57,257 nucleotides of DNA from contig JAPLKL010000062.1 in NCBI GenBank assembly GCA_026388095.1, positions 1-57,257 of the forward strand, given 5' to 3'. This stretch comes from Elusimicrobiota bacterium (GTDB lineage: Bacteria > Elusimicrobiota > Elusimicrobia > UBA1565 > UBA9628). The notes beneath the pieces are model-generated. The model was given only the letters and a program-made list of their open reading frames with translations, did no database searches and had not been told where the DNA came from. Shown piece after piece: positions 1-57,257 of the stretch. Each line of letters starts with the position of its first letter. Positions within the stretch are counted from its first letter, which is position 1. A program made the translations under genes and the position numbers.

Positions 1-1
1 G

Positions 2-889
2 GCCGGCAAGGCCGGCGCGCCCACGGACCTGGTCCTCATCTTCGACACCAGCGGCAGCATGAACGAGAGCGTGCCCGGCGGCCGCAAGGTCGACGTGGGC
101 AAGGCCGCCATGTGGAAGTTCGTGGAGCTCCTGCCCAAGAACACCAACGTGGGCCTGGTGGCCTTCCAGAACGCCTGCGACGTGAGGACCGTCTCCCCCA
201 TTCAAAAAGCTTCGAGCGAGGCCCGCGCCGGCCTGCGCGCCTCCATCGCCGGCCTGCGCGCCGAGGGCTCCACGCCCCTGGGCTATGCCGTAGACCGCGC
301 CACGCGCATGCTGGCCGGCTCGCCGCGCGCCAAGCGCATCGTCATCCTGACCGACGGCGAGGAGACCTGCGACGAGAACGCCTTCGACCAGGCCGCGGAC
401 GCGGCCTGGAAGGCGGGCATCAAGGTCTACGCCATCGGCTTCTCGGTGGGCTCCGAGCCCAGCCGCAACTTCCGGCGCCTGGGCATCTACAAGGACGCGG
501 GCGACGACAAGCAGTTGGCCTCGGTCTTCAGCGACATCCGCAAGAGCCTGGAGCGGGGCTCCTCCGGCTACGACGAGACCAAGGCCGTGGCCGCGGGCGA
601 GGCGCCGCCCCGCTCGCTGGTGGGGCGCAAGGGCTTCTTCAGGGACTCGGGCTCGCCGCGCGCGGGCCGGCTCTACGAGAGCCTGCAGCTCAAGTCATCG
701 TTCGAGCCCCGCTTCAAGGCGACCGACCGCTTCACCGTGCTCGAGCACGGCTACCACGTGCTGTTCGACCCGGAGGAGTTCACGGCCAAAAAGGTCGAGG
801 TCATGAAGGTGCGCCTCGACGAGACGCTCAATTTCGCTTACGGCGGGGCGGAGGGATTCGTGCTCGCCAGCGATGTCGTCATCGAATAG
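2..889 (+). CDS. von Willebrand factor A domain protein, 5' end outside window
   Basis: The gene runs in from the left edge. The metal-binding MIDAS motif DTSGS is at residues 15-19 of the visible part, and its last Ser directly precedes the Met at 59, so that Met cannot be the true start. The rest of the MIDAS is visible: a Thr in STPLG near residue 91 and an Asp in ILTDGEE near 118. A Rossmann-like vWA fold covers about residues 1-165, followed by about 130 residues with no recognised domain. vWA domains bind protein partners through a divalent metal and often pair with AAA+ ATPases, and one is encoded six genes downstream. The PspA gene follows after 12 nt with a GGAG ribosome site, so this is probably the upstream part of one operon. 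Signal peptide and full length cannot be judged. Confidence 0.85.
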   Translation, partial: AGKAGAPTDLVLIFDTSGSMNESVPGGRKVDVGKAAMWKFVELLPKNTNVGLVAFQNACDVRTVSPIQKASSEARAGLRASIAGLRAEGSTPLGYAVDRATRMLAGSPRAKRIVILTDGEETCDENAFDQAADAAWKAGIKVYAIGFSVGSEPSRNFRRLGIYKDAGDDKQLASVFSDIRKSLERGSSGYDETKAVAAGEAPPRSLVGRKGFFRDSGSPRAGRLYESLQLKSSFEPRFKATDRFTVLEHGYHVLFDPEEFTAKKVEVMKVRLDETLNFAYGGAEGFVLASDVVIE

Positions 890-901
890 GAGAAACAGAA
901 C

Positions 902-1645
902 ATGTGGGAAAGATTGAAGCGGGTGGTCCGGTCCTTCGTCGGGTTCTTCATCAGCACCATGGAAGACCCCAAGCTCATCCTGGAGCAGACGGTGCGCGAC
1001 ATGCAGGACAAGGTCCCGGTCATGAACCAGGGCCTGGCCAAGGCCCGCGGCGGCATCATCATGATCCAGAACGAGATCAAGCAGTACGAGCGCGACGTCA
1101 ACCTGCTCACCGCCAAGATCAAGGCCTGCGTGGTCAACAAGGACGAGGAGCTGGGCGGCCAGTACGCCTCGCGCCTCAAGCGGACCCAGGAGGCCCTGGC
1201 CCGCGACCAGGAGCAGCTCCAGGCCGCGCAAGCGGGCTACGACGCTTTGCTCAAGATGAAGGAGAAGTTCATGCGCGAGATGAAGGCCAAGACCGAGGAG
1301 GCCATGGCCGCCATCCGCGACGCCGAGGCGTCCAAGTGGAAGACCGAGCTGGCCGACGTGTTCGAGCAGTTCGAGGTGGCCGGCGTGGACGCCACCCATG
1401 AGGAGATGATCGGCAAGCTGCGGGCCAAGAACGCCGAGGCCGAGGGCCGGCTGGCCATGGCCGCGGAGAGCGTGGACTCCAAGGCCGCGGCCGCCGACGA
1501 GACCGCCGAGGAGCTCGAGGGCAAGGAGCTCTTCAAGACCTTCCAGATGGAGATGGGCGTCACCGGGGAGGCCGCGGGCGGCGACAAGAAGGAGGCCGCT
1601 GAGAAGACCATCGGCATGAAGGACGCCCAGAAGGCCCAGGAGTGA
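902..1645 (+). CDS. PspA/IM30 family protein
   Basis: The product is 247 aa, close to the usual PspA/IM30 length, and almost entirely helical. It opens with the family's amphipathic helix (MWERLKRVVRSFVGFF) and then has long charged coiled coils to about residue 190. Family members are peripheral inner-membrane proteins that polymerise into ESCRT-III-like assemblies and protect or remodel stressed membranes. The acidic, Ala/Lys-rich C-terminal 40 residues are less typical. Start: ATG with GGAG about 10 nt upstream. It lies between a vWA protein gene and a membrane-anchored binding protein gene, so a membrane-stress role for the operon is a reasonable inference. The exact partner is not known from sequence. 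Confidence 0.9.
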   Translation: MWERLKRVVRSFVGFFISTMEDPKLILEQTVRDMQDKVPVMNQGLAKARGGIIMIQNEIKQYERDVNLLTAKIKACVVNKDEELGGQYASRLKRTQEALARDQEQLQAAQAGYDALLKMKEKFMREMKAKTEEAMAAIRDAEASKWKTELADVFEQFEVAGVDATHEEMIGKLRAKNAEAEGRLAMAAESVDSKAAAADETAEELEGKELFKTFQMEMGVTGEAAGGDKKEAAEKTIGMKDAQKAQE

Positions 1646-1649
1646 CCTC

Positions 1650-3344
1650 ATGGAACTGAAACTCGGCGGTAAGATCGCGCTGCTGCTGGTCATCGGGGCC
1701 CTGGCCTTGGGGGCCCTTTACAAGTTCGGCGTCATCAAGCCCGGGCACATGCCCGTGGTGGGCAAGACCATAGACAAGGACACCTTGGACAAGATCAAGG
1801 CCGGCACGGAGACGCCGACCACGGCCAAGACCTACAGCTTCGTGGCCAAGCAGGCCCTGGGCGAGGTCAAGGGCGTGTCCAACTACCAGTTCAAGGACAA
1901 CACGATCGTATTCCCCATCAACATCTGGGGCGGCTGGGCGCCCATCGTCGCGGCCAACAACGGCTTCGGCCCCAACAAGGACTCCGTGTTCTTCAAGAAG
2001 CACGGCATCCTGGTGGACCTCAAGCTCATCGACGACCCGTCGGCCGCGCGCGACGCCTTCGCCTCGGGCCAGTCGCACGTGCTCTGGGGCACCCTGGACA
2101 TGATCGCGCTCTTCGCGCCGGGCCTGTCGCGCGACTCGCGCACCGTGCCCATCGTCTTCCAGCAGATCGACTGGTCCAACGGCGGCGACGGCATCGTGGT
2201 GCGCTCCCGCATCAACGAGGCCAAGGACCTGCGCGGCAAGACCATCGTGCTGGCCCAGCACTCCCCCTCGCACTACTACATCCTCAGCGTGCTCACCGAC
2301 GCGGGCATCCAGCCCTCGGAGGTCAACTTCAAGTTCACGAGCACGGCCTTCGAGGCGGCCAAGGCCTTCGTGGACAACGCGGACATCGACGCCTGCGTAT
2401 CCTGGTCGCCGGACATCTACAACATCATCGACGAGAAGTACGGCGGCAAGAAGGGCGGCGTGGCCGGAGCCAGGCTCTTGACCACCACCCGGGACGCTTC
2501 CCAGCTCATCACCGACGTCTACGCGGTCCGGGCGGATTTCGCCCGGGACCACCACGACCTGGTCAAGGGCCTGGTCGCGGGCATCTACGACGGCTACGAC
2601 ATCGTCCAGAAGGAGCCGGGCAAGGTGGCGGGCCTCATGGCCAAGGGCTTCGGCGTCTCCGCGGAGGAAGCCAAGTCCATGATGGGCGACGCTCACCTGA
2701 CCAACTACGCGGAGAACAAGAAGTTCTTCCTGGACAAGGACAACCCGGCCAACTTCGCCCGCACCTGGGCCGCGGCGAGCTACGTCTACAAGTCCTACGG
2801 CGCCATCGGCACGCCCGTGCGCGCCGACGAGGTGGCCGACTCCACGGTCCTGGCCGAGCTGGACGGCAAGTACCCGCACCATAAGGACGAGTACACCCCG
2901 GCCTTCAACAAGATCAACATCTCGCACATGAAGCTGGAGTCCCAGCCCATCCTGACCAAGTCGGTCATGATCACCTTCGCGCCCAACTCCTGGAACCTGG
3001 ACTCGAAGTACGACTCCAACATCTCCAACGTGATCGAAGAGGTCGGCCAGTTGGCCGGAAAGTTCGCGGCCGCGCGCGTGGTCATCGAGGGCAACGTGGA
3101 CACCAGCCGCAAGATCGAGTTCCAGCGCGAAGGCCCCCGGGTCTTTCAGGAGATGTCCTTGGCCGTGCAGGAGCTCTCGGAGCGGCGGGCCGAGTCGGTG
3201 AAGACGGCTCTCGCGGCCAAGTACAAGTTCCCGCAGAACAAGCTGGCGGTCATCGGCAACGGCTGGGACAACCCCATGTCCTTGACCGACCATACCAAGA
3301 ACCGCCGGGTGGAGATCAAGGTCTACCCCCCGGAGGCTGAGTAG
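1650..3344 (+). CDS. ABC substrate-binding protein (NMT1/SsuA-like) fused to OmpA-like domain
   Basis: The product is 564 aa. Residues 8-25 form a single hydrophobic membrane anchor without an obvious cleavage site. About residues 65-390 resemble periplasmic binding proteins of the nitrate/sulfonate/taurine/thiamine-precursor group. About 440-560 is an OmpA-like peptidoglycan-binding domain ending in NRRVEIKVYP, the usual final strand. This suggests a binding protein tied to the inner membrane and touching the cell wall, rather than a free periplasmic one. The permease and ATPase genes lie 0.7-2.5 kb downstream on the same strand, as expected for one ABC importer. AGGAG precedes the ATG. The substrate cannot be read from sequence. 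Confidence 0.87.
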   Translation: MELKLGGKIALLLVIGALALGALYKFGVIKPGHMPVVGKTIDKDTLDKIKAGTETPTTAKTYSFVAKQALGEVKGVSNYQFKDNTIVFPINIWGGWAPIVAANNGFGPNKDSVFFKKHGILVDLKLIDDPSAARDAFASGQSHVLWGTLDMIALFAPGLSRDSRTVPIVFQQIDWSNGGDGIVVRSRINEAKDLRGKTIVLAQHSPSHYYILSVLTDAGIQPSEVNFKFTSTAFEAAKAFVDNADIDACVSWSPDIYNIIDEKYGGKKGGVAGARLLTTTRDASQLITDVYAVRADFARDHHDLVKGLVAGIYDGYDIVQKEPGKVAGLMAKGFGVSAEEAKSMMGDAHLTNYAENKKFFLDKDNPANFARTWAAASYVYKSYGAIGTPVRADEVADSTVLAELDGKYPHHKDEYTPAFNKINISHMKLESQPILTKSVMITFAPNSWNLDSKYDSNISNVIEEVGQLAGKFAAARVVIEGNVDTSRKIEFQREGPRVFQEMSLAVQELSERRAESVKTALAAKYKFPQNKLAVIGNGWDNPMSLTDHTKNRRVEIKVYPPEAE

Positions 3345-3370
3345 CGCCGGCGGACCTTTGTAGAGCTTCG

Positions 3371-3718
3371 GTGGAAATAAGACTGATCCGACAACCCGTC
3401 TCCTGGGCGGAGGTCCGCGCGCTGGCGGGGACGCAATTCGGCGAGATGGTCAAGGCGGCGGTCGACGTCGAGCGGGGGCTGTTGGCCCTGGGCGGAGAGC
3501 TGCATTCCGATGAGGAAGCGCTCTTGATCGAGGACGGCTCGCGGCAGGAGGACCTTTGGGGGATCAACATCTACCCGGACAGGCCCGAGGCGGACCGCGT
3601 CGAGTTCGACTCCATGATCAACGTCCGGCCTGCCCAGAACAACCGGTCGCGAGGGGTGGAGGACCCGGCGCTGCGCCGGCGCGTGCTGGCCGTCGTGGAC
3701 AGGCTGGTGAGAACGTGA
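3371..3718 (+). CDS. DUF5674 family protein
   Basis: The 115-aa product matches the DUF5674 pattern as I know it: QFGEMVKAAVDVERG, then GGELHSDEEALL, then QEDLWGINIYP, and EFDSMINVRP ending in NRSRGVED. The family is small and of unknown function, common in uncultivated bacterial lineages. The start is GTG, 26 nt after the previous stop. The gene overlaps the next one through a GTGA junction, so the two are probably translated together. The pair sits between the binding-protein gene and the permease gene of the ABC system, which looks like a two-gene insertion into that operon. Confidence 0.8.
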   Translation: MEIRLIRQPVSWAEVRALAGTQFGEMVKAAVDVERGLLALGGELHSDEEALLIEDGSRQEDLWGINIYPDRPEADRVEFDSMINVRPAQNNRSRGVEDPALRRRVLAVVDRLVRT

Positions 3719-4041
3719 GCGGGCCTCGCCATGCCACGTTGGCGGCCGGCCGCTGGGAGACCTTCACTCTGGCGCAGCAACTCGGCAATGTGGGCAGCGA
3801 GGTGAGCCGGGCCTTGCGCTGGCGAGGCAAGGATCAGAAACTCTTCGACGGCGCCATGGAACGGGCGCTTGAGCTGTTGGACCTCTCCATACGCGATCCC
3901 CGGTGGAAGCACCGCCTCAAGGAACTGACCCGGGCGCGCGAGCTGCTCTGCGATGCCTGGCTGGGCGGCAGGGAATACTCCTCCGACCTGGAGGGGCTCA
4001 ACCGCTATTTCTTCAACTTCGCCTTGGCCGCCAGATCGTAG
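3715..4041 (+). CDS. small helical protein paired with DUF5674
   Basis: I choose the GTG at 3715, which overlaps the TGA of the DUF5674 gene. This gives 108 aa. A longer reading from 3556 would overlap that gene by 160 nt. The product looks all-helical, with FTLAQQLGNVGSEVSRALRW, then a middle helix (ALELLDLSIRD) and LNRYFFNFALAARS at the end, like a four-helix bundle. Similar small proteins accompany DUF5674 elsewhere as I recall, but none has a known function. The tight overlap suggests the two products form a complex; this is inferred from gene order only. Confidence 0.7.
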   Translation: MSGPRHATLAAGRWETFTLAQQLGNVGSEVSRALRWRGKDQKLFDGAMERALELLDLSIRDPRWKHRLKELTRARELLCDAWLGGREYSSDLEGLNRYFFNFALAARS

Positions 4042-4052
4042 TGCGTCCCTTT

Positions 4053-4058
4053 TATTAT
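4053..4058 (+). promoter_or_regulatory. -10 element (TATTAT) for leaderless leader ORF/permease
   Basis: TATTAT is followed by 6 nt and then an ATG at 4065. The same geometry recurs elsewhere in this window. It would start a transcript at or next to that ATG, giving the permease-ATPase-AAA part of the operon its own promoter downstream of the DUF5674 pair. No clear -35 is visible. Confidence 0.45.
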
Positions 4059-4064
4059 ATTATC

Positions 4065-4103
4065 ATGGTCGCAAAGGATCCCATGTCCGAGGCCACACGA
4101 TGA
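4065..4103 (+). CDS. putative 12-aa leader peptide, coupled to permease start
   Basis: The reading is ATG then MVAKDPMSEATR and TGA. Its stop overlaps the permease ATG in an ATGA junction at 4100, a classic translational-coupling arrangement. The ATG lies 6 nt after a TATTAT box, so it would be translated from a leaderless mRNA. The permease itself has no strong ribosome site other than an AAAGGAT inside this leader. The peptide carries no run of rare or identical residues that would suggest attenuation. It is an inferred feature. Confidence 0.4.
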   Translation: MVAKDPMSEATR

Positions 4104-4912
4104 GTCCCGCATTCAAGATCCGCGAGGAGCCCCTGCGCAAGCGCTCCTTCCTCCTGGGCTCGGCCGCCGTGGCCTTGGCCATCGGGGTCTGGGGCTATCT
4201 GACCACCGGCTCGCAGATCGAGTCCCGCATCCTCAACCCGCAGATCCTGCCTAACCCCTGGGAGGTCCTGCTCTCCTTCAAGGGCCTCTACAACGACCGC
4301 GACCTCATGACCTCCATCACCTACAGCCTGTTCCGGACCACGGTGGGGTTCCTGCTCGCGGCCGCGGTCGCCATCCCGCTGGGCATCCTGATGGGCGCCT
4401 TCACCAAGTTGCGCGAGTTCTTCAAGCCCCTGACCACCATCTCCGGCTACATCCCCATCGCGGTCCTGGTGCCGCTGTCCTTGTCCTGGTTCGGGCTGGG
4501 CGAGAAGCAGAAGATCCTCTTTTTGGCGCTGGCCACCTTCGTGATGCTGCTGCCGCTGGTCATCGCCAGCCTGGACCGGGTGGACGAGGTGTACCTGCAG
4601 ACCGCCTACACCTTGGGCGCGAACTCCTGGCAGACCATCTCCGAGGTCCTGGTGCCGGTGGCGCTCTGCGACATCTACGACGACCTGTGCCTGACCTACG
4701 GCATCGGCTGGGGCTACATCATCCTGGCCGAGCTCATCAACGCCAAGTTCGGCCTGGGCTACCTCATCACGGTCTCCCAGCGCCGGGGCATGAACGAGGA
4801 CGTCTACGCGGTCCTCATCGTCATCGTGCTCATCAGCTTCCTCATCAACTGGACGCTCGCCCGCATCGGCGGGTGGCTCTTCCCCTACCGCGAAGCAGGG
4901 GCGGGGAGGTGA
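4100..4912 (+). CDS. ABC transporter permease (SsuC/TauC/NrtB-like)
   Basis: The 270-aa inner-membrane protein has about six hydrophobic segments. A BPD_transp_1-type core runs from about residue 70, with the EAA loop recognisable as YTLGANSWQTISEVLVP near 175-190, which docks the ATPase. The ATG at 4100 is preferred because upstream in-frame residues overlap the previous gene. The best relatives by feel are permeases for nitrate, sulfonates or taurine, matching the binding-protein type upstream. The ATPase follows after 4 nt. A shorter start at 4083 is out of frame and belongs to the leader peptide. Confidence 0.9.
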   Translation: MSPAFKIREEPLRKRSFLLGSAAVALAIGVWGYLTTGSQIESRILNPQILPNPWEVLLSFKGLYNDRDLMTSITYSLFRTTVGFLLAAAVAIPLGILMGAFTKLREFFKPLTTISGYIPIAVLVPLSLSWFGLGEKQKILFLALATFVMLLPLVIASLDRVDEVYLQTAYTLGANSWQTISEVLVPVALCDIYDDLCLTYGIGWGYIILAELINAKFGLGYLITVSQRRGMNEDVYAVLIVIVLISFLINWTLARIGGWLFPYREAGAGR

Positions 4913-4916
4913 GGCC

Positions 4917-5844
<928 letters not shown>

Positions 5845-5855
<11 letters not shown>

Positions 5856-6666
5856 GCCCAGCTACGTGGGCGCGGCCTTCAAGCGGGCGGAGAACCTCAT
5901 CGGCCTGACCGGGCTGTGCGTGGCCGGGGTGCTGTTCAACCCGGGCTTCCTGTTCCTGGCCGGCGCGGCCGAGCTGGCCTATCTCTGGGCTTTGGGAGGC
6001 AACGAGCGCTTCAAGCGGGTGGTGGATTCCCAGACCAACCGCCTGCGCAGCCTGTTCGACGCCAAGGAGAAGGACCGGCTGCTCCTGCGCCTGCCGGGCG
6101 AGGAGCGCGACCGCTACCTGGAGCTGGCCAACATCCGCCAGCGGGTCTACGAGTCCTGGCAGAACCGCGACGCGGTCACGCAGGGCCTGCTGCAGCCCAG
6201 CGTGGACAAGCTGGACTACCTTTTGGACACCTTCCTGCGCGCGCAGATCACCTTGAGCTCCATGCAGGAGCACCTCTGCGACAGCAACAAAGCTCAATTG
6301 GAGCGCCAGATCCGGACCATCGAGGCGGACATCAAGCGGGGGCTGCCGGACAAGCTCAAGGACGCCAAGAACCGGAGCCTGGACATCTTCCGGCAGCGCA
6401 TGACCAGGCTCGACAAGCTCGAGACGGATATGGAAGTCCTGCGCACCCAGATCGACAACATCGAGCAGACCATCAAGCTGGTCAGCGACCAGTCCATCTC
6501 CTTGAGCGACCCCCAGCAGGTGGCAGGCCAGATCGACGGGGCCGTGGCCGAAGTGGGGGAGACCGAGCGCTCCCTCAACGAGGTGGAGAGCTTCCTGGGC
6601 TCCGAGCAGGAGGCGGACAAGAAGGACGCGGCCGCGCAGGAGCAGGCGCAGAAGGAGCAGTCATGA
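5845..6666 (+). CDS. coiled-coil membrane protein
   Basis: The chosen start is ATG 5845, 18 nt inside a possible TTG start. The 273-aa product has a hydrophobic hairpin at about residues 19-50, then about 220 residues of mostly charged helix likely to form coiled coils, ending in a Glu/Gln/Ala-rich tail. No family is recognised. The stop overlaps the AAA+ gene start as ATGA, so it is probably made in step with that ATPase. It may be the membrane anchor or adaptor for the AAA+ protein; this is inferred from context. Confidence 0.8.
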
Positions 6667-8372
6667 GCGTGGAGAACTATCCGGCCTGGGCGCGCGAGCT
6701 GGCCGACAAGTACATGAGCGGCTCGGCCTGCCTGTTCATCCTCTCCGGCAACATCAACGACTGGGTGCCGCTGCGCGAGACCAACACGACCAGTTTCGTC
6801 TCTTTGGCCGATTTCCTCAAGAACGCGCTCTTCGGCCAGCGCGACGCGGTGGTGTCCTACGACCAGGGCTCGGGCATCACGGTGAGCGCCGACGCCATGC
6901 AGGACTTCTACAAGACCGTGGAGGCCTTGGACACGGTCACGGGCACGACTTACGGCAAGAAGATGCCCAAGAATCCCTCCGAGGCTTTGCTGGTCATAGA
7001 CCGCTTCATCCGTTCCCGGGCCATGGACTCGAAGAAGAAGGCCAGCGTGGCCGTGGTCATCCAGTTCGCGCATATGGTGGCGCCGCGCGGGGATCTGCAG
7101 TTCATGAACCAGGAGGATTTCCGCACGCTCATCACGGTGCAGAAATGGGCCACGGACCCGGTCTTCGCCAAGTCGGATGTGACCATCGTGCTGGTGACGG
7201 GAAGCCTGCAGGACCTCAACGAAGCTATCGTCAACAACCCTTTCACGGCCAAGGTGGAGATCGGCCTGCCTGACGAAGGCGAGCGCCGCGATTTCATCGC
7301 CAACTGCAACATCCCGGTCAAGTACGATGGGCTCACCGAGGAGACTTTCGCGCGGCAGACCAACGCGCTCTCGCGGGTGGACATCTCGGTCATCCTTCGC
7401 GAGGCGCAGAGGCAGGGCAAGCTGGACCTGACCTTGATGGCGCGCAAAAAGAAAGAGCTCATCGAGAAGTCCTGCTTCGGGCTTCTGGAGTTCCTGGAGC
7501 CGACGCGGACCTTGGACGACGTGCAGGGCCAGGACGCGGCCAAGAAGCGTCTGCGCGAGGACATCAGCCTGATCAAGAAGGGGGCCTGGGACGCTTTGCC
7601 CATGGGCTATCTCTTCACCGGGCCGGTGGGCACGGGCAAGACGTACCTGGCGACCTGCGCCATCGGGGAGCTGGGCATTCCTTGCGTGCAGTTGATGAAT
7701 TTCCGGTCCAAGTGGGTGGGCGCGACCGAGGGCAACCTGGAGAAGATCCTGCTGACCCTGCGGGCTTTGGGGCCGGTGGGCGTGATCATTGACGAGGCCG
7801 ACGCTTTTATGGGCACGCGCGAAGAGGGGGGGGACTCCGGGACCTCCAACCGCATCTTCGCGCAGTTCGCCACGCAGATGGGCGACACGCGCTATCGGGG
7901 CAAGATCCTGTGGTTCTTGATGACCTGCCGGCCGGACCTTCTGCCGGTGGACATCAAGCGGCAGGGCCGGGTGGAGATCCACATCCCGCTGTTCTATCCG
8001 CAGGAGGACGCGGAGAAGAAGCTTTACTTCGTGACCATGTCGAAGAAGACGGGCTGGCCGGTGGGCGAGGCGGACGTGGACCCTCGGTGGGTGGCGGGAA
8101 AAAAGCTTTCGGGCGCGGACATCGAGGCGATCATCGTGGCGGCCAAGCGGCAGAGCCTCTTGGACGGGGGCGGGCAGCCGAAGAAGAAGTATCTGGAGAC
8201 CGCGGCCTTGAATTTCATCCCTTCGACCTCGGTGGTGGAGGTGCAGTTCCAGGAGTTGGCCTCGGTGATCGAGTGCACGGATCAGTCGTTCTTGCCGGAT
8301 TCCTACCGGAAGGCGGACCGGGTGGAGCTGCTTAAGGATTTCCACCGCTTGCAGGCGATGATGGAGGCCTGA
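6663..8372 (+). CDS. tandem AAA+ ATPase, first domain degenerate
   Basis: The product is 569 aa. Residues 20-215 look like a first AAA-type domain that has lost its P-loop: strands such as VAVVIQFAH and VTIVLVTGS remain, but there is no GxxGxGK(S/T). Residues 280-500 are a complete AAA+ module with Walker A GPVGTGKT at 320-327, Walker B VIIDEAD at 374-380, and TCRPDLLP followed by an Arg at the sensor/finger region. This layout resembles Ycf46-like AAA proteins. It overlaps its neighbours at both ends (ATGA at 6663, TGATG at 8370). Together with the PspA and vWA genes it suggests ATP-driven remodelling at the membrane; the substrate is unknown. Confidence 0.87.
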   Translation: MSVENYPAWARELADKYMSGSACLFILSGNINDWVPLRETNTTSFVSLADFLKNALFGQRDAVVSYDQGSGITVSADAMQDFYKTVEALDTVTGTTYGKKMPKNPSEALLVIDRFIRSRAMDSKKKASVAVVIQFAHMVAPRGDLQFMNQEDFRTLITVQKWATDPVFAKSDVTIVLVTGSLQDLNEAIVNNPFTAKVEIGLPDEGERRDFIANCNIPVKYDGLTEETFARQTNALSRVDISVILREAQRQGKLDLTLMARKKKELIEKSCFGLLEFLEPTRTLDDVQGQDAAKKRLREDISLIKKGAWDALPMGYLFTGPVGTGKTYLATCAIGELGIPCVQLMNFRSKWVGATEGNLEKILLTLRALGPVGVIIDEADAFMGTREEGGDSGTSNRIFAQFATQMGDTRYRGKILWFLMTCRPDLLPVDIKRQGRVEIHIPLFYPQEDAEKKLYFVTMSKKTGWPVGEADVDPRWVAGKKLSGADIEAIIVAAKRQSLLDGGGQPKKKYLETAALNFIPSTSVVEVQFQELASVIECTDQSFLPDSYRKADRVELLKDFHRLQAMMEA

Positions 8373-9058
8373 TGGGTCTGCGCGATTTCGTGGATCACTA
8401 CGTGGTAAGCCTGCATCCGTCGGCTCCTAAGGGCGGGGAGATAGACCCGAATAAGGTCCGGCTGGAAACGGGGGGGAAGGTCTCCGAGTTGGATGTGCCG
8501 CCGGTGGATGAGGCGCGGCTGGCGAAAGCGGCGGGCGGGGATGTGTCCTTTGACAAGGTCTTTGCCGCGGCGCAGATACCGGTGCCGGCGCATGGGTTCA
8601 CCGTTGAGAAAGTCGGGGAGATGCTGAACCATCCGAAGCTGGCGGGGATGGTCAAAGAGGCGAAGGCGGCGGCGATCTTGGTGGCGCTGGAGGCGGCGGG
8701 GGTGACCATCGAGAGCGTCATCACGGAAGCGGCGCGCAAGGACAAGGCTTTGGATGTGTTTGCTAGGGTGCAGCAGGAGCGGGCGGTGCAGTTGGTGACG
8801 CAGAAGGATGAGGAGAATAAGAAGCTGAGGGCGCAGATCGCGGCCAACGACAAGGCGGCGGCGGAGATCGCGGCGCAGCTTGAGGCTTGGCAGAAGAAGA
8901 AGGCGGCTAAGGAAGCGGACCTTTATGAGATCGTGAGCCATTTTACTACGGCTAATCCGATAACGGTGGAGCAGGCGCCTGCGCCGGTGGTGGCTCAGCC
9001 CGAGACACCCGCAGTCAAGGTGAAGGTGACGGATTTGTCCAAGACGCTGGACCGGTAG
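8372..9058 (+). CDS. helical partner protein of the AAA+ operon
   Basis: The 228-aa product starts one base inside the AAA+ stop codon. About residues 40-190 are Ala/Lys/Glu-rich helix with probable coiled coil. A Pro/Val-rich linker (QAPAPVVAQPETPAV) and a short conserved-looking tail, KVTDLSKTLDR, follow. There is no signal peptide or membrane segment. No family is recognised. As the last gene of the operon it may be a cytoplasmic adaptor, with the C-terminal peptide as a docking tail. Confidence 0.75.
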   Translation: MGLRDFVDHYVVSLHPSAPKGGEIDPNKVRLETGGKVSELDVPPVDEARLAKAAGGDVSFDKVFAAAQIPVPAHGFTVEKVGEMLNHPKLAGMVKEAKAAAILVALEAAGVTIESVITEAARKDKALDVFARVQQERAVQLVTQKDEENKKLRAQIAANDKAAAEIAAQLEAWQKKKAAKEADLYEIVSHFTTANPITVEQAPAPVVAQPETPAVKVKVTDLSKTLDR

Positions 9059-9135
9059 CCCACGGACGGGCCGCCGCCCGATCCAGGAGCTCACCCCTGC
9101 GGCGTTTTGGTGCTATACTCGCCAGGTACCCTGCT

Positions 9136-9474
9136 ATGGATGAGATTCTGACCAAGATTCGCAAATTCCGCGACGAACGCGATTGGATGCAGTTTCATAA
9201 TCCAAAAGATCTCGCCATCTCGATTGTTATTGAGGCCGCCGAACTTCTCGAGCAATTCCAGTGGAAGGACAGAGGAGAAGTCGAGAAGCACATCAAGGCG
9301 AACCGAGAAGACATCTCCGATGAAATCGCCGACATAGCCATCTACTTGGCTGAGCTCTCCGACAACCTCGGCATCGACCTCAAACAGGCCATGGAGAGGA
9401 AGCTCGAAAAAAACGCCAAGAAATATCCCATCGAGAAAGCCAGGGGCGTCGCGACCAAGTACACGAAGCTGTAG
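9136..9474 (+). CDS. MazG-like nucleotide pyrophosphohydrolase
   Basis: The product is 112 aa, the usual size for single-domain MazG/RS21-C6-type enzymes that hydrolyse (d)NTPs to monophosphates. The metal-binding pattern is present: EAAELLEQFQW, then DEIADIAIY with the acidic residues one helix turn apart. A promoter with TGC-TATACT (9110-9118) lies 17 nt before the ATG. The base composition drops here compared with the operon to the left. It stands at the edge of the restriction-modification island, and such enzymes are frequent in defence hotspots, but it may simply be house-cleaning. Confidence 0.85.
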   Translation: MDEILTKIRKFRDERDWMQFHNPKDLAISIVIEAAELLEQFQWKDRGEVEKHIKANREDISDEIADIAIYLAELSDNLGIDLKQAMERKLEKNAKKYPIEKARGVATKYTKL

Positions 9475-9512
9475 GCCCCGGTGGCGACATCCTCTCGCTT
9501 CGCCTCTGTTCA

Positions 9513-9547
9513 CTGAATACTTTGGTCTGTAGACCTTTGGTATTCAG
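9513..9547. promoter_or_regulatory. C-protein-like operator (nested inverted repeat) upstream of XRE gene
   Basis: The outer arms CTGAATAC (9513-9520) and GTATTCAG (9540-9547) are perfect reverse complements. Nested inside are GGTCT (9524-9528) and AGACC (9531-9535). The heptamer CTTTGGT also occurs twice, at 9520-9526 and 9535-9541. The element lies just upstream of the -10 box of the XRE regulator gene. That is where controller proteins of restriction-modification systems bind to switch their own operon. The sequence is seen directly; the binding is inferred. Confidence 0.65.
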
Positions 9548-9552
9548 ATTCC

Positions 9553-9558
9553 TAGAAT
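9553..9558 (+). promoter_or_regulatory. -10 element (TAGAAT) of leaderless XRE regulator gene
   Basis: TAGAAT is followed by exactly 6 nt (CCCCAT) and the ATG at 9565, so the mRNA should begin at or next to the start codon. Leaderless controller genes are known in restriction-modification systems. The nested inverted repeat at 9513-9547 covers the expected -35 position. Confidence 0.6.
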
Positions 9559-9564
9559 CCCCAT

Positions 9565-9804
9565 ATGCTTAATCAGGCCTTTGCTAAGGTGCTTAGACGG
9601 CTTCGGAACGAAAAGGGTCTTAGCCAGGAGCGGTTTGGTTTTGAAGCGGGCCTGCATCGCACCTACGTATCTCAGTTGGAAAGAGGGCTAAAATCTCCCA
9701 GCCTAGAGACCCTAAGCCGCATCTCCAGGGTCCTGCAGATTAGCCTATCGAGTATGATGAAGATGGTGGAGTCCGGGCACCGGAATGCGAATGCTCAGCG
9801 GTGA
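9565..9804 (+). CDS. XRE-family HTH regulator, probable R-M controller (C) protein
   Basis: The 79-aa product has the size of R-M controller proteins and is almost entirely one HTH_3 domain: LRRLRNEKGLSQERFGFEAG, then the recognition helix region LHRTYVSQLERG, then SLETLSRISRVLQ. It overlaps the next gene, a candidate endonuclease, by 20 nt. This is the standard C-R gene order, in which C activates R late to allow methylation first. The nested palindrome upstream fits autoregulation. Confidence 0.85.
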   Translation: MLNQAFAKVLRRLRNEKGLSQERFGFEAGLHRTYVSQLERGLKSPSLETLSRISRVLQISLSSMMKMVESGHRNANAQR

Positions 9805-10495
9805 TGAACGGCGACGGCTGATCAGCGGCATTCGCGCTGCGATCGCGGTGCCATTCGTGGACGATATTGAGGATTACATCTGGGAGGCAATCTTCGCATA
9901 CGCGTACAATTTACCTTTGATCGACCCTCTCACGAACACCCGCGCCAAGCTGCTTTTTGACGTGGTTCATTCAAAGAAAAAAATCGGTTGGTCCTGCAAA
10001 GCCCTTCAATGGCCCATAACACCTGGCGGAGAATTTGAGCTTGTTATCCAAAGAGCGGATATTTTTAAGAAGGCTTGCGCGTTAGGATTCGGGACTTTGG
10101 ACACGAATAGTTCCTGCGCGGTTCTCGGTCGTGCCGTTCTGAAGCACTGGCACTCCAAGGTTCATTCTGACGCGGCGACTCAAGGAGTGAGAAACAAAAG
10201 AATTGCCGTACTGCTCAAGAGTGATGATCGCACAAAGTACGCAATTTACGAAGACCTGCTGGTCGAATACGCCCCTACTGACTTGGAATGGAGTTGGACG
10301 AACCAGTCAAAAGCAGGGCTGCAAGGTAGGCGAAAGAAAGACAATTTTTGCGTGTATCGTTGGCATCCGAATCAAAAACAGTTTTTCGAGCGCTTCCGCC
10401 TACCCGCCAATGCGCCCGTCATCGAGATCAAGCCGCAGCGGCTACCTTTGAAGATGGTCGTCGACTTGCTGGTTTCGCGCCTTCAAGACACTTAG
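9785..10495 (+). CDS. candidate type II restriction endonuclease
   Basis: The 236-aa product has no family I can name with certainty. Its position (after a C-like regulator, convergent with a C5 methyltransferase) and its size fit a type II endonuclease. A possible PD-(D/E)xK-type core is Asp59 in KLLFDVV followed by GWSCKAL with Lys72, where the middle acidic residue would be replaced by Ser70; this is tentative. KLLFDVVHSKKKIGW and LVIQRADIF look like core strands. The start could also be the ATG at 9791. The 3' end overlaps the convergent methyltransferase gene by 68 nt. Confidence 0.6.
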   Translation: MRMLSGDERRRLISGIRAAIAVPFVDDIEDYIWEAIFAYAYNLPLIDPLTNTRAKLLFDVVHSKKKIGWSCKALQWPITPGGEFELVIQRADIFKKACALGFGTLDTNSSCAVLGRAVLKHWHSKVHSDAATQGVRNKRIAVLLKSDDRTKYAIYEDLLVEYAPTDLEWSWTNQSKAGLQGRRKKDNFCVYRWHPNQKQFFERFRLPANAPVIEIKPQRLPLKMVVDLLVSRLQDT

Positions 10496-11597
10496 TGATG
10501 TTTTCTGCCAGGGCTCCCATCAGCAGAGGGGGCACGGCATTCCCGAGCTGGTGCGCCTTCTCAATGTAGGTCCCAGTGAAAAGGAAATCATCCGAGAAGG
10601 ACTGAATCCTCGCGACCTCCCGAATGGTCAGCACGCGAGGCTCCACTGGATGTGAAAAACGTCCTGAGCCAGGATGAAAGACCCATCTGGTGATTGTGGG
10701 GGCAAGCATCTTCGTGTCCAGCCTGCCGTAGGCTCCGCTGTAGCCTGATTTGGGTTGCAGTCGTTTTGGTAAATCTCTCCAGGCTTGGCCGGGGCCAATG
10801 GCCGAAATCCGTGCATACTGTTTTTCGTTTAAACGCCGAGTCACATGATCATGCAGCACCTGTGCGCCGCAACGCATGAGACGTTGATAGTCGTTCTGCG
10901 GCGGTTGATCATACTCCATTGGGTCATGCCCCTGACCGTTTGTTAGTTTTGGCAAATCGGAAATGCATGACCACGCCGACCTGTGCTTTCGGAGACTGGA
11001 AAATAACTCTGTCGTTTCGTCGGGGGCGAAGGTGGGATTAGGGAAGATCGGGGGAACCCCTGTTCTTGATGCGAAGAAAAAACATCGTCGGCGACGCTGC
11101 GGCAATCCGTAATCGGGCGCGTAAAGCACTTTAATTTCCGTATCGTACCCCAGCTCCCCAAGTCGCTCGCGGACTTCTTCTCTGACTGCGCCGTCGTATG
11201 CGTTAAATATCTCGGCAACGTTTTCCATCACCAGAACCTTTGGTTCAAGGACAGCCGCGTATTCGAGAAAATTTCTAAATAGAAGGTTCCTGGGATCCTC
11301 GAAGAATCGACCCTTGGCCGGAACATTTTTGGAGAAACCTTGGCAGGGAGGGCCTCCAATGAGGCAATCTAATTTGCCCCGGCCTAGCCCCAAATGGCGC
11401 AGAATCTCTTTCGGGGGAAGATTCTGGATCGACTCGTTGAACACCGCGGCGGTCGGATGGTTGGCTTGAAAGGTTTCCAGGGCCCGTTTCCAAAGGTCAA
11501 TGGCTCCTAGCGCCCGAAAGCCCGCTTTGTGAAGGCCCCATGACATCCCGCCGCAGCCGGAGAATAGATCGAGGACCGTGTGTTGAGCTTTTATCAT
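10428..11597 (-). CDS. DNA (cytosine-5) methyltransferase 1
   Basis: All key motifs are in place in 389 aa: SAM site DLFSGCGGMSWG from residue 10, catalytic GGPPCQGFS with Cys85, ENV at 125-127, QRRRR at 167-171 and GNAVPP at 352-357. The enzyme transfers a methyl group from SAM to C5 of cytosine, which here would protect DNA from the neighbouring nuclease. The target recognition region (about 200-310) cannot be decoded by eye. Upstream on the minus strand a TATAGT box lies 5 nt before the ATG, suggesting a leaderless mRNA. The octamer ACTATAGT overlapping it resembles half of a controller-protein box. Confidence 0.95.
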   Translation of the reverse strand: MIKAQHTVLDLFSGCGGMSWGLHKAGFRALGAIDLWKRALETFQANHPTAAVFNESIQNLPPKEILRHLGLGRGKLDCLIGGPPCQGFSKNVPAKGRFFEDPRNLLFRNFLEYAAVLEPKVLVMENVAEIFNAYDGAVREEVRERLGELGYDTEIKVLYAPDYGLPQRRRRCFFFASRTGVPPIFPNPTFAPDETTELFSSLRKHRSAWSCISDLPKLTNGQGHDPMEYDQPPQNDYQRLMRCGAQVLHDHVTRRLNEKQYARISAIGPGQAWRDLPKRLQPKSGYSGAYGRLDTKMLAPTITRWVFHPGSGRFSHPVEPRVLTIREVARIQSFSDDFLFTGTYIEKAHQLGNAVPPLLMGALAENITKCLEGAKPASRRPSSKVAAAA

Positions 11598-11678
11598 TGT
11601 AGACTATAGTATTCTAATCGCAGGCATTTGTCAAGGCGTGTCCCACTATATATACGATTGAGGCGCCATTTAGTTCCC

Positions 11679-12083
11679 TCATCGAATAGCGGTCAATGAC
11701 ACCACTAGGCTTGAAGGTTTTTCCGACAGCTGATGCTCCCAGACACGGCGGACACTCCAGCCAATACGGCGGAGCGCTCTTGCATTCCGCTCATCGCGGG
11801 ATCGATTGAGAAGCGCTTTGGAGTCCCAATACTTGCGCGAGGACTTCGGCCGACGGTAGCATTTTGGGCAGCCGTGCCAAAAGCAGCCATCAACAAAAAC
11901 CGCAAGCTTCCGGGCCGGAAATACAAAATCGGGGGTCCCCGGCAGATTTTTGTCTCTTACCCGCCAACCTTTGATGCCCAAGCGAATCAGCACTGCTCGT
12001 AGACGCCATTCGGTTGAGCGGTTGCCATCAGAACGGATTTTCTCCATTACGACGGAGCGCTGCGCCTTGGTGATGTTGTCCAT
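11679..12083 (-). CDS. vsr: Vsr-type DNA mismatch endonuclease
   Basis: The 134-aa product is a standard-length Vsr. Glu25, Asp52 in PGTPDFVF, the DGCFWHGC motif with His70, and CPKC followed by RRPKSSRKYW (zinc and substrate region) are visible. Vsr nicks next to T:G mismatches that arise when 5-methylcytosine deaminates, so it commonly accompanies C5 methyltransferases. Its start codon shares one base with the stop of the 340-aa gene upstream, placing it last in the minus-strand run of methyltransferase 2, GHKL ATPase and the 340-aa protein. Confidence 0.93.
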   Translation of the reverse strand: MDNITKAQRSVVMEKIRSDGNRSTEWRLRAVLIRLGIKGWRVRDKNLPGTPDFVFPARKLAVFVDGCFWHGCPKCYRRPKSSRKYWDSKALLNRSRDERNARALRRIGWSVRRVWEHQLSEKPSSLVVSLTAIR

Positions 12084-13105
12084 TACTCAACTAACTTTTC
12101 CCGTTTAAGCTCCTGCATCACCGGGGCGAGATCGCCAATAACTCGGCGGAGCTCGGCCTTATCCCCAAGACTGGTATAAACATCGACAGCCGCAGAGCTG
12201 AATATTTGAAGGACAGATGCTTTGTAGGCTCCTTGTGCCTCATGGGGATTATTCAGGTGGCCAGTTGCCCGGATGGGCCGGAATCCAGCGACCAGCGTGA
12301 TGATGTAGTAGTTCGGTCCACCACCCTTTGGTCGACGGGGATAGTGATAGCTGCCGTCCAGCGTGAAGGCGTAGCCTCTGGTCCCAGAGCTGCTTGCGAG
12401 GAACTTCGCCAAACCAATTCTTAGGAACTCTTTATAGTCATTGGCAAGCAGAGCGCTTGGCGCGGGCTTCCCGCCATACGCCGCCTTCGCTGCCTCGTCC
12501 GCCATGTTGCCCTCGATGATTCTCTGGAGTTGTCCGTTGGCGTCATCATTGGCAGTGCTCCGGCAGGCGCGAAAGGTTAGAAACATATGCCACTCGCCCG
12601 CTCCTTTATCATGCTGTGTCTGCATGATGCGTTCAATTGCGCGGATAGTTGAGTTGTACGGCGGATCATTTTCCGGCACGACGTCTCCAGTGAAGTCTAG
12701 ATTGATGATGTCGTACGGGAAACTCGCAATAAGAGCCTTGTGATCCTCCGGGAAAGTGGCCGGCTCTAAAAGAATTCTCTCAAGGTCGCCTTTAATCCCC
12801 AATTTCGTGGTGCCTAGGGATTCCGCTATGATGGCGTAATCCTGTGCGTCCTGTTCAATGAACGCCACTGTCGGATAGCGCTTCTCTTGGTCATCATGCG
12901 GGAGAAGACTCTTGAGGCGAAAATACCTGATATCGATTGCCAACTTGGCGCAGAGCGTGAGATATTTCACTCCATCTTTTCGCATTGGCGCATATTTCTG
13001 GAAAACTGGGAGCCAGCCGTGGCCCCGGACATAGTGCTTCTTGGGGTCGGTGTAGGAGCTCTTGGCTCGATTGCGGCGGCTTTCAATGTCTCGGAATGGC
13101 GTCAT
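12083..13105 (-). CDS. unrecognised 340-aa R-M island protein (possible Rossmann-type domain)
   Basis: No family is recognised. Visible features: YPTVAFIEQDAQDYAII near residues 75-90, like an acidic-loop strand of a nucleotide-binding Rossmann fold; FPYDIINLDFTGDVVP near 130-145, like the motif IV strand of a methyltransferase or TcmP-like protein; then GEWHMFLTFRACRS. The glycine-rich SAM loop is not obvious. A C-terminal region with YHYPRRPKGGGPNYYI precedes the end. It is encoded between the GHKL ATPase and Vsr with 14-nt and 1-base junctions, so it is probably a fixed component of that system. It might be a degenerate methyltransferase, a nuclease partner or a specificity factor. Confidence 0.75.
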   Translation of the reverse strand: MTPFRDIESRRNRAKSSYTDPKKHYVRGHGWLPVFQKYAPMRKDGVKYLTLCAKLAIDIRYFRLKSLLPHDDQEKRYPTVAFIEQDAQDYAIIAESLGTTKLGIKGDLERILLEPATFPEDHKALIASFPYDIINLDFTGDVVPENDPPYNSTIRAIERIMQTQHDKGAGEWHMFLTFRACRSTANDDANGQLQRIIEGNMADEAAKAAYGGKPAPSALLANDYKEFLRIGLAKFLASSSGTRGYAFTLDGSYHYPRRPKGGGPNYYIITLVAGFRPIRATGHLNNPHEAQGAYKASVLQIFSSAAVDVYTSLGDKAELRRVIGDLAPVMQELKREKLVE

Positions 13106-13119
13106 GAGCTAGACCGACT

Positions 13120-14691
13120 TCAGCGAATCTCGAACAGTTTTGCAATCCTCTGCAGCAAGTCTCGGCGCACTGCGGGCGGGACTCTGTCGCCGATAGTCTT
13201 TTCCACCACCCCACATATCCCCATGAATAGATCGCGATGGCGGGTTGGGACTGTGGCCACCAGCTCTTCATCAACAACCAGGCTCCGGCGTGTCAGCCGA
13301 ACACCTGCAGGAGTCGCGATCTTAGAGGCGGCTGTTTCCAGCGTCATTGAGCCGGGCGAGCCGAAGATGGCGGAGTGGGTTTCGTTGGCGCGTTTTTTGT
13401 GTTCCTTTTGTTTTTTCCGGTCGGCCGCTTTTTTTGCCATCGCCTTGATGCTGGTGAAAATGCCGGCACCCTCATCAGTTTTCTTCCCAAGGCGCTGAAA
13501 GAGGAACTCCTGCAACGAGAGATATGCCTCGTCAGATTCCCGGAATGAGGCTCTGTCAATGTTGATGGCTTCATCAAGGCCATCGTCAACGTATATCTCG
13601 CCGCAGAGCTGGGAGAATTTCCACCCTTCGTGTTTTGGGTACTTAAGGTAGGTGGGGTCGAATGTCCCGATCCCGACGTTCCGCACACGGACCAGGATGC
13701 CCTGTAGCTCTCTCGGGAGAATCCGGCTCTGCTGCCAATAGATGTATCCTCGAACCCGCAGCGTTCTCTTGTCTGACAAGGTCGTGGTGAAATCCAGTTT
13801 GGGATAAACTTTGAAGTCTGTTGCGGCGCCAAGCGGAAGAAGAAGGGGTTTGAACAACTCGACGCCATCTAGGAAAACGCTAAATTTGAAACTCTCCATG
13901 CGCTTCCGCAGATCGTCAAGCGATGGTGTGTCGCGGATCGGCCCTCCGGGAAGATATCTGATGGGCGTGGTCGAGGCGAGTTCCCAAATCAGCTGAGCAT
14001 AAGCTCCATGTTCCGAAACTGTATCATGGCTTACGCTTCGAAGGAAGGCTTCCATGTCGCCCTTTTTGAATATTTTCGGTGTGACCCCCATCTTTCCCAT
14101 CGGGGAACTCTGCAATTGCTGGCGGAACCCTGGGATAATCGAATCCATTACAACGCGGGTGTAGTGCTTCTCCGGGTCTTCGGGAGCAGTGTCCATCTCA
14201 CATTTTCCAATCTCCACCTTGTCGTTTCCTGACAAGGGTTTGTTGAGCTGAACCCTGCGGGCCTCTGGGCGCATATATGGTTCCAAGTTGATCTTTGCCC
14301 GGAACTTAATGGGGCTTCCCTTCGCAGATGAGAAGACCTCGAACCTTCGACAAATCTGGCCTATTGAAAGTATCCCGATTCCAATTCTGCCCACGAGTGG
14401 GCGGTTGTTGATAGGAGAAACCTCTCCGTGATCTCGCTTGCTGCTGCCGCCAATCAGCCCCATGTTCTGCTCGAACTGTTCTGGCGTCATGCCAGTTCCG
14501 TCGTCCGAGCAAGTGAAAGTCCCAAAGTGGGGGGCGTTCGTGGACACCTGCACCATATTCGCATCAGCGTCAAAAGCGTTGGTCACCAATTCTTTCAGCG
14601 CGCCTGCCGGTGTTCGATAGATGCCGGCGCTGATGTCGGCGATGACTGATGCCGCTGCGTTTATTGGGAACTTTCGCGTCTCGGCAGCCAT
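13120..14691 (-). CDS. GHKL (MORC/MutL/Hsp90-like) ATPase of R-M island
   Basis: The 523-aa product carries the Bergerat ATP-binding fold: N-box ALKELVTNAFDADA (Glu34, Asn38, Asp41), G1 motif DDGTGM (Asp64) and the GRIGIGILS loop at 101-109. Residues about 200-350 could be the S5-type transducer domain, where an active Lys would sit. Prokaryotic MORC-like GHKL proteins are known from restriction-modification neighbourhoods, where they probably act as DNA clamps or ATP-driven switches for nucleases. The C-terminal 120 residues hold a Lys-rich stretch (AKKAADRKKQKEHKKR). It starts 9 nt after the second methyltransferase and is followed by the 340-aa gene after 14 nt. Confidence 0.88.
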   Translation of the reverse strand: MAAETRKFPINAAASVIADISAGIYRTPAGALKELVTNAFDADANMVQVSTNAPHFGTFTCSDDGTGMTPEQFEQNMGLIGGSSKRDHGEVSPINNRPLVGRIGIGILSIGQICRRFEVFSSAKGSPIKFRAKINLEPYMRPEARRVQLNKPLSGNDKVEIGKCEMDTAPEDPEKHYTRVVMDSIIPGFRQQLQSSPMGKMGVTPKIFKKGDMEAFLRSVSHDTVSEHGAYAQLIWELASTTPIRYLPGGPIRDTPSLDDLRKRMESFKFSVFLDGVELFKPLLLPLGAATDFKVYPKLDFTTTLSDKRTLRVRGYIYWQQSRILPRELQGILVRVRNVGIGTFDPTYLKYPKHEGWKFSQLCGEIYVDDGLDEAINIDRASFRESDEAYLSLQEFLFQRLGKKTDEGAGIFTSIKAMAKKAADRKKQKEHKKRANETHSAIFGSPGSMTLETAASKIATPAGVRLTRRSLVVDEELVATVPTRHRDLFMGICGVVEKTIGDRVPPAVRRDLLQRIAKLFEIR

Positions 14692-14700
14692 TTTGATCTC

Positions 14701-16119
14701 CTAAATTTGTTTCAAGGTTCGCAACGCGGCTCTTGCCAGAGCGCGAGCCATGTTGTACGGGACGGCGTTCGCTACTTGAAGCGGCTGTTCCGCATGGGGG
14801 CCGAGGAAGCGGAACCAATCAGGGAGTGTTTGCAGGCGAGCAGCTTCCCGAACGGTGATTGTTCTATCTTGTAGCGGATGCACCGGTAGCGCCCGGTGGC
14901 CAGCGATAATCGTGTGTGCCAGGGTTGTGGGCAATCTCCGGTAAGATAACGGGCCGTTGCCCGGCTGTATCTTCCGTATTTTGGCCACCACTGCCGGGCC
15001 GTGCGTCATCGCACGGTGATTGTAAACCAATCTCCCTTTTATGGTCATGACGTCATTACCCTGCCCCGGAGCGAGCTTGGGTAGACCCTTCAAAACCGCG
15101 GCAACGGTGCGCTTTCCCCTTCTGCCCGGAGGGACCAGCGCCTCGGGGCGAAGTTTGAGATTCTTCCTCGCAGCGACGAATATTAGTCGTTGCCGCCGCT
15201 GCGGCACGCCAAATTTTGACGCATCCAGCTCAACCGCCTTTGCCGAAAATCCATGGTCCTCAATAAATCCCAGAATCCTTGTCTTGAAATTGACACCAGC
15301 GACCCGCATGAGCCCTGGCACATTCTCCATAACTAGGATTGGCGATTGTAGCCCATGAGCCATGTTCGCGATGACCCGGTACAGCAGGTTTTGACGGGCT
15401 CCAGGCTTCCTGAGGCCAGCGGCGCTGTAGCCCTGGCATGGCGGCCCCCCCATGACGAGGGACAATTTGCCCAGAGCCAAGCCAGAAATCTCGGCGACGC
15501 GTGCGGGGGAAATTGAGCGCGCATCCATCTCAAGAACTGGGACTCCTGGGTGATTGTGTCGATACGTTTGGGCCGCATGACGAGATTTCTCAATCGCCAA
15601 GACGATGCGGAAACCTTCCCTCAAAAACCCAGCAGACAGCCCGCCCGCCCCGGCGAATAAGTCTAGAACTGTGGGACGATCACTAACTCGATGGCGATGA
15701 TTGGCAAGGCCCGTTTGGCAGAAAGAGATGAGCGGGCAACGGTGGCATTTGGGGCTAGATGCTCTGCAGAGGCGCTGCGAATGATGAGCCACTTTGGGCA
15801 GGAAATCAGCCTGGAGCCTGTCACCGACTCCGTTGCCACATTTCTTTCTAAGAAGTTTTTCGATCTCGCCGAATATTCCGATTCTCCTCAATGCTCGCGT
15901 GACTCCGGCATGGGTTAGCCATGAGGTTTGTCGTGCAGCCGAAGGGGGCACTGCGCTGCGCCTGGCAGCGAGCAACTCAACGGAGCGCTCGACTATCCAT
16001 GCACATTTCGGAGGCTGTCGACCCCAATTGCGGCTCACGGTGCTCCTTGGGCGCTCCAAAGTCATTCCCACGCGAGGGACCGCGAATTCATGCCAACACC
16101 CGCTCAATTGCATTTGCAA
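14701..16119 (-). CDS. DNA (cytosine-5) methyltransferase 2 with N-terminal endonuclease III-like Fe-S region
   Basis: Residues 148-472 are a complete C5 methyltransferase: DLFAGAGGLSAGF, catalytic GGPPCQGYS with Cys228, ENV at 265-267, QRRQR near 310 and VANAVP near the end. The first 145 residues are unusual. C118-x6-C125-x2-C128-x5-C134 is exactly the [4Fe-4S] loop spacing of endonuclease III/MutY glycosylases. It is preceded by a matching helix region (THAGVTRALRRIG, then VAHHSQRLC), but the usual catalytic Asp before TH is Leu68. The HhH-GPD part further upstream is missing, and the 5' end runs into an IS630-type fragment. The start at 16119 is therefore uncertain, and ATG 16065 (Met19) is an alternative. 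Confidence 0.85.
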   Translation of the reverse strand: MQMQLSGCWHEFAVPRVGMTLERPRSTVSRNWGRQPPKCAWIVERSVELLAARRSAVPPSAARQTSWLTHAGVTRALRRIGIFGEIEKLLRKKCGNGVGDRLQADFLPKVAHHSQRLCRASSPKCHRCPLISFCQTGLANHRHRVSDRPTVLDLFAGAGGLSAGFLREGFRIVLAIEKSRHAAQTYRHNHPGVPVLEMDARSISPARVAEISGLALGKLSLVMGGPPCQGYSAAGLRKPGARQNLLYRVIANMAHGLQSPILVMENVPGLMRVAGVNFKTRILGFIEDHGFSAKAVELDASKFGVPQRRQRLIFVAARKNLKLRPEALVPPGRRGKRTVAAVLKGLPKLAPGQGNDVMTIKGRLVYNHRAMTHGPAVVAKIRKIQPGNGPLSYRRLPTTLAHTIIAGHRALPVHPLQDRTITVREAARLQTLPDWFRFLGPHAEQPLQVANAVPYNMARALARAALRTLKQI

Positions 16120-16435
16120 CCATTCCCGGCCTCACCTCTCTAATCTTCCTTGGTCGGCCGGGAATCGGGCGGGTCATGAGTCCTGCCATGCCCTCGTGGG
16201 CGAAGCGATAGCGCCAAAGCTTGACCGTATTGCGGCTGATGCCGAGCTGTTTGGCGATCATGTAATTGGTCTGGCCTCGCGCGGCCCGCATGACTACGTT
16301 CGCTCGGATTGTCAAGCGTTGGGACAGCCGGGCACTCACAGTCCCCTTATGCCATCTGCCCAGGGTTCTTCGCTCAGGCAGGCTAAGTTGGATGGGGATG
16401 GAGGAGCGTCTAGGCATGATTGAAGATTGTAGCAT
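16088..16435 (-). pseudogene. IS630-type transposase N-terminal fragment
   Basis: The 115-aa reading has the helix-turn-helix start typical of IS630-family transposases: ARLSQRLTIRANVVMRAARG, then YMIAKQLGISRNTVKLWRYRFAHEGMAGL, then PIPGRPRKI. It stops just where the second helical domain and DDE catalytic part should follow, and the rest is absent. It overlaps the 5' end of methyltransferase 2 by 32 nt. An insertion that later decayed probably cut off the upstream part of that gene. A free-standing HTH regulator is possible but less likely because of the GRPRKI linker. Confidence 0.65.
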
Positions 16436-16674
16436 ATGGTCAGATTCTTTAATGTCTGATGGGGGCGCGGCCGACGTTGCGGTATTTCTTGGAGGCGGGG
16501 CGGAGATGCTCGTTGAGCTTGAGCGGTAGCAAGTGGTCCTGCCACGACTCTGCCTCGATGCCGCCCGCCTAACCTCTCATCCCCAATCAGGGGGCTCACT
16601 CCGACAATCTGGGCAGCCTTCGCCTGCGCCCATAACGGCCGACGCACTTCCTTATGGCCGTCAGGACCGGGGGA
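16436..16674. other. non-coding/decayed stretch with short ORF fragment
   Basis: No complete gene is visible. On the minus strand a fragment of about 40 codons reads GGIEAESWQDHLLPLKLN and continues for some 20 residues to a stop near 16450. It looks like the tail of a lost gene but matches nothing I recognise. The sequence directly upstream of the IS630 fragment fits insertion debris. Confidence 0.35.
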
Positions 16675-17114
16675 CTACCGTCCCTCGGCCGCAACCTTGA
16701 CGTGGAAGTACTTCGACACCCCGGCGCCGAAGAATATCACGATGACCTGCTTGCACTGATGACCGGATAATCCGTCGGCATGTACCGCGTGCAGCTTGGC
16801 CTCAGGTTCAGCCAGAGCAAGATGGCCAAATACGACAGCCACCAGCCGTAGATCACCAACTCGGCTGAAATCGCATATCGGTCGGCATTGCCGCTCCAGC
16901 GGCGCACCTCATGCTCGCCCGCGAAGGCGGCCAACAGCCCCGTGTACATCTCCGGCGTCAAAAAGCGCGTCCCGGCCGAGAACATGAACTCGCGCAGCTC
17001 TAAGCCCAAGTAGGTGGCGGTATAAAGGAAGACGATCAGATAGAGCGCTTGGCGCAGAGTGTGCGGGCTTGGGTCGGGGCCAAGTCGGACTCCATGGCGG
17101 CAGGCAGACCACAC
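16675..17114 (-). pseudogene. diverged, frameshifted member of the AYA-REWEKW membrane-protein family
   Basis: The first 110 codons encode two or three membrane segments with YTGLLAAFAGEHEVRRW and then WWLSYLAILLWL. This lines up with QAYAMVLTAYAATREWEKW and ITLPLILWL in the protein encoded at 22267. After YMPTDYP the match continues only in another frame (QVIVIFFGAGVSKYF, comparable to AAVLGVFAGSKASAAW), ending at the TAG complement at 16675. One base has been lost or gained near 16765. This is the most diverged and leftmost member of a family repeated through 33.3 kb, and the only one on the minus strand. Confidence 0.6.
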
Positions 17115-17266
17115 GGCGCAGCATGTTGGCGGCGTTCATGGGACTATTCGTTAGATTGCCAAGGATATACGCATATTGTAGTATTCGAGATGCTGGTATA
17201 TTGGCGAATTGGACTAGCCCGGTTGGTCTGGTGATAGTTAGCGCGGGAATAGGAAGAGGAGGACCC

Positions 17267-18298
17267 ATGACGAAGTTTAGGGATGTAGTTGCTGCTATCT
17301 GTCTCACGATTTGTTTGGCTGGGGCGATATCATTAATCGTGCTTGTGTGGATGGTCCCATCGCAAACCCCGATGGTCACGAACCTTCTCAATATTCTTCT
17401 CTTCATTCTTTCAAGCCTTTTCGCCGTAATTGTTGGTTACTACTTTGCGCGTGTTAGCACATCTGAAAAGGTCGATACCATTGCCGAACAATCAACCGAG
17501 AAGATGGTCCATTTGTCCCTGCAATTGCAACATCTCAAGAGTTATCTGCAAGAGACTGTAGAGGTGGCGGAAGAAGAATCACATGTTAACATTATGGCCG
17601 AAATGAACGCCTACCGGCACCGAGTCGAGGCCGCCGCAGAGACAGCCGCATCGCTCGCTTCATCCAACGAAACGTTTCGTAGCGATTGGCTCGGCATTGT
17701 CTCAGATTCTGCCCGTGGGGCAATCGAAAAAAAATATGAGAAATTGCGTGAGTACCTACAGGATGCAGAGACCTATGAACGTCTCAAGACCGAGCGGATT
17801 GCGGGCGGTACAACTGCGGCCGAGGATGAGAAACTCCGTGCAGTTGAAGCGCGGATAGAGATTGCCAGGAAGCAGTTGCCGATCCAGCAACTCCCTTTCA
17901 GACCGTTGGTGCATCAGCCTGCAGTATCTGTCGAACAAGTAATAAAAGAGGCTTCTGAATCGCACCAAACCGGCACTCTGAAGGTAAAAGTGATAAGACC
18001 AGTTTTTATGGCAACCGGTTCCGGTAAACTGACTCCCCCCATGCGGAGCGTGCCTTGGATATCACATAAATTAGTATCACATCCTGCTGAATTGATTGTT
18101 GACAATTTCCGGGCATCCCCGGGGACCGGAACCACATATGATTTTAACATCTGTCTAAAGTCAATGATGTTCGGCGTTTATCTCCCCCTTGGAGAGTATG
18201 TCTTTGAGTACGATGCGGGGGAAAATGGAGCCGGCCGAGCGTCGGATGCGACTTCACGGCCCAGTCTACGCGCGACATCCGCAACGCCTCAAGGCTGA
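17267..18298 (+). CDS. coiled-coil membrane protein upstream of P-loop NTPase
   Basis: The chosen start is ATG 17267 with AGGAAGAGGA upstream; the longer in-frame reading is not protein-like. The 343-aa product has two membrane segments (about 9-30 and 40-62). A long helical, probably coiled-coil region follows to about residue 215, then a beta-type region (GTLKVKVIRPVFMATGSGKL, then LIVDNFRASPGTGTTYDF). The last 25 residues (SDATSRPSLRATSATPQG) look unlike protein. The -1 frame reads CDFTAQSTRDIRNASRLI and then a stop, so a frameshift near 18215 is possible. No family is recognised. Codon and base use are AT-richer than in the flanking chromosome. Confidence 0.65.
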   Translation: MTKFRDVVAAICLTICLAGAISLIVLVWMVPSQTPMVTNLLNILLFILSSLFAVIVGYYFARVSTSEKVDTIAEQSTEKMVHLSLQLQHLKSYLQETVEVAEEESHVNIMAEMNAYRHRVEAAAETAASLASSNETFRSDWLGIVSDSARGAIEKKYEKLREYLQDAETYERLKTERIAGGTTAAEDEKLRAVEARIEIARKQLPIQQLPFRPLVHQPAVSVEQVIKEASESHQTGTLKVKVIRPVFMATGSGKLTPPMRSVPWISHKLVSHPAELIVDNFRASPGTGTTYDFNICLKSMMFGVYLPLGEYVFEYDAGENGAGRASDATSRPSLRATSATPQG

Positions 18299-18902
18299 TA
18301 TTGGCGGGGGATTGATAAGGATTGCAGGACCGTCTGCCGAAAGGGCCAAGAGTCTAGTGCTTCTAGATACCTACCCCTACTTCGACGAGCCCGTATTGTC
18401 TCGGCAGGAATTCCAGCCGATTGCGCTTGTGGGGTTGCCCTACAGGACTCAAACCACAAGTACGGTTTGATGAGGGGGCCGTGGAAACGTACGAGGCCAG
18501 GCCTCGTGTCGCGCCACGGCCCTACTCTGCGCATGAGAGCCCGTCTCTAAAATGGTTCTGAACAAACCAGTTCTCCTTTTGCGGCCGGAGACTTTTTGCT
18601 TTATTTTTGCATAGGTCTGCACTATGAGTCCCATCTAAATATAGGCCAGAAAATGTTTCACCTTTGCCCCAGAGACCCATTCAGAGGGATATGGGCCGGT
18701 GTTAGAATAAAGCAGTATTATTTGGTGCCATTATCATATGATTCCACAAAGCGTGTGTATCTCCCAGACACATCAGAGAAAAACAAGACATGCCCTAATC
18801 GATCTCCATGGATTACATGATGCCGATGGCGGGATTGATATCAAGACGAAGGACGGGCGAATTACATTTCAATACCCAGCGCGCTGCTAAACAGAGGTGA
18901 AT
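18299..18902. other. 600-bp low-GC gap with ORF fragments
   Basis: There is no convincing full gene. Plus-strand fragments are visible. One reads RLKADIGGGLIRIAG and continues through LDTYPYFDEPVL to a stop at 18470. Another from ATG 18738 ends in DGGIDIKTKDGRITFQYP at 18890. Both look like remains of genes broken by frameshifts. AGAGGTGA at 18894-18901 is the ribosome site of the next gene. Confidence 0.35.
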
Positions 18903-21632
18903 ATGGAATTTTCCCTTGCAATGAAATTGGTTGCCGATGAACTGTTAGATAAAGAGGTGGCGACAAAGGAAACCTATTCCCAAAGCGCGTCCTTAGATAT
19001 GGCGCGAGAAATCCTACATGCGTCTCCTGAATATAAATTGGGGGACTTTAGCAGTCCTACTTTGAGGGATTTCATCAAGAATGAGGATTCGCTGGGGCCA
19101 TATGAAAAGCACATTCTTTGCACGCTTCTGTTAGGGCCATCCAAGGTGGTGGCAATCCTCGGCGGGCTGGGATGTGGGAAATCTTCCTCAATGAAATTCG
19201 TCAAAAGGTTTGTTGACGAGAACCGCGTGGGTAACCAAATAGAGGTTTTCTTGGTCGATGGGAATCTGATGGACATTCATTTCCCGCCGACTAATGATGA
19301 AGCCATTCGCCGACAACAATGGGAGCATCTTCTGGGCGAACTCGACCGCCAAGTGTACGAGACTTTCTGCGTCACAGCGAAAACCAAAAACGCGGTTTAT
19401 TCGATACTTGCATCAGCGCAAAGGCGAAGGTATCTGCCCGAAGGGAAGAAAGGTGGAATCGGGTCTAATTTCGCAATCATACAAGATGTAATGGCAAAAT
19501 GCGGAGGGTTGACTGAACTTAAGAGCGCATTGGATAACGGGCGCGATGTAAATGCGCTCATTCGCAAAGTGGTCCTAGAGGAAATGAAGCCAGGAGACAT
19601 GACTAGTTTGACTATGGCGTTGATGCAAGTTCGACATCTCCAAAAGCCATTGGCAAAACGAAGATCAATCCTTATCGTTGACAATCTCGACCCATTGCCG
19701 AGATATTTGCAGAAGGATCTGCTAGTTTTCCTTCTGCGACGCGGGAATCCAATTGACTATATGGTCGCTGTGCCCCTGCGCTTGTCCACATTCGAAGAAG
19801 CCTCCCGATACCACCCATTTTCGTGGTACCCGCATTCCGGGCCACTGCCATTAGAAATCCTCTTTAGTAAGCTTGCCGTCTTTCTCGCGAACCCAAAGGC
19901 TCTGAACAGCTTTCAAAGCGTTACCGATAGGGGAATGCAGAGCCGCATCTATTTTAGAGTTACCGAATTCTTCTTCCGTTTTCTCGTGGGGTCTCGCGAT
20001 TTTAGAGATATCTTCGAATCGATTGCGGGGCATAATGTGCGAAACGCATATGATGTTGCCTCCGGATGGTTACGCCATATAAACCTGCGCAGCAATTATC
20101 CAGACCTGGACATGCGGGAAGTGCAGGAGGAGGTTCGGCGGCACAGCTTCTTGTTCTTCTGTGAAGAGGTAATTATGACCTTATCGCGTGTCCTGCGCAC
20201 GGAATCAACAAGAAGAGAATTTGCCCCCAAAGCACTTTCTGTTGACGGTGAAGAAATGGCGAAGAGAATCGGTGTGCACCTCGCGGAACGGCTTGCCGCG
20301 ACTTGCGCAAAGCAAGTACAGAGATTTATCGCGAATGTGCGTTGGGTTTCCGATTTGAAGCCGGCAGACTTTGACAGGTACCTAGCATGGGCTTTCGGGA
20401 AACTCGAGATGTGTTTTGATCAAGAGAACGAGCACTTGAGTCCACTCGCAGGCGCCACGGCATTCGCCCGGCTGGAAGGAGCCCGGGTTGGCAGAAAAGA
20501 TGAATTCTGTCAGGAAGCTATGCGAGAGCTGGCCAAGACGCTACAAGATCAGGGGGCAGAGGTCATCTCCGCTGCGGGGATTTCTCTGACCAGCGCGAAA
20601 TTGCTGTGCAAAGGCATCATTGATCGACTGCAATCAGGAATGAAGGTAGACCCAAGCGATAGAAGGGTGGAGTTGGAAATCAAGGAGCCCTGTAAATATG
20701 CTGCACCCAATATTGAGGCTGGCATAAGGGGGCTACTCGATAGGAACAGCAGGTACGAAGCTGCCAAGAGTCTGATCTTTCTCGACGATGCTACTAATCC
20801 CTTGCGAGAGAAATTCATTTTTAACGTTTTCGGAATTAGAAGAGAGCTTAGCCCATTAGGTCTTCGAATCATTTACCTCCTTGCCGAGCAAAGGGGGCAA
20901 TTTATGCCGGTTCAGCAGTTGCTATCCGAGTTGGACCGCCATGGATACACAGATGAGGTTGAGACACGAGATGTTTTCAATAGCATGATTGACACTGACC
21001 GGCGGTTGCTCGCAATCGCCGTCGACGCAGATTTTCAGAGCTATTCGGAGATTAAGTGCCTCACAACGCAGAACGTGCAATTGACCCCGGTGGGCCGCAA
21101 TTACTACGAGCGATTGGTTTGGCAGCCTGTTTATATTCAGGCGATGCTTCCACGATTGGTAGGCCGCGGCTGTGATGATGAGCCAAGGGAATCTTCGCGA
21201 CATGAGGAGAACTTCCGCATTCTCAATCGCCTTGATGAGACATTTGATGCCCTTAAGAATCTTGTTGAAAACGAGTTCTCTCGTTTGGGAAAGCCTTGGA
21301 ATTCCCGGATCCAGATCCAATGGCGACCTGTTGATTTAGAATGTCAGAGCGCAGCTGGCGATGTCTATACAAAGAGTCTGGAACGCTTTGTCACCTCTTG
21401 TTGTAGTCACTTCCACAATTTACGCCAAGAGTCTAATGGGAACGCCCACCGCGTAGCCGAACTGACCTTCCAATGGATTGACTTTGGTCGGCAGATGATG
21501 CTCAAGCACGCTGAAATATTCAAATCAAAGAATCAAAATTGGGAGGTGCGAATCGGAGAGGCCGATAGGCTGGCAGAGAGGAACATGGGGCGTGAATATG
21601 CCAATTTGCGACATCCCCAGGTTTCTCTTTGA
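18903..21632 (+). CDS. large P-loop NTPase, possible defence ATPase
   Basis: ATG 18903 is chosen because AGAGGTGA lies 1-8 nt upstream; the GTG at 18897 is part of that site. The 909-aa product has Walker A GGLGCGKSS near residues 87-95 and a Walker B-like SILIVDNLDP near 255-265. The Asp-Asn pair resembles STAND/KAP-type NTPases more than AAA+. The remaining 600 residues are mostly helical with no named domain, including a winged-helix-like stretch around LGLRIIYLLAEQRGQFMPVQQLLSEL. It is AT-rich compared with the flanks. It lies between a coiled-coil membrane protein gene and a small two-TM protein gene, with which it overlaps. Confidence 0.75.
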   Translation: MEFSLAMKLVADELLDKEVATKETYSQSASLDMAREILHASPEYKLGDFSSPTLRDFIKNEDSLGPYEKHILCTLLLGPSKVVAILGGLGCGKSSSMKFVKRFVDENRVGNQIEVFLVDGNLMDIHFPPTNDEAIRRQQWEHLLGELDRQVYETFCVTAKTKNAVYSILASAQRRRYLPEGKKGGIGSNFAIIQDVMAKCGGLTELKSALDNGRDVNALIRKVVLEEMKPGDMTSLTMALMQVRHLQKPLAKRRSILIVDNLDPLPRYLQKDLLVFLLRRGNPIDYMVAVPLRLSTFEEASRYHPFSWYPHSGPLPLEILFSKLAVFLANPKALNSFQSVTDRGMQSRIYFRVTEFFFRFLVGSRDFRDIFESIAGHNVRNAYDVASGWLRHINLRSNYPDLDMREVQEEVRRHSFLFFCEEVIMTLSRVLRTESTRREFAPKALSVDGEEMAKRIGVHLAERLAATCAKQVQRFIANVRWVSDLKPADFDRYLAWAFGKLEMCFDQENEHLSPLAGATAFARLEGARVGRKDEFCQEAMRELAKTLQDQGAEVISAAGISLTSAKLLCKGIIDRLQSGMKVDPSDRRVELEIKEPCKYAAPNIEAGIRGLLDRNSRYEAAKSLIFLDDATNPLREKFIFNVFGIRRELSPLGLRIIYLLAEQRGQFMPVQQLLSELDRHGYTDEVETRDVFNSMIDTDRRLLAIAVDADFQSYSEIKCLTTQNVQLTPVGRNYYERLVWQPVYIQAMLPRLVGRGCDDEPRESSRHEENFRILNRLDETFDALKNLVENEFSRLGKPWNSRIQIQWRPVDLECQSAAGDVYTKSLERFVTSCCSHFHNLRQESNGNAHRVAELTFQWIDFGRQMMLKHAEIFKSKNQNWEVRIGEADRLAERNMGREYANLRHPQVSL

Positions 21633-21651
21633 GAATCAGTGGGAGGATGCG

Positions 21652-21936
21652 ATGCACTTTTCTGATATTGTCAGCCTAATCGGCACTGTCCTGAGCGGAT
21701 TAATCTCGGCTGGGCTCCTTTGGCATCTACTTCGCCTCAATGGCCAGCCCGACAAACGGCCACCAGTGTTTTTGGCCACTGTGGTCTCAAAGATTGTCGC
21801 TGCAGATAACGAGCGAAATCGACGCCGGGTTGAAAACAGACTTACCTGGATAGCTATCATTGGGATGGTCTTGGGAGTAATTTGCCAAGCTGTTGGTCTA
21901 GTCCTTTCTCGCCTGGCACCGACCTCCGTCTTTTAG
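21652..21936 (+). CDS. small two-TM membrane protein downstream of NTPase
   Basis: ATG 21652 is preferred because GGGAGGA lies 5-11 nt upstream. A start at 21592 would overlap the NTPase gene by 41 nt and lacks a ribosome site. The 94-aa product has two membrane helices (about 5-28 and 66-88) joined by a basic loop with SKIVAADNERNRRRVENRL. No family is recognised. Small two-helix proteins often act as effectors or anchors next to defence NTPases, which is an analogy only. Confidence 0.65.
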   Translation: MHFSDIVSLIGTVLSGLISAGLLWHLLRLNGQPDKRPPVFLATVVSKIVAADNERNRRRVENRLTWIAIIGMVLGVICQAVGLVLSRLAPTSVF

Positions 21937-22266
21937 GTCGCAGTCAGCGGCCCCGGCGCTCGCCGCCTCTGTTGGGCAATCGCCTCCATGAGTAAGACAG
22001 ACAATCTTTGTCGACGGGAGAAAAGCGCCGAAGGGTCAGACGGAGAGTCCTCCAGTGGGAAAGCGGCGGCTAAACCATCCGCAAGCAAGAGCTCGAATAC
22101 TGCGTCCTCTTCCGCGACACTGACTGTGCTAAGCTCCCCAAGCCTTAACCCCTCACGGAAGACCCCGACGCCGCCACCAAGTTTTCCAAATTCCTGCCCA
22201 ATCCCGCGCCGCGCTCCGGAGGGCAATTTCAGCTGCCTTTTGCTAGAATCGGCTGGACTCACGCCC
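21937..22266. other. 330-bp gap with possible decayed minus-strand gene and promoter of membrane protein
   Basis: On the minus strand a protein-like stretch reads GVFREGLRLGELSTVS, continues through LLLADGLAAAFPLEDSPSDP and ends in QRLSVLLMEAIAQQRRR near 21950. It has no convincing start and may be the tail of a lost gene. On the plus strand an extended -10, TGC-TAGAAT (22241-22249), precedes the membrane-protein ATG by 17 nt. The same TTTTGCTAGAATC precedes the copy at 27590. Confidence 0.4.
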
Positions 22267-23364
22267 ATGACCCCCGACCAGCCCGCCCCACCCGCCAAAC
22301 TCGCCATCCGCCGCACCCTTCGCCTGGGCTCGGGCCTGCTCGCCGCCGCCGCCATCCTCGACCTCGCCCGCGAAGCCTACTCCGGCGGCTCCTGGCTCGC
22401 CACCCCCGGCCTCGGCCAAGCCTACGCCATGGTCCTCACCGCCTACGCCGCCACCCGCGAATGGGAGAAATGGACCGACCCCAAAGACCAGACCGCCTAC
22501 CACGGCCACTACTACCTCCTCGCCTGGATCACCCTACCCCTCATCCTCTGGCTCACCGACATCACCAACATCGCAGCCCCCGCATGGCCCGCCAACCTCA
22601 ACACCACCCTCGGCTGCGTCCTCGCCGCATACGCCGGCAGCAAAGCCTCAAGCCGCTGGCGCGGCTTCACACGCCGCGCATTCGTCAAAGCCCGCCTCCA
22701 GCCCCCGGCCCAGCCAGAGCCCCTCACCCCCGACCGCCTCCTCACCAGACACACCCTCAGGATCGGCGCCATGCTCTTGGGCGCCGCCTGCCTCTGGGAC
22801 GCCGCGGTCGAAGCCTTCTCCGCGGGCGCATGGACCTACACCGGCCACCTCGTCTCCACCTACAGCCTCGTCCTTGGCGCCTACGCAGCCACCCGCGAAT
22901 GGGAAAAATGGACCGACCCCTATGACCAGGACGCCTACTGGGGCCAATGGTTCGTGGCCGCCTGGTGCCTCCTGCCCGTCCTCATCTGGCTGACCATGGC
23001 CGTAGGCTTCCCTAATAAGTGGCCCTCCGGCCTCACCCCCGCCCTGGCCGCTGTCCTGGGCGTCTTTGCCGGCAGCAAAGCCTCCGCGGCTTGGCGGGCG
23101 GACAAGGCCAAGAAAGGCTGGGGGAACGTCCCTGGCCTCCCCCAGCCCGCCCCGGGCGACGGAGCAGCCCTCCCGGCCGACCCCCCCGGCCCAGCCGACC
23201 AGGTCGCCCGAGCCTGCCGCAAGCGCGGCGCCTTCACGGCCGAACAGATTGCCTCGGACACCGGCCTGACCCTGCGCGCGGCCCGGGGACATCTTGGCGT
23301 ACTTGTCAGGGAAGGGTATGTATCCAATGACGGCAACGACCAGTTACATTGGATAGGACCTTAG
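22267..23364 (+). CDS. two-module membrane protein with C-terminal winged helix (family copy A)
   Basis: The 365-aa product holds two homologous membrane modules at about residues 15-135 and 155-275. Each has four hydrophobic segments and the signatures AYAATREWEKWTDP and (V/A)LxxxAGSKAS(S/A)xWR. A Pro-rich linker leads to a wHTH-like end (DQVARACRKRGAFTAEQIAS, then RAARGHLGVLVREGYVSNDG). A membrane protein with a DNA-binding-type tail suggests either a membrane-tethered regulator or a chance fusion. The start ATG is 17 nt after TAGAAT. Parts are nearly identical in DNA to the copies at 27590 and 32849, so duplication is recent. No family name is recognised. Confidence 0.75.
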   Translation: MTPDQPAPPAKLAIRRTLRLGSGLLAAAAILDLAREAYSGGSWLATPGLGQAYAMVLTAYAATREWEKWTDPKDQTAYHGHYYLLAWITLPLILWLTDITNIAAPAWPANLNTTLGCVLAAYAGSKASSRWRGFTRRAFVKARLQPPAQPEPLTPDRLLTRHTLRIGAMLLGAACLWDAAVEAFSAGAWTYTGHLVSTYSLVLGAYAATREWEKWTDPYDQDAYWGQWFVAAWCLLPVLIWLTMAVGFPNKWPSGLTPALAAVLGVFAGSKASAAWRADKAKKGWGNVPGLPQPAPGDGAALPADPPGPADQVARACRKRGAFTAEQIASDTGLTLRAARGHLGVLVREGYVSNDGNDQLHWIGP

Positions 23365-23553
23365 GCCTTGAAATAGGTACATACCATGTGTCCGGCAGAC
23401 ATGTATGTATACATCGGATGTATGTATCCTACCAGTCGCGGAACAGTCAGAAATGCATGAATTTACATCACTTATTTAAAATAACAGTCGACCCCACAAG
23501 AACAGTCGCCCCACCAGTGAACACCATAGCCACCCCCTCAGTCAGGAACCCCA
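23365..23553. promoter_or_regulatory. repeat-rich spacer before lipoprotein copy 1 (ATGTATGTAT and ACAGTC motifs)
   Basis: ATGTATGTATACAT followed by GGATGTATGTAT (23400-23428) forms direct and inverted repeats. ACAGTC occurs at 23443-23448, 23484-23489 and 23502-23507. The second lipoprotein copy is preceded by a much larger array of the same ACAGTC core, so the motif belongs to this gene's upstream region. Function is unknown; a repeated regulator site is one option. Confidence 0.45.
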
Positions 23554-24201
23554 ATGAGCAAAATGACCGCGTTTCTCCCGATAGGCCTGCTGGCGGTTTT
23601 GGCCGCCTGCGTCCAGCCCAACATCTCCTATGAGCCCGGCCCCACGGCCCAAAACCGCCTGCCCATCCGGGCCGTGGTCTGGCTCATTAAGGAACAGCCC
23701 CCCGAGCCCCCAACCGGCCGGCCGGCAACGGACGCCCCCATGGAGACCAGCCTGACCAAGAACGGATCCCTTTGGCGGCCCCAGCTCACCATGCAGGTCC
23801 TAAGCAGAGCCTTGGCCGCTGAAATCGAGGCGCGGGTCGCGGAGAACGCCGAGGTCGTGGAATGCAGCTACAATAACTGCCCCATAGTAGCGGAAGAGCA
23901 AGCCGGCGCCCGGCTGTTCGTGGAGGGCACTGTGGTCGAGGCCGTTGCCAGCCGCTCGCGCGGCGGCAACCAAGTATACCGCCTTAAGATCGACCTCTCC
24001 GCCACCCTGGTCCGCCAGCGGCAGCCCAACCTGCAGTCCTACTGGACCAAGACCGTGGAGGTCGAGCAGGGCCGCGCCGGCCGGCCCGCCAAGGACCTCG
24101 CTGAGCTCATGCGCAAGGCCTTTGCCCCAGCGGCCGATGAGCTGGCCCGGGCCCTGGAGCAAAGCCCGGCGGCCGAGGCTTTGGCGCAGGCGGGGCAGTA
24201 G
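23554..24201 (+). CDS. predicted lipoprotein, copy 1
   Basis: The 215-aa product has a lipoprotein signal peptide (lipobox LAAC, Cys20) and then a secreted domain. The latter has WRPQLTMQVLSRALAAEIEARV and a pair of Cys around VVECSYNNCPI, and helices at the C-terminus. No family is recognised. It is intact, unlike its near-identical copy at 28600. The start could be ATG 23554 or 23563; both are changed in the second copy. It follows membrane-protein copy A, as copy 2 follows copy B, so the two genes were duplicated as a block. Confidence 0.75.
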   Translation: MSKMTAFLPIGLLAVLAACVQPNISYEPGPTAQNRLPIRAVVWLIKEQPPEPPTGRPATDAPMETSLTKNGSLWRPQLTMQVLSRALAAEIEARVAENAEVVECSYNNCPIVAEEQAGARLFVEGTVVEAVASRSRGGNQVYRLKIDLSATLVRQRQPNLQSYWTKTVEVEQGRAGRPAKDLAELMRKAFAPAADELARALEQSPAAEALAQAGQ

Positions 24202-24250
24202 CCCTGCTGAAGGGCTCTTCCCTCTCGACCGACAAGACCGGCAGCCTTCA

Positions 24251-24365
24251 TAGGGGCGCCGCGACCAAGGAATAGTCGCGTCGGGGTTGCGGCCTGACCG
24301 GCCGCAACCTTTAATTCTGAGGCAGCCGGCAGGGAACTTTCCGCGGCCAAAATCGTACATATAGT
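24251..24365. repeat. ~110-bp repeat element, copy 1, with perfect 10-bp hairpin
   Basis: The element begins TAGGGGCG and holds a stem-loop at 24285-24309 with arms GGTTGCGGCC and GGCCGCAACC and loop TGACC. It ends with the core GGAACTTTCCG and TCG(T)A(C/T)AT(A/G)TAGT at 24333-24365. The same element occurs at 26022-26133, and the core again at 29334-29366. Each copy lies upstream of a different cargo gene. There is no U-run after the hairpin, so it is not a typical terminator. Confidence 0.6.
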
Positions 24366-24470
24366 ATGAGCCACCAACGCGCCAAACCGATTGTCCAGCA
24401 GCCTGCTGGCGTATTGACCGTGCCCGCCGGCTATCCTGACTTCCTCAAAGATAGGGAAAAATTGACCGAA

Positions 24471-24540
24471 TCCTAATTTATCCTAATTTATTGTAATTTA
24501 GGATATTGACATATTGAAGAATACCTGCTATCCTAATTTA
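24471..24540 (+). promoter_or_regulatory. Fic promoter with TCCTAATTTA operator repeats
   Basis: TCCTAATTTA occurs three times (24471-24480, 24481-24490, 24531-24540), and a near-inverted TAATTTAGGA lies at 24494-24503. Between them is a strong promoter: -35 TTGACA (24506-24511), 17 nt, -10 TATCCT (24529-24534). The third repeat overlaps the -10, so a bound repressor would block transcription. The Fic protein ends in a winged helix and could bind here itself; that is inferred. Confidence 0.65.
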
Positions 24541-24570
24541 AGTCAGATTAGTATAAATTATGATGAAACC

Positions 24571-25935
24571 GTGAAAATCCCAGAAGAGCCGCCCAATTTC
24601 TACTCCGTATTCGAAAAAGACCCGCCCACATTTTTTAAAGCCATGGCCAGGGCGGATGTTCAGACCCTCCTGCGCAAGAGCGCAAGTCAATATCCCTATT
24701 GGGACAAGCTCAAGTATTGGCCCATGCCTGAAGGCATCACCCCGGAACTCCTGTGGACCCTTCGCGAATGGTCTGCCCAGGCAGAGCGCAAAAAAATCCC
24801 GCTCGTGGCTACGTCCGGAAACCCCTTTTCGTATTGGCTTCCAAATCAGGCTCAGGAGTGGCTCTACCAGATCGACCGCAACGCCCCCAGCCAACTGTCC
24901 TTGGAGGGAAACCCTCCCTCTGCGCAGGAGCGGGACCGCTACATCGTCAGTTCGTTGATGGAAGAAGCCATAGCATCAAGCCAGATCGAGGGCGCGGCCA
25001 CGACGCGGCGCGTGGCAAAAGAGATGCTGCGCACCAAGCGCCCGCCCGCGGACAAGTCCGAGAGGATGATCCTCAACAACTATCGCGCCATCGAGCGGCT
25101 GCGTGTCCTCAAGGATTCGCCTCTCACTTTGGAATTGCTGCATGAGCTCCACGCCATATTGACGCAAGGCGCCATCGAGGAGCCTGAGGCTGCAGGCAGG
25201 CTCCGACGCAGTCCGCAGGACGACGATATCAGCGTCATCGATGACGGCGCCGATCCCCACATACTCCACATGCCGCCCAAGGGCTCGGAACTGCCGCGGC
25301 GCCTGGAACGGTTCCTTGCCTTTGCCAACGACGAGCGGCAGGAATCCTTCATCCATCCGGTCATCAAGGCCATCCTCCTTCACTTCTGGCTGGCCTATGA
25401 CCACCCCTACGTGGACGGAAACGGCCGGGCGGCGCGCGCGGTCTTCTACTGGTACCTCCTGAGAAAAGGCTACTGGCTCTTCGAGTTCGTCTCGCTCTCC
25501 CGCATGGTGCTGCGCGCGGCCGGGCAATACTACCGGGCGTTCCTTTATTCCGAACGGGGGGAGAAGGATGCCACGTACTTCATCATGTTCAATCTGCAGG
25601 CCATCCATCTCGCCATCAATGAGGTCCAGAAACACATCGCCCACAAGCAGGCTGAGATGCGGCAAGCGGCCGCGCTGCTGCGCGGCGTCCGGGGCCTCAA
25701 CGGCAGGCAAAGGGAGCTCTTGCTCGATGCCCTCAAGAAGCCGGGCCGGACCTACACCATCTATGGCCACCAGCAGACCCAGCAGGTCTCATACCAGACG
25801 GCAAGAAACGATCTGTTCGGATTGGCCGACAAGCAGCTCCTCACCGTCTCGAGGTCAGGAAAGACGTTCGAGTTCGTCCCCTCCGAAAAACTCCCGGAGA
25901 TGTTGAAGGCAGACCATCCCAAGCCCGCGCCATGA
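24571..25935 (+). CDS. Fic family AMPylase-like protein with C-terminal winged helix
   Basis: GTG 24571 is chosen because the TTG at 24514 lies upstream of the predicted transcription start. The 454-aa product has the Fic motif HPYVDGNGRAAR (about 278-289), which usually moves AMP from ATP onto a target hydroxyl. The inhibitory helix motif SSQIEG (about 136-141) occurs before it in the same chain, so the enzyme should be self-inhibited. The C-terminal 70 residues look like a winged helix (LNGRQRELLLDALKKPG, then SYQTARNDLFGLADKQLL). Such Fic-wHTH proteins are usually cytoplasmic and solitary. It is the first cargo gene of the repeat-separated array. Confidence 0.92.
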   Translation: MKIPEEPPNFYSVFEKDPPTFFKAMARADVQTLLRKSASQYPYWDKLKYWPMPEGITPELLWTLREWSAQAERKKIPLVATSGNPFSYWLPNQAQEWLYQIDRNAPSQLSLEGNPPSAQERDRYIVSSLMEEAIASSQIEGAATTRRVAKEMLRTKRPPADKSERMILNNYRAIERLRVLKDSPLTLELLHELHAILTQGAIEEPEAAGRLRRSPQDDDISVIDDGADPHILHMPPKGSELPRRLERFLAFANDERQESFIHPVIKAILLHFWLAYDHPYVDGNGRAARAVFYWYLLRKGYWLFEFVSLSRMVLRAAGQYYRAFLYSERGEKDATYFIMFNLQAIHLAINEVQKHIAHKQAEMRQAAALLRGVRGLNGRQRELLLDALKKPGRTYTIYGHQQTQQVSYQTARNDLFGLADKQLLTVSRSGKTFEFVPSEKLPEMLKADHPKPAP

Positions 25936-26021
25936 GCCCCGACCAGCCCGCCAAACTCGCCATCCGCCGCTTTCTGGAGCCTCCGCCCCAGCCGCCCCGC
26001 CAGATCGGCTTCAAGCCCTAA
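25932..26021 (+). pseudogene. N-terminal remnant of the membrane-protein family
   Basis: Overlapping the Fic stop (ATGA), an ATG opens MSPDQPAKLAIRR, which equals the first residues of copies A and B (MTPDQPAPPAKLAIRR and MSPDPSAPPAKLAIRH). After that it diverges and stops after 29 codons. It is followed directly by the 110-bp repeat, so only the first 40 bp or so of the family gene survive at this junction. Confidence 0.6.
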
Positions 26022-26133
26022 TAGGGGCGACGCGACTGAGGAAGGGTCGCGTCGGGGTTGCGGCCTGACCGGCCGCAACCTTCGATTCCGAGGCAGCCCG
26101 GGAACTTTTTCCGGCCTCATTCGTATATGTAGT
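26022..26133. repeat. ~110-bp repeat element, copy 2, with perfect 10-bp hairpin
   Basis: The order of parts matches copy 1: TAGGGGCGACGCGAC, a stem-loop at 26056-26080 with arms GGTTGCGGCC and GGCCGCAACC, then GGAACTTTTTCCGG (26101-26114) and TCGTATATGTAGT (26121-26133). The next ATG is only 11 nt further on, with GGAG just before it, so here the end of the repeat probably supplies the promoter or leader of the AlbA_2 gene. Confidence 0.6.
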
Positions 26134-26143
26134 GGAGACTCGC

Positions 26144-27509
26144 ATGAAAGAAAACCAGCATATCGAATACAAGGAATCCTGGCGTGACGAATGCCTGAAG
26201 TGGATCTGCGGCTTCGCGAACGCCGACGGCGGCGTGCTGCACATAGGCCGCAACGACAAGGGGGTGGTCGTCGGCTTGGCCAACGCCTCGAAGTTGCTGG
26301 CGGATATTCCCAACAAGGTGCGCGATATCTTGGGCATCATGGTGAAGGTCAACCTGCGCGAAGAAGCCGGGAAAGAGTACCTGGAGATCGCGGCGGAGCC
26401 TTATCCCTGCCCGTGAGTTACAAGGGCGAGTACCACTACCGCAGCGGCAGCACCAAACAGGAACTCAAGGGCGCGGCGCTGGACCGATTTCTCTTGAAGA
26501 AGCAAGGCCGCCATTGGGATGGCGTGCCGGTTCCCCATGTCAAGATCGAGGACTTGGATAGAGCGGCTCTGGCCTATTTTCGCAAGCGGGCCTTGAGCAG
26601 CAGGCGGCTTTCCCCGGAAATACTGGGAGAGCCGGACCCCGTGTTGATGGAGAAATTGATCTTTTGGATGGGAATTACTTGAAACGGGCCGCCCTGCTCC
26701 TGTTCCATCACGACCCTGAAAAATTCGTCACCGGGGCCTTCGTGAAGATCGGATTCTTCCGCGGCCATTCGGACCTGCTGTACCAAGATGAGATCCATGG
26801 CGACCTGTTTTCCCAGGTCGACAAGACGCTGGACCTCCTGTCGACCAAATACATGAAGGCGTTGATTTCCTATGAGGGGATTCAACGCGTGGAGACCCAT
26901 CCGGTGCCGGATGAGGCGATGCGCGAGGCCGTGCTCAATGCCGTGGCTCATAAGGATTATTCCAGCGGCCATCCCGTCCAGATCAGCGTGTACGACGACA
27001 GGATCTTGCTGTGGAATCCGGGGCAATTGCCGCCCGCTTGGACCGTGGAACGATTGCAGGAGAAGCATTCTTCCCAGCCCTTCAACCCGGATGTAGCCAA
27101 TGCGTTCTTCCGGGCGGGCATGATCGAGGCTTGGGGCCGCGGCATCGAACGGATACTGGAGGCCTGCCGGTCTGCCGGTGTCCCCGCTCCGGTGCTTCGC
27201 TGCGAAGGCGCCGGGTTGTGGGTGGAGTTCCCTTTCAAAACCGAACTAACGGAGAGAAGAACCGGGGCGACTACCAAAGAAACTACCAAAGAAACTACCA
27301 AAGAAACTGCCCAAGAAACTACCCAAGAAACTACCCAAGAAAAGATTCTGGCCCTTCTGAGAGCACGGCCTGGGACCAATCGCAGAGAGCTGGCCGCGAA
27401 GCTCGGCATCAGCGAAGATGGCGTCCAGTATCATTTGAACAAATTGAAGTCATCCGGGCTTGTCAGACATGTGGGCCCCACGAAAGCGGGACATTGGGAG
27501 GTGAGATGA
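26144..27509 (+). pseudogene. AlbA_2/Schlafen-type ATP-dependent regulator, two frameshifts
   Basis: Read across two frame changes this is a nearly full-length COG2865-type protein of about 455 aa. It has an AlbA_2 domain (HIEYKESWRDECLKWICGFA, then ADGGVLHIGRNDKG), then GEYHYRSGSTKQEL, then HATPase_c_4 (PVPDEAMREAVLNAVAHKDY) and a winged helix at the end. Breaks lie near 26411 (one base missing, CCCG) and near 26664 (one T missing from a T run). The linker before the winged helix is six 12-bp repeats at 27270-27341 encoding TTKE/TTQE units. Either the gene is dead or the two single-base gaps are sequencing errors. Confidence 0.8.
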
Positions 27510-27589
27510 ACGATCATCGCGCAAAGGGCGGTCCGTCGCCCTGACTGGCGCCGGTCTTTTGCTAGAATCCCACTGAAATAGGGACCCAA

Positions 27590-28177
27590 ATGAGCCCCGA
27601 CCCATCCGCCCCACCCGCCAAACTCGCCATCCGCCACACCCTCCGCCTCGGCTCCGGCCTCCTCGCCGTCGCCTCTTTCCTAGACCTCGCCCGCGAAGCC
27701 TACTCCGGCGGCTCCTGGCTCGCCACCCCCGGCCTCGGCCAAGCCTACGCCATGGTCCTCGCCGCCTACGCCGCCACCCGCGAATGGGAAAAATTGACCG
27801 ACCCCTATGACCAGGACGCCTACTGGGGCCAATGGTTCGTGGCCGCCTGGTGCCTCCTGCCCGTCCTCATCTGGCTGTGCATGGCCGTAGGCTTCCCTAA
27901 TAAGTGGCCCTCCGGCCTCACCCCCGCTTTGGCCGCTGTCCTGGGCGTCTTTGCCGGCAGCAAAGCCTCCGCGGCTTGGCGGGCGGACAAGGCCAAGAAA
28001 GGCTGGGGCAACGTCCCCGGCCTCCCCCAGCCCGCCCCGGGTGACGGAGCAGCCCTCCCGGCCGAACCCCCCGGCCCAGCCGACCAGGTCGCGGCGGCCT
28101 GCCGCAAGCGCGGCACCTTCACGGCCGAACAGATCGCCTCGGACACCGGCCTGACCGTGTTTATGGCTTGCGGCTAG
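27590..28177 (+). CDS. single-module membrane protein, recombinant copy B
   Basis: The 195-aa product starts like the first module of copy A (AKLAIRHTLRLGSGLLA, then GSWLATPGLGQAYAMVLAAY). After REWEKLTDP it continues as the second module (YDQDAYWGQWFVAAW). One whole module has thus been deleted by recombination at the shared REWEKWTDP stretch. The wHTH tail is cut after IASDTGLT and ends in VFMACG, unlike copy A. An extended -10, TGC-TAGAAT, lies at 27559-27567. It is open as a reading frame, but the truncated tail suggests partial decay. Confidence 0.65.
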   Translation: MSPDPSAPPAKLAIRHTLRLGSGLLAVASFLDLAREAYSGGSWLATPGLGQAYAMVLAAYAATREWEKLTDPYDQDAYWGQWFVAAWCLLPVLIWLCMAVGFPNKWPSGLTPALAAVLGVFAGSKASAAWRADKAKKGWGNVPGLPQPAPGDGAALPAEPPGPADQVAAACRKRGTFTAEQIASDTGLTVFMACG

Positions 28178-28277
28178 GTGGGCGCCCACTTGAGGTCATG
28201 ACCATCACGCCGAGTGTACTGTACTGAAGTGGGCGCGCCGAGTGGGCGCCCACTTTAGGCCAAGTGGGCGCCCACTT
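28178..28277. repeat. triple GTGGGCGCCCAC palindrome cluster
   Basis: Perfect palindromes lie at 28178-28189 (GTGGGCGCCCAC), 28241-28254 (AGTGGGCGCCCACT) and 28262-28277 (AAGTGGGCGCCCACTT). Half-copies lie at 28228-28236 and about 28280-28290. They begin directly at the truncated end of copy B. Such spacing would suit several dimers of a DNA-binding protein, or it may be replication-slippage debris. Confidence 0.6.
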
Positions 28278-28297
28278 CTGCCGCCCACTTTTTTGGG

Positions 28298-28456
28298 GTA
28301 CAGTCGATTATCTCGTATTTTGCGGGATTTCTCTGGGGTACAGTCGGGGTACAGTGGAGGGTACAGTCAGGGGTACAGGTACAGTCGGGAGTACAGTCGG
28401 GAGTACAGTCGGAGTACAGTCAGGGGTACAGTCAGGATACAGTCGCCGGTACACTC
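28298..28456. repeat. irregular GTACAGTC array (about 12 copies)
   Basis: The core GTACAGTC or a one-base variant recurs about every 11-13 nt across 160 bp, with starts near 28298, 28338, 28349, 28361, 28373, 28379, 28391, 28403, 28414, 28426, 28437 and 28449. Spacers are short, G-rich and similar, so this is a degenerate tandem repeat, not a CRISPR. It lies upstream of lipoprotein copy 2, and three ACAGTC units lie upstream of copy 1. Confidence 0.65.
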
Positions 28457-28599
28457 AAGGGTGGGTTTCTTAGGAGATTTGTAGCCGTCCCAGCCGTGGC
28501 ACTGTTCCAGGCAAGAAGTCACAAGAAGTCGTACGACTTCTTCACGACTTCTCGCGGCTTCTGTACCCCTGTAGTCGATCGCACATCCACCCCGCAAAA

Positions 28600-29248
28600 A
28601 TTAGCAAAATAACCGCGTTTCTCCCGATAGGCCTGCTGGCGGTCCTGTCCGCCTGCATCCAGCCCAACATCTCCTATGAGCCCGGGCCCACAGCCAAAAA
28701 CCGCCTGCCCATCCGGGCCGTGGTCTGGCAGTTCAAGGAACAACCCCCCGAGCCCCCAACCGGCCGGCCGGCGCCGGACGCCCCCACCCAGACCAGCCTG
28801 ACCAAGAACGGACCCCTTTGGCGGCCCCAGCTCACCATGCAGGTCCTAAGCAGAGCTTTGGCCGCTGAGATCGAGGCCCGGGTGGCGGAGACCGCCGAGG
28901 TCGTGGAATGCGGCTCCAACAACTGCCCCATCATCGCGGAGGAGGCCAAGGGAACGCTCCTGTTCGTCGAAGGCACGGTTCAGGAGGCCGTGGCCAGCCG
29001 CTCGCGCAACGGAGGCGAAGTCTACCGCCTTAAGATCGACCTCTCCGCCACCGTGGTCCGCCTGCGGCAGCCCAGCCTGCAGTCCTTACTGGACCAAGAG
29101 CGTGGAGGTCGAGCAGGGCCGCGCCGGCCGGCCCGCCAAGGACCTCGCGGAGCTCATGCGCAAGGCGTTTGCCCCCGCGGCCGATGAGCTGGCCCGGGCC
29201 CTGGAGAAAAGCCCGGCGGCCGAGGCCTTGGCGCAAACGGCGCCGTAG
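28600..29248 (+). pseudogene. predicted lipoprotein, copy 2 (start loss and frameshift)
   Basis: The sequence is very close to the gene at 23554. The two possible starts of copy 1 are ATT and ATA here. An extra T in TCCTTACTGG (near 29087) shifts the frame after LQS. Past that point the original frame resumes as YWTKSVEVEQGRAGRP and ends in ALAQTAP at 29248. Lipobox LSAC is kept. The gene is probably dead; single-base errors could explain the T but not both lost start codons. Confidence 0.8.
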
Positions 29249-29663
29249 CCCTGCCGGGGGGGCTATTGGCTCCTTCCCGGTCCAGCGCAAAGGGCGCGAA
29301 CTCGCCAGCGTCTCCAGAATTCGGGAGACCCATGGAACTTTCCGGCGCCGAGCTCGTATATGTAGTATGTGGGCAACCCCGCGACCACCTGCAATCCGAC
29401 AGCCAGACATGTATATCGCTTTCGGATAAACCGCACATAAGTCGATATAAGAGGCCAGATCCCGAAATGAATCAAAAGAATGAGACAAATGAAGCAGTGA
29501 TTCATTTACAGCCCGCCACCTCCCAGGAATGCGCGGGAATGAATCAAGGAGCCCCAGGGGCGCCAGCGGTTCAGCCGCGCGCTGCGAGGCCGGCGGCGCG
29601 GGTCCGTCCCAAGGCGACTTGTCGATAGTGTGGAGACAAGATTCCTGGAATACCAAACGGAAA
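29249..29663. other. spacer with third copy of the repeat core
   Basis: GGAACTTTCCGGC and TCGTATATGTAGT lie at 29334-29366, matching the last third of the repeats at 24251 and 26022; the hairpin part is missing. The rest of the gap shows no gene with support on either strand. A short plus-strand reading frame merges with the next gene upstream of its chosen start. Confidence 0.5.
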
Positions 29664-31157
29664 ATGAAGCACCCCTTTGATCCGCGCAAGCTGATGGAGC
29701 TGGCCGTCAAGGTCATGCGCCAGTCCGTCTCGGAGCCGCGCAAGGACGGTAAGGCGATCCCGCTTGTCGGCGCGGCGCTCGTCAAGCCCGACGGCGCCAT
29801 CGAGACGGCTTGTCGGGGCGAGCTGCGTCACGGAGACCACGCGGAATTCACGCTGCTGGAGAGAAAAAATCGCGGAAGCAGACTGGACGGCTCCATCCTA
29901 TTCGCCACGCTCGAACCCTGCGCTCCGGATTCGCGCCACCCTCCGAAGATGAGCTGCGCCGAACGCATTGTCTTGGCGCGGATCCGGGAGGTCTGGGTCG
30001 GGATCGAGGACCCCGATCCCAAGGTGGACCGCAAGGGGATCAAATCCCTGCAAGATGCCGGCGTCAAAGTGCACATGTTCGACCGCGACCTTCAGGAAGT
30101 CATCCGCGCGGCGAACAGGGATTTTGTCACGCAAGCGACTGAGCGGGCCGAAACTGCGCGGGGCGCGAAGCAACTGAAAGAGAACGCTCTCTCTCCCCTC
30201 GAAAACGCCCTGGCTGTTTCCGCCGTCAAGGATTTCTCGGCTGAGGCTCTCGATCGATACCGCTCACAGGCCAAGATCGCGGCCGTGGCGGGTTCTCGGG
30301 CTTTCAACCGCCATTTGCTCCAGCAAGGGTTGCTGAAAGAGGAGAAGGGCCGTTTGACCCCGACCGGATTCGGCTTTCTTCTCTTCGGCAAAAAACCGCG
30401 CGGGATCCTCCATCAGGCCGGCCTCCTGGCCACCATCCATTATCCCGATGGCAAGGATGAACTTCTGGATTTTGACGAGCCGCTGGTCCTGATCCCGGAT
30501 CTGGTCGAGAAGTGGCTTGGCGATAAACTACCCAACGTGATCGACCGGAGCCGGATGCAGCGCGAGACGCGGCCCGCCCTTCCCTTTGAGATGGTGCGCG
30601 AGGCCGTGATCAATGCGCTCATTCATCGGGATTACGATATCAAGGGCGCAAAATGCCAACTCGCGGTCACGGAAGACGCCATCACGATCAAGAGCCCCGG
30701 CGCTCCGCCGCCCCCTATCACGATGGGACAGATGCAAGCATTCAACGCCCCCATGCTGAGCCGCAATCCGGTATTGCATTATGTCTTCGCCCACATGGGG
30801 CTTGCGGAAGAACGCGGACTGGGCATCAAGACGTTGAAGGCCGGCGCGGAGAAGGAGGGGTTGCCCCTGCCGAGATACGTCTGGGCTGCGCCCTATCTGA
30901 GCCTGACGCTCTATCGAAGCGCGGCTGGCGCGGAGCGGGCGCTTGATGCGGGGATCCTGGCTTTGCTGAGCAAGGCCGAGAGAACTAGCTGGCGATGGCT
31001 GTCAACCAGAGATTGGGTCACTGCCGGCGAGTATGCCGCTGCGATGCGTGTTCCTCGCCGGACGGCGCAGAATCATTTCAAGCGATTTACGGACCTCCGA
31101 CTCGTCCGCCCCGAAGGTTCCGGGCCATCCACGAAGTACGAGGTGCTTTCTCCGTGA
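29664..31157 (+). CDS. RibD-type deaminase fused to HATPase_c_4 and winged helix
   Basis: The 497-aa product has an unusual order. Residues 5-145 are a zinc deaminase of the RibD/dCMP type: HAE at 59-61, PC at 85-86 with Cys98, then GIEDPDPKVDRKGIKSLQDA, close to the RibD signature. Residues 200-430 resemble the region after AlbA_2 in COG2865 proteins, with HATPase_c_4 seen in LPFEMVREAVINALIHRDYD. The end looks like a winged helix (SWRWLSTRDWVTAGEYAAAM, then RRTAQNHFKRFTDLRLV). The deaminase thus replaces the usual AlbA_2 domain. ATG 29664 is chosen because upstream codons are not domain-like. It could deaminate a nucleotide or base as a defence effector; this is inferred. Confidence 0.8.
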   Translation: MKHPFDPRKLMELAVKVMRQSVSEPRKDGKAIPLVGAALVKPDGAIETACRGELRHGDHAEFTLLERKNRGSRLDGSILFATLEPCAPDSRHPPKMSCAERIVLARIREVWVGIEDPDPKVDRKGIKSLQDAGVKVHMFDRDLQEVIRAANRDFVTQATERAETARGAKQLKENALSPLENALAVSAVKDFSAEALDRYRSQAKIAAVAGSRAFNRHLLQQGLLKEEKGRLTPTGFGFLLFGKKPRGILHQAGLLATIHYPDGKDELLDFDEPLVLIPDLVEKWLGDKLPNVIDRSRMQRETRPALPFEMVREAVINALIHRDYDIKGAKCQLAVTEDAITIKSPGAPPPPITMGQMQAFNAPMLSRNPVLHYVFAHMGLAEERGLGIKTLKAGAEKEGLPLPRYVWAAPYLSLTLYRSAAGAERALDAGILALLSKAERTSWRWLSTRDWVTAGEYAAAMRVPRRTAQNHFKRFTDLRLVRPEGSGPSTKYEVLSP

Positions 31158-31187
31158 TCACGGCGATCCGCCGAGAATCGCGCCAAC

Positions 31188-31210
31188 TATCGCGCCAAAA
31201 TGGCGCGATA
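31188..31210. promoter_or_regulatory. perfect 10-bp inverted repeat downstream of deaminase fusion
   Basis: TATCGCGCCA, a 3-nt AAA loop, then TGGCGCGATA. It starts 31 nt after the stop codon. A partial direct copy (AATCGCGCCA) precedes it. No T-run follows, so it may be a protein-binding site or an mRNA-stabilising hairpin rather than a terminator. Confidence 0.5.
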
Positions 31211-31301
31211 ACGTCTGGAGCCATCACCTTGGGTGGTGGCTTTGCGGCAACCGGACGAGGGATCGGACTGCCTGTCCGATCCCTTCCCTTGGGTGGACGC
31301 C

Positions 31302-31505
31302 ATGGTGCTCGCGGCTTACTCCGGCACCCGCGAGTAGGAAAAATGGACCGACCCCCGGGACGACAGGTCATACCACACCAACCTTGGGGCCCCAGGCTGG
31401 TCGGACTCGCTGACCAACACTCTAGCCTGCGTCCTGGCCGCCTCCGTAGGCGACCACGCTTCGGCCCGTTGGCGGGGGCTCAAGCGCGGCACATTCGCCC
31501 GTGCC
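31302..31505 (+). pseudogene. membrane-protein family remnant with in-frame stop
   Basis: The frame from ATG 31302 reads MVLAAYSGTRE, then TAG at 31335-31337, then EKWTDPRDDRSYH, then LTNTLACVLAASVGDHASARW. It matches the family signature AYAATREWEKWTDP and VLAAYAGSKASSRW. The start of the gene and the wHTH tail are missing. It separates the deaminase fusion from the toxin-antitoxin pair. Confidence 0.65.
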
Positions 31506-31571
31506 CATTTGTTGCCTCAAAGCCTGTGCGGAGATGCGGGCTGTGCTCTATGACAGTTCGCATATCGCATA

Positions 31572-31600
31572 TTGCAATTCGTCATAATCACTGTTATACT
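31572..31600 (+). promoter_or_regulatory. leaderless promoter of antitoxin gene
   Basis: -35 TTGCAA (31572-31577), 17 nt, -10 TATACT (31595-31600), then 6 nt (GTCCCT) to the ATG at 31607. Transcription should start at or beside the ATG. Short AT-rich repeats around 31561-31588 could hold an operator for the HTH protein. Confidence 0.6.
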
Positions 31601-31606
31601 GTCCCT

Positions 31607-32149
31607 ATGTTCAGCCACCCCACACACCGCACGCACCGCGGACTCAAGCCGCAGGACGTCCTTGTCCTTCTGAAGCTCCTGGCTTCGCAAGGCAAGCAAT
31701 GGCGGATGGTGGACCTGGCCATGGAGCTCGGGATCTCGCAGTCCGAGGTCAGCCTGGCCCTCGGCCGCGCGGGCTACGTGGGCCTTTTCAACTCGGAGAA
31801 GGGGGAACTGGTGAAGGCGGCGTTGGAGGAGTTCCTGCTCCACGGCCTCAAATACGTGTTCCCGGCCGAGTTCGGGATGATCTCCCGAGGCATCCCGACT
31901 TCGCATTCAGCTCCGCCGCTGGCCCAGAAGATCGTCTCGGGAGAGTCGGACCAGTACGTCTGGCCGCATCCCGACGGCGAAGCCAGGGGGCAGTCCATCT
32001 CGCCTCTGTGCGAGTGGGCGCCGCAAGCCGCCCGCAAGGACCCCCGCCTCTACGAGCTGCTGGCCCTGGTGGACGCCCTGCGCGTCGGGCGAGCCAGGGA
32101 AAGGGCGCTGGCCGCCGAAGAGCTCCACAAACGCCTCCATGCGGCCTAG
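31607..32149 (+). CDS. HTH antitoxin-like protein of AbiEii-type pair
   Basis: The 180-aa product begins with a clear helix-turn-helix region (LKPQDVLVLLKLLASQGKQW, then MVDLAMELGISQSEVSLALG). The middle is Pro-rich with QYVWPHPDGEARGQSISPL. It overlaps the next gene, a nucleotidyltransferase toxin, by 11 nt. In AbiE-type systems the first gene encodes a DNA-binding antitoxin that represses the operon; the match here is by layout and HTH, not by named family. Confidence 0.75.
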   Translation: MFSHPTHRTHRGLKPQDVLVLLKLLASQGKQWRMVDLAMELGISQSEVSLALGRAGYVGLFNSEKGELVKAALEEFLLHGLKYVFPAEFGMISRGIPTSHSAPPLAQKIVSGESDQYVWPHPDGEARGQSISPLCEWAPQAARKDPRLYELLALVDALRVGRARERALAAEELHKRLHAA

Positions 32150-32849
32150 CACGCCGAACCTCGACATGCTGGCCGTCGTAGCCAAGGGGCTGCGGGGCCT
32201 TGAGGAGTCGGTGGCTTTCGTCGGCGGAGCGGTCATCGATCTCTATCTCTCCGACCCCGGAGCGCCGCAGGCGCGTCCGACGGCGGACGTCGATTGCGTC
32301 GTGGAACTGGCGAGCCGGACCCGATACCACGACATCGAGGCGGAACTGCGCCGCCTGGGCTTCAAGCATTCCACGGAGACCGGCAGCCCGCTCTGCCGAT
32401 GGGAATACCGGGGGGTGCTTGTGGACGTGATGCCTCCTCACCAGCGCATCCTCGGCTTCGCCAATCGTTGGTACCCGGACGGCCTGGCCCATGCCGAGAA
32501 CGCGATCTTGCCTGACGGCCAGCAGATCCGAGTCTTCTCGGCCCCGCACCTTTTGGCATCCAAGCTCGAGGCCTTCCGGCATCGCGGCAAAGGGGATTAT
32601 CTGGCCAGCCGCGACATCGAGGACATCGTCGCCCTCCTGGACGGCTGCCGAGAATTCGCGGAGAGATTCCAGCGCGCTCCCGCGGAGCTCAGATCATACC
32701 TGGCAGAGCAGTTCAGGACGCTTCTGGGACAGGAGGGGTTCGTGGAGAGCGTCCCCGGACATGTCCGGGATGTCGGCCATTCGCAGGTCAGGGCGCAGCG
32801 CGTCCTCGCCCTGCTCGAAAAGCTTTCCCAGGAGCCGCAAGGTCGCTAG
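32139..32849 (+). CDS. AbiEii/AbiGii-type nucleotidyltransferase toxin
   Basis: The 236-aa product shows the nucleotidyltransferase pattern FVGGAVIDLYLSD followed by RPTADVDCVVEL, with the Thr-x-Asp-x-Asp pair that binds metal. VDVMPP supplies a possible third acidic residue, and HLLASKLEAFRHRGKGDY a Lys-containing helix. Family toxins transfer nucleotides, for some members onto tRNA, and arrest growth, acting in phage abortive infection. Translated with the HTH gene through an 11-nt overlap. Complete, with no frame damage, unlike several neighbours. Confidence 0.82.
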   Translation: MRPSTPNLDMLAVVAKGLRGLEESVAFVGGAVIDLYLSDPGAPQARPTADVDCVVELASRTRYHDIEAELRRLGFKHSTETGSPLCRWEYRGVLVDVMPPHQRILGFANRWYPDGLAHAENAILPDGQQIRVFSAPHLLASKLEAFRHRGKGDYLASRDIEDIVALLDGCREFAERFQRAPAELRSYLAEQFRTLLGQEGFVESVPGHVRDVGHSQVRAQRVLALLEKLSQEPQGR

Positions 32850-33271
32850 CCGGCCTCGGCCAAGACTGCGGCATGGTCCTCGCCGCCTACGCCGTCACCC
32901 GCGAATGGGAGAAATGGACCGACCCCTATGACCAGGACGCCTACTGGGGCCAATGGTTCGTGATGGCCTAGTGCGTCCTGCCAGCCCTCCTTTGGCTGGC
33001 CGGGGTCATGGGCGCTTGGACCGTCTGGCCGGCCAACATGAACACCACCTTGGCCACCGTTCTAGGCGTCTTTTCCGGCAGCAAGGTCTCCGGCCTTTGG
33101 CGGGCGAAGAAGGCCAAAGAAGGCGGGCTCCCCTTGCCTGGCGGCGCGGCGCCGGACCCCGACGCCCCGCCGGAGCCTGTCGACCAGGTCGCCGCAGCCT
33201 GCCGCAAGCAAAGCAAGGACTCTATAGCTAATGAGTGTGGTGGGGTCGCCATTTGGGGTGGTTTGGGGTGA
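32849..33271 (+). pseudogene. membrane-protein family remnant with in-frame stop (copy D)
   Basis: Homology begins at GCCGGCCTCGGCCAAG (32849) and follows MVLAAYAVTREWEKWTDPYD and QDAYWGQWFVMA, then TAG at 32969-32971. It continues with LPALLWLAGVMG, NTTLATVLGVFSGSKVS and DQVAAACRKQSKD. The first third of the gene is lost, and the wHTH tail is broken after CRK. Past 33236 come G-rich direct repeats of GATTTGGGG. It separates the toxin-antitoxin pair from the next wHTH fragment. Confidence 0.7.
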
Positions 33272-33366
33272 GATTTGGGGCGATTTGGGGTGCCGCCTGA
33301 CTGGTCGGTAGAAACCGCTTCATTGCGTTTCCTATCGTTTTCCACAGGTCGCCGGAGTTCTCTCTA

Positions 33367-33702
33367 ATGACCTCCGCGCAGACGGGTACCCAGAAAGGTA
33401 CCCAGAAAGGTACCCAGAAAAGTTCCCAGAAGGCGACCCAGGAAGTTAGGGTGAAAACTAGGGAGAAAGTTAGGGAGAAAACTAGGGAGAAAATCCTGCG
33501 CGCCATACAAGAAAAGCCTGGCATCACGACCACGGAACTGGCCCATGAGATCGGCCTCACACAGAAGGCTATTGAGTGGAACATCAAGAGACTAAAGGAA
33601 GGGGGAGTCCTGAAAAGGATCGGGTCCGACAGGGGCGGTCGATGGGAAATCCCGCTGCCCAGGCCTTGGCGGCTGCGCCGCAGGCCGCTCAGCCCGAGCT
33701 GA
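33367..33702 (+). CDS. winged-helix fragment with TQKG repeats (AlbA_2 protein tail)
   Basis: The 111-aa reading starts with three 12-bp repeats (33385-33420) encoding GTQK units and then similar degenerate ones. A winged helix follows: EKILRAIQEKPGITTTELAH, then LTQKAIEWNIKRLKEGGV. This is the typical linker plus tail of COG2865 proteins, as in the gene at 26144, where the linker is TTKE/TTQE. The AlbA_2 and ATPase parts are absent upstream, so it is probably a fragment, though it could be expressed as a small regulator. Confidence 0.6.
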   Translation: MTSAQTGTQKGTQKGTQKSSQKATQEVRVKTREKVREKTREKILRAIQEKPGITTTELAHEIGLTQKAIEWNIKRLKEGGVLKRIGSDRGGRWEIPLPRPWRLRRRPLSPS

Positions 33703-33704
33703 AA

Positions 33705-34601
33705 TCAAGCCGGCTTGCACCGCGCCGGCACCACCGTCACCCGGCTGTGCCGGATATGGGATTGCAGGCTCTCGCGCATGCGGTCCATCACTTGATCCAC
33801 CTCGCCCACGCGCCGCTCCGGGTCGAACTCAAGGTACAGCTCGATATAGACCCCGCCGCCCGAGCGCCGGGACCGGATGCCGTGGACCTGCTCATACTCG
33901 GCGTAGAAACGGGCCAGCTCGCGCATGATGACCAGCTGCAGGGCCTCGTCGAGCGTGCGGTCGCTGAGGTCGCCCAGGGCCCGCGCCGCGATCTCGTAGA
34001 CCGTCCAGAGGATATAGGCCGCGAATCCGAGGGAGACGGCCGGGTCGACATAGAGGGCCCCCGGCTGGCCGGCCAGGAACTTGCCGGCCAGAAGGGGCAC
34101 GATGAGTCCCGCGCAAGTCAGCGTGGATATGCGATGCGACTTCCATTTCGCCTCGATCACCGGCGAGGGATTGTCGCGGTCGTTGCGCCAAAGCTTGCGC
34201 CACATGTAGCCGTTGCCGAAGATCCCCACGATGTTGACGGCCAGCCCGCAGGCGATGCCTCCGAGCGGACGGGGGGAATGCAGACGGGCCAGGGCCTCGC
34301 CGAAGATGGCATAGACGGAGGCGAGCAGGCCGGCGGCCACCAGGATGCCCAACAGGCTCTCCACCTTGCCGATGCCGAAGTCGAATCTGTGGCCGTGTTT
34401 CTTCAGGCGGGACAGCGCCAGCCAGGAGATGAGCGTCGCCAGGGTGTCTACGGCGTGCCTGACCAGGTCGGCGTAGAGGGATAGGGAGTTGGCGAGGAAG
34501 GCGGCCGCCGACCCGCCCATCAACCCCACGCTGCCGAACAGCAGGCTCAGGCCCAGCAGTCGTTTCTTGGCGTCTATCCGCGTTCTTTCTCTGGAGTCCA
34601 C
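33705..34601 (-). CDS. cation diffusion facilitator family protein, altered metal site
   Basis: The 298-aa product has about six membrane segments and a C-terminal cytoplasmic ferredoxin-like domain (GGGVYIELYLEFDPERRVGE), as CDF efflux proteins do. The usual metal-site residues are changed. TM2 reads ADLVRHAVDT, with Arg where His normally sits four residues before Asp. TM5 reads SHRISTL, with Thr in place of the Asp of HxxxD. It may carry a different cation or have lost transport. The start is GTG at 34601. The 3' end abuts the array on the left. Confidence 0.82.
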   Translation of the reverse strand: MDSRERTRIDAKKRLLGLSLLFGSVGLMGGSAAAFLANSLSLYADLVRHAVDTLATLISWLALSRLKKHGHRFDFGIGKVESLLGILVAAGLLASVYAIFGEALARLHSPRPLGGIACGLAVNIVGIFGNGYMWRKLWRNDRDNPSPVIEAKWKSHRISTLTCAGLIVPLLAGKFLAGQPGALYVDPAVSLGFAAYILWTVYEIAARALGDLSDRTLDEALQLVIMRELARFYAEYEQVHGIRSRRSGGGVYIELYLEFDPERRVGEVDQVMDRMRESLQSHIRHSRVTVVPARCKPA

Positions 34602-34732
34602 GTGATCCGGCCCGGGAGGCTATGATATCACAATGCCGTTTTGCGGCGCGCGCAACAGATCGAAATAGGGGCGCGATGAGCCCAGCGCGCCGGGATTTTT
34701 TCTAGAATGCCTAGGTCCCCTGGAGGCGCGCG

Positions 34733-36337
34733 ATGAAATGGAACCAGACCCTTCCCCTGCTGCTGGCCCTGGCCGTCTGCGGCCCGGCGCAGGCCACCAC
34801 CGACGACATCAACCTTCCCTTCCAAGACGACCCCGCCGTGGTCGGAACCTGGCGCAGCGTCGCCTACGTGACCACGCCAGAGGCCTTCTCCCCCAAAGCC
34901 GCCCCCGCCCCCAACCTCTTCCTTAAGGAACAGGTCTTCCTGCCCCAAGGCAAGACCCCCAGCCCCTCCCAGACCTGGACCCAAGGCATCCTCATCAACT
35001 CGCCCGAGAAGACCGCCAGCCGCTACACCTTCAAGGACATCAACGGCCTCAAATACATGTTCCTCGAATGGAAGAGCGGCGACTACACCATCCGCAACCA
35101 AAAGCCCGAATACTACGTCCTCCTGCGCGACACCGACTACGCCAAGCTCCCCAAGTCCCAGCCCATCGCCAAAACCCCCGACACCACCCGCTACGCCGAT
35201 TGCCTGGTCAAGGTGCCCCCCGGCGGCCTCTGCAAGCATCCCGCGCCCAGCACCTTCCGGCCCAAGCCCCTGTACTCCCTGCCGCATTACCAGCCCGACA
35301 CCGACAAGCTGTGGCAGGTGGACCTCCGCGGCCAGGACCTCACGCAGCTCGACCTCAAAAGCCGCACTGACGACCTCCTGAAGGCCGATTTCGACACCGC
35401 CACCAAGTTCCCCAAGTCCTTGCCGGGAGGCTTCGCCCCCAAGAGCATCATGGCGCTCGGCAAGAACCCCGGCCTGGGCCTGCGCAGCCTGCACAGGGAC
35501 GGCATCACCGGCAAGGGCGTCTCCATGGCCATCATAGACCAAGCCCTGCTCGTAGACCACAAGGAATACGCGTCCAGGCTCAAAACCTACGAAGAAGTCC
35601 ACTGGGCCGGCCCCGAGGCCGTCATGCATGCCGGCGCCGTGGCAGCCTTCGCCGTGGGCAAGGACATCGGCGTGGCGCCCGAGGCGGAGCTCTACTACGT
35701 CGCCGACTGGTGGGTCGACAGCGACGGCTCCATGAACTACATCCCCCTGGCCAAGGCCATAGACCACGTCATCGCGCTCAGCGCGGCCTTGCCCAAGGAC
35801 AGAAGGATCCGCGTCCTGACCATCCAGCGCGGCTTCTCGGCCGATGAGAAAGGCTTTGCCGAGGTCACGGCCGCGGTGGAGCGCGCCAAGCAGGCCGGCA
35901 TATTCGTGGTCACCAGCTCCTTGGCCCAGCAATACGGCTTCCAGTTCAACGGCCTCGGCCGCGAGCCCATCAGCGACCCTGACCAGCTCTCCTCCTACGG
36001 CCCCGGGGACTGGTGGCAGAAGAGATTCTTCGCGGAAGGCTGGGGCAGCTCGCCACAGACCCTGCTGGTTCCCATGGATTCGCGCACCACGGCCAGCCCG
36101 GCCGGCGCCTCAGACTACGTCTTCTACCGTGAGGGCGGCTGGAGCTGGTCCCTACCTTATATAGGCGGCCTCTACGCCTTGGCCTGCCAGGTCAAGCCCG
36201 ACGTCACCCCCGAGCTCTTCTGGCGCAAGGCCCTGGAGACCGGCGACACCCTCACGGTCAAGAAGGACGGCAAAGACTACCAACTGGAGCGCATCGTGAA
36301 TCCCCGCAAGCTCATCGAGAGCCTGAAAAGCAGCTAG
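34733..36337 (+). CDS. secreted subtilisin-like (S8) protease with calycin-like N-domain
   Basis: The 534-aa product has a signal peptide (to about residue 21, AQA). About 30-130 looks like a lipocalin/calycin-type barrel (VVGTWRSVAYV at the start, LKYMFLEWKSGDYTIRN later). From 250 on it is S8-like: catalytic Asp in VSMAIIDQA, His in VMHAGAVAAFA, and Ser in WSWSLPYIGGL, where the canonical GTSxAxP has become WSWSLPY. The residues are there, but the oxyanion Asn region is not obvious. The promoter TCTAGAATG (34701-34709) and CTGGAGG before the ATG give a normal leader. A periplasmic or surface protease is likely. Confidence 0.75.
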   Translation: MKWNQTLPLLLALAVCGPAQATTDDINLPFQDDPAVVGTWRSVAYVTTPEAFSPKAAPAPNLFLKEQVFLPQGKTPSPSQTWTQGILINSPEKTASRYTFKDINGLKYMFLEWKSGDYTIRNQKPEYYVLLRDTDYAKLPKSQPIAKTPDTTRYADCLVKVPPGGLCKHPAPSTFRPKPLYSLPHYQPDTDKLWQVDLRGQDLTQLDLKSRTDDLLKADFDTATKFPKSLPGGFAPKSIMALGKNPGLGLRSLHRDGITGKGVSMAIIDQALLVDHKEYASRLKTYEEVHWAGPEAVMHAGAVAAFAVGKDIGVAPEAELYYVADWWVDSDGSMNYIPLAKAIDHVIALSAALPKDRRIRVLTIQRGFSADEKGFAEVTAAVERAKQAGIFVVTSSLAQQYGFQFNGLGREPISDPDQLSSYGPGDWWQKRFFAEGWGSSPQTLLVPMDSRTTASPAGASDYVFYREGGWSWSLPYIGGLYALACQVKPDVTPELFWRKALETGDTLTVKKDGKDYQLERIVNPRKLIESLKSS

Positions 36338-36352
36338 GCTTGGGAGCATTGC

Positions 36353-37183
36353 GTGATTGATTCCAAGGTCCTCTGCGCCGGCCTGCTGGCGAGCCTCGCC
36401 CTCCTGCAGCCCGCGCAAGCCGGCCCGCTCAAGCAATTCGAGAAAGCCGCCGCCACCCCGGCGCCGTCCCGGAGCTCGGACCGGAGCCATCAAAGATCAT
36501 CCCCCGACGCCGGCGACAGCGTTCTGGGCGCCCTCATGCGTCCTTTCATGGAGGAGATCGGCGCGGCCTTGGGCTACTGCTTCGTCTGCAGCGGGGAAAG
36601 GAGCCTCGTCTATGCCTTGGGAGAGGAGGACCGCTCCGCCGCGATGCTGGAATCCTGCGGCTTCGAAGGCAAGAGTCTCGAACGCCGCAAGCACGGCGAC
36701 ATCCTCATCCCCTTCGCCAGGGCCGACGCCGGCTACCAGGCCGTCCAGGAGGGAGTCTCCGCCGTGGACGTGCGCGCCGAAGCGGGGTATGCCTTGCTGG
36801 CGGTGAGCGTGCGGCGCACCTCCTACTGGCAGCGCAAATCGGACGAGACCATGTCCACCACCGCGCTCGTCCCCGAATACCGCATGCTCTTCGGCGGCGC
36901 CGTCGAGGCGGACCTTGGCTTCGGACCCTTCTTCCTTGACGGCGCCGCTCATCATGCCGGGACCATCCTCACCTTGCCCATCCTCATCCATCCCGCGAAG
37001 CACCTAGGCCTCGAATTCCGGCCGGCCTGGGCCAACCTGGAAGGCGGTCCGCCCATCGCAGACTACGGCCTGAACGTGGTCCTCAGGGCGGGCTACGTCG
37101 CCCTGTACGGAGGCTACCGCTGGCTGCGCAGCGGCGGCGTGGCTTTGGACGGGCCGGTCGGTGGGCTCTCGGCTTACTGGTGA
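36353..37183 (+). CDS. secreted protein, possible outer-membrane component
   Basis: The 276-aa product starts at GTG 36353 with GGGAG upstream. A signal peptide ends near PAQA (about residue 23), followed by a Ser/Pro-rich linker. The C-terminal half alternates hydrophobic and polar residues (VVLRAGYVALYGGYRWLRSG), as in beta-barrels. YCFVCSG and ESCGF provide Cys residues. No family is recognised. It begins 15 nt after the protease gene, so the two may be co-transcribed. It overlaps the convergent recQ end by 10 nt. Confidence 0.65.
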   Translation: MIDSKVLCAGLLASLALLQPAQAGPLKQFEKAAATPAPSRSSDRSHQRSSPDAGDSVLGALMRPFMEEIGAALGYCFVCSGERSLVYALGEEDRSAAMLESCGFEGKSLERRKHGDILIPFARADAGYQAVQEGVSAVDVRAEAGYALLAVSVRRTSYWQRKSDETMSTTALVPEYRMLFGGAVEADLGFGPFFLDGAAHHAGTILTLPILIHPAKHLGLEFRPAWANLEGGPPIADYGLNVVLRAGYVALYGGYRWLRSGGVALDGPVGGLSAYW

Positions 37184-39027
37184 TCCGGCGGCTGACCCGC
37201 GATGACCGCGAGGAAGGCCTCCCCATAACGCGCCAGTTTCCGGTCCCCCACGCCCTTGACGCCGCGCAAGGCCTCCAAAGTCTTGGGCTTCAAGGCGGCC
37301 ATCTCCACCAAGGCGCTGTCGTGGAAGACCACGTAGGGCGGCACGCCCAGCTTCCCCGAGATCAGCCGCCGCAGCTGGCGCAGGCGTTCGAAGAGCTCCT
37401 CGTCCGGCGGAAGACCGCAGGCGTGGCTCTTGCGCAGGGCCTTGGACTTCTTCTTGCCGCGCGCAGCCGGCGGAGCCGGCACGCCCAGCCGAACCGCGCC
37501 CCCACCCCCGCATAAGGCCTTGCCCGCCTCGGTGATGCGCAGGAGGGGATACTCCCGTTCCTCGGAGACCTCCAAGAAGCCCTGCACGATGAGCTGGTCT
37601 ATCCAGGAGCGCACCGCCGCCTCCCCGGCTTCCTTGAGCAAGCCGAAGACCTGCAGCGCGTCGTGGCCGTGGCGCGCCATGCGCTCGTCGCCGCGTCCCA
37701 GCAGCAGGTTGACCACGTAGCCGGTGCCGAAGCCCCCGCCCGCGCGCCAGGCCCCGCTCAAGACCTTCTTGGCCGTCAGGAGAGCCTCCTCGGCGGAGAG
37801 GCTCTTGGTCTCGCCCAGGCAGACGTCGCAGGCGGCGCAGCCTTCCGCTCCGGGCTCGGCTCCGTCGGGCGGGTAGGCGGCGCCGAAATGCTCGGCCAGC
37901 AGGCGATGGCGGCACACCGGAGCTACGGCATAGCGGCCGATCTCGCGCAGTTGGCGCTCCAGCGCGCGCTGGCGCTCGGGCGCCAAGTGGCCGTCCTTGA
38001 GCGCCAGGCCGCGGTGCCGGGCCAGGTCCGAGGCCGCGAAGAGCAGGACGCAGTCGGCAGGCTCGCCGTCGCGGCCCGCGCGCCCCGACTCCTGCTGGTA
38101 ATGCTCCACCGAGCGCGGCGTGTTGGCGTGGACCACGTAGCGGACGTTGGAGCGGTCGATGCCCATGCCGAAGGCGATGGTGGCCACGACCACGTCGAGC
38201 CGCTCGTTGACGAAGTCGTCCTGGGCGCGCCGCCGGACCTCGGCGTCGAGGCCCGCGTGGTAGGCCGCGCAGGAGACCCCAGCGTTGGCCAGCCCCGCGG
38301 CCAGGCGCTCCACGTCCTTGCGGGTCTGGGCGTAGACGATGCCGCCCTCGCCGGAGTGGATGCGCACCACCTCCAGCACCTGCGCGGCTTGGTCGCGGCG
38401 CGGGAAGGCGCGATAGACCAGGTTCGGGCGGTCGGGATGCCCGATCAGGCGCGCGGGCCCGCGCAAGGCGAGCTGGACGCAGACGTCCTCCTGGACCGCG
38501 GGCGTCGCCGTAGCGGTCAGGGCCATGCGCGCCGCTTTGGGGAAGCGCTCCATGACCTCGGCCAGGCGGCGGTACTCGGGCCGGAATTCGTGGCCCCAAT
38601 GCGAGACGCAGTGCGCTTCGTCGACCGCGATCAGGATCAGCCGCGGGGCGCAGTCCTCCAGCAGGTCTCCGACCAAAAGGCGCTCGGGGCTCACGTAGAG
38701 GAGGTCGATCTTGCCCGCGGCCAGCCGGCGGTAGGCCGCGCTGCGATGGTCGGCCTCCAGGTTCGAGTGCAGGGCGTCGGCGGCCAAGCCCGCCTCGCGC
38801 GCGGCCGCGACTTGGTCGTCCATGAGCGCGATGAGCGGGGAGACGACCAGGACGAGTCCCCGGCCCATGGCGGCGGGAAGCTGGTAGCAGAGGCTCTTGC
38901 CGCCTCCGGTCGGCAGCACGACCAGGCTGTCGCGGCCGGCCAGCGCCGCCTCGACCGCCTCCCGCTGCAGGGGCTTGAACGAGTCGTAGCCCCAGCCGCG
39001 CTTGAGGGCCTCCTCGGGTGTCATCAT
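37174..39027 (-). CDS. recQ: ATP-dependent DNA helicase RecQ
   Basis: The 617-aa product has all RecQ parts in order: Walker A TGGGKS (40-45), DEAH (136-139), helicase C-terminal motifs with ITFGMGIDRSNVRYV-type sequence, a zinc-binding cluster (EGCAACDVC), an RQC-like winged region and an HRDC domain at the end (LEALRGVKGVGDRKLARYGE). It unwinds recombination intermediates and stalled forks. The start at 39027 is chosen because the -10 (TACAAT) lies within the longer N-terminal reading. A divergent promoter serves the peptidase gene. Confidence 0.95.
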   Translation of the reverse strand: MMTPEEALKRGWGYDSFKPLQREAVEAALAGRDSLVVLPTGGGKSLCYQLPAAMGRGLVLVVSPLIALMDDQVAAAREAGLAADALHSNLEADHRSAAYRRLAAGKIDLLYVSPERLLVGDLLEDCAPRLILIAVDEAHCVSHWGHEFRPEYRRLAEVMERFPKAARMALTATATPAVQEDVCVQLALRGPARLIGHPDRPNLVYRAFPRRDQAAQVLEVVRIHSGEGGIVYAQTRKDVERLAAGLANAGVSCAAYHAGLDAEVRRRAQDDFVNERLDVVVATIAFGMGIDRSNVRYVVHANTPRSVEHYQQESGRAGRDGEPADCVLLFAASDLARHRGLALKDGHLAPERQRALERQLREIGRYAVAPVCRHRLLAEHFGAAYPPDGAEPGAEGCAACDVCLGETKSLSAEEALLTAKKVLSGAWRAGGGFGTGYVVNLLLGRGDERMARHGHDALQVFGLLKEAGEAAVRSWIDQLIVQGFLEVSEEREYPLLRITEAGKALCGGGGAVRLGVPAPPAARGKKKSKALRKSHACGLPPDEELFERLRQLRRLISGKLGVPPYVVFHDSALVEMAALKPKTLEALRGVKGVGDRKLARYGEAFLAVIAGQPPDHQ

Positions 39028-39080
39028 GGCAGACGCTGGGATGTATTGTACCGGCTTTCCCAGCCGCATGGCGAGTCTGT

Positions 39081-39086
39081 TATAAT
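39081..39086 (+). promoter_or_regulatory. -10 element (TGT-TATAAT) of peptidase gene
   Basis: The consensus TATAAT with upstream TGT lies 12 nt before the first ATG. It is divergent from the recQ promoter about 30 bp away, so the two genes share a short control region. Confidence 0.6.
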
Positions 39087-39098
39087 CCTGCCAGAGGC

Positions 39099-40070
39099 AT
39101 GATGATGAAGGCGATCGAACGGATCTTAAAAGCCAGCGCGCTGCTGGCCGCCCTTTCCTGCGCCGCGCGGGCGGGCCAGGCTCCCGATCCTATTGCAGCC
39201 GCCAAGACCTTCGGCGGCGACGGCAGGCGGCCCATCCAGGAGCTCTACACGGCCATGGACGACCTGGCCAAGAACGGCCCCTGGACCATGGAGACCGTTT
39301 ACACCGACCAAGGCCTGCCCATCCGCGTGCTCCATACGAAGAAAAAAGGGCCAGCTCTTTGGCTGCTGGCGGGCATCCACGGCGAAGAGCCCGCCCCGCC
39401 AAACGCCGTTTCTTACAGCACGGAGGCCCTCGCCGCTTTGGCGGCCGCGGACATCCCGGCCGTGGTCTTCCCCCTGTGCAATCCTTTCGGCTACTCCAAA
39501 GGGTGGCGCTACCCGGACGCCAAGGAGCGCCGCCTCGGCCACAGCGTGGGCGACAGCGACTACCGCCTTCTGGACAAGGACGGCAAACCCCGCCTGGCCA
39601 CGCCCGCCTCGGCCCAGTCCGCCGCGCTCACGGCCAAGGTCCTTGAGCTGGCCCGGGAGTACCCGCCCGCGCTTTCCGTGGACCTTCATGAGGACGACTC
39701 TTTGCTTGCGGGCTACATCTACTCGCAAGGCCCCAAGGGCTGCGACGACCCCGTGGCCAAGGCCGTATTAGGGAAGATGGCGGAGCTGAAGTACCCGATC
39801 AAGCTCGCGGGACGGACGGATTTCGACGAAAAGATCGTCGACGGCGTCATCTGCGGCGTCAACGACGGTTCCATCGACGAGCTTATCTCAGCGCAGAAGG
39901 TATCCGTGGATGGCAGCGTCCGGCCAGGCCCGGCGGGCCGCTCGGTCATCGTGGTGGAGACCAGCTCCATGAAGATGCCCCTGCCCAAGCGGGTGCGCCT
40001 GCACCGCGCCATCATCGGGATGCTCGAAGAGCTCTTCAGTATCGCGGGGAAGCCGCGGCCGGCGCCATGA
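39099..40070 (+). CDS. secreted zinc carboxypeptidase/deacylase-like protein
   Basis: The start is one of three consecutive ATGs (39099, 39102, 39105); the product is about 323 aa. Signal peptide: ALLAALSCAARAGQA. The metal site resembles M14/AstE-AspA enzymes: LLAGIHGEEPAPP provides His and Glu, and SVDLHEDDS the second His. FPLCNPFGYSKGWR fits the substrate side. A likely role is hydrolysis of a peptide or acyl-amino compound in the periplasm. It overlaps the convergent lipoprotein gene by 35 nt. Confidence 0.75.
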   Translation: MMMKAIERILKASALLAALSCAARAGQAPDPIAAAKTFGGDGRRPIQELYTAMDDLAKNGPWTMETVYTDQGLPIRVLHTKKKGPALWLLAGIHGEEPAPPNAVSYSTEALAALAAADIPAVVFPLCNPFGYSKGWRYPDAKERRLGHSVGDSDYRLLDKDGKPRLATPASAQSAALTAKVLELAREYPPALSVDLHEDDSLLAGYIYSQGPKGCDDPVAKAVLGKMAELKYPIKLAGRTDFDEKIVDGVICGVNDGSIDELISAQKVSVDGSVRPGPAGRSVIVVETSSMKMPLPKRVRLHRAIIGMLEELFSIAGKPRPAP

Positions 40071-40620
40071 ACAAGAGCCTCTCCATGTAGTCCGACGACT
40101 TGCCGGCCAGCGAGAGCCGGTAGGTCCGGTCATAGAAGCTCCGCGCATCGTCCGGGTCCCTGACCCCCCGGACGAGCTCGTGGGCCAGATTGAGCGCAAG
40201 GAGATTGAGGGCCTCGTCGTTGCCGCGCACGGTGATCTCCTTTCCGTCCTTGGAGACCTTCAGCTTGGCGCTGAAGGCCGCCAGAGCCTTGCGCTTGTCC
40301 GCGGGTACCTCGTAGGCGAGCGTCTGCTCCAGGTTGTCCGGCCCCATGGTGCCGGAATAGTAATAGTCCTCCGCGTTCCAGACCGCGATCTTGTCCCAGG
40401 GGCCCCTGTGGTCCCAGGTGAGCCGGTCAGGCTCGATCCGGTCCGGGGCGCCGTATTCCTCTATGAGCTGCAGGGCCATGACCTCGGAATAGGTGTACCA
40501 TCTCGTGGTGACCGCCTCGGCTTGCTCGCGGCGCTGCTCGGCGCCCATCGGCTGCGTCGGCGCCGTGGCGCAGGCAACGCTCAGCCCGGCCAACGCGGCG
40601 AGAAAGAAGAGGTTCCGCAT
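40036..40620 (-). CDS. predicted lipoprotein
   Basis: The 194-aa product has a lipobox at LSVAC (Cys17) and a following secreted domain with YTYSEVMALQLIEEYGAPDR and WDHRGPWDKIAVW. These resemble small outer-membrane assembly-type lipoproteins that sense a threshold pattern, but no family can be named. GGGAGG precedes the ATG, and TATAAT lies about 20 nt further upstream. Confidence 0.7.
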   Translation of the reverse strand: MRNLFFLAALAGLSVACATAPTQPMGAEQRREQAEAVTTRWYTYSEVMALQLIEEYGAPDRIEPDRLTWDHRGPWDKIAVWNAEDYYYSGTMGPDNLEQTLAYEVPADKRKALAAFSAKLKVSKDGKEITVRGNDEALNLLALNLAHELVRGVRDPDDARSFYDRTYRLSLAGKSSDYMERLLFMAPAAASPRY

Positions 40621-40693
40621 ATCTGCCTCCCGGTCCTATTATAAGTCTGCCTCCCGGGCGTCAAGTCGTTGTCAAGCGCCTCCGATTGGGTGT

Positions 40694-40763
40694 CGGTGGT
40701 CAACTTACTTAACTTTTCAACTTTCGAGTGGAAAGTTAAATAAGTTGACAAAGTTGACCACCG
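40694..40763. promoter_or_regulatory. long imperfect inverted repeat between divergent genes
   Basis: The left arm holds GGTGGTCAACTT and TTAACTTT; the right arm holds AAAGTTAA, AAGTTGAC and AAGTTGACCACC. The outer 12 nt are perfectly complementary, and the whole can fold into a long hairpin. It lies between the lipoprotein gene at 40620 (minus) and the promoter at 40782 (plus). It could be a two-sided operator, a bidirectional stabiliser or a small mobile-repeat relic. Confidence 0.55.
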
Positions 40764-40781
40764 GCACCTTCGGAGTGGGCC

Positions 40782-40809
40782 TTGACAGCTTGGGGAAACC
40801 TGCTATAAT
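40782..40809 (+). promoter_or_regulatory. consensus sigma-70-type promoter of HEAT-repeat gene
   Basis: TTGACA (40782-40787), 16 nt, TGC-TATAAT (-10 at 40804-40809). Both hexamers are perfect consensus. It is the strongest-looking promoter in the window, so the small secreted HEAT-repeat protein may be abundantly made. Confidence 0.75.
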
Positions 40810-40837
40810 TAGGCGCCCACCGCCGAGGGCCAACCAC

Positions 40838-41452
40838 ATGCGCAAAGCATGGCTCCTCGGCGTTTTCCTTTTCCTGCCCCGGACGGGGCAGGCCGCGCTC
40901 GGCGGCGTCCCGGCTGAGCCTGCGGCCAAGCTCCAGCCGTTCGGCAGCGCCAAGGAGCTTTCCCTCCTGCTCAACACCGGGGAGCTTCCGCCCATCGCGT
41001 CGGCGCCTATAATGGAGGTGGAGAAGCTCGGGGAAGACCTGCGCGACGCCGTCGCCCCGGTCCCGTCCTTGACCGGGCTCCTGGCCGCGCTGCGCGACCC
41101 GGATCCGCGCGAGCGCGGCGAGGCCGTCGCGGCCTTCGGCTATGAGGGCAATTTCGCCGCCATCCCCTACGTCAGCGCGGTCTTGCTGCGCCTGGACGAG
41201 CCGCTCTTCGTGCGCGTGGCCGCGGCCCAGGCCCTGGGCCGCATCGGCGACCGGCGCGCCTGGAGCTTCCTGGCCCGCGCCGTCAGGGACCCTGAGCCCC
41301 AGGTGCGTCTGGCTTGCGCCATCGCCCTGGGCCGCCTGAGCCGCTGGAGAGGGGTCAGGCCCCTGTCGCGCGCCCTGCGCTCGGAGACCGATGAGAGCGT
41401 GCGCGTGGCCCTGACCTGGGCCCTGGGCGCGGCCCAGCGCCGCCGGCTCTAG
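40838..41452 (+). CDS. secreted HEAT-repeat protein
   Basis: The 204-aa product has a signal peptide (MRKAWLLGVFLFLPRTGQA) and from about residue 85 a run of four HEAT/PBS-lyase-type repeats (RDPDPRERGEAVAAFGYEGN, then EPLFVRVAAAQALGRIGDRR, then DPEPQVRLACAIALGRLS). Such repeats form helical scaffolds for protein binding. The start is ATG 40838, 28 nt after the -10. The stop overlaps the convergent exonuclease by 4 nt. Confidence 0.82.
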   Translation: MRKAWLLGVFLFLPRTGQAALGGVPAEPAAKLQPFGSAKELSLLLNTGELPPIASAPIMEVEKLGEDLRDAVAPVPSLTGLLAALRDPDPRERGEAVAAFGYEGNFAAIPYVSAVLLRLDEPLFVRVAAAQALGRIGDRRAWSFLARAVRDPEPQVRLACAIALGRLSRWRGVRPLSRALRSETDESVRVALTWALGAAQRRRL

Positions 41453-42015
41453 GGCCGCGGGCTGGAGGCCGCGGCCGACGGCGACGGCCGCCAGCCTTCC
41501 TTGAGCGCGGCCAGCACGATGCGCGCGCAGGCCTCGGCGTCCGAGAGCGCCTGGTGGTGGTCCAGGTCGATGCCCAGCCGGCCGCAGACCGTGGGCAGTT
41601 GGGTGGGGTAGATGGACCAGGTCTTGCGCGCCAGCTGCACCGTGCAGACGTAGGGCCAAGGCGGCGGAGCGATGCCCGCGGACCGGCAGCAGGTCTCCAG
41701 GACCTTGCGGTCGAAGCGCGCGTTGTGCGCGGCCAGGAACTGCGCGTCGCCGATGGCGGCCGCGATCTCGATCCAGAGCTCGGCGAAGCTCGGCTCCAGG
41801 CACACCTGCGGCCAGGTGATGCCGTGGATGTAGGTGAAGATGAAGCGGTCGCGCGGCGGGCGGATGAGGCGGTGGAAGCGCTTGGCGATGCGGCCGTCCT
41901 TGACCCGCACCACCCCGACGGCGCAAGCCGAGTCCGAGCCGTAGTCCGCGGTCTCGAAGTCGATGGCCGCGAAGTCGGGCGCCTCGGCGGGGACCTTGCG
42001 CGTCTTGGGGCTCAT
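41449..42015 (-). CDS. DEDDh 3'-5' exonuclease (DnaQ-like)
   Basis: The 188-aa product has ExoI FAAIDFETA (Asp19, Glu21), ExoII AHNARFDRKVL and ExoIII HHQALSDAEACA with the His and Asp of DEDDh nucleases. It resembles the epsilon-type proofreading and repair exonucleases rather than a polymerase fusion. It overlaps the aspartate kinase stop by 4 nt (ATGA), so both are on one transcript, an odd pairing by function. It has no obvious own promoter. Confidence 0.9.
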   Translation of the reverse strand: MSPKTRKVPAEAPDFAAIDFETADYGSDSACAVGVVRVKDGRIAKRFHRLIRPPRDRFIFTYIHGITWPQVCLEPSFAELWIEIAAAIGDAQFLAAHNARFDRKVLETCCRSAGIAPPPWPYVCTVQLARKTWSIYPTQLPTVCGRLGIDLDHHQALSDAEACARIVLAALKEGWRPSPSAAASSPRP

Positions 42016-43244
42016 GCTCGCCTCCTCTTGCGCGCCAGGCCGTAGGCCTTGTGCAAGGCGCGCAGGGCGGTCTCACCGTGCGCCGCGTCCACCACGGTCG
42101 AGATGCGCAGGTCCGAGGCCACGATCATGTGGATGTTGATCTTGTGCTTGGCCAGAGTCTCGAACATGCGGGCCGCGATGCCGGGATGGTGCCGGAACCC
42201 GGTGCCCACGGCCGAGACCTTGGCCACCCCGTCGCGGATGTCCACGGCCGCGCCCAGGCGCCGGGCCAGGGGGGCCAGGGCCTCCTTGGCCTTGGCCGCG
42301 AAGCTGCGCGGGGTCATCAGCGAGATCGCGTTGACACCCTCGCGCGAAGGCGCGGACTGGATGATCATGTCAACGGGGATGTGCCGCGCGGCCAAAGCCG
42401 AGAGCACGGAGGCCGCCACGCCCGGCCGGTCCGGCACGTCGGTCACGTTGAGGCGCACCTCGCTCTTGTCCAGGGCCAGGGCCGAGACGAAGGCTTTTTC
42501 CAGCATGGTATCTCCCTTGGGTACGATCCAGGTGCCCGGCTGCGGGTGGAAGGCGGAGCGCACGTGGATGGACACGCCGAAGCGCTCGGCCACCTCGATG
42601 GAGCGCGGCTGCATCACCTGGGCTCCGGCGCCGGCCAACTCCAGCATCTCCTCGCCCGTGATGGAGTCGAGCTTGCGGGCCTCGGAGACCAGGCGCGGGT
42701 CGGCCGTGTAGACGCCCTTGACGTCGCTGTAGATCTCCACTTCGCGCGTGCGCAGGGCCGTGGCCAGGGCCACGGCGGTCAGGTCCGAGCCGCCCCGGCC
42801 GAGCGTGGCCACGTCGCGCTCCGGGTTGAGGCCCTGGAAGCCGGCCACGGTCACGATGCGTCCGGCTCTCAACTCGCGCAGCAGCTTGCCGGTCCGGATG
42901 CGCACGATCTGGGCCCGCGTGTGGGCGCCGCCGGCCTCGATGCCGGCCTGCGCGCCGGTCAAGGACACCGCGGGCACGCCGCGCGCCCGGCAGGCCATGG
43001 CGAAGAGGGCGATGCCCACCTGCTCGCCCGTGGCCAGCAGCTGGTCGAGCTCGCGGGCGTCGGGCTCCGGTGCCACGCGCTGGGCCAAGGTCAGGAGCTC
43101 GTCGGTCATCTCGCCCGGGGCCGAGACCACCACGACCACGGCCCGGCCGCGGCCACGGGCCGTGATGGCCCGGTCGGCGGCGAGCTGGATCTTCTCGGGG
43201 TCCGCGACCGAGGTCCCGCCGAACTTCATGACCAGTATGCGCAT
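42012..43244 (-). CDS. lysC: aspartate kinase
   Basis: The 410-aa monofunctional enzyme phosphorylates aspartate, the first step to lysine, methionine and threonine. Visible motifs: KFGGTSV at 7-13, FQGLNPERDVATLGRGGSDL, then two ACT domains for feedback control (SALALDKSEVRLNVTDVPDR, then KVSAVGTGFRHHPGIAARMF). TAGAAT lies 15 nt before the ATG. The next steps, hom, thrC and thrB, are at 51.5-48.2 kb on the same strand but in a separate operon. Confidence 0.93.
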   Translation of the reverse strand: MRILVMKFGGTSVADPEKIQLAADRAITARGRGRAVVVVVSAPGEMTDELLTLAQRVAPEPDARELDQLLATGEQVGIALFAMACRARGVPAVSLTGAQAGIEAGGAHTRAQIVRIRTGKLLRELRAGRIVTVAGFQGLNPERDVATLGRGGSDLTAVALATALRTREVEIYSDVKGVYTADPRLVSEARKLDSITGEEMLELAGAGAQVMQPRSIEVAERFGVSIHVRSAFHPQPGTWIVPKGDTMLEKAFVSALALDKSEVRLNVTDVPDRPGVAASVLSALAARHIPVDMIIQSAPSREGVNAISLMTPRSFAAKAKEALAPLARRLGAAVDIRDGVAKVSAVGTGFRHHPGIAARMFETLAKHKINIHMIVASDLRISTVVDAAHGETALRALHKAYGLARKRRRA

Positions 43245-43309
43245 GGGTGCCGCCGAGTCATTCTACCAAATGGGGGGGGGCGGGCCGGCTCGCTGGGAAG
43301 GTCCCGGCG

Positions 43310-43939
43310 TCAGCGCAGGGCCTCGGCGAGCGTGCAAGCCTCTTCGATCTTCGCCAGAAGCTCGGTCCAGGAGGCGACGGCCTTGTCCTTCCAGGCCGCC
43401 TCCTCCGCGTCCTTGGGAGAAAAGTCCTTGAGTTTGTCGAGATGCTTCCTGAGGATGTCGCGCGCGTACCGCAGATCCGCCGCGACGAAGCCGGCGTAAT
43501 TCGTGTTGTCGATATGCTCGGCGACCGCGTCCATGTCCTTGACGGCCTCGGTCAGATATCCCGCGTGGGAATGGCGGGCATAGCCGACCCCAGGGGTCAA
43601 GCGCAGGGTGCCGTCCGTCCCCATGTGCGCCCCAGGCTGGATGCCGAAGTCGATGCCGGAGTGCTCGGGCTCGGCCATCCTCTCGAAAACCGTCTTGACC
43701 GCCAGGCCGTAGCCCCAGCGGTCGAGCTTTAAACGCGCGGCGATCGGATCGTTCTGATATTGCGCCGTCAGTCGAGCGGCCTGGGCCTGCGCCTCGACGG
43801 CGAGACCCTTGAGGCGGGAGGCCTTCATCTGGCGGGAGGACGCAGCGGCGGCGTTCGAGACGTCCCGGACCTGGGCGTCCCAGGACTGGGCCGCCAGAGG
43901 CAGCGACAGGCAGGCGGCGACGGCAAGGGAGGATAGCAT
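43310..43939 (-). CDS. secreted helical protein of unknown function
   Basis: ATG 43939 is chosen because TACAAT (43947-43952 on the minus strand) ends 7 nt before it; the GTG at 43942 would leave 4 nt. The 209-aa product has a signal peptide (LAVAACLSLPLAAQS) and then mostly helical sequence, with an acidic, Lys-rich C-terminal part. No domain is recognised. A run of nine G lies in the gap between this gene and lysC. Confidence 0.65.
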   Translation of the reverse strand: MLSSLAVAACLSLPLAAQSWDAQVRDVSNAAAASSRQMKASRLKGLAVEAQAQAARLTAQYQNDPIAARLKLDRWGYGLAVKTVFERMAEPEHSGIDFGIQPGAHMGTDGTLRLTPGVGYARHSHAGYLTEAVKDMDAVAEHIDNTNYAGFVAADLRYARDILRKHLDKLKDFSPKDAEEAAWKDKAVASWTELLAKIEEACTLAEALR

Positions 43940-44076
43940 CACCCTGATTGTAGCCTGATCCCCTCGGCCGCGCCTGAAGCGGAGGGCCTACCCCGACCTC
44001 GGCTTTTGGCCCAGCGCGAATGGGACAGCCGTGGAGCGGAAGTCCTATGGCGGCTGGGCCTGTCGGCCCGGCGTCC

Positions 44077-44110
44077 CGCGGCGCCGGCGCGCGCGCGCGC
44101 CGGCGCCGCG
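44077..44110. repeat. 34-bp perfect GC palindrome
   Basis: The sequence reads the same on both strands over 34 bases: CGCGGCGCCGGCGC, then ten alternating GC, then CGGCGCCGCG. The alternating purine-pyrimidine centre could adopt Z-DNA or extrude a cruciform. It lies in a 330-bp gap between divergent genes and carries no U-run, so it is not a terminator. No other gene is seen in the gap. Confidence 0.7.
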
Positions 44111-44273
44111 CAAGCGGCCGGGGGCCTCTCGTCGATACCGGGTGGAATCGCCTAGGTCTTTGGACCTATTTTGTAGTGGGTCCATTGGTCCGTTCGGCGG
44201 GACCGAAGGGCCTATAGTGGAAATCCGGGGGCGTGATAAAATCTCTTCCATGCTCAGTAAGGAGGTAGGGGGA

Positions 44274-44927
44274 ATGAAGAGACTTTCATCCATTCTGTTG
44301 CTGGCCGTGGTGATGCTGGCCGCTTGCGGCGAGGAGACGCGCGACGGACTGCTGACTTTGGCGGGCTCGGGCCCGCTGAAGATCACCGACCAGAGCGGCA
44401 AGGTCGTGGAGTTCTTGGCCGGACCGACCAAGGTCGTGTTCTCCGCCGACAACTCCCGCAAGTTCACGGTGACGGTCAGCCAGGGCCAGGACAAGCAGGC
44501 CAAGTTCTCCGGACAGGCCCCGGTCAGCGACGGCTGGAACTTCACTCTGCGCGGCAAGGACATCGGCCAGCAGGTGGATCTGGCCAGCAGCCGCAATGTC
44601 GAGTTCGTGGGCCGGACGTGGCGGACCATGCGCGACGGCATGCCCTGCGGCTTCAACGGCCGCATGGTCGTCGAGGACACGTATCAGGCCTGCAACGAGG
44701 ACTGGCGCGTGGGCTTCTCCGACAGCTTGAACACGCTGCCGGTCGCCTCCTTCCGCGCGCAGCGCAACAACCAGACCTGCCTCATCGACTCCCGCGACCT
44801 CTACTGCCGCGACTACGGACCGAACCCGTACTATCCGCCGATCCCGCACCCGCACCGCCTGCAGTCGGCTCAGGATTCCGTCAGCAAGCTCAGCGACCTG
44901 GGCGTCGGCGGCATCAAGTTCGACTAA
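44274..44927 (+). CDS. predicted lipoprotein
   Basis: The 217-aa product has a lipobox at LAAC (about Cys18). A perfect AAGGAGGT lies 9 nt before ATG 44274, and a TAAAAT box near 44237-44242 sits 7 nt before an alternative in-frame ATG at 44250. The mature part alternates strands (LKITDQSGKVVEFLAGPTKV, then RKFTVTVSQGQDKQAKFSGQ), as in a secreted beta-domain. It carries several Cys (MPCGFNGR, YQACNED, TCLIDSRDLYC), probably in disulfides. No family is recognised. A strong terminator follows. Confidence 0.75.
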   Translation: MKRLSSILLLAVVMLAACGEETRDGLLTLAGSGPLKITDQSGKVVEFLAGPTKVVFSADNSRKFTVTVSQGQDKQAKFSGQAPVSDGWNFTLRGKDIGQQVDLASSRNVEFVGRTWRTMRDGMPCGFNGRMVVEDTYQACNEDWRVGFSDSLNTLPVASFRAQRNNQTCLIDSRDLYCRDYGPNPYYPPIPHPHRLQSAQDSVSKLSDLGVGGIKFD

Positions 44928-44946
44928 GGCTTCCGGCCCGGAAATT

Positions 44947-44988
44947 CACCGGCCACCGCGGACGAATCGCGGTGGCCGGTGCCTTTTT
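44947..44988. terminator. rho-independent terminator, bidirectional position
   Basis: A perfect 14-bp stem (CACCGGCCACCGCG with its complement) closes a 7-nt loop and is followed by CC and five T (44984-44988). It ends the lipoprotein transcript. The convergent kinase-like gene stops at 44987, so both strands may use it. Confidence 0.9.
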
Positions 44989-46036
44989 AGCGCCGCCCCG
45001 CATCGAGCCGCGCCAAGGCGGCGAGGGCCTGCTTCTGATGGGGGTACTGGGCCGTAGCGAGGACGGCGCGCCACTCGGCGGAGTCCGGGCCCAGGCGCTG
45101 CCGCACGGCCGCCAGAAGCTCCGCCGCGGGAAAGCCCGTCATCTCCGACCTCTCCGGGCTCAGGTACTGGCCTATGGGGCCCCAGGGGCTCGTCGGGGCG
45201 AAGCCGCCCGCGTCCACGAGCACCCAGCCGCTTTTGGTCCAGTAGAGGTTGCCCATGTTGAGGTCCGCGGTGTGCCCGATGCGCACCAGCCGGACCATGA
45301 GCTCGACCAGGCCCGCCCTCTGCTCGGCGCTCAAGCGGCCGGCCTCGTGCATGGGCGTGCCCACCACAAGGTCCTTGACCAAAGCCAGGCCGTCGGCGCT
45401 GGCCGCGCGCAGCGCGGCGTGAGGGATGTCGGTCTTGGACATGGCGGCCAGCGCCGCGGCCTCGGCCCCGAAGACCTCGATGTCCTTGAGCTCGGGGGCG
45501 ATGAGCTTGACCACCAGGTCCCGGCCTTTGACGCGGTAGACCCAGGCCGAGGTCCCTTCGCCGAGCTTCTCTGCGAGCTCGTAGGTCTGCCCCGCGATGC
45601 GGACCCGGTCCCCGGTCTGGCCCGGCCAGGCGGGGATGTCGTCCGGCGGCAGGGCGAGGACGGGTCCATCGAAGAGCTCGCCGTCAGCGCGAGCATCCTC
45701 GGGGGACCGCTCCGGGCCGACGGCCGGTCCGGCGGGCGCTTCGGGAGGCGGTATCGCCGGGGCTCCGGGCGCCGGCTCCGCCAGGACCGGTCCCAGGGGC
45801 GCGACGGTCTCGGGGGCAAGGACGGCCGGGACTGGCGAGAATGCGGGAGCGACGAGCGGGCTGGGCGTCAGCGAGAACTGCGCCTGCGGCGCCAGAAGAG
45901 GCTGGGATAGCGGCGCGGCGAGCTGGACCGTGGGGACGACCTGGGGAATGGCGCGCGCCTCGACAGGAGCCACTTCGAAGCGCGCGGCCTGCGCCGCGGG
46001 GGCCCAGAGCGTCCAGAGCAGAAGGAGGCGAAGCAT
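44987..46036 (-). CDS. secreted protein-kinase-like domain protein
   Basis: ATG 46036 opens a signal peptide (MLRLLLLWTLWAPAAQA). The 349-aa product has about 120 residues of Pro/Ala-rich linker and then a small kinase-fold domain. This has EKLGEGTSAWVYRVKGRDLVVKLI (P-loop and Lys), a catalytic-loop-like HTADLNMGNLYW and VLVDAGGF in place of DFG. Asp and Asn of the loop are present, so some phosphotransfer is possible, but ATP is scarce outside the cytoplasm. A pseudokinase or binding role is as likely. -10 TAAACT lies 8 nt before the start. Confidence 0.7.
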   Translation of the reverse strand: MLRLLLLWTLWAPAAQAARFEVAPVEARAIPQVVPTVQLAAPLSQPLLAPQAQFSLTPSPLVAPAFSPVPAVLAPETVAPLGPVLAEPAPGAPAIPPPEAPAGPAVGPERSPEDARADGELFDGPVLALPPDDIPAWPGQTGDRVRIAGQTYELAEKLGEGTSAWVYRVKGRDLVVKLIAPELKDIEVFGAEAAALAAMSKTDIPHAALRAASADGLALVKDLVVGTPMHEAGRLSAEQRAGLVELMVRLVRIGHTADLNMGNLYWTKSGWVLVDAGGFAPTSPWGPIGQYLSPERSEMTGFPAAELLAAVRQRLGPDSAEWRAVLATAQYPHQKQALAALARLDAGRR

Positions 46037-46148
46037 GCCCGGGTAGTTTAGCCCCAAGACGTCGTCGGCGCAAGGCCGCCCGGAAGACTTGACTTCGTTT
46101 TGAGCCCGGGGAGCTAACATATGAGCGGCGGGGGGGAGGGAGACTGAT

Positions 46149-46427
46149 ATGTATATCCTGGTGACGCATCAGATCAAGGATGCCAAGGCGTTCTTCGAGA
46201 AGGGCTCGTCGCTGGTCAAGAAGGTGCCGCAAGGCCTCACCCCCCATCTGTTCCTCCCGGACAAGAAGATGAGCTCGGCCATCTGCGTGTGGGAAGCCGA
46301 CTCGGTGGACCGGCTGCAGAACTACATGGACAAGGAGCTGGGCCTGTGCAGCGTCAACGAATGCACCGAGATCGACGCCGCCAAGGCCATGGGCCTGGAA
46401 CTCCTGGCCTCGGCGCCGGCGGTGTGA
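46149..46427 (+). CDS. small DUF-type alpha/beta protein
   Basis: The 92-aa product has alternating strands and helices (MYILVTHQIKDAKAFFEKGS, then SSAICVWEADSVDRLQNYMD), suggesting a dimeric ferredoxin-like barrel. GGGAGGGAGA precedes the ATG. No catalytic motif is evident. It stands alone between a secreted kinase-like gene and a MITE-like element. Confidence 0.7.
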   Translation: MYILVTHQIKDAKAFFEKGSSLVKKVPQGLTPHLFLPDKKMSSAICVWEADSVDRLQNYMDKELGLCSVNECTEIDAAKAMGLELLASAPAV

Positions 46428-46438
46428 TGCGGCCACTC

Positions 46439-46757
46439 CTGTCCGGGGAAAATCCGTCGCGCGACGCACCAAGCCCTGATGAAACAGCCTCCGGTCGGGA
46501 TTGTCCGACGAGAAATCGGCAGCAGGCCTCGTTGAATCGGCTTGCGCGGTTTTACAGCCTGTCCCGAGACATCATCCCGGCGTTGGCCCGCGCCGGCGAT
46601 ACCGGCTGTGGCCGTTGACAACCCCGATGGGTCCTGCGAGTTGCGGCGGGGTGCATCGCACAGAGAACCCTGTCGGGCCCAGGATCGTCGCAGGTCGGTT
46701 CCGCTCCGAGAGACTCAGAGAACGGCCAGGCAAGCTTCTTTGACTTTCCCCGGACAG
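46439..46757. mobile_element. MITE-like element, ~319 bp
   Basis: Terminal inverted repeats CTGTCCGGGGAAAATC (46439-46454) and GACTTTCCCCGGACAG (46742-46757) match at 15 of 16 positions. CTC borders the element on both sides, a possible 3-bp target duplication. No transposase can be read inside in any frame, so it would need a full-length IS elsewhere to move. The insertion lies between two genes and damages neither. Confidence 0.65.
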
Positions 46758-46825
46758 CTCTGGATGCGGCACCGGTGCATGCTGAAAATCCTCTCGCCAC
46801 GTGTCACTCCTGCGACCCCTTGATG

Positions 46826-46831
46826 TATAAT
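46826..46831 (+). promoter_or_regulatory. -10 element (TATAAT) of OmpA-type barrel gene
   Basis: The consensus TATAAT lies 40 nt before the ATG at 46872, giving a normal leader of about 34 nt with AAAGGGGG as ribosome site. TTGATG directly upstream is too close to serve as its -35. Confidence 0.5.
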
Positions 46832-46871
46832 CGCAGGGCGCGGTGTCTTGCGACCCGGCAAAGGGGGCATC

Positions 46872-47660
46872 ATGACTTGTTGGTTCCAAGTGGCGATCGT
46901 ATCGCTGGCTTTGAGCGCCGTCGCGAGGCCCGCCATGGCCGAGACGACGGGCGCGGATGATTCCTGGCGCGGCGCCTATGCCGGCCTAGCCTCCGGCCTG
47001 AAATCCGGCGAGGCGACCTGGACGGGCCGGGAGAACAACGGCGGCACCGTCGCCCTGGACGGTCTGCCGGCCCGCGGCTACGACCTGACGGCGCTGCGCA
47101 TCGGCGGCTATGGCGGCTACAACTGGCAGAGGGGGCGCTGGGTGTTCGGCCCCGAGGCCGACTTCGCCTGGAGCGACAAGACCGAGACCCGCGACTTCTT
47201 CCCGGGCTGCGGCCCGGGCTGCGGCGGCTTCACGGCTCCTCCCGGTCCCAACGATACCGCCTCGGTCAGGATGAAATGGGACGGCGGCGTGCGGGGGCGC
47301 ATCGGGTATCTGGCGGGGCCCGCATGGCTGGTCTACGGCACGGGCGGACTCGCGATCCAGGACATGGAAGCGACCGGGGTCTGCTGGAACCCGACGCTCA
47401 ACTCGCAATACTGCTTCGGGACGGAAGAACAGGCGCCGATCACGCGGGAAATCCTCATGTTCGGATATTCGATCGGCGCCGGCGTGGAGAGGAAGATCCG
47501 CGAGCATTGGCTGCTGCGCGGCGAATACCGCTTCTCGGACTTCCCCGGCGTGGACGACACGATGGTGTTCCCGCCAGGCACCTTCGGGAACAACACCTAT
47601 GGCTACCGCCTTTCGGCCCAGACCCACATGTTCACGGCGGGACTCGGCTACAAGTTCTGA
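46872..47660 (+). CDS. outer-membrane beta-barrel protein (Omp25/OmpA-barrel type)
   Basis: The 262-aa product has a signal peptide ending near PAMA. A barrel of about eight strands follows (GAYAGLASGLKSG, RIGGYGGYNWQRGRWVFGPE, GGVRGRIGYLAGPAWLVYGT, HWLLRGEYRFSD), ending in MFTAGLGYKF with the terminal Phe needed for BAM insertion. Loops contain CGPGCGG and CWNPTLNSQYC, likely disulfides. It resembles small alphaproteobacterial-type porin-like barrels, but a non-pore structural role is typical. Confidence 0.85.
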   Translation: MTCWFQVAIVSLALSAVARPAMAETTGADDSWRGAYAGLASGLKSGEATWTGRENNGGTVALDGLPARGYDLTALRIGGYGGYNWQRGRWVFGPEADFAWSDKTETRDFFPGCGPGCGGFTAPPGPNDTASVRMKWDGGVRGRIGYLAGPAWLVYGTGGLAIQDMEATGVCWNPTLNSQYCFGTEEQAPITREILMFGYSIGAGVERKIREHWLLRGEYRFSDFPGVDDTMVFPPGTFGNNTYGYRLSAQTHMFTAGLGYKF

Positions 47661-47667
47661 GCGCCTT

Positions 47668-47675
47668 GCTATAAT
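47668..47675 (+). promoter_or_regulatory. extended -10 (TGC-TATAAT) of leaderless zinc-ribbon gene
   Basis: The -10 TATAAT occupies 47670-47675, and the ATG follows after 6 nt. No ribosome site fits between them. It lies 7 nt after the stop of the barrel gene. Confidence 0.6.
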
Positions 47676-47681
47676 CCAGCC

Positions 47682-48230
47682 ATGGCCTGCTGTACTCCTC
47701 CGACCGAGGGACGCATCCTGTTCTGCTTCCTCGCCGCCGGGGCCCTCCTGCTCTTCCTGATCAATCCCCGTCTGGGAGCCGCGGCCACCGTGCTCCTGGC
47801 CGCCCTGTACTTCTGGGGGTCTTGGCTGCTGGCCAAGCTGGACGTCGCCTTCGCGCGCTGCGAGCTCGCCCTGCGGCAGAGCCGCGGGGTCCGCCGGCCC
47901 GGCCTGCTGTACTGCCCGGAATGCGGCCTGCATCTCCAGAGCCGGGCCGATGGCAAGCCGGTAGCGCACTACGTCTGTCCGTCCTGCGGCGGGGCTTGGT
48001 GCGGCTGGGATGAGCTCTGCGCCTTCCTGAGCCGCCGCCTGGCTCAGTGGAAGCCCGACGCCGCTGATGGGCTGGCCGCGACGCTGGTCTGCCCCAAATG
48101 CGCGCGTCCCATGGGTGCCGGAGGCTGGGCTGGGGCGCCGGTCACCGCGCACCGCTGCCCCGTCTGCACGGGGGCCTGGGTCCCCCGCCTGAGCTGGGTC
48201 TGGTTCCAGATGGGATCCCCCCGCGGCTGA
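47682..48230 (+). CDS. membrane protein with two zinc-ribbon domains
   Basis: The 182-aa product has one or two N-terminal membrane helices (about 12-52) and then two TFIIB-type zinc ribbons. The first is CPECGLHLQSRADG with CPSCGGAW; the second is CPKCARPMGAG with CPVCTGAW. Such double ribbons are found in small uncharacterised bacterial proteins (zf-TFIIB type) and probably bind protein or nucleic acid at the membrane. It seems to be translated from a leaderless mRNA. Confidence 0.78.
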   Translation: MACCTPPTEGRILFCFLAAGALLLFLINPRLGAAATVLLAALYFWGSWLLAKLDVAFARCELALRQSRGVRRPGLLYCPECGLHLQSRADGKPVAHYVCPSCGGAWCGWDELCAFLSRRLAQWKPDAADGLAATLVCPKCARPMGAGGWAGAPVTAHRCPVCTGAWVPRLSWVWFQMGSPRG

Positions 48231-48244
48231 GGCCTCAGCCGCGC

Positions 48245-49165
48245 TTAAGCCGAGACCCGCGCGCCCTTGCGCTCGATGGGCAGGACCTCGGCCCGGCTGG
48301 CGATCTTGTGGGCCGCGAAGGCCTTGACCATGGCCTCGCCGATGGCCAACGCCTGCGGCCCCTTGCGGCACAGGGCCAGCACCGTCGGCCCTGAGCCGGA
48401 GAGCGCGGCCCCGCAGGTGCCGGCGGCCAGGGCGGCCTTGAGCACGTCCTTGAACCCGGGGATGAGCGGAGCCCGGTAGGGCTGGTGCAGGCGGTCGCCC
48501 ATGGCTTCGGCCAAGTCCTCCCAGCGCCCGCGCTCGATGGCCGAGGCCAGCAGCAGCGCGCGAGAGACGTTCTCGACCGCGGCCTCGCGCAGCACGGTGT
48601 CGGGCAATACCGCGCGGGCCTTGGCCGTCTCCAGCTGGAACTCCGGGATGCAGACCACGGCCGTGAGATCCTGGTGAGGCTTCAAGGCCAGGTTGCGCAC
48701 GGCCCTGTGATCTTTTATGGAGAGGGTGACCCCTCCCCTGATGGCGGGAGCCACGTTGTCCGGGTGGCCTTCCATGACCACCGCGTACTCGAAGAGCTGC
48801 TCGTCCGTCAGCGGCGAGGGCTCCAAAAGCCGGTTGGCCGCGAAGAGGCCGGCCACGATGGCGGCCGCGCTGGAGCCCAGCCCCCGGGCCAGCGGGATGC
48901 GGTTGTGGGCCTTGAAGACCAGGCGGTTGAAGAATCGGCCCGCGATGACCGTGTTGGCCGCGCGGACCATGAGGTTGCTCTTGTCCTTGGGCAAGGACTC
49001 CGCGCCCTCGCCCTCGATCTCGACGACGGGCGGGCCGTCCTCGGAGTGCTTCTCGATCTCAAGCTCGTTGTGGAGCGTCAGGGCCATGCCCAGGCAGTCG
49101 AAGCCCGGACCGATGTTGCTGGTGGAAGCCGGGACCCGCACCCGCACCCGCCGGAGCACGCTCAC
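48245..49165 (-). CDS. thrB: homoserine kinase
   Basis: The 306-aa GHMP kinase has the ATP loop [17 protein letters not shown], the N-terminal [20 protein letters not shown] signature and the third motif [13 protein letters not shown]. It phosphorylates homoserine, giving the substrate of threonine synthase. Its ATG overlaps the thrC stop by 4 nt. Last gene of hom-thrC-thrB. Confidence 0.95.
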
Positions 49166-50178
49166 AGCTTGAACCCGCGGCCCGGCGTGAAAGCCCGGCG
49201 GCGGGGGGAGAAGCGCGCCGCCGTGTCCGGGTCCTTGAGCCCGTGGCCGGTGAGCACGCAGACCACGGTCCCGCTCGGCTTGCGGCCGGTCCGGGCCAGC
49301 TTGAGCAGGCCCGCCACTCCGGCCGCGCTGGCCGGCTCGCAGAAGACCCCTTCTTCCCGCGCCAGGAAGCGGTAGGCGGCCAGGATCTGGCTGTCGGTCA
49401 CGGAGCCGATCATGCCGCCGGACTCGTCGCGCGCGGCCAAGGCTCCGGCCTTGGAGTAGGGGTCGCCGATGCGGATGGCCGTGGCCACGGTCCTGGGGTC
49501 GGCGACCGGACGGCCCAGCACCAAGGGTGCCGCGCCCGCGGCCTGGAAGCCCATCATGCGCGGCCTGCGGCCGCCGAGCTCCCGGTAGCCCTTCCAGTAG
49601 GCGGTGATGTTGCCGGCGTTGCCCACGGGCATGAACTGGAAGTCCGGGGCCCGGCCCAGGACCTCGGCCACTTCGAAGGCCGCGGTCTTCTGGCCCTCGA
49701 TGCGGTAGGGATTGGACGAATTGACCACGGTGAAGTCTTGCTCGGCCGCGATCCGCAAAGCCGCCTTCAGCGCCGCGTCGAAGTTGCCCGCGACCTCCAC
49801 GATCTCGGCTCCGTGCATCACGGCCTGCATGAGCTTGCCCAAGGCCACGGCGCCGCGGGGCAAGAAGACCACGCAGCGCAGGCCGGCCTTGGCGGCATAA
49901 GCCGAAGCCGAGGCCGCGGTGTTGCCGGTCGAGGCGCAGAGCACCCCCCGGGAGCGCTCCTCCAAAGCCTTGGACATGGCCACGGTCATGCCGCGGTCCT
50001 TGAAGGAGCCCGTGGGGTTGGTCCCTTCGAATTTGAGGTGCACCGAGCCCGGCCGCAGGCCCGCGGCCTTGGCCAGGCGGTCGGCGCGGATCAGAGGCGT
50101 GTTCCCCTCGCCCAAGGACACCACCGGGGTGCGGCGCGTCACGGGCAGCCGGCCGCGGTAGCGCTCGATGAGGGTCAT
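49162..50178 (-). CDS. thrC: threonine synthase
   Basis: ATG 50178 gives 338 aa; a longer open frame upstream is the antisense-like shadow of hom. The PLP lysine motif [15 protein letters not shown] is clear, as are [16 protein letters not shown] and [15 protein letters not shown]. It converts O-phosphohomoserine into threonine. It shares one base with the hom stop and four with thrB. The length fits the shorter class of threonine synthases. Confidence 0.95.
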
Positions 50179-51467
50179 CAGGGCAGAAGGCGCATCACGG
50201 TATGGCGGCGCGCGATGCTGGGCAGAGCGAGTATGTCGCGCAGGGCCCGGCCGAAGGTGCCGGGGCTGGTCGGATGCGTGGTGAGGATGATGGGCACGCA
50301 CTTGGGGTCGCAGCCCCCGGGCTGGTTGATGGTGGCAATCGAGATGCCCAGCCGGCCCAAGGCCGCGGTGACGGCGGAGAGCACGCCCGGCCGGTCCAGG
50401 GCGCCCAGGCGCAGGTAGAAGGCGCAGTCCGAGTCGGCCAGGCGCGGGGCCGGCCCCGGCCGCGGCGCGGCGGGCGCGGCGCCGGAGATGAGCTCCCGGC
50501 CCAGCGCCATGATGTCGCCCAGTACGGCGCTGGCCGCGGGGCCCGCGCCGGCGCCTCTTCCGTAGAACATCAGGTCCCCGGCGGAAGCGGCGCGCACCAG
50601 GACCGCGTTGAACTCGTCCTGCACGGCGGCCAGGGGATGCGCCAGAGGGACCAAGGCGGGGCCGACGAAAGCCTCGACTCTGGGCTCGGCGCCTTCCAGG
50701 AAGCGGGCCACGCCCAGGAGCTTGACCCGGCGGCCCAGCTCGTTCTCCGCGAAGGCCATGTCCTCGAGCCCCAGGTCCTGGATGCCCTGCGTGCGCACCT
50801 GGTCGGGCCGCAGCCAGGCCCCGGTCACCAAAGAGGCCAGGACCGAGACCTTGTCCGCGGTGTCCTGGCCGCTCAGGTCCAGGGCGGGGTTCTTCTCGGC
50901 CAAGCCCAGCTCCTGGGCCCGGCGCAGGGCCGCGGCCGGCGCCACGCCTTCGGCCATGCGGGTGAGGATGAAATTGGTGGTGCCGTTGAGGATGCCGTAG
51001 ACGGCCTCGACGCGGTCGCCGGCCAGGCTCAGGTCCAGGGCCTTGAGGATGGGGATGCCGCCGGCCACGCTGGCCTCGAAATGCAGCCGGCCGCCGCCGT
51101 CGGCCGCGGCTTTGCGCAGCTCGTCCCAGCTCCGCGCCAGGAGCCGCTTGTTGGCCGTGACCACGCCGCGGCCGCGGCGCAGGCAGCCCAGGACCAGGCG
51201 GCGCGGCGCGCCCAGGCCGCCCAGGAGCTCGACGACCGCGTCGACGCCGGGCAAGGCCGCCACCCGCGCCGGGTCCGTCAGGCGCCGCACCGAGGCCGGC
51301 AGGCCGAGGCGGCGGGCCGCGGCCGCAACGCGGCGGTCGCAGACCGCGGCGAGCTCCAGCCGGGCGCCCAGACGGCGGCAGAGGCTCTCGCGCCGGGACT
51401 TGAGCAGGCGCACGGTCTCGGAGCCCACCACGCCCAGGCCCGCGACCGCGAGGCGTATCGTGCGCAT
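50178..51467 (-). CDS. hom: homoserine dehydrogenase
   Basis: The 429-aa enzyme has an NAD(P)-binding GLGVVGSE start, a catalytic domain with [14 protein letters not shown] and the C-terminal ACT domain ([20 protein letters not shown]) for threonine feedback. It reduces aspartate semialdehyde to homoserine. -10 TAGACT (51474-51479, minus strand) lies exactly 6 nt before the ATG, so the operon mRNA should be leaderless. The gene has an unusually large number of Ala, Gly and Arg codons, typical of the GC here. Confidence 0.95.
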
Positions 51468-51473
51468 GGATTA

Positions 51474-51497
51474 AGTCTACAAAATCTGTGCTAGACT
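51474..51497. promoter_or_regulatory. divergent promoters of hom operon and 51504 gene, -10 boxes 12 bp apart
   Basis: On the minus strand TAGACT (51474-51479) ends 6 nt before the hom ATG. On the plus strand TGC-TAGACT (-10 at 51492-51497) ends 6 nt before ATG 51504. Only 12 bp separate the two -10 boxes, so two polymerases cannot occupy both, and each -35 region lies within the other's start site. Confidence 0.6.
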
Positions 51498-51503
51498 CTC
51501 GGT

Positions 51504-52451
51504 ATGTCAATACTCTGGATCTGGCTCTGGCTGAATCCGCTCGCTTGCGCGGGGCTTGCCCCGACGTGCGTCAGCAAGGCCGCGGATGCGAGCTACCAGG
51601 AGCCGGCCGACCTCAAGGCCCTGATGGGCTGCCAGAAGAGGAAGCTGGCCCGCTCCGTCTCGGACTACCAGGCCAAGCATGGCACAGAGCCCCCGGAGGA
51701 GACCCTGGAGGGCTGGCAGGAACTGCAGCGCGGCGAGGTGCGGGACTTCATCCAGCGCCATCCGGACCGGTCCGTCATCGAGGGAGATGTCGACTCCGAG
51801 GCGGGCGGCGAGCCGGCCGGGCCGGACCAGGGCGGAGGCGGCGCGGCGGCCAAGCCGGGCCAGGTCGTGAAGAGCGCGCAGACCAAGCCGGCCCAGGGCC
51901 GGGCGAGCGCGAAGGTCAAGCCGGGCCAGGCCGCGCGGAGCGCTCAGGCCGAGCCGGTCCAGGGCCAGGCGAGCGCGGCGGTCAAGCTGGGCCAGGGCGG
52001 GAAGGGCGCTCAGGCCAAGTCAGTCCAAGGCCCATCGAGCGCGACGGTCAAGCCGGACCAGGCCGAAGAGAGCCCGAAGGCCGAACCGGGCCAGGGTCAG
52101 GCGGAGCAGGCTCCGCCCGCGGACCTCGAGGCGCTCAAGAAGGACCTGTTGGAGAAGTCGGACCAGGGGCGCAAGGGCGTCACTCCGGAGATGGCCGCGG
52201 AGATCGTAGCCGCCCTCAAGAAGCAGCAGGGCTCGGTGAGCCCCGACATGGCCGCGCTCCTCGACGCGGTCCAGAAGGACGGCCCGAACCTGTCGGCGGA
52301 CACGTTCCATAAGCTCCAGGACGCCGCGCGCAAAGCCAATGCCTCGGGGCTGGATCTGGGGGCCTCTCCGGAGGTCGAGGACTCCCTCCTGAAGGGCGAG
52401 TACGATAAGGACCAGCCCGCGCCGGCCCCGCCCGCTCCCGGCACGGACTAG
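51504..52451 (+). CDS. secreted repeat protein of unknown function
   Basis: The 315-aa product has a short hydrophobic start ([18 protein letters not shown]), possibly a signal or lipobox-like site. The middle, about 115-200, repeats a unit of 23-24 residues with the pattern K(P/L)GQ, two or three residues, SAQ, KPxQG, xASAxV about three times; the rest of the product is acidic and helical. No domain is known. The repeats are Gln/Lys/Ala-rich and low in aromatic residues, typical of a flexible, perhaps wall-associated segment. A leaderless start is likely. Confidence 0.65.
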
Positions 52452-52452
52452 G

Positions 52453-52956
52453 TCAGCCGCCGGGCTTGGAGACGGCCAGCCCGCCGCCCATGATGAGCGC
52501 GCCCTGCAGGAAGGCCAGGCCCAAAGAGACCCTGAGGCCCAGAAAGATGGCGTCGATGATGGTGTCGATGTCGAAGAGCAGGGCCCAGGCCAGGCAGGCC
52601 GCCAAGCCGGCCGCGGCCCAAGCGCCCACGTTGTAGAGGTGCGTCAGACGCCGGGCCACGGCCTTGGCCCGGGCCGCGCCCTTGGCCGGCTCATAGCCCA
52701 CCAGCGAGTCCTGGAGCCGCTTGAGGTCCAGACCGGCCTTCTCGAGACGCGCCTCTCCGGCCTCTACCTTCTTGCGCGCGTCTCGGTCCTCCGCGAGCCG
52801 GGAGTAGACGGCCTGGCCCGGGGCCGTGATCCAGCGTTCCACGGCGTCGTGGGCGCGGCCTTCCGGCGCCCAGTGGTTGAGCCCGTAGCTGGCCGCGGCC
52901 GCGGAGCCGGCCACCACGCTCGTGGCCACCAAGGTGTGGAAGAGGCGGACGATCAT
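52453..52956 (-). CDS. membrane protein with periplasmic/coiled-coil segment
   Basis: The 167-aa product has an N-terminal hydrophobic helix (IVRLFHTLVATSVVAGSAAA), a charged helical part (ARKKVEAGEARLEKAGLDLK) and two hydrophobic helices near 110-160. It is unrecognised. -10 TATCAT (52963-52968, minus) lies 6 nt before the ATG, suggesting leaderless translation. The gene converges on the 51504 gene, with only a 1-nt gap between stops. Confidence 0.65.
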   Translation of the reverse strand: MIVRLFHTLVATSVVAGSAAAASYGLNHWAPEGRAHDAVERWITAPGQAVYSRLAEDRDARKKVEAGEARLEKAGLDLKRLQDSLVGYEPAKGAARAKAVARRLTHLYNVGAWAAAGLAACLAWALLFDIDTIIDAIFLGLRVSLGLAFLQGALIMGGGLAVSKPGG

Positions 52957-53083
52957 GCTTATATGATAGCGCTATTCCTTTGATAGTGTCCCATGCTCGT
53001 ACATGGGCGCATGGCTGCAGACTGCCAGATTTTATTTGAGCATGATCTGAGCCGCGTATGAGCTCCCTCGGAGGAACCTGCCT

Positions 53084-53089
53084 TATAAT
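53084..53089 (+). promoter_or_regulatory. -10 (TATAAT) of small secreted protein gene, 6 nt before ATG
   Basis: TATAAT is followed by ATTGGT and ATG 53096. A second in-frame ATG at 53117 has its own AGAGGG ribosome site, so both starts may be used. Confidence 0.55.
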
Positions 53090-53095
53090 ATTGGT

Positions 53096-53491
53096 ATGAA
53101 GACGGGAAGAGGGATTATGAAAAAGATGAATTTGAAGATCCTGCTCGAACTCGCGGCCGCGCTTGTTTTTCTGGGTGTCCCGTCGCAAGCCGGCGAAAAC
53201 TCAGTCATGACCTCGCAACTGGCGATAGCGGCAACTCCCCAAAAGGGCTGGCTCTCCAAGGCGTCCTCCGCAATCGCCCCGGTGTCTAAAGCGCCGGAAG
53301 CCCTGCCGGCAGCGGGCGCGAACCTGAAGAGCAAGGGCGCGGAGCCCGTGAAGTCGGTGGAGCCGCGCAAGCCGCGGGTCTCCAGGCTGCAGGAGCCGGG
53401 CGAAGCGTTCGGCGGCGGAGCGGCGAAGCGGATCCGGGATGCGGCCAGGATGCTGGCGGAACAGGCTACAGAGACCAAGAGCGCGCAGTAA
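53096..53491 (+). CDS. small secreted protein, unknown function
   Basis: The 131-aa product (124 from ATG 53117) has a signal peptide (LLELAAALVFLGVPSQAG). The mature part is Lys/Ala/Pro-rich (SKGAEPVKSVEPRKPRVS), with a possible C-terminal helix (AAKRIRDAARMLAEQA). No homologue can be named. It converges on the hydrolase gene. Confidence 0.55.
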   Translation: MKTGRGIMKKMNLKILLELAAALVFLGVPSQAGENSVMTSQLAIAATPQKGWLSKASSAIAPVSKAPEALPAAGANLKSKGAEPVKSVEPRKPRVSRLQEPGEAFGGGAAKRIRDAARMLAEQATETKSAQ

Positions 53492-53495
53492 ACCG

Positions 53496-54323
53496 CTATT
53501 TCTTGGGAGCAACGCGGCGCAGCAGGAAAGCCTGCACGGCCTTCGGGTAGGCCGCCCCGGTCTCCAAGTAGCCCTCGTCGTGGCCGCCCGTCATCTCCAG
53601 GAACTCCTTGGGCTGCGGCGCCGCCGCGAACAAGGCTTGGCCCATGCGGAAGGGCACGACGCGGTCCTGGCGGCTGTGCATGACCAGGACCGGACACTGG
53701 ATGCGGGGGATCTTGGCCAGGTTGTCGTAGCGCATGGTCACCATGAGGCGCACGGGCAGCCAGGGGAACACCTCGCGGCCCATGTCCACGATGGAGGTGA
53801 ATGCGCTCTCCAGGATGAGGGCCTTGGGCGGATGGCGCAAGGCCGTCTCCAGAGCGATCCCGTTGCCGAGGGACTCGCCGTAGATGACGAGTCGGTCGGG
53901 CGGGTAGCGCTTGGCCTGCGTCAGCCAGCGCCAGGCCGCCTCCGCGTCGCGGTAGGTGCCCTGCTCGGACGGACTGCCGGCGCTCTTGCCGTAGCCGCGG
54001 TAGTCGAAGAGCAGCACGCTCAGGCCCAGCCGGTGGAACAGGTCCGCCTTGGGGACCCGGCTGCTCACGTTGCCGGCGTTGCCGTGGCAGTACAGCAGGA
54101 CGAGCCTTTGTGCCGCCAGGGGGCCCCCGGCGGCCGGGAGGAACCAACCGTGCAGCGCGACCCCATCCTCGGCGCGGAGCGCCACCTCCTCATGGGAGAG
54201 GCCGAAGGTCCGGGGGATGACCGTGAAGTCCCGCGCGGGATGATAGATGTTGGCCGTCTCGAAGCGCCGCAGACCGACCCAGCCCGCGACCAGGAGGGCG
54301 ATGACGAGGACCGTCTGCCGCAT
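53496..54323 (-). CDS. alpha/beta hydrolase (BEM46-like), membrane-anchored
   Basis: The start at 54323 is chosen because TACCAT lies 7 nt upstream on the minus strand; ATG 54332 is possible. The 275-aa product has an N-terminal membrane helix (QTVLVIALLVAGWVGL), then a serine hydrolase fold. The oxyanion strand is LVLLYCHGNAGNVSSR, the nucleophile elbow YGESLGNG, an Asp in SRQDRVVPF, and the His is in GGHDEGYL. It probably acts on an ester at the outer face of the inner membrane. The substrate is unknown. Confidence 0.82.
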   Translation of the reverse strand: MRQTVLVIALLVAGWVGLRRFETANIYHPARDFTVIPRTFGLSHEEVALRAEDGVALHGWFLPAAGGPLAAQRLVLLYCHGNAGNVSSRVPKADLFHRLGLSVLLFDYRGYGKSAGSPSEQGTYRDAEAAWRWLTQAKRYPPDRLVIYGESLGNGIALETALRHPPKALILESAFTSIVDMGREVFPWLPVRLMVTMRYDNLAKIPRIQCPVLVMHSRQDRVVPFRMGQALFAAAPQPKEFLEMTGGHDEGYLETGAAYPKAVQAFLLRRVAPKK

Positions 54324-54406
54324 GCCGGGCATGGTATCACAAACCCCTGGCGGCAGTCGAGGCGATGCGTCCGCCGGCACGGCTGGAAGGAGGGGCGTGG
54401 AATTTG

Positions 54407-54412
54407 TAGATT
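54407..54412 (+). promoter_or_regulatory. -10 (TAGATT) of leaderless RNB ribonuclease gene
   Basis: TAGATT is followed by AGGCGC and ATG 54419. A purine-rich GGAAGGAGGGG lies upstream of the -10 (54385-54396), too far to serve as a ribosome site. Confidence 0.5.
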
Positions 54413-54418
54413 AGGCGC

Positions 54419-55894
54419 ATGACGAATAGAGACGAAGGACAGCATCGTTCCATCCTGAGAAAGCTCGCCCGCCAGGCGATGCTCGACAGAGGGCTGCTCC
54501 CTGATTTCCCGCCCCAGGCGCTCGCCGAGCTCGATGCCATCCGCGGGCCCGCGGCGCGACCCGAAGGGCCGGCGCGGGATCTTAGGAGCTTCCTCTGGTG
54601 CTCCATAGACAACGATGATTCGCGCGACCTGGACCAGCTCACCGTCGCCGAGGCCGCGCCGGGAGGGTCCGTAAAGGTCCTGGTGGCCATCGCCGATGTG
54701 GACGCTCTCGTCGTCAAGGGGTCGGCGCTGGACGAACATGCGCGGCAGAACACCACTTCGGTCTACACCGCGGCCGAGACGTTCCCGATGCTGCCCGAGA
54801 GGCTCTCCACCGACTTGACCTCTCTCAACAGCGAGGCGGACCGGCTCGCCGTCGTCGTCGAGATGGTCGTCGCCGCGGACGGAGCCCTGCAGAGCTCGGA
54901 TATCTATCGGGCGCTGGTGCGCAATCGCGCCAAACTCGCCTACAACAGCCTCGCCGGCTGGCTGGAGGGCGCCGGGCCGATGCCCCAGGAGGTCGGCGCC
55001 GTCGGCGGTCTCGAAGAGAATCTCCGGCTGCAGGACCGCGTGGCCCAGAAGCTGAAGGCGCTCCGGCATGTGCATGGAGCGCTCGACTTCGATACCATAG
55101 AAGCGCGCCCGGTCTTCGACGGGGATGTCCTCAAGGATTACGCGGCCGAGAGGAAGAACCAGGCCAAAGGCATCATCGAGGATTTCATGATCGCCGCCAA
55201 CGGAGTCACCGCGCGGTTCCTCGCGTCCAAGAAGCGGCCGTCCTTGCGGCGCGTCGTGCGCACGCCCAAACGCTGGGATCGGATCGTCGAGCTCGCCTCG
55301 GAGCGGGGCTTCACGCTGCCCCAGGAGCCCGACTCGAAAGCCCTGGATCGGTTCTTGACCGCGCAGAAGACCGCCGATCCTCTGCGTTTCCCCGATCTCT
55401 GCCTCAGCGTCATCAAGCTGCTGGGCGCCGGTGAATATGTCGTCGAACTCCCGGGGGGCGGCGCGGTCGGGCACTTCGGTCTGGCCGTCAGGGACTATGC
55501 CCACTCCACGGCTCCCAATCGCCGCTACCCGGATGTCATCACGCAGCGGCTCCTGAAGGCGGCCCTGGCCGGGAGCTCCTCGCCCTACGAGAAGGAGGAG
55601 TTGGCGGCGCTGGCCAAGCGCTGCACCGAGATGGAGGACTCGGCGAAGAAAGTCGAGCGCCAGGTCGAGAAATCCGCGGCGGCGATGCTGCTGGAATCGA
55701 GGCTGGGCGAACGCTTCGACGCCATCGTCACCGGCGCGTCCGACAAAGGCACCTGGGTCCGACTCTTGAACCCCCCCATCGAGGGAAGACTGGAGAGCGG
55801 CTTTGCGGGCATGGATGTCGGTCGCCGGCTCCGCGTGCAGCTGATGAGCACGGATGTGGCGCGCGGGTATATCAACTTCAAGACGGTGGCGTAG
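54419..55894 (+). CDS. RNB-domain 3'-5' exoribonuclease (RNase II/R type)
   Basis: The 491-aa product has the RNB active-site stretch SIDNDDSRDLDQ (residues 62-73), with Asp at 64, 70 and 72; the place of the last canonical Asp is Gln73. Most of the RNB fold runs to about 410, including GHFGLAVRDYAHSTAPNRRYPD, the usual RNase II motif. A C-terminal S1 domain (ERFDAIVTGASDKGTWVRLL) follows. The N-terminal cold-shock domains of RNase R are missing, so this is the short bacterial type. It degrades single-stranded RNA from the 3' end. Confidence 0.9.
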   Translation: MTNRDEGQHRSILRKLARQAMLDRGLLPDFPPQALAELDAIRGPAARPEGPARDLRSFLWCSIDNDDSRDLDQLTVAEAAPGGSVKVLVAIADVDALVVKGSALDEHARQNTTSVYTAAETFPMLPERLSTDLTSLNSEADRLAVVVEMVVAADGALQSSDIYRALVRNRAKLAYNSLAGWLEGAGPMPQEVGAVGGLEENLRLQDRVAQKLKALRHVHGALDFDTIEARPVFDGDVLKDYAAERKNQAKGIIEDFMIAANGVTARFLASKKRPSLRRVVRTPKRWDRIVELASERGFTLPQEPDSKALDRFLTAQKTADPLRFPDLCLSVIKLLGAGEYVVELPGGGAVGHFGLAVRDYAHSTAPNRRYPDVITQRLLKAALAGSSSPYEKEELAALAKRCTEMEDSAKKVERQVEKSAAAMLLESRLGERFDAIVTGASDKGTWVRLLNPPIEGRLESGFAGMDVGRRLRVQLMSTDVARGYINFKTVA

Positions 55895-55944
55895 GAAGGC
55901 CGGGCCGCGCGCTCTGGCGGTGTCAAATCCGGCCCCCGAATTCC

Positions 55945-55950
55945 TATAAT
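55945..55950 (+). promoter_or_regulatory. -10 (TATAAT) of fabH, 7 nt before the chosen ATG
   Basis: TATAAT overlaps the first possible ATG (55949), which therefore cannot be the start of the mRNA-encoded protein. The next in-frame ATG at 55958 lies 7 nt downstream and would be at the 5' end of a leaderless transcript. TGTCAA at 55921-55926 is a candidate -35 with 18 nt spacing. Confidence 0.55.
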
Positions 55951-55957
55951 GTCCATC

Positions 55958-56956
55958 ATGAGCCAAGCTAAGAAAGTCGGCATCATCGGCCTGGGCAAGT
56001 ATCTGCCTGAAAAGGTCCTGACCAACCAGGACTTCGAGAAGATGGTGGACACCACGGACGCCTGGATCACGGAGCGCACGGGCATCAAGGAGCGGCGCAT
56101 CGCGCGGGCCGACGAGGCCACCAGCGACATGGCCCTGGCCGCGGCCAAGGAGGCCCTGGCCGACGCCAAGCTCACCGGCGCCGACATCGACCTCATCGTG
56201 GTGGCGACCATCAGCCCGGACACCCTCTTCCCTTCGAACGCCTGCCGCCTGCAGGGCGCCTTGGGCTGCCGACCCATCCCGGCTTTCGACGTAGCCGCGG
56301 CCTGCTCCGGCTACATCTACGCCCTGACCATCGCCGAGAACTTCATCAAGGCCGGCACCGCGCGCCGCGCTTTGGTGGTGGCCGTGGAGAAGCTCTCCGC
56401 GATCACGGACTACAGCGACCGCAACACCTGCGTGCTCTTCGGCGACGGGGCCGGGGCCGCGGTGCTCTCGGCCGTGGACACGGGGGGGATCCTTTCGAGC
56501 TATCTGGGCTCGGACGGCAAGCAGTGCGAACTCATCACCATGCCCGCGGGCGGCTCGCGCCGGCCGGCCTCGCACGAGACCGTGGACCAGAAACTCCACT
56601 GCCTCAAGATGAACGGGGCGGAGGTCTTCAAGGTCGCGGTCAAGACCATGGCCGACGCGGCCCTGGAAGTCATGAACACTTTGGGCGTGCACAGCCCCGA
56701 CGAGGTGAGCCTCATCATCCCGCACCAGGCCAACATCCGCATCATCAACGCGGTGGCCAAGCGCATGGGCGTGAGCCTCGCCGAGGGCAAGGTCTTCCTC
56801 AACATCGAGAAGTACGGCAACATGTCCGCGGCTTCCACGGCCGTGGCCTTGACCGAGGCGGTCCAGACCGGGCGCGTCAAGAAGGGCGACCGGGTCGTGA
56901 TGGTGGCCTTCGGCAGCGGACTGACCGTGGGCGCCTTGGTCATCGAGCTGTCCTGA
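55958..56956 (+). CDS. fabH: 3-oxoacyl-ACP synthase III (KAS III)
   Basis: The 332-aa product has catalytic Cys116 in DVAAACSGYIYAL, His in LIIPHQANIRI and Asn in YGNMSAAST, the complete KAS III triad. It condenses acetyl-CoA with malonyl-ACP to start fatty-acid chains. The start ATG at 55958 is preferred over 55949, which overlaps the -10. It stands alone here, without other fab genes in the window. Confidence 0.95.
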   Translation: MSQAKKVGIIGLGKYLPEKVLTNQDFEKMVDTTDAWITERTGIKERRIARADEATSDMALAAAKEALADAKLTGADIDLIVVATISPDTLFPSNACRLQGALGCRPIPAFDVAAACSGYIYALTIAENFIKAGTARRALVVAVEKLSAITDYSDRNTCVLFGDGAGAAVLSAVDTGGILSSYLGSDGKQCELITMPAGGSRRPASHETVDQKLHCLKMNGAEVFKVAVKTMADAALEVMNTLGVHSPDEVSLIIPHQANIRIINAVAKRMGVSLAEGKVFLNIEKYGNMSAASTAVALTEAVQTGRVKKGDRVVMVAFGSGLTVGALVIELS

Positions 56957-56999
56957 CCCGCGGCGCGCCGCAGTCCCGGTTTTGCGCTATAATGCCGTT

Positions 57000-57257
57000 G
57001 TGAAGGCTTTGGCCGCCGGTCTCCTCGTCTTGGCCGCGGCGGCCTCCGCCGCCGAACGGAAGGTCTCGACTCCCTACATGTGGGGGGGCAGCAACGGCGG
57101 CAGCGGCACCATGTCGAGGATCGACACCGCCAACGGCGGCGTGACGATCTTCGGCCACGCGGGAACCAACGATTGGGGGGCCGTGGACCCGGCCGGCAAC
57201 CTCTGGACGACCGATCGATCGAGGGGGGTGGTGCGCAGGTTCAACGCCTCCAGCGGC
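57000..57257 (+). CDS. secreted beta-propeller-like protein, 3' end outside window
   Basis: GTG 57000 opens a signal peptide (KALAAGLLVLAAAASAAE). The visible 86 codons continue with GTMSRIDTANGGVTIFGHAG, then WGAVDPAGNLWTTDRSRG, as in NHL/SMP-30-type propeller blades. TATAAT (56988-56993) lies 6 nt before the GTG. The rest is cut off by the window edge. Confidence 0.65.
   Translation, partial: MKALAAGLLVLAAAASAAERKVSTPYMWGGSNGGSGTMSRIDTANGGVTIFGHAGTNDWGAVDPAGNLWTTDRSRGVVRRFNASSG

Follow-up and report, generated by a model that had tools for sequence, protein, structure and literature searches.

The window, the whole 57,257-nucleotide stretch of Elusimicrobiota DNA analyzed here, encodes a C5 cytosine methyltransferase with a four-Cys cluster directly ahead of its motif I. 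We consider it rather likely that this enzyme carries a pared-down glycosylase [4Fe-4S] module that would hold DNA, with Vsr repairing T:G mismatches. At the level of sequence we found the cluster, its likeness to the glycosylase profile, its in-frame fusion to the methyltransferase, the lack of a detectable catalytic half, an orthologue built likewise and a methyltransferase tree on which the trait changes at least three times.

Methyltransferase gene and cysteine cluster

The following features of the gene were assigned in the window.

14701..16119, minus strand: open reading frame of the preliminary description, 472 amino acids from TTG at 16119; the frame is open to 16131
14701..15891, minus strand: likeliest coding part, from TTG at 15891 (residue 77)
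15769..15810, minus strand: residues 104-117, ADFLPKVAHHSQRL, stretch ahead of the cluster that aligns with the last helix before the glycosylase Fe-S loop
15718..15768, minus strand: Cys cluster C118-x6-C125-x2-C128-P-x4-C134, a glycosylase-type [4Fe-4S] loop by sequence
14728..15672, minus strand: C5 cytosine methyltransferase domain, residues 150-464 (Pfam PF00145)

The cluster reads C118-RASSPK-C125-HR-C128-PLISF-C134, with its codons running from 15768 down to 15718. Motif I follows in the same open reading frame, 17 residues separating C134 from the motif I Asp, and DLFAGAGG (motif I), GPPCQ, ENV, QRRQR, REAARLQ, and NAVP were all found intact. Residues 150-464 belong to the DNA_methylase family PF00145 with E=6e-48 and 164 bits against a Pfam cut-off of 22.

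The preliminary description had taken the cluster to be of glycosylase type and joined in frame to a C5 methyltransferase; both readings were borne out. Residues 118-134 scored 19.9 bits against the cut-off of 20.5 for EndIII_4Fe-2S (Pfam PF10576), whose x6/x2/x5 Cys spacing they fit, and NCBIfam mutY matched residues 109-140 (E=0.007). The Cys motif was found once in all six-frame open reading frames of at least 60 amino acids in the window (0.035 expected per window after shuffling) and in none of 20,000 shuffles of its own open reading frame. An HMM built from nine glycosylases gave 23 bits on the window N-terminus, at residues 104-136 only, while the best of 200 shuffles of the same N-terminus gave 3.3. 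With hhalign the N-termini of the window protein and its orthologue L221 (see below) aligned to glycosylases over 34 columns (94.9%, E 4e-8) that comprise the last helix and the loop only, and the HMM match in L221 was likewise confined to the loop region. The glycosylase likeness is limited to the loop and the ~14 residues ahead of it. The window protein shares with EndoIII/MutY enzymes (HhH-GPD superfamily, Fe-S loop PF10576) the C-x6-C-x2-C-P-x4-C loop and the preceding helix, but it is without the HhH, the six-helix barrel and the catalytic Asp, and its loop is N-terminal to a methyltransferase. A structure model of residues 44-472 had high confidence in the methyltransferase and low confidence in the N-terminus (pLDDT 35-60), and its Foldseek matches were methyltransferases.

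Start codon and upstream region

The start that we infer is one of two, TTG at residue 77 (15891) or GTG at residue 110 (15792), the sole later candidate, and either keeps all four Cys. In the window, in L221 and in L227, an intact fusion described below, the stretch from the cluster to motif I contains no start codon, and therefore an ordinary start cannot give a methyltransferase without the cluster. From residue 1 to about residue 76-84 the codon-position G+C is not coding-like. As the start codons there are also weak and the similarity to a transposase remnant ends near 16100, the N-terminal ~76 residues are probably outside the real protein.

16088..16435, minus strand: IS630-family transposase remnant, first ~103 amino acids

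The remnant lies directly upstream, and IS630 sequence does not run on into the methyltransferase open reading frame. A search for its terminal inverted repeats found none.

No glycosylase domain was found ahead of the loop. The window protein gave no Pfam hit to the HhH-GPD family (PF00730), and no HhH-GPD piece was present in any of the six frames over ~2.4 kb upstream, or in the upstream frames of L221. The region before the first Cys of the window protein scored the same as shuffles against glycosylases, and it does not resemble the corresponding region of L221. A hand alignment of RRSA..LTHAGV (window) and RRTA..LVAS (L221) to the HhH/Asp segment looked good by eye and was rejected, as it failed against shuffles. 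The earlier proposal that the catalytic Asp before TH is now Leu could not be upheld: there is no alignable region at the catalytic Asp, an LTH/DTH alignment was matched by 610 of 2000 shuffles, and the reading lacks support because the region before the Cys is at shuffle level and no frame holds an upstream HhH-GPD. Of the fusion, or remnant of one, that had been suggested, the in-frame glycosylase loop stands; a glycosylase recognizable beyond the loop was found neither in six frames nor above shuffles.

The IS630 remnant and the non-coding look of residues 1-84 could also be taken to mean that the gene is an artefact or a pseudogene, in which a frameshift at the IS630 junction conceals a complete upstream glycosylase. 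This is very improbable, given the lack of a glycosylase match in six frames over ~2.4 kb upstream and an L221 protein that is just as short.

The Vsr cassette and neighboring genes

The methyltransferase gene is followed by three genes of a cassette, and a restriction-modification set lies beyond them.

13120..14691, minus strand: GHKL ATPase (HATPase_c_3), 523 amino acids, second cassette gene; orthologues in L045 and L221
12083..13105, minus strand: PP_RS20740-like protein, 340 amino acids, third cassette gene (NF047698, E=4.7e-17, below cut-off)
11679..12083, minus strand: Vsr mismatch endonuclease, 134 amino acids (TIGR00632, 114 bits, above cut-off); its start overlaps the preceding gene by one base
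10428..11597, minus strand: second C5 methyltransferase (M2), 389 amino acids, no Cys cluster, a neighbor outside the fusion
9785..10495, plus strand: type II restriction enzyme (PADLOC REase_II, 3e-42), convergent with M2
9565-9804, plus strand: XRE regulator, upstream of the restriction enzyme

The order is C5 methyltransferase, GHKL ATPase, PP_RS20740-like protein and Vsr, and the gaps or overlaps between the genes are short. The set belongs with the C5-MTase/GHKL ATPase/RR-like/Vsr cassettes, HATPase_c_3 and Vsr being above cut-off and the PP_RS20740-like partner below it. Sets of C5-MTase, HATPase_c_3, RR-like protein and Vsr are already described (PMC8011034, PMC2292703). With such cassettes (GHKL ATPase of the HEF_HK, paraMORC-like type) the window shares the order of methyltransferase, HATPase_c_3 protein, small partner and Vsr, whereas its partners are below the Pfam thresholds for HEF_HK and Response_reg_2, and no Fe-S module is mentioned in the passages of the two papers that were consulted. 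The presence of Vsr is unsurprising because the gene heads a cassette of a published type; its coexistence with the fusion, which the preliminary description had pointed out, is ordinary for this type (PMC8011034). In L045, a genome of the window's family, the methyltransferase (39% in alignment A1), the ATPase and the partner all have orthologues, and Vsr is divergent. The L045 methyltransferase begins at motif I and has no Cys cluster.

In the type II restriction-modification set (9565-11597) the genes for the restriction enzyme and M2 overlap by 68 bases (10428-10495). A 911-amino acid open reading frame at 18897-21632 of the window contains the P-loop GGLGCGKSS and is perhaps a STAND-type ATPase near the restriction-modification region. 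A 458-amino acid open reading frame at 21988-23364 contains the similar stretches ..REWEKWTDPKDQTAYHGHYYLLAWITLP.. and ..REWEKWTDPYDQDAYWGQWFVAAWCLLP.., an internal duplication of a membrane-like domain.

Fusions, short forms and separate genes

Relatives were found with a DNA-pattern scan for the Cys cluster in a collection of species genomes; the pattern allowed one Gly codon and DLF only, so that the set is incomplete. Many pattern matches, from Streptomyces and others, were dropped as they were out of frame.

The search for a full-length fusion of an intact HhH-GPD domain to a C5 methyltransferase, proposed at the outset, found one, L227 (Actinomycetes MAG, 584 amino acids), in which a single frame encodes both PF00730 (E=6.8e-16) and PF00145 (E=1.2e-55), and which scored 183 bits for mutY. 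As in the window, the glycosylase Fe-S loop of L227 is directly before motif I. In contrast to the window, L227 has the full glycosylase domain in the same frame, and its methyltransferase is on another branch of the tree. Searches of the window's order and phylum, the Eremiobacterota phylum and the L227 class found no further fusions. Downstream of the intact fusion, at 3294-7063, L227 has open reading frames of 354, 598 (P-loop) and 327 amino acids in one direction, possibly a defense operon. That the window protein itself is bifunctional, with a methyltransferase and a T:G glycosylase working in one chain, is extremely improbable: L227 encodes such a chain, but in the window and L221 the HhH, catalytic Asp and barrel are absent in every frame, and too few residues precede C118.

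L221, from an Eremiobacterota MAG, is the orthologue of the window protein from another phylum (43% identity) and has the same short build. A GHKL ATPase comes after its methyltransferase, and a Vsr-like gene is nearby. All four Cys are kept, the first gap being x5 instead of x6. Between window and L221 the loop is identical at 11 of 16 positions (69%) and the methyltransferase at 144 of 315 (46%), with 46 of 295 equally long methyltransferase stretches as conserved as the loop. Any selection on the window cluster rests on this one pair because the window subtype has two known members.

Short forms were also found in other lineages. L223 (Thermoplasmata MAG) has the Fe-S loop on a shorter N-terminus with no catalytic core. 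Methyltransferases of Clostridia and phages also carry the loop on a shorter N-terminus, with all four Cys in 12 members. In this family (median identity 32%) the four Cys are among 10 invariant columns ahead of motif I, where the invariance of C2-C4 is partly built in because the search pattern for most members required them; C1 was not demanded by the pattern, and L138 and L285 were found without it. The N-terminus of the Clostridia proteins alone gave no match in phage or plasmid records. Whereas the C1-C2 spacing of EndoIII is constant (x6), it is x5 in L221 and varies from x4 to x7 across the other lineages.

Separate glycosylase genes beside C5 methyltransferases, which the preliminary description had mentioned, were found on two plasmids. 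Mig.Mth is a MutY-like glycosylase encoded beside a C5 methyltransferase. On the Thermus thermophilus plasmid pTthSNM7-6d (L255) an open reading frame for a MutY-like glycosylase (4025-4720) overlaps the end of a C5 methyltransferase gene; the PLSDB table lists no gene at this site. On an Alisedimentitalea plasmid (L256) a C5 methyltransferase and a restriction enzyme of the MvaI/BcnI type are followed by a 'hypothetical protein' (5374-5898), which is a MutY-like glycosylase that retains the Asp. As in the window, a glycosylase-type Fe-S protein is combined with a C5 methyltransferase, but the genes are separate and the catalytic residues intact. C5 methyltransferases of haloarchaeal plasmids (L022, 4197-6437; L282; L283) have a ~310-amino acid N-terminus that is weakly and collinearly HhH-GPD-like, which has an Asp where the catalytic Asp would be and only two remaining Cys; comparison of its profile with glycosylases (21.8%, E 1e-3) is suggestive only. 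No published fusion of a glycosylase loop and a methyltransferase was found in the literature searched.

Methyltransferase tree

The tree was built on the methyltransferase domains, and several of its branches are long. The window protein and L221 form a clade with support 98/93, and the cluster-less L045 is its sister with support 96/97. The cluster trait changes four times on the tree, with three or more of the changes forced by the starred branches. The phylogeny thus requires at least three changes of the trait, for which gains are not separable from losses. The loop on a methyltransferase looks like a recurring and hitherto undescribed way to build a DNA methyltransferase.

Structure model of the Clostridia N-terminus

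The N-terminus of the Clostridia proteins was modeled as helical with a mean pLDDT of 84. Foldseek gave no significant match for this model, and its likeness to MutY surfaced only in a second structural comparison. There, MutY/MUTYH were the best aligners among 87 candidate chains, with Z up to 6.8 over 84-97 residues at an rmsd of about 5, values that fall short of proving a common fold, since Z is below 8 for a small helical model. Unrelated chains gave Z of 2.3 or less. The model fits a glycosylase Fe-S domain from which the barrel has been removed, at a level below proof.

These results bear on whether the cluster is a zinc knuckle without kinship to the glycosylases that has come to look like their Fe-S loop by convergence. 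Four Cys can bind zinc, and the C1-C2 spacing differs across lineages. However, the profile likeness starts before the first Cys and takes in the P and L of CPL, L227 has an intact glycosylase at exactly the same place, and MutY/MUTYH are the chains closest to the Clostridia N-terminal model among those compared. A zinc knuckle is on this evidence improbable.

Discussion

The main rival to a DNA-holding module is that the cluster serves no purpose today and is the tail end of an earlier glycosylase-methyltransferase fusion, kept only by its position upstream of motif I; in the window the other parts were perhaps lost with the IS630 insertion. The missing catalytic half, the IS630 remnant immediately upstream, the weak start codons, the cluster-less orthologue in L045 and a glycosylase made redundant by Vsr are all in agreement with this. 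L221, however, is short too, and it has the four Cys and the conserved loop where the remaining N-terminus has drifted to background. In a neutral relic, moreover, a single Cys should go first, and Clostridia and Thermoplasmata retain comparable short forms. We therefore regard the relic as unlikely. The window module is probably more than a local relic, because an orthologue in a different phylum and separate lineages have retained the cluster.

For the preferred reading, a methyltransferase with a reduced glycosylase module, we propose the following. The N-terminal module would have been taken from an EndoIII/MutY-type glycosylase and consist of its final helix and four-Cys loop. Its descent may be from a fused T:G glycosylase-methyltransferase of the L227 kind, with subsequent loss of the catalytic barrel. 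The module would bind a [4Fe-4S] cluster. The loop that the cluster forms in MutY is in contact with the backbone of the DNA, and the enzyme no longer binds DNA once the cofactor is lost (PMC12000561). By analogy with MutY the basic loop between C1 and C2 may touch the DNA backbone, and the module could help the methyltransferase to hold or scan DNA and possibly confer redox sensitivity. The T:G mismatches from deaminated 5-methylcytosine would be left to the Vsr of the cassette. More tentatively, C5 methyltransferases may have repeatedly taken up a glycosylase and lost its barrel, so that an independent [4Fe-4S] domain for DNA binding was left, which would make them an undescribed class of iron-sulfur methyltransferases that is possibly redox-gated; we rate this as somewhat less likely than not.

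T:G mismatches arise from C5 methylation, and C5 methyltransferases are accompanied in genomes by Vsr or by glycosylases. In the proteins described here methyltransferase and glycosylase are joined in one chain, where the glycosylase is either intact, as in L227, or represented by its iron-sulfur loop only. Should this loop bind a cluster, a DNA methyltransferase would be equipped with a redox cofactor, and the role of the cluster in DNA binding would be separated from base excision, a point that is still debated for MutY and EndoIII.

Follow-up and report, generated by a model that had tools for sequence, protein, structure and literature searches.

Unrelated cargo genes between repeated flanks and promoter-like motifs: a probable cassette-like array in an uncultured Elusimicrobiota bacterium

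Repeats with unrelated cargo genes between them were found on contig C62 of an uncultured Elusimicrobiota bacterium, within positions 16,675-33,702 of the 57,257-nt stretch of DNA that was analyzed (the window). This region is probably made up of small transcription units in a cassette-like array, in which recombination in the flanks most likely swaps, drops or adds cargo placed behind a promoter; the probability of this reading was put at roughly 0.55. The repeat itself is real: it comprises a gene for a membrane protein with a winged helix (wHTH) in five copies, one of them intact and four decayed, plus a duplicated lipoprotein gene, and chance is ruled out for the within-family repeats (E <= 7.8e-7). 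The unit of the array appears better read in the order promoter-like motif, cargo, membrane gene, lipoprotein gene, where the motif is GGAACTTT-N13-CGTA. The features of the region are:

16737-17406, minus strand: broken, distantly related to the four-helix module, no copy of the family gene (profile E = 0.003)
22035-22202, plus strand: remnant of a protease-like gene, 78% over 128 bp to the intact gene at 34733-36337 (E 1.4e-9, 2 stops)
22267-23364, plus strand: unit 1 membrane gene, intact, with two four-helix modules and a C-terminal wHTH
23554-24201, plus strand: unit 1 lipoprotein gene, intact (Pfam LptE only below the cut-off)
24243-24365, plus strand: unit 1 tail, two hairpins and a promoter-like motif at 24333-24364
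24514-25935, plus strand: cargo A, SoFic-like Fic gene (Pfam Fic 1.9e-15, over the cut-off; PADLOC SoFic 5.7e-45)
25930-25970, plus strand: unit 2 membrane-gene remnant, restricted to the 5' end (80% in 50 aligned columns)
26014-26133, plus strand: unit 2 tail, copy of 24243-24365 (82%), motif at 26101-26132
26144-27509, plus strand: cargo B, SLFN_AlbA_2 / HATPase_c_4 / wHTH gene, frameshifted, over three frames
27556 to about 28159-28177, plus strand: unit 3 membrane-gene copy, start of module 1 fused to module 2 (84-88%)
28223-28433: tract separating the two unit 3 genes, with matches at C23 (88%) and C39 (78%)
28599-29254, plus strand: unit 3 lipoprotein-gene copy, read in two frames, 89% to the unit 1 copy (23553-24207)
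29334-29365, plus strand: promoter-like motif before cargo C
29529-31157, plus strand: cargo C, deaminase-HATPase_c_4 fusion (Pfam)
31257-31520, plus strand: unit 4 membrane-gene remnant, internal stop
31595-32149, plus strand: cargo D1, HTH protein (weak family matches only; no motif upstream)
32139-32849, plus strand: cargo D2, AbiEii-type nucleotidyltransferase (PADLOC candidate PDC-M21B)
32819-33235, plus strand: unit 5 membrane-gene remnant, internal stop
33367-33702, plus strand: cargo E, wHTH fragment (HTH_24 2.6e-13)

Comparison of the repeats revealed that the DNA of the flanks is alike from unit to unit and the cargo is not. The homology begins before the ATG of the membrane gene (by ∼30 bp) and ends at the promoter-like motif of the next unit. 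The repeated unit takes in, beyond the membrane gene, the DNA following the lipoprotein gene and the motif, a part absent from the preliminary description of this region, which also lacks the spread of the AlbA_2 gene over three frames. The hairpins at 24243-24327 were considered as attC and dropped; by eye they are short perfect hairpins of the terminator type. A scan of the window with Rfam at gathering thresholds gave no matches.

The preliminary description had counted six copies of the membrane gene, five of which were found in place. These are the intact double-module gene at 22267, the short remnant placed at 25932, whose ATG overlaps the stop codon of the Fic gene, the recombinant placed at 27590 and the two stop-containing remnants placed near 31302 and 32849. 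In the recombinant, 22237-22553 pairs with 27556-27876 and 22750-23274 with 27635-28159. The sixth, a decayed copy proposed at 16675, was rejected: the minus-strand gene found there encodes a different, distantly related protein, and shares 90% DNA identity with a gene on contig C23. The duplication of the lipoprotein gene was borne out. In an AlphaFold2 model of the membrane protein (4 rows; mean pLDDT 48) the C-terminal wHTH alone was confident. Searches with tblastn gave no match to this protein among phage sequences, and, among plasmids, two records matching over a 43-residue piece (E 0.06). Its transmembrane modules were found in none of the six same-genus genomes, two of which gave partial, wHTH-like matches only.

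The identities first proposed for the cargo (Fic, AlbA_2, deaminase-HATPase fusion, HTH/AbiEii, wHTH fragment) agree with the Pfam and PADLOC results. Cargo A lies below the curated NCBIfam cut-off for SoFic (58 of 550 bits) and is a relative only. A short peptide at 24366-24476, after the first motif, may resemble a DUF1016 start.

A second array, on contig C64, has the same layout, except that the repeated gene is HNH. It consists of six motif-led genes in a row, five of them preceded by pieces of the HNH gene. Here too the flanks are homologous (75-90% DNA identity in the flank pairs) and the cargo differs, the three SLFN_AlbA_2 proteins being 28-33% identical. What the C62 and C64 arrays have in common is the promoter-like motif. 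On a further contig, C63, two copies of a 78-bp piece of the lipoprotein gene (91%) flank an AlbA_2 gene.

In its CGTAT form the motif occurs 39 times in the genome, compared to 0 in the reversed control, and 39 of 40 instances have a 13-nt spacer; it is thus a near-invariant -35/-10 motif with fixed spacing, above chance frequency, as would be expected of an ECF regulon. The motif is strict and is not a dispersed repeat. Genes of defence, TA, nuclease or mobility types form the first gene or operon after 28 of the 39 motifs, compared to 0 of 10 control genes. It stands before both integron integrases, a comF-like gene and an ECF sigma gene, the latter (locus L094, contig C6) thus itself carrying the motif. 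At the one gene for which a pair was compared (C75 vs contig C167 of genome G006), the motif is kept while the DNA upstream has diverged. A motif scan found none in locus L111, and a stricter form of the pattern gave 0 matches in IMG/VR viral contigs. Our inference is that the motif works as an ECF promoter, and the candidate ECF regulon is the newest part of these findings. Tentatively, and at somewhat less than even odds, one autoregulated ECF sigma may command much of the movable defence pool from a single near-invariant promoter: TA pairs, SLFN_AlbA_2, DUF1016, Fic, HNH nucleases, a methylase, both integron integrases and a comF-like competence gene. This would couple defence and the shuffling of cassettes to DNA uptake, all being turned on at once, and arrays would grow where promoter-bearing cassettes recombine via repeated accessory genes.

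In the mechanism that we propose for the arrays, a full unit would start with the ECF-type promoter motif, followed by cargo (mostly of defence type), the membrane-wHTH gene and the lipoprotein gene. Recombination in the flanks (RecA-type homologous recombination, unequal crossing-over, gene conversion) would exchange the cargo as a promoter-led block, and the accessory membrane and lipoprotein genes would afterwards decay into scars. Homologous recombination is the likeliest shuffler, and the flanks carry scars that support it, since the module fusion and the internal deletion both arose by recombination between repeats. The cargo is probably exchanged by recombination and probably defends against phages.

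The cassette store first proposed, with the repeated gene providing homology, is upheld in its unrelated cargo, homologous flanks and recombination scars and in the second array of like build. The membrane gene, in contrast, is no connector common to the arrays, as that of C64 repeats an HNH gene in its place; since only one membrane copy is intact, the copies look more like scars than maintained homology arms. Other observations also sit uneasily with the cassette reading. The motif precedes three of the five C62 cargos (24333, 26101, 29334) and was not found upstream of the other two, HTH/AbiEii and the wHTH fragment; the Fic and deaminase-fusion ORFs start ∼155 and ∼169 bp, respectively, past their motifs. 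There are only two long membrane-lipoprotein copies, the remaining membrane copies being short pieces, and a membrane-lipoprotein pair on contig C41 comes without defence-type cargo. DUF1016 copies 2 and 3 of C64 (70% identical) and the AlbA_2 pair of C63 (73%) may be plain duplicates. The array is in no congener. The case first named against it, an identical order of cargo in related genomes whose family genes are unlinked and single, was not encountered, no relative having the locus.

A restriction-modification-type island adjoins the array on the left. Its position there would suit plain tandem duplication and decay within a defence island, in which one membrane-lipoprotein operon was copied, genes from outside inserted between the copies and all are eroding, with no cassette exchange. 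Most membrane copies are indeed dead, units 1 and 3 possibly represent one duplication (88-89%), and certain cargo pairs elsewhere may be simple duplicates. This explanation is nevertheless rather unlikely, as it accounts neither for the end of the homology at the motif nor for a second array that repeats a different gene and has unrelated cargo and the same motif. An assembly artefact, raised in the preliminary description as a case against the array, is scarcely credible: the genome is a draft of 79 contigs, but the copies differ by 11-28%, too much to be confused, the sequence has no Ns and the left flank is collinear with G006 to 9039. Matches to the right flank in G001, G003 and G004 cover recQ only, and therefore no empty site could be drawn.

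Chromosomal integrons were reportedly described as stores of anti-phage genes by Darracq, Getz and Kieffer in 2025, and this genome holds two true integrons, with integrases and attC arrays. Moreover, attC sites were located close to the members of the array gene family on C23 and C45, and the unit 3 tract recurs on C39, an integrase contig. Integron cassettes were rejected as the identity of the C62 and C64 arrays, because no attC was found in either, and no integrase is linked. With default filters there was no attC match in either array, and with filters off the best in the window at 16-35 kb reached 12.7 bits (E 0.21); the attC model, which also found none in locus L070, was built on five resident sites, and very different attC types may escape it. 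Fourteen integron-integrase matches were obtained in the genome, two of them over the cut-off (on C21 and C39) and none on C62 or C64, in keeping with the initial remark that no integrase is visible. An integron cassette array whose attC sites were lost or have diverged is thus very improbable. The chances are similarly slim for a composite transposon or insertion-sequence product, which could point to the direct repeats flanking the C63 cargo and to a transposase-like fragment at 16088-16435 (judged by eye); the repeats vary in length and derive from ordinary genes, and a Y1 transposase turned up at another place in the genome (C74).

If the cassette reading is true, the arrays would represent an integrase-free way to keep defence genes in exchangeable form, and if that of the regulon is true, a single transcriptional switch would join integron integrases, TA pairs, nucleases and a competence-like gene. 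The strict motif makes the regulation of whole defence gene pools directly accessible to testing in a little-studied phylum.

Chromosomal integrons reportedly act as stores of anti-phage genes (PMC12444791). The resemblance lies in arrays made up of small defence-type genes, and this genome has integrase and attC arrays as well, whereas in the C62 and C64 arrays no attC was found and the units have repeated genes and their own promoter-like motif. In the superintegron of Vibrio cholerae (PMC3948777), integrase and cassette promoters are co-regulated, with cAMP-CRP control at one platform. The common control of integrase and cassette expression is alike, but here a putative ECF motif occurs at sites across the genome, before single genes. 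Canonical ECF sigma regulons (PMC8103513) have AAC/CGT-type boxes, a GGAACTT -35 for RpoE and a motif before the sigma gene; the present motif is similar in its boxes, its RpoE-like GGAACTT -35 and its place before the sigma gene itself, and differs in its putative targets, which are TA, nuclease, SLFN_AlbA_2, DUF1016, integrase and comF-like genes. Finally, defence-type genes are clustered here as in defence islands but, unlike there, lie between flanks that are homologous and share a motif.

The source genome is a 4.6-Mb draft in 79 contigs, one of which is the window (C62). A two-gene unit, encoding a membrane protein and a lipoprotein, is repeated from 22.2 to 33.7 kb:

22267-23364, intact membrane-protein gene
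23554-24201, intact lipoprotein gene
25930-25970, decayed membrane-protein gene of unit 2
27556-28177, decayed membrane-protein gene of unit 3, with lipoprotein gene at 28599-29254
31257-31520, decayed copy
32819-33235, decayed copy

The preliminary description had counted six membrane-gene copies; those at 22267, 25930, 27556, 31257 and 32819 were recovered, while the item at 16675 was rejected as a distant relative on the opposite strand. The membrane protein comprises two four-helix modules followed by a C-terminal winged helix, the latter being the only confident part of the structure model, and neither protein matched a Pfam family above the cut-off. Elsewhere in this genome the two genes are adjacent on contigs C41 and C23, as they are in genome G010. 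The family is rare: membrane-protein matches of any strength were found in 13 of the 340 phylum genomes searched, with E < 1e-30 in G000, G010 and G018 only, and weaker matches, to the transmembrane module, in G029, G038, G237 and G238. It is encoded in relatives' records named 'Elusimicrobia bacterium'.

Homology between units starts approximately 30 bp 5' of the membrane-gene ATG (in unit 2 only from the ATG, which overlaps the Fic stop codon) and ends at the promoter-like motif GGAACTTT-N13-CGTA ahead of the cargo gene, which defines the unit order as motif, cargo, membrane gene, lipoprotein gene. The segment 24243-24365, containing hairpins and the motif, recurs at 26014-26133 (82%). Recombination scars are visible: in unit 2, the whole stretch separating the 5' end of the membrane gene from the DNA following the lipoprotein gene is gone, and the unit 3 membrane gene is a fusion of modules 1 and 2. 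The motif precedes three of the five cargos (24333, 26101 and 29334), the Fic and deaminase-fusion ORFs starting 155-169 bp 3' of it; the HTH/AbiEii pair and the wHTH fragment lack it.

The Fic cargo was identified by Pfam (Fic, 1.9e-15) and PADLOC (SoFic, 5.7e-45), but missed the cut-off of the NCBIfam SoFic model (58 bits, 550 required). The others are an SLFN_AlbA_2/HATPase_c_4/wHTH gene split across three frames, a deaminase-HATPase_c_4 fusion, an HTH and AbiEii pair (AbiEii, Pfam 2.9e-8; PADLOC candidate PDC-M21B, 6.5e-59) and, last, the wHTH fragment. The same-genus relative G006 has the HTH/AbiEii pair (62% and 49% identity) adjoining a truncated recQ, on a contig partly collinear with source contig C75. 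There (L089 8205-10247, from G006 C167) the pair lies immediately ahead of the truncated recQ; the recQ of the window lies ∼4-5 kb to the right of its pair. Other features observed in the window were:

9039-16119, lower-GC island beginning where collinearity with G006 stops; it encodes two cytosine methyltransferases and Vsr, and one of its ORFs matches models of restriction enzymes
16088-16435, minus strand, helix-turn-helix fragment, transposase-like by eye
18897-21632, ORF of 911 residues unmatched in Pfam and PADLOC, in which a P-loop-like motif was seen by eye

A second array was found on contig C64:

L070 (C64 83400-100000), 2234-13628, six consecutive motif-led genes, three SLFN_AlbA_2 and three DUF1016 (one broken)

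Pieces of HNH-gene 3' ends precede five of these six genes, and the flank pairs share 75-90% DNA identity. By contrast, identity among the three SLFN_AlbA_2 proteins is 28-33%; DUF1016 copies 2 and 3 (70% identical) may represent a simple duplication. The other strand of L070 carries a deaminase-HATPase gene related to that of the window. HATPase_c_4 (PF13749) occurs 15 times in the source genome. On C63, two copies (91% identical) of a 78-bp lipoprotein-gene piece bracket an AlbA_2 gene (L069 5787-8384), beside which a truncated wecB-like start was noted by eye. The same contig has a tandem HATPase_c_4 gene pair (73% identical over 307 residues), each gene with the motif upstream, the second motif being 246 bp away.

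Across the 4.6 Mb there are 39 occurrences of the pattern GGAACTTT-N(11-14)-CGTAT and none of its backward-read control. The spacer is exactly 13 nt at 39 of 40 sites (the 39 CGTAT sites plus one CGTAC site in the window). Conservation was assessed at 31 independent sites, taking one per array and only those with the 13-nt spacer. In the flanks, positions -90 to -3 and +40 to +100, similarity was close to that of shuffles (0.253-0.274 versus 0.251-0.272), whereas the spacer (0.44 versus 0.29 shuffled) and the bases 3' of the -10 box (0.54 versus 0.31), neither of them part of the search pattern, were conserved. It is therefore a motif and not a dispersed repeat. In the single orthologous pair compared, on C75, the motif is retained at the G006 gene while the upstream DNA has diverged.

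The genes behind the 39 sites were classified by Pfam scans and sequence relatives. Toxin-antitoxin genes account for ten (eight by Pfam, with C7 below the cut-off and the C79 PIN gene second in its operon; two by relatives), SLFN_AlbA_2/HATPase for seven, HNH for four (one by Pfam, three relatives), DUF1016 for three (one scanned, two by homology), integron integrases for two, and an Eco57I-type methylase and a Y1 transposase for one each. These defence, toxin-antitoxin, nuclease and mobility classes sum to 28/39, 23/39 without the five sequence relatives, or 21/32 with arrays counted once, compared with 0/10 in a small control of own-genome genes, hand-chosen as coding-looking from position-picked ORFs (Fisher p = 4e-5, 8e-4 and 5e-4, respectively). 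Nine sites had another or no class (including an AAA ATPase, a SpoVG-domain protein and an HTH ORF); at two of these, no gene merited a scan. The remaining two precede an ECF sigma gene on C6 (L094 2298-2882, minus strand), which starts at the motif itself, and a C51 protein with double zinc ribbon and phosphoribosyltransferase domains, which we take to be comF-like. The gene following the sigma gene appears by eye to encode a zinc-finger anti-sigma-like protein.

A TIGR02249 search detected two integron integrases above the cut-off, both with the motif upstream, followed by four and one attC sites, respectively:

L074 5170-9343, C21 integron
L075 10931-12719, C39 integron

Both integrases have an N-terminal extension and are transcribed in the direction of their own attC cassettes. 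A covariance model built from these five attC sites and run over 21 sources recovered its training sites and four new ones, nine in all above 60 bits. The new ones lie on C79 (one), C45 (two) and C23 (one); C45 and C23 also hold other members of the membrane-gene family. Neither the window nor the C64 array yielded a site up to E 1, and an unfiltered run over 16-35 kb of the window peaked at 12.7 bits (E 0.21). By this model of five resident attC sites, the array is not an integron, despite the integrons in the same genome. A ∼345-residue HATPase_c_4 subgroup (five proteins, 36-89% identical) was also observed:

L074 4040-5104
L075 8489-9532
L072 1546-2562, L025 11310-12344 and L026 8202-9248

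Two of the five diverge from an integron integrase and one adjoins attC cassettes; this is possibly an integron-associated gene.

We propose that homologous recombination between the repeated flanks would shuffle the cargo, whose role is presumably defence, and that the motif may function as an ECF promoter recognised by the C6 factor. Plain tandem duplication and decay within a defence island is still a fair rival to such shuffling, because most membrane-gene copies are dead and the comparison covers one genome per species.

In one open-access collection, no paper joined an ECF sigma factor, an integron integrase and toxin-antitoxin genes, or ECF, toxin-antitoxin, defence and competence; none concerned cassettes, defence islands and flanking repeats together, none by title elusimicrobial integrons and, among the matches listed, none by title integrases or defence genes under ECF control. 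This absence, partly among the matches listed, is not proof of novelty. AAC/CGT boxes and autoregulation have been described as characteristic of ECF factors (PMC8103513), integrons are known as defence libraries (PMC12444791), SOS control is known for integrases and cassette-borne promoters (PMC8618304), and integrase and cassettes are co-regulated in V. cholerae (PMC3948777).
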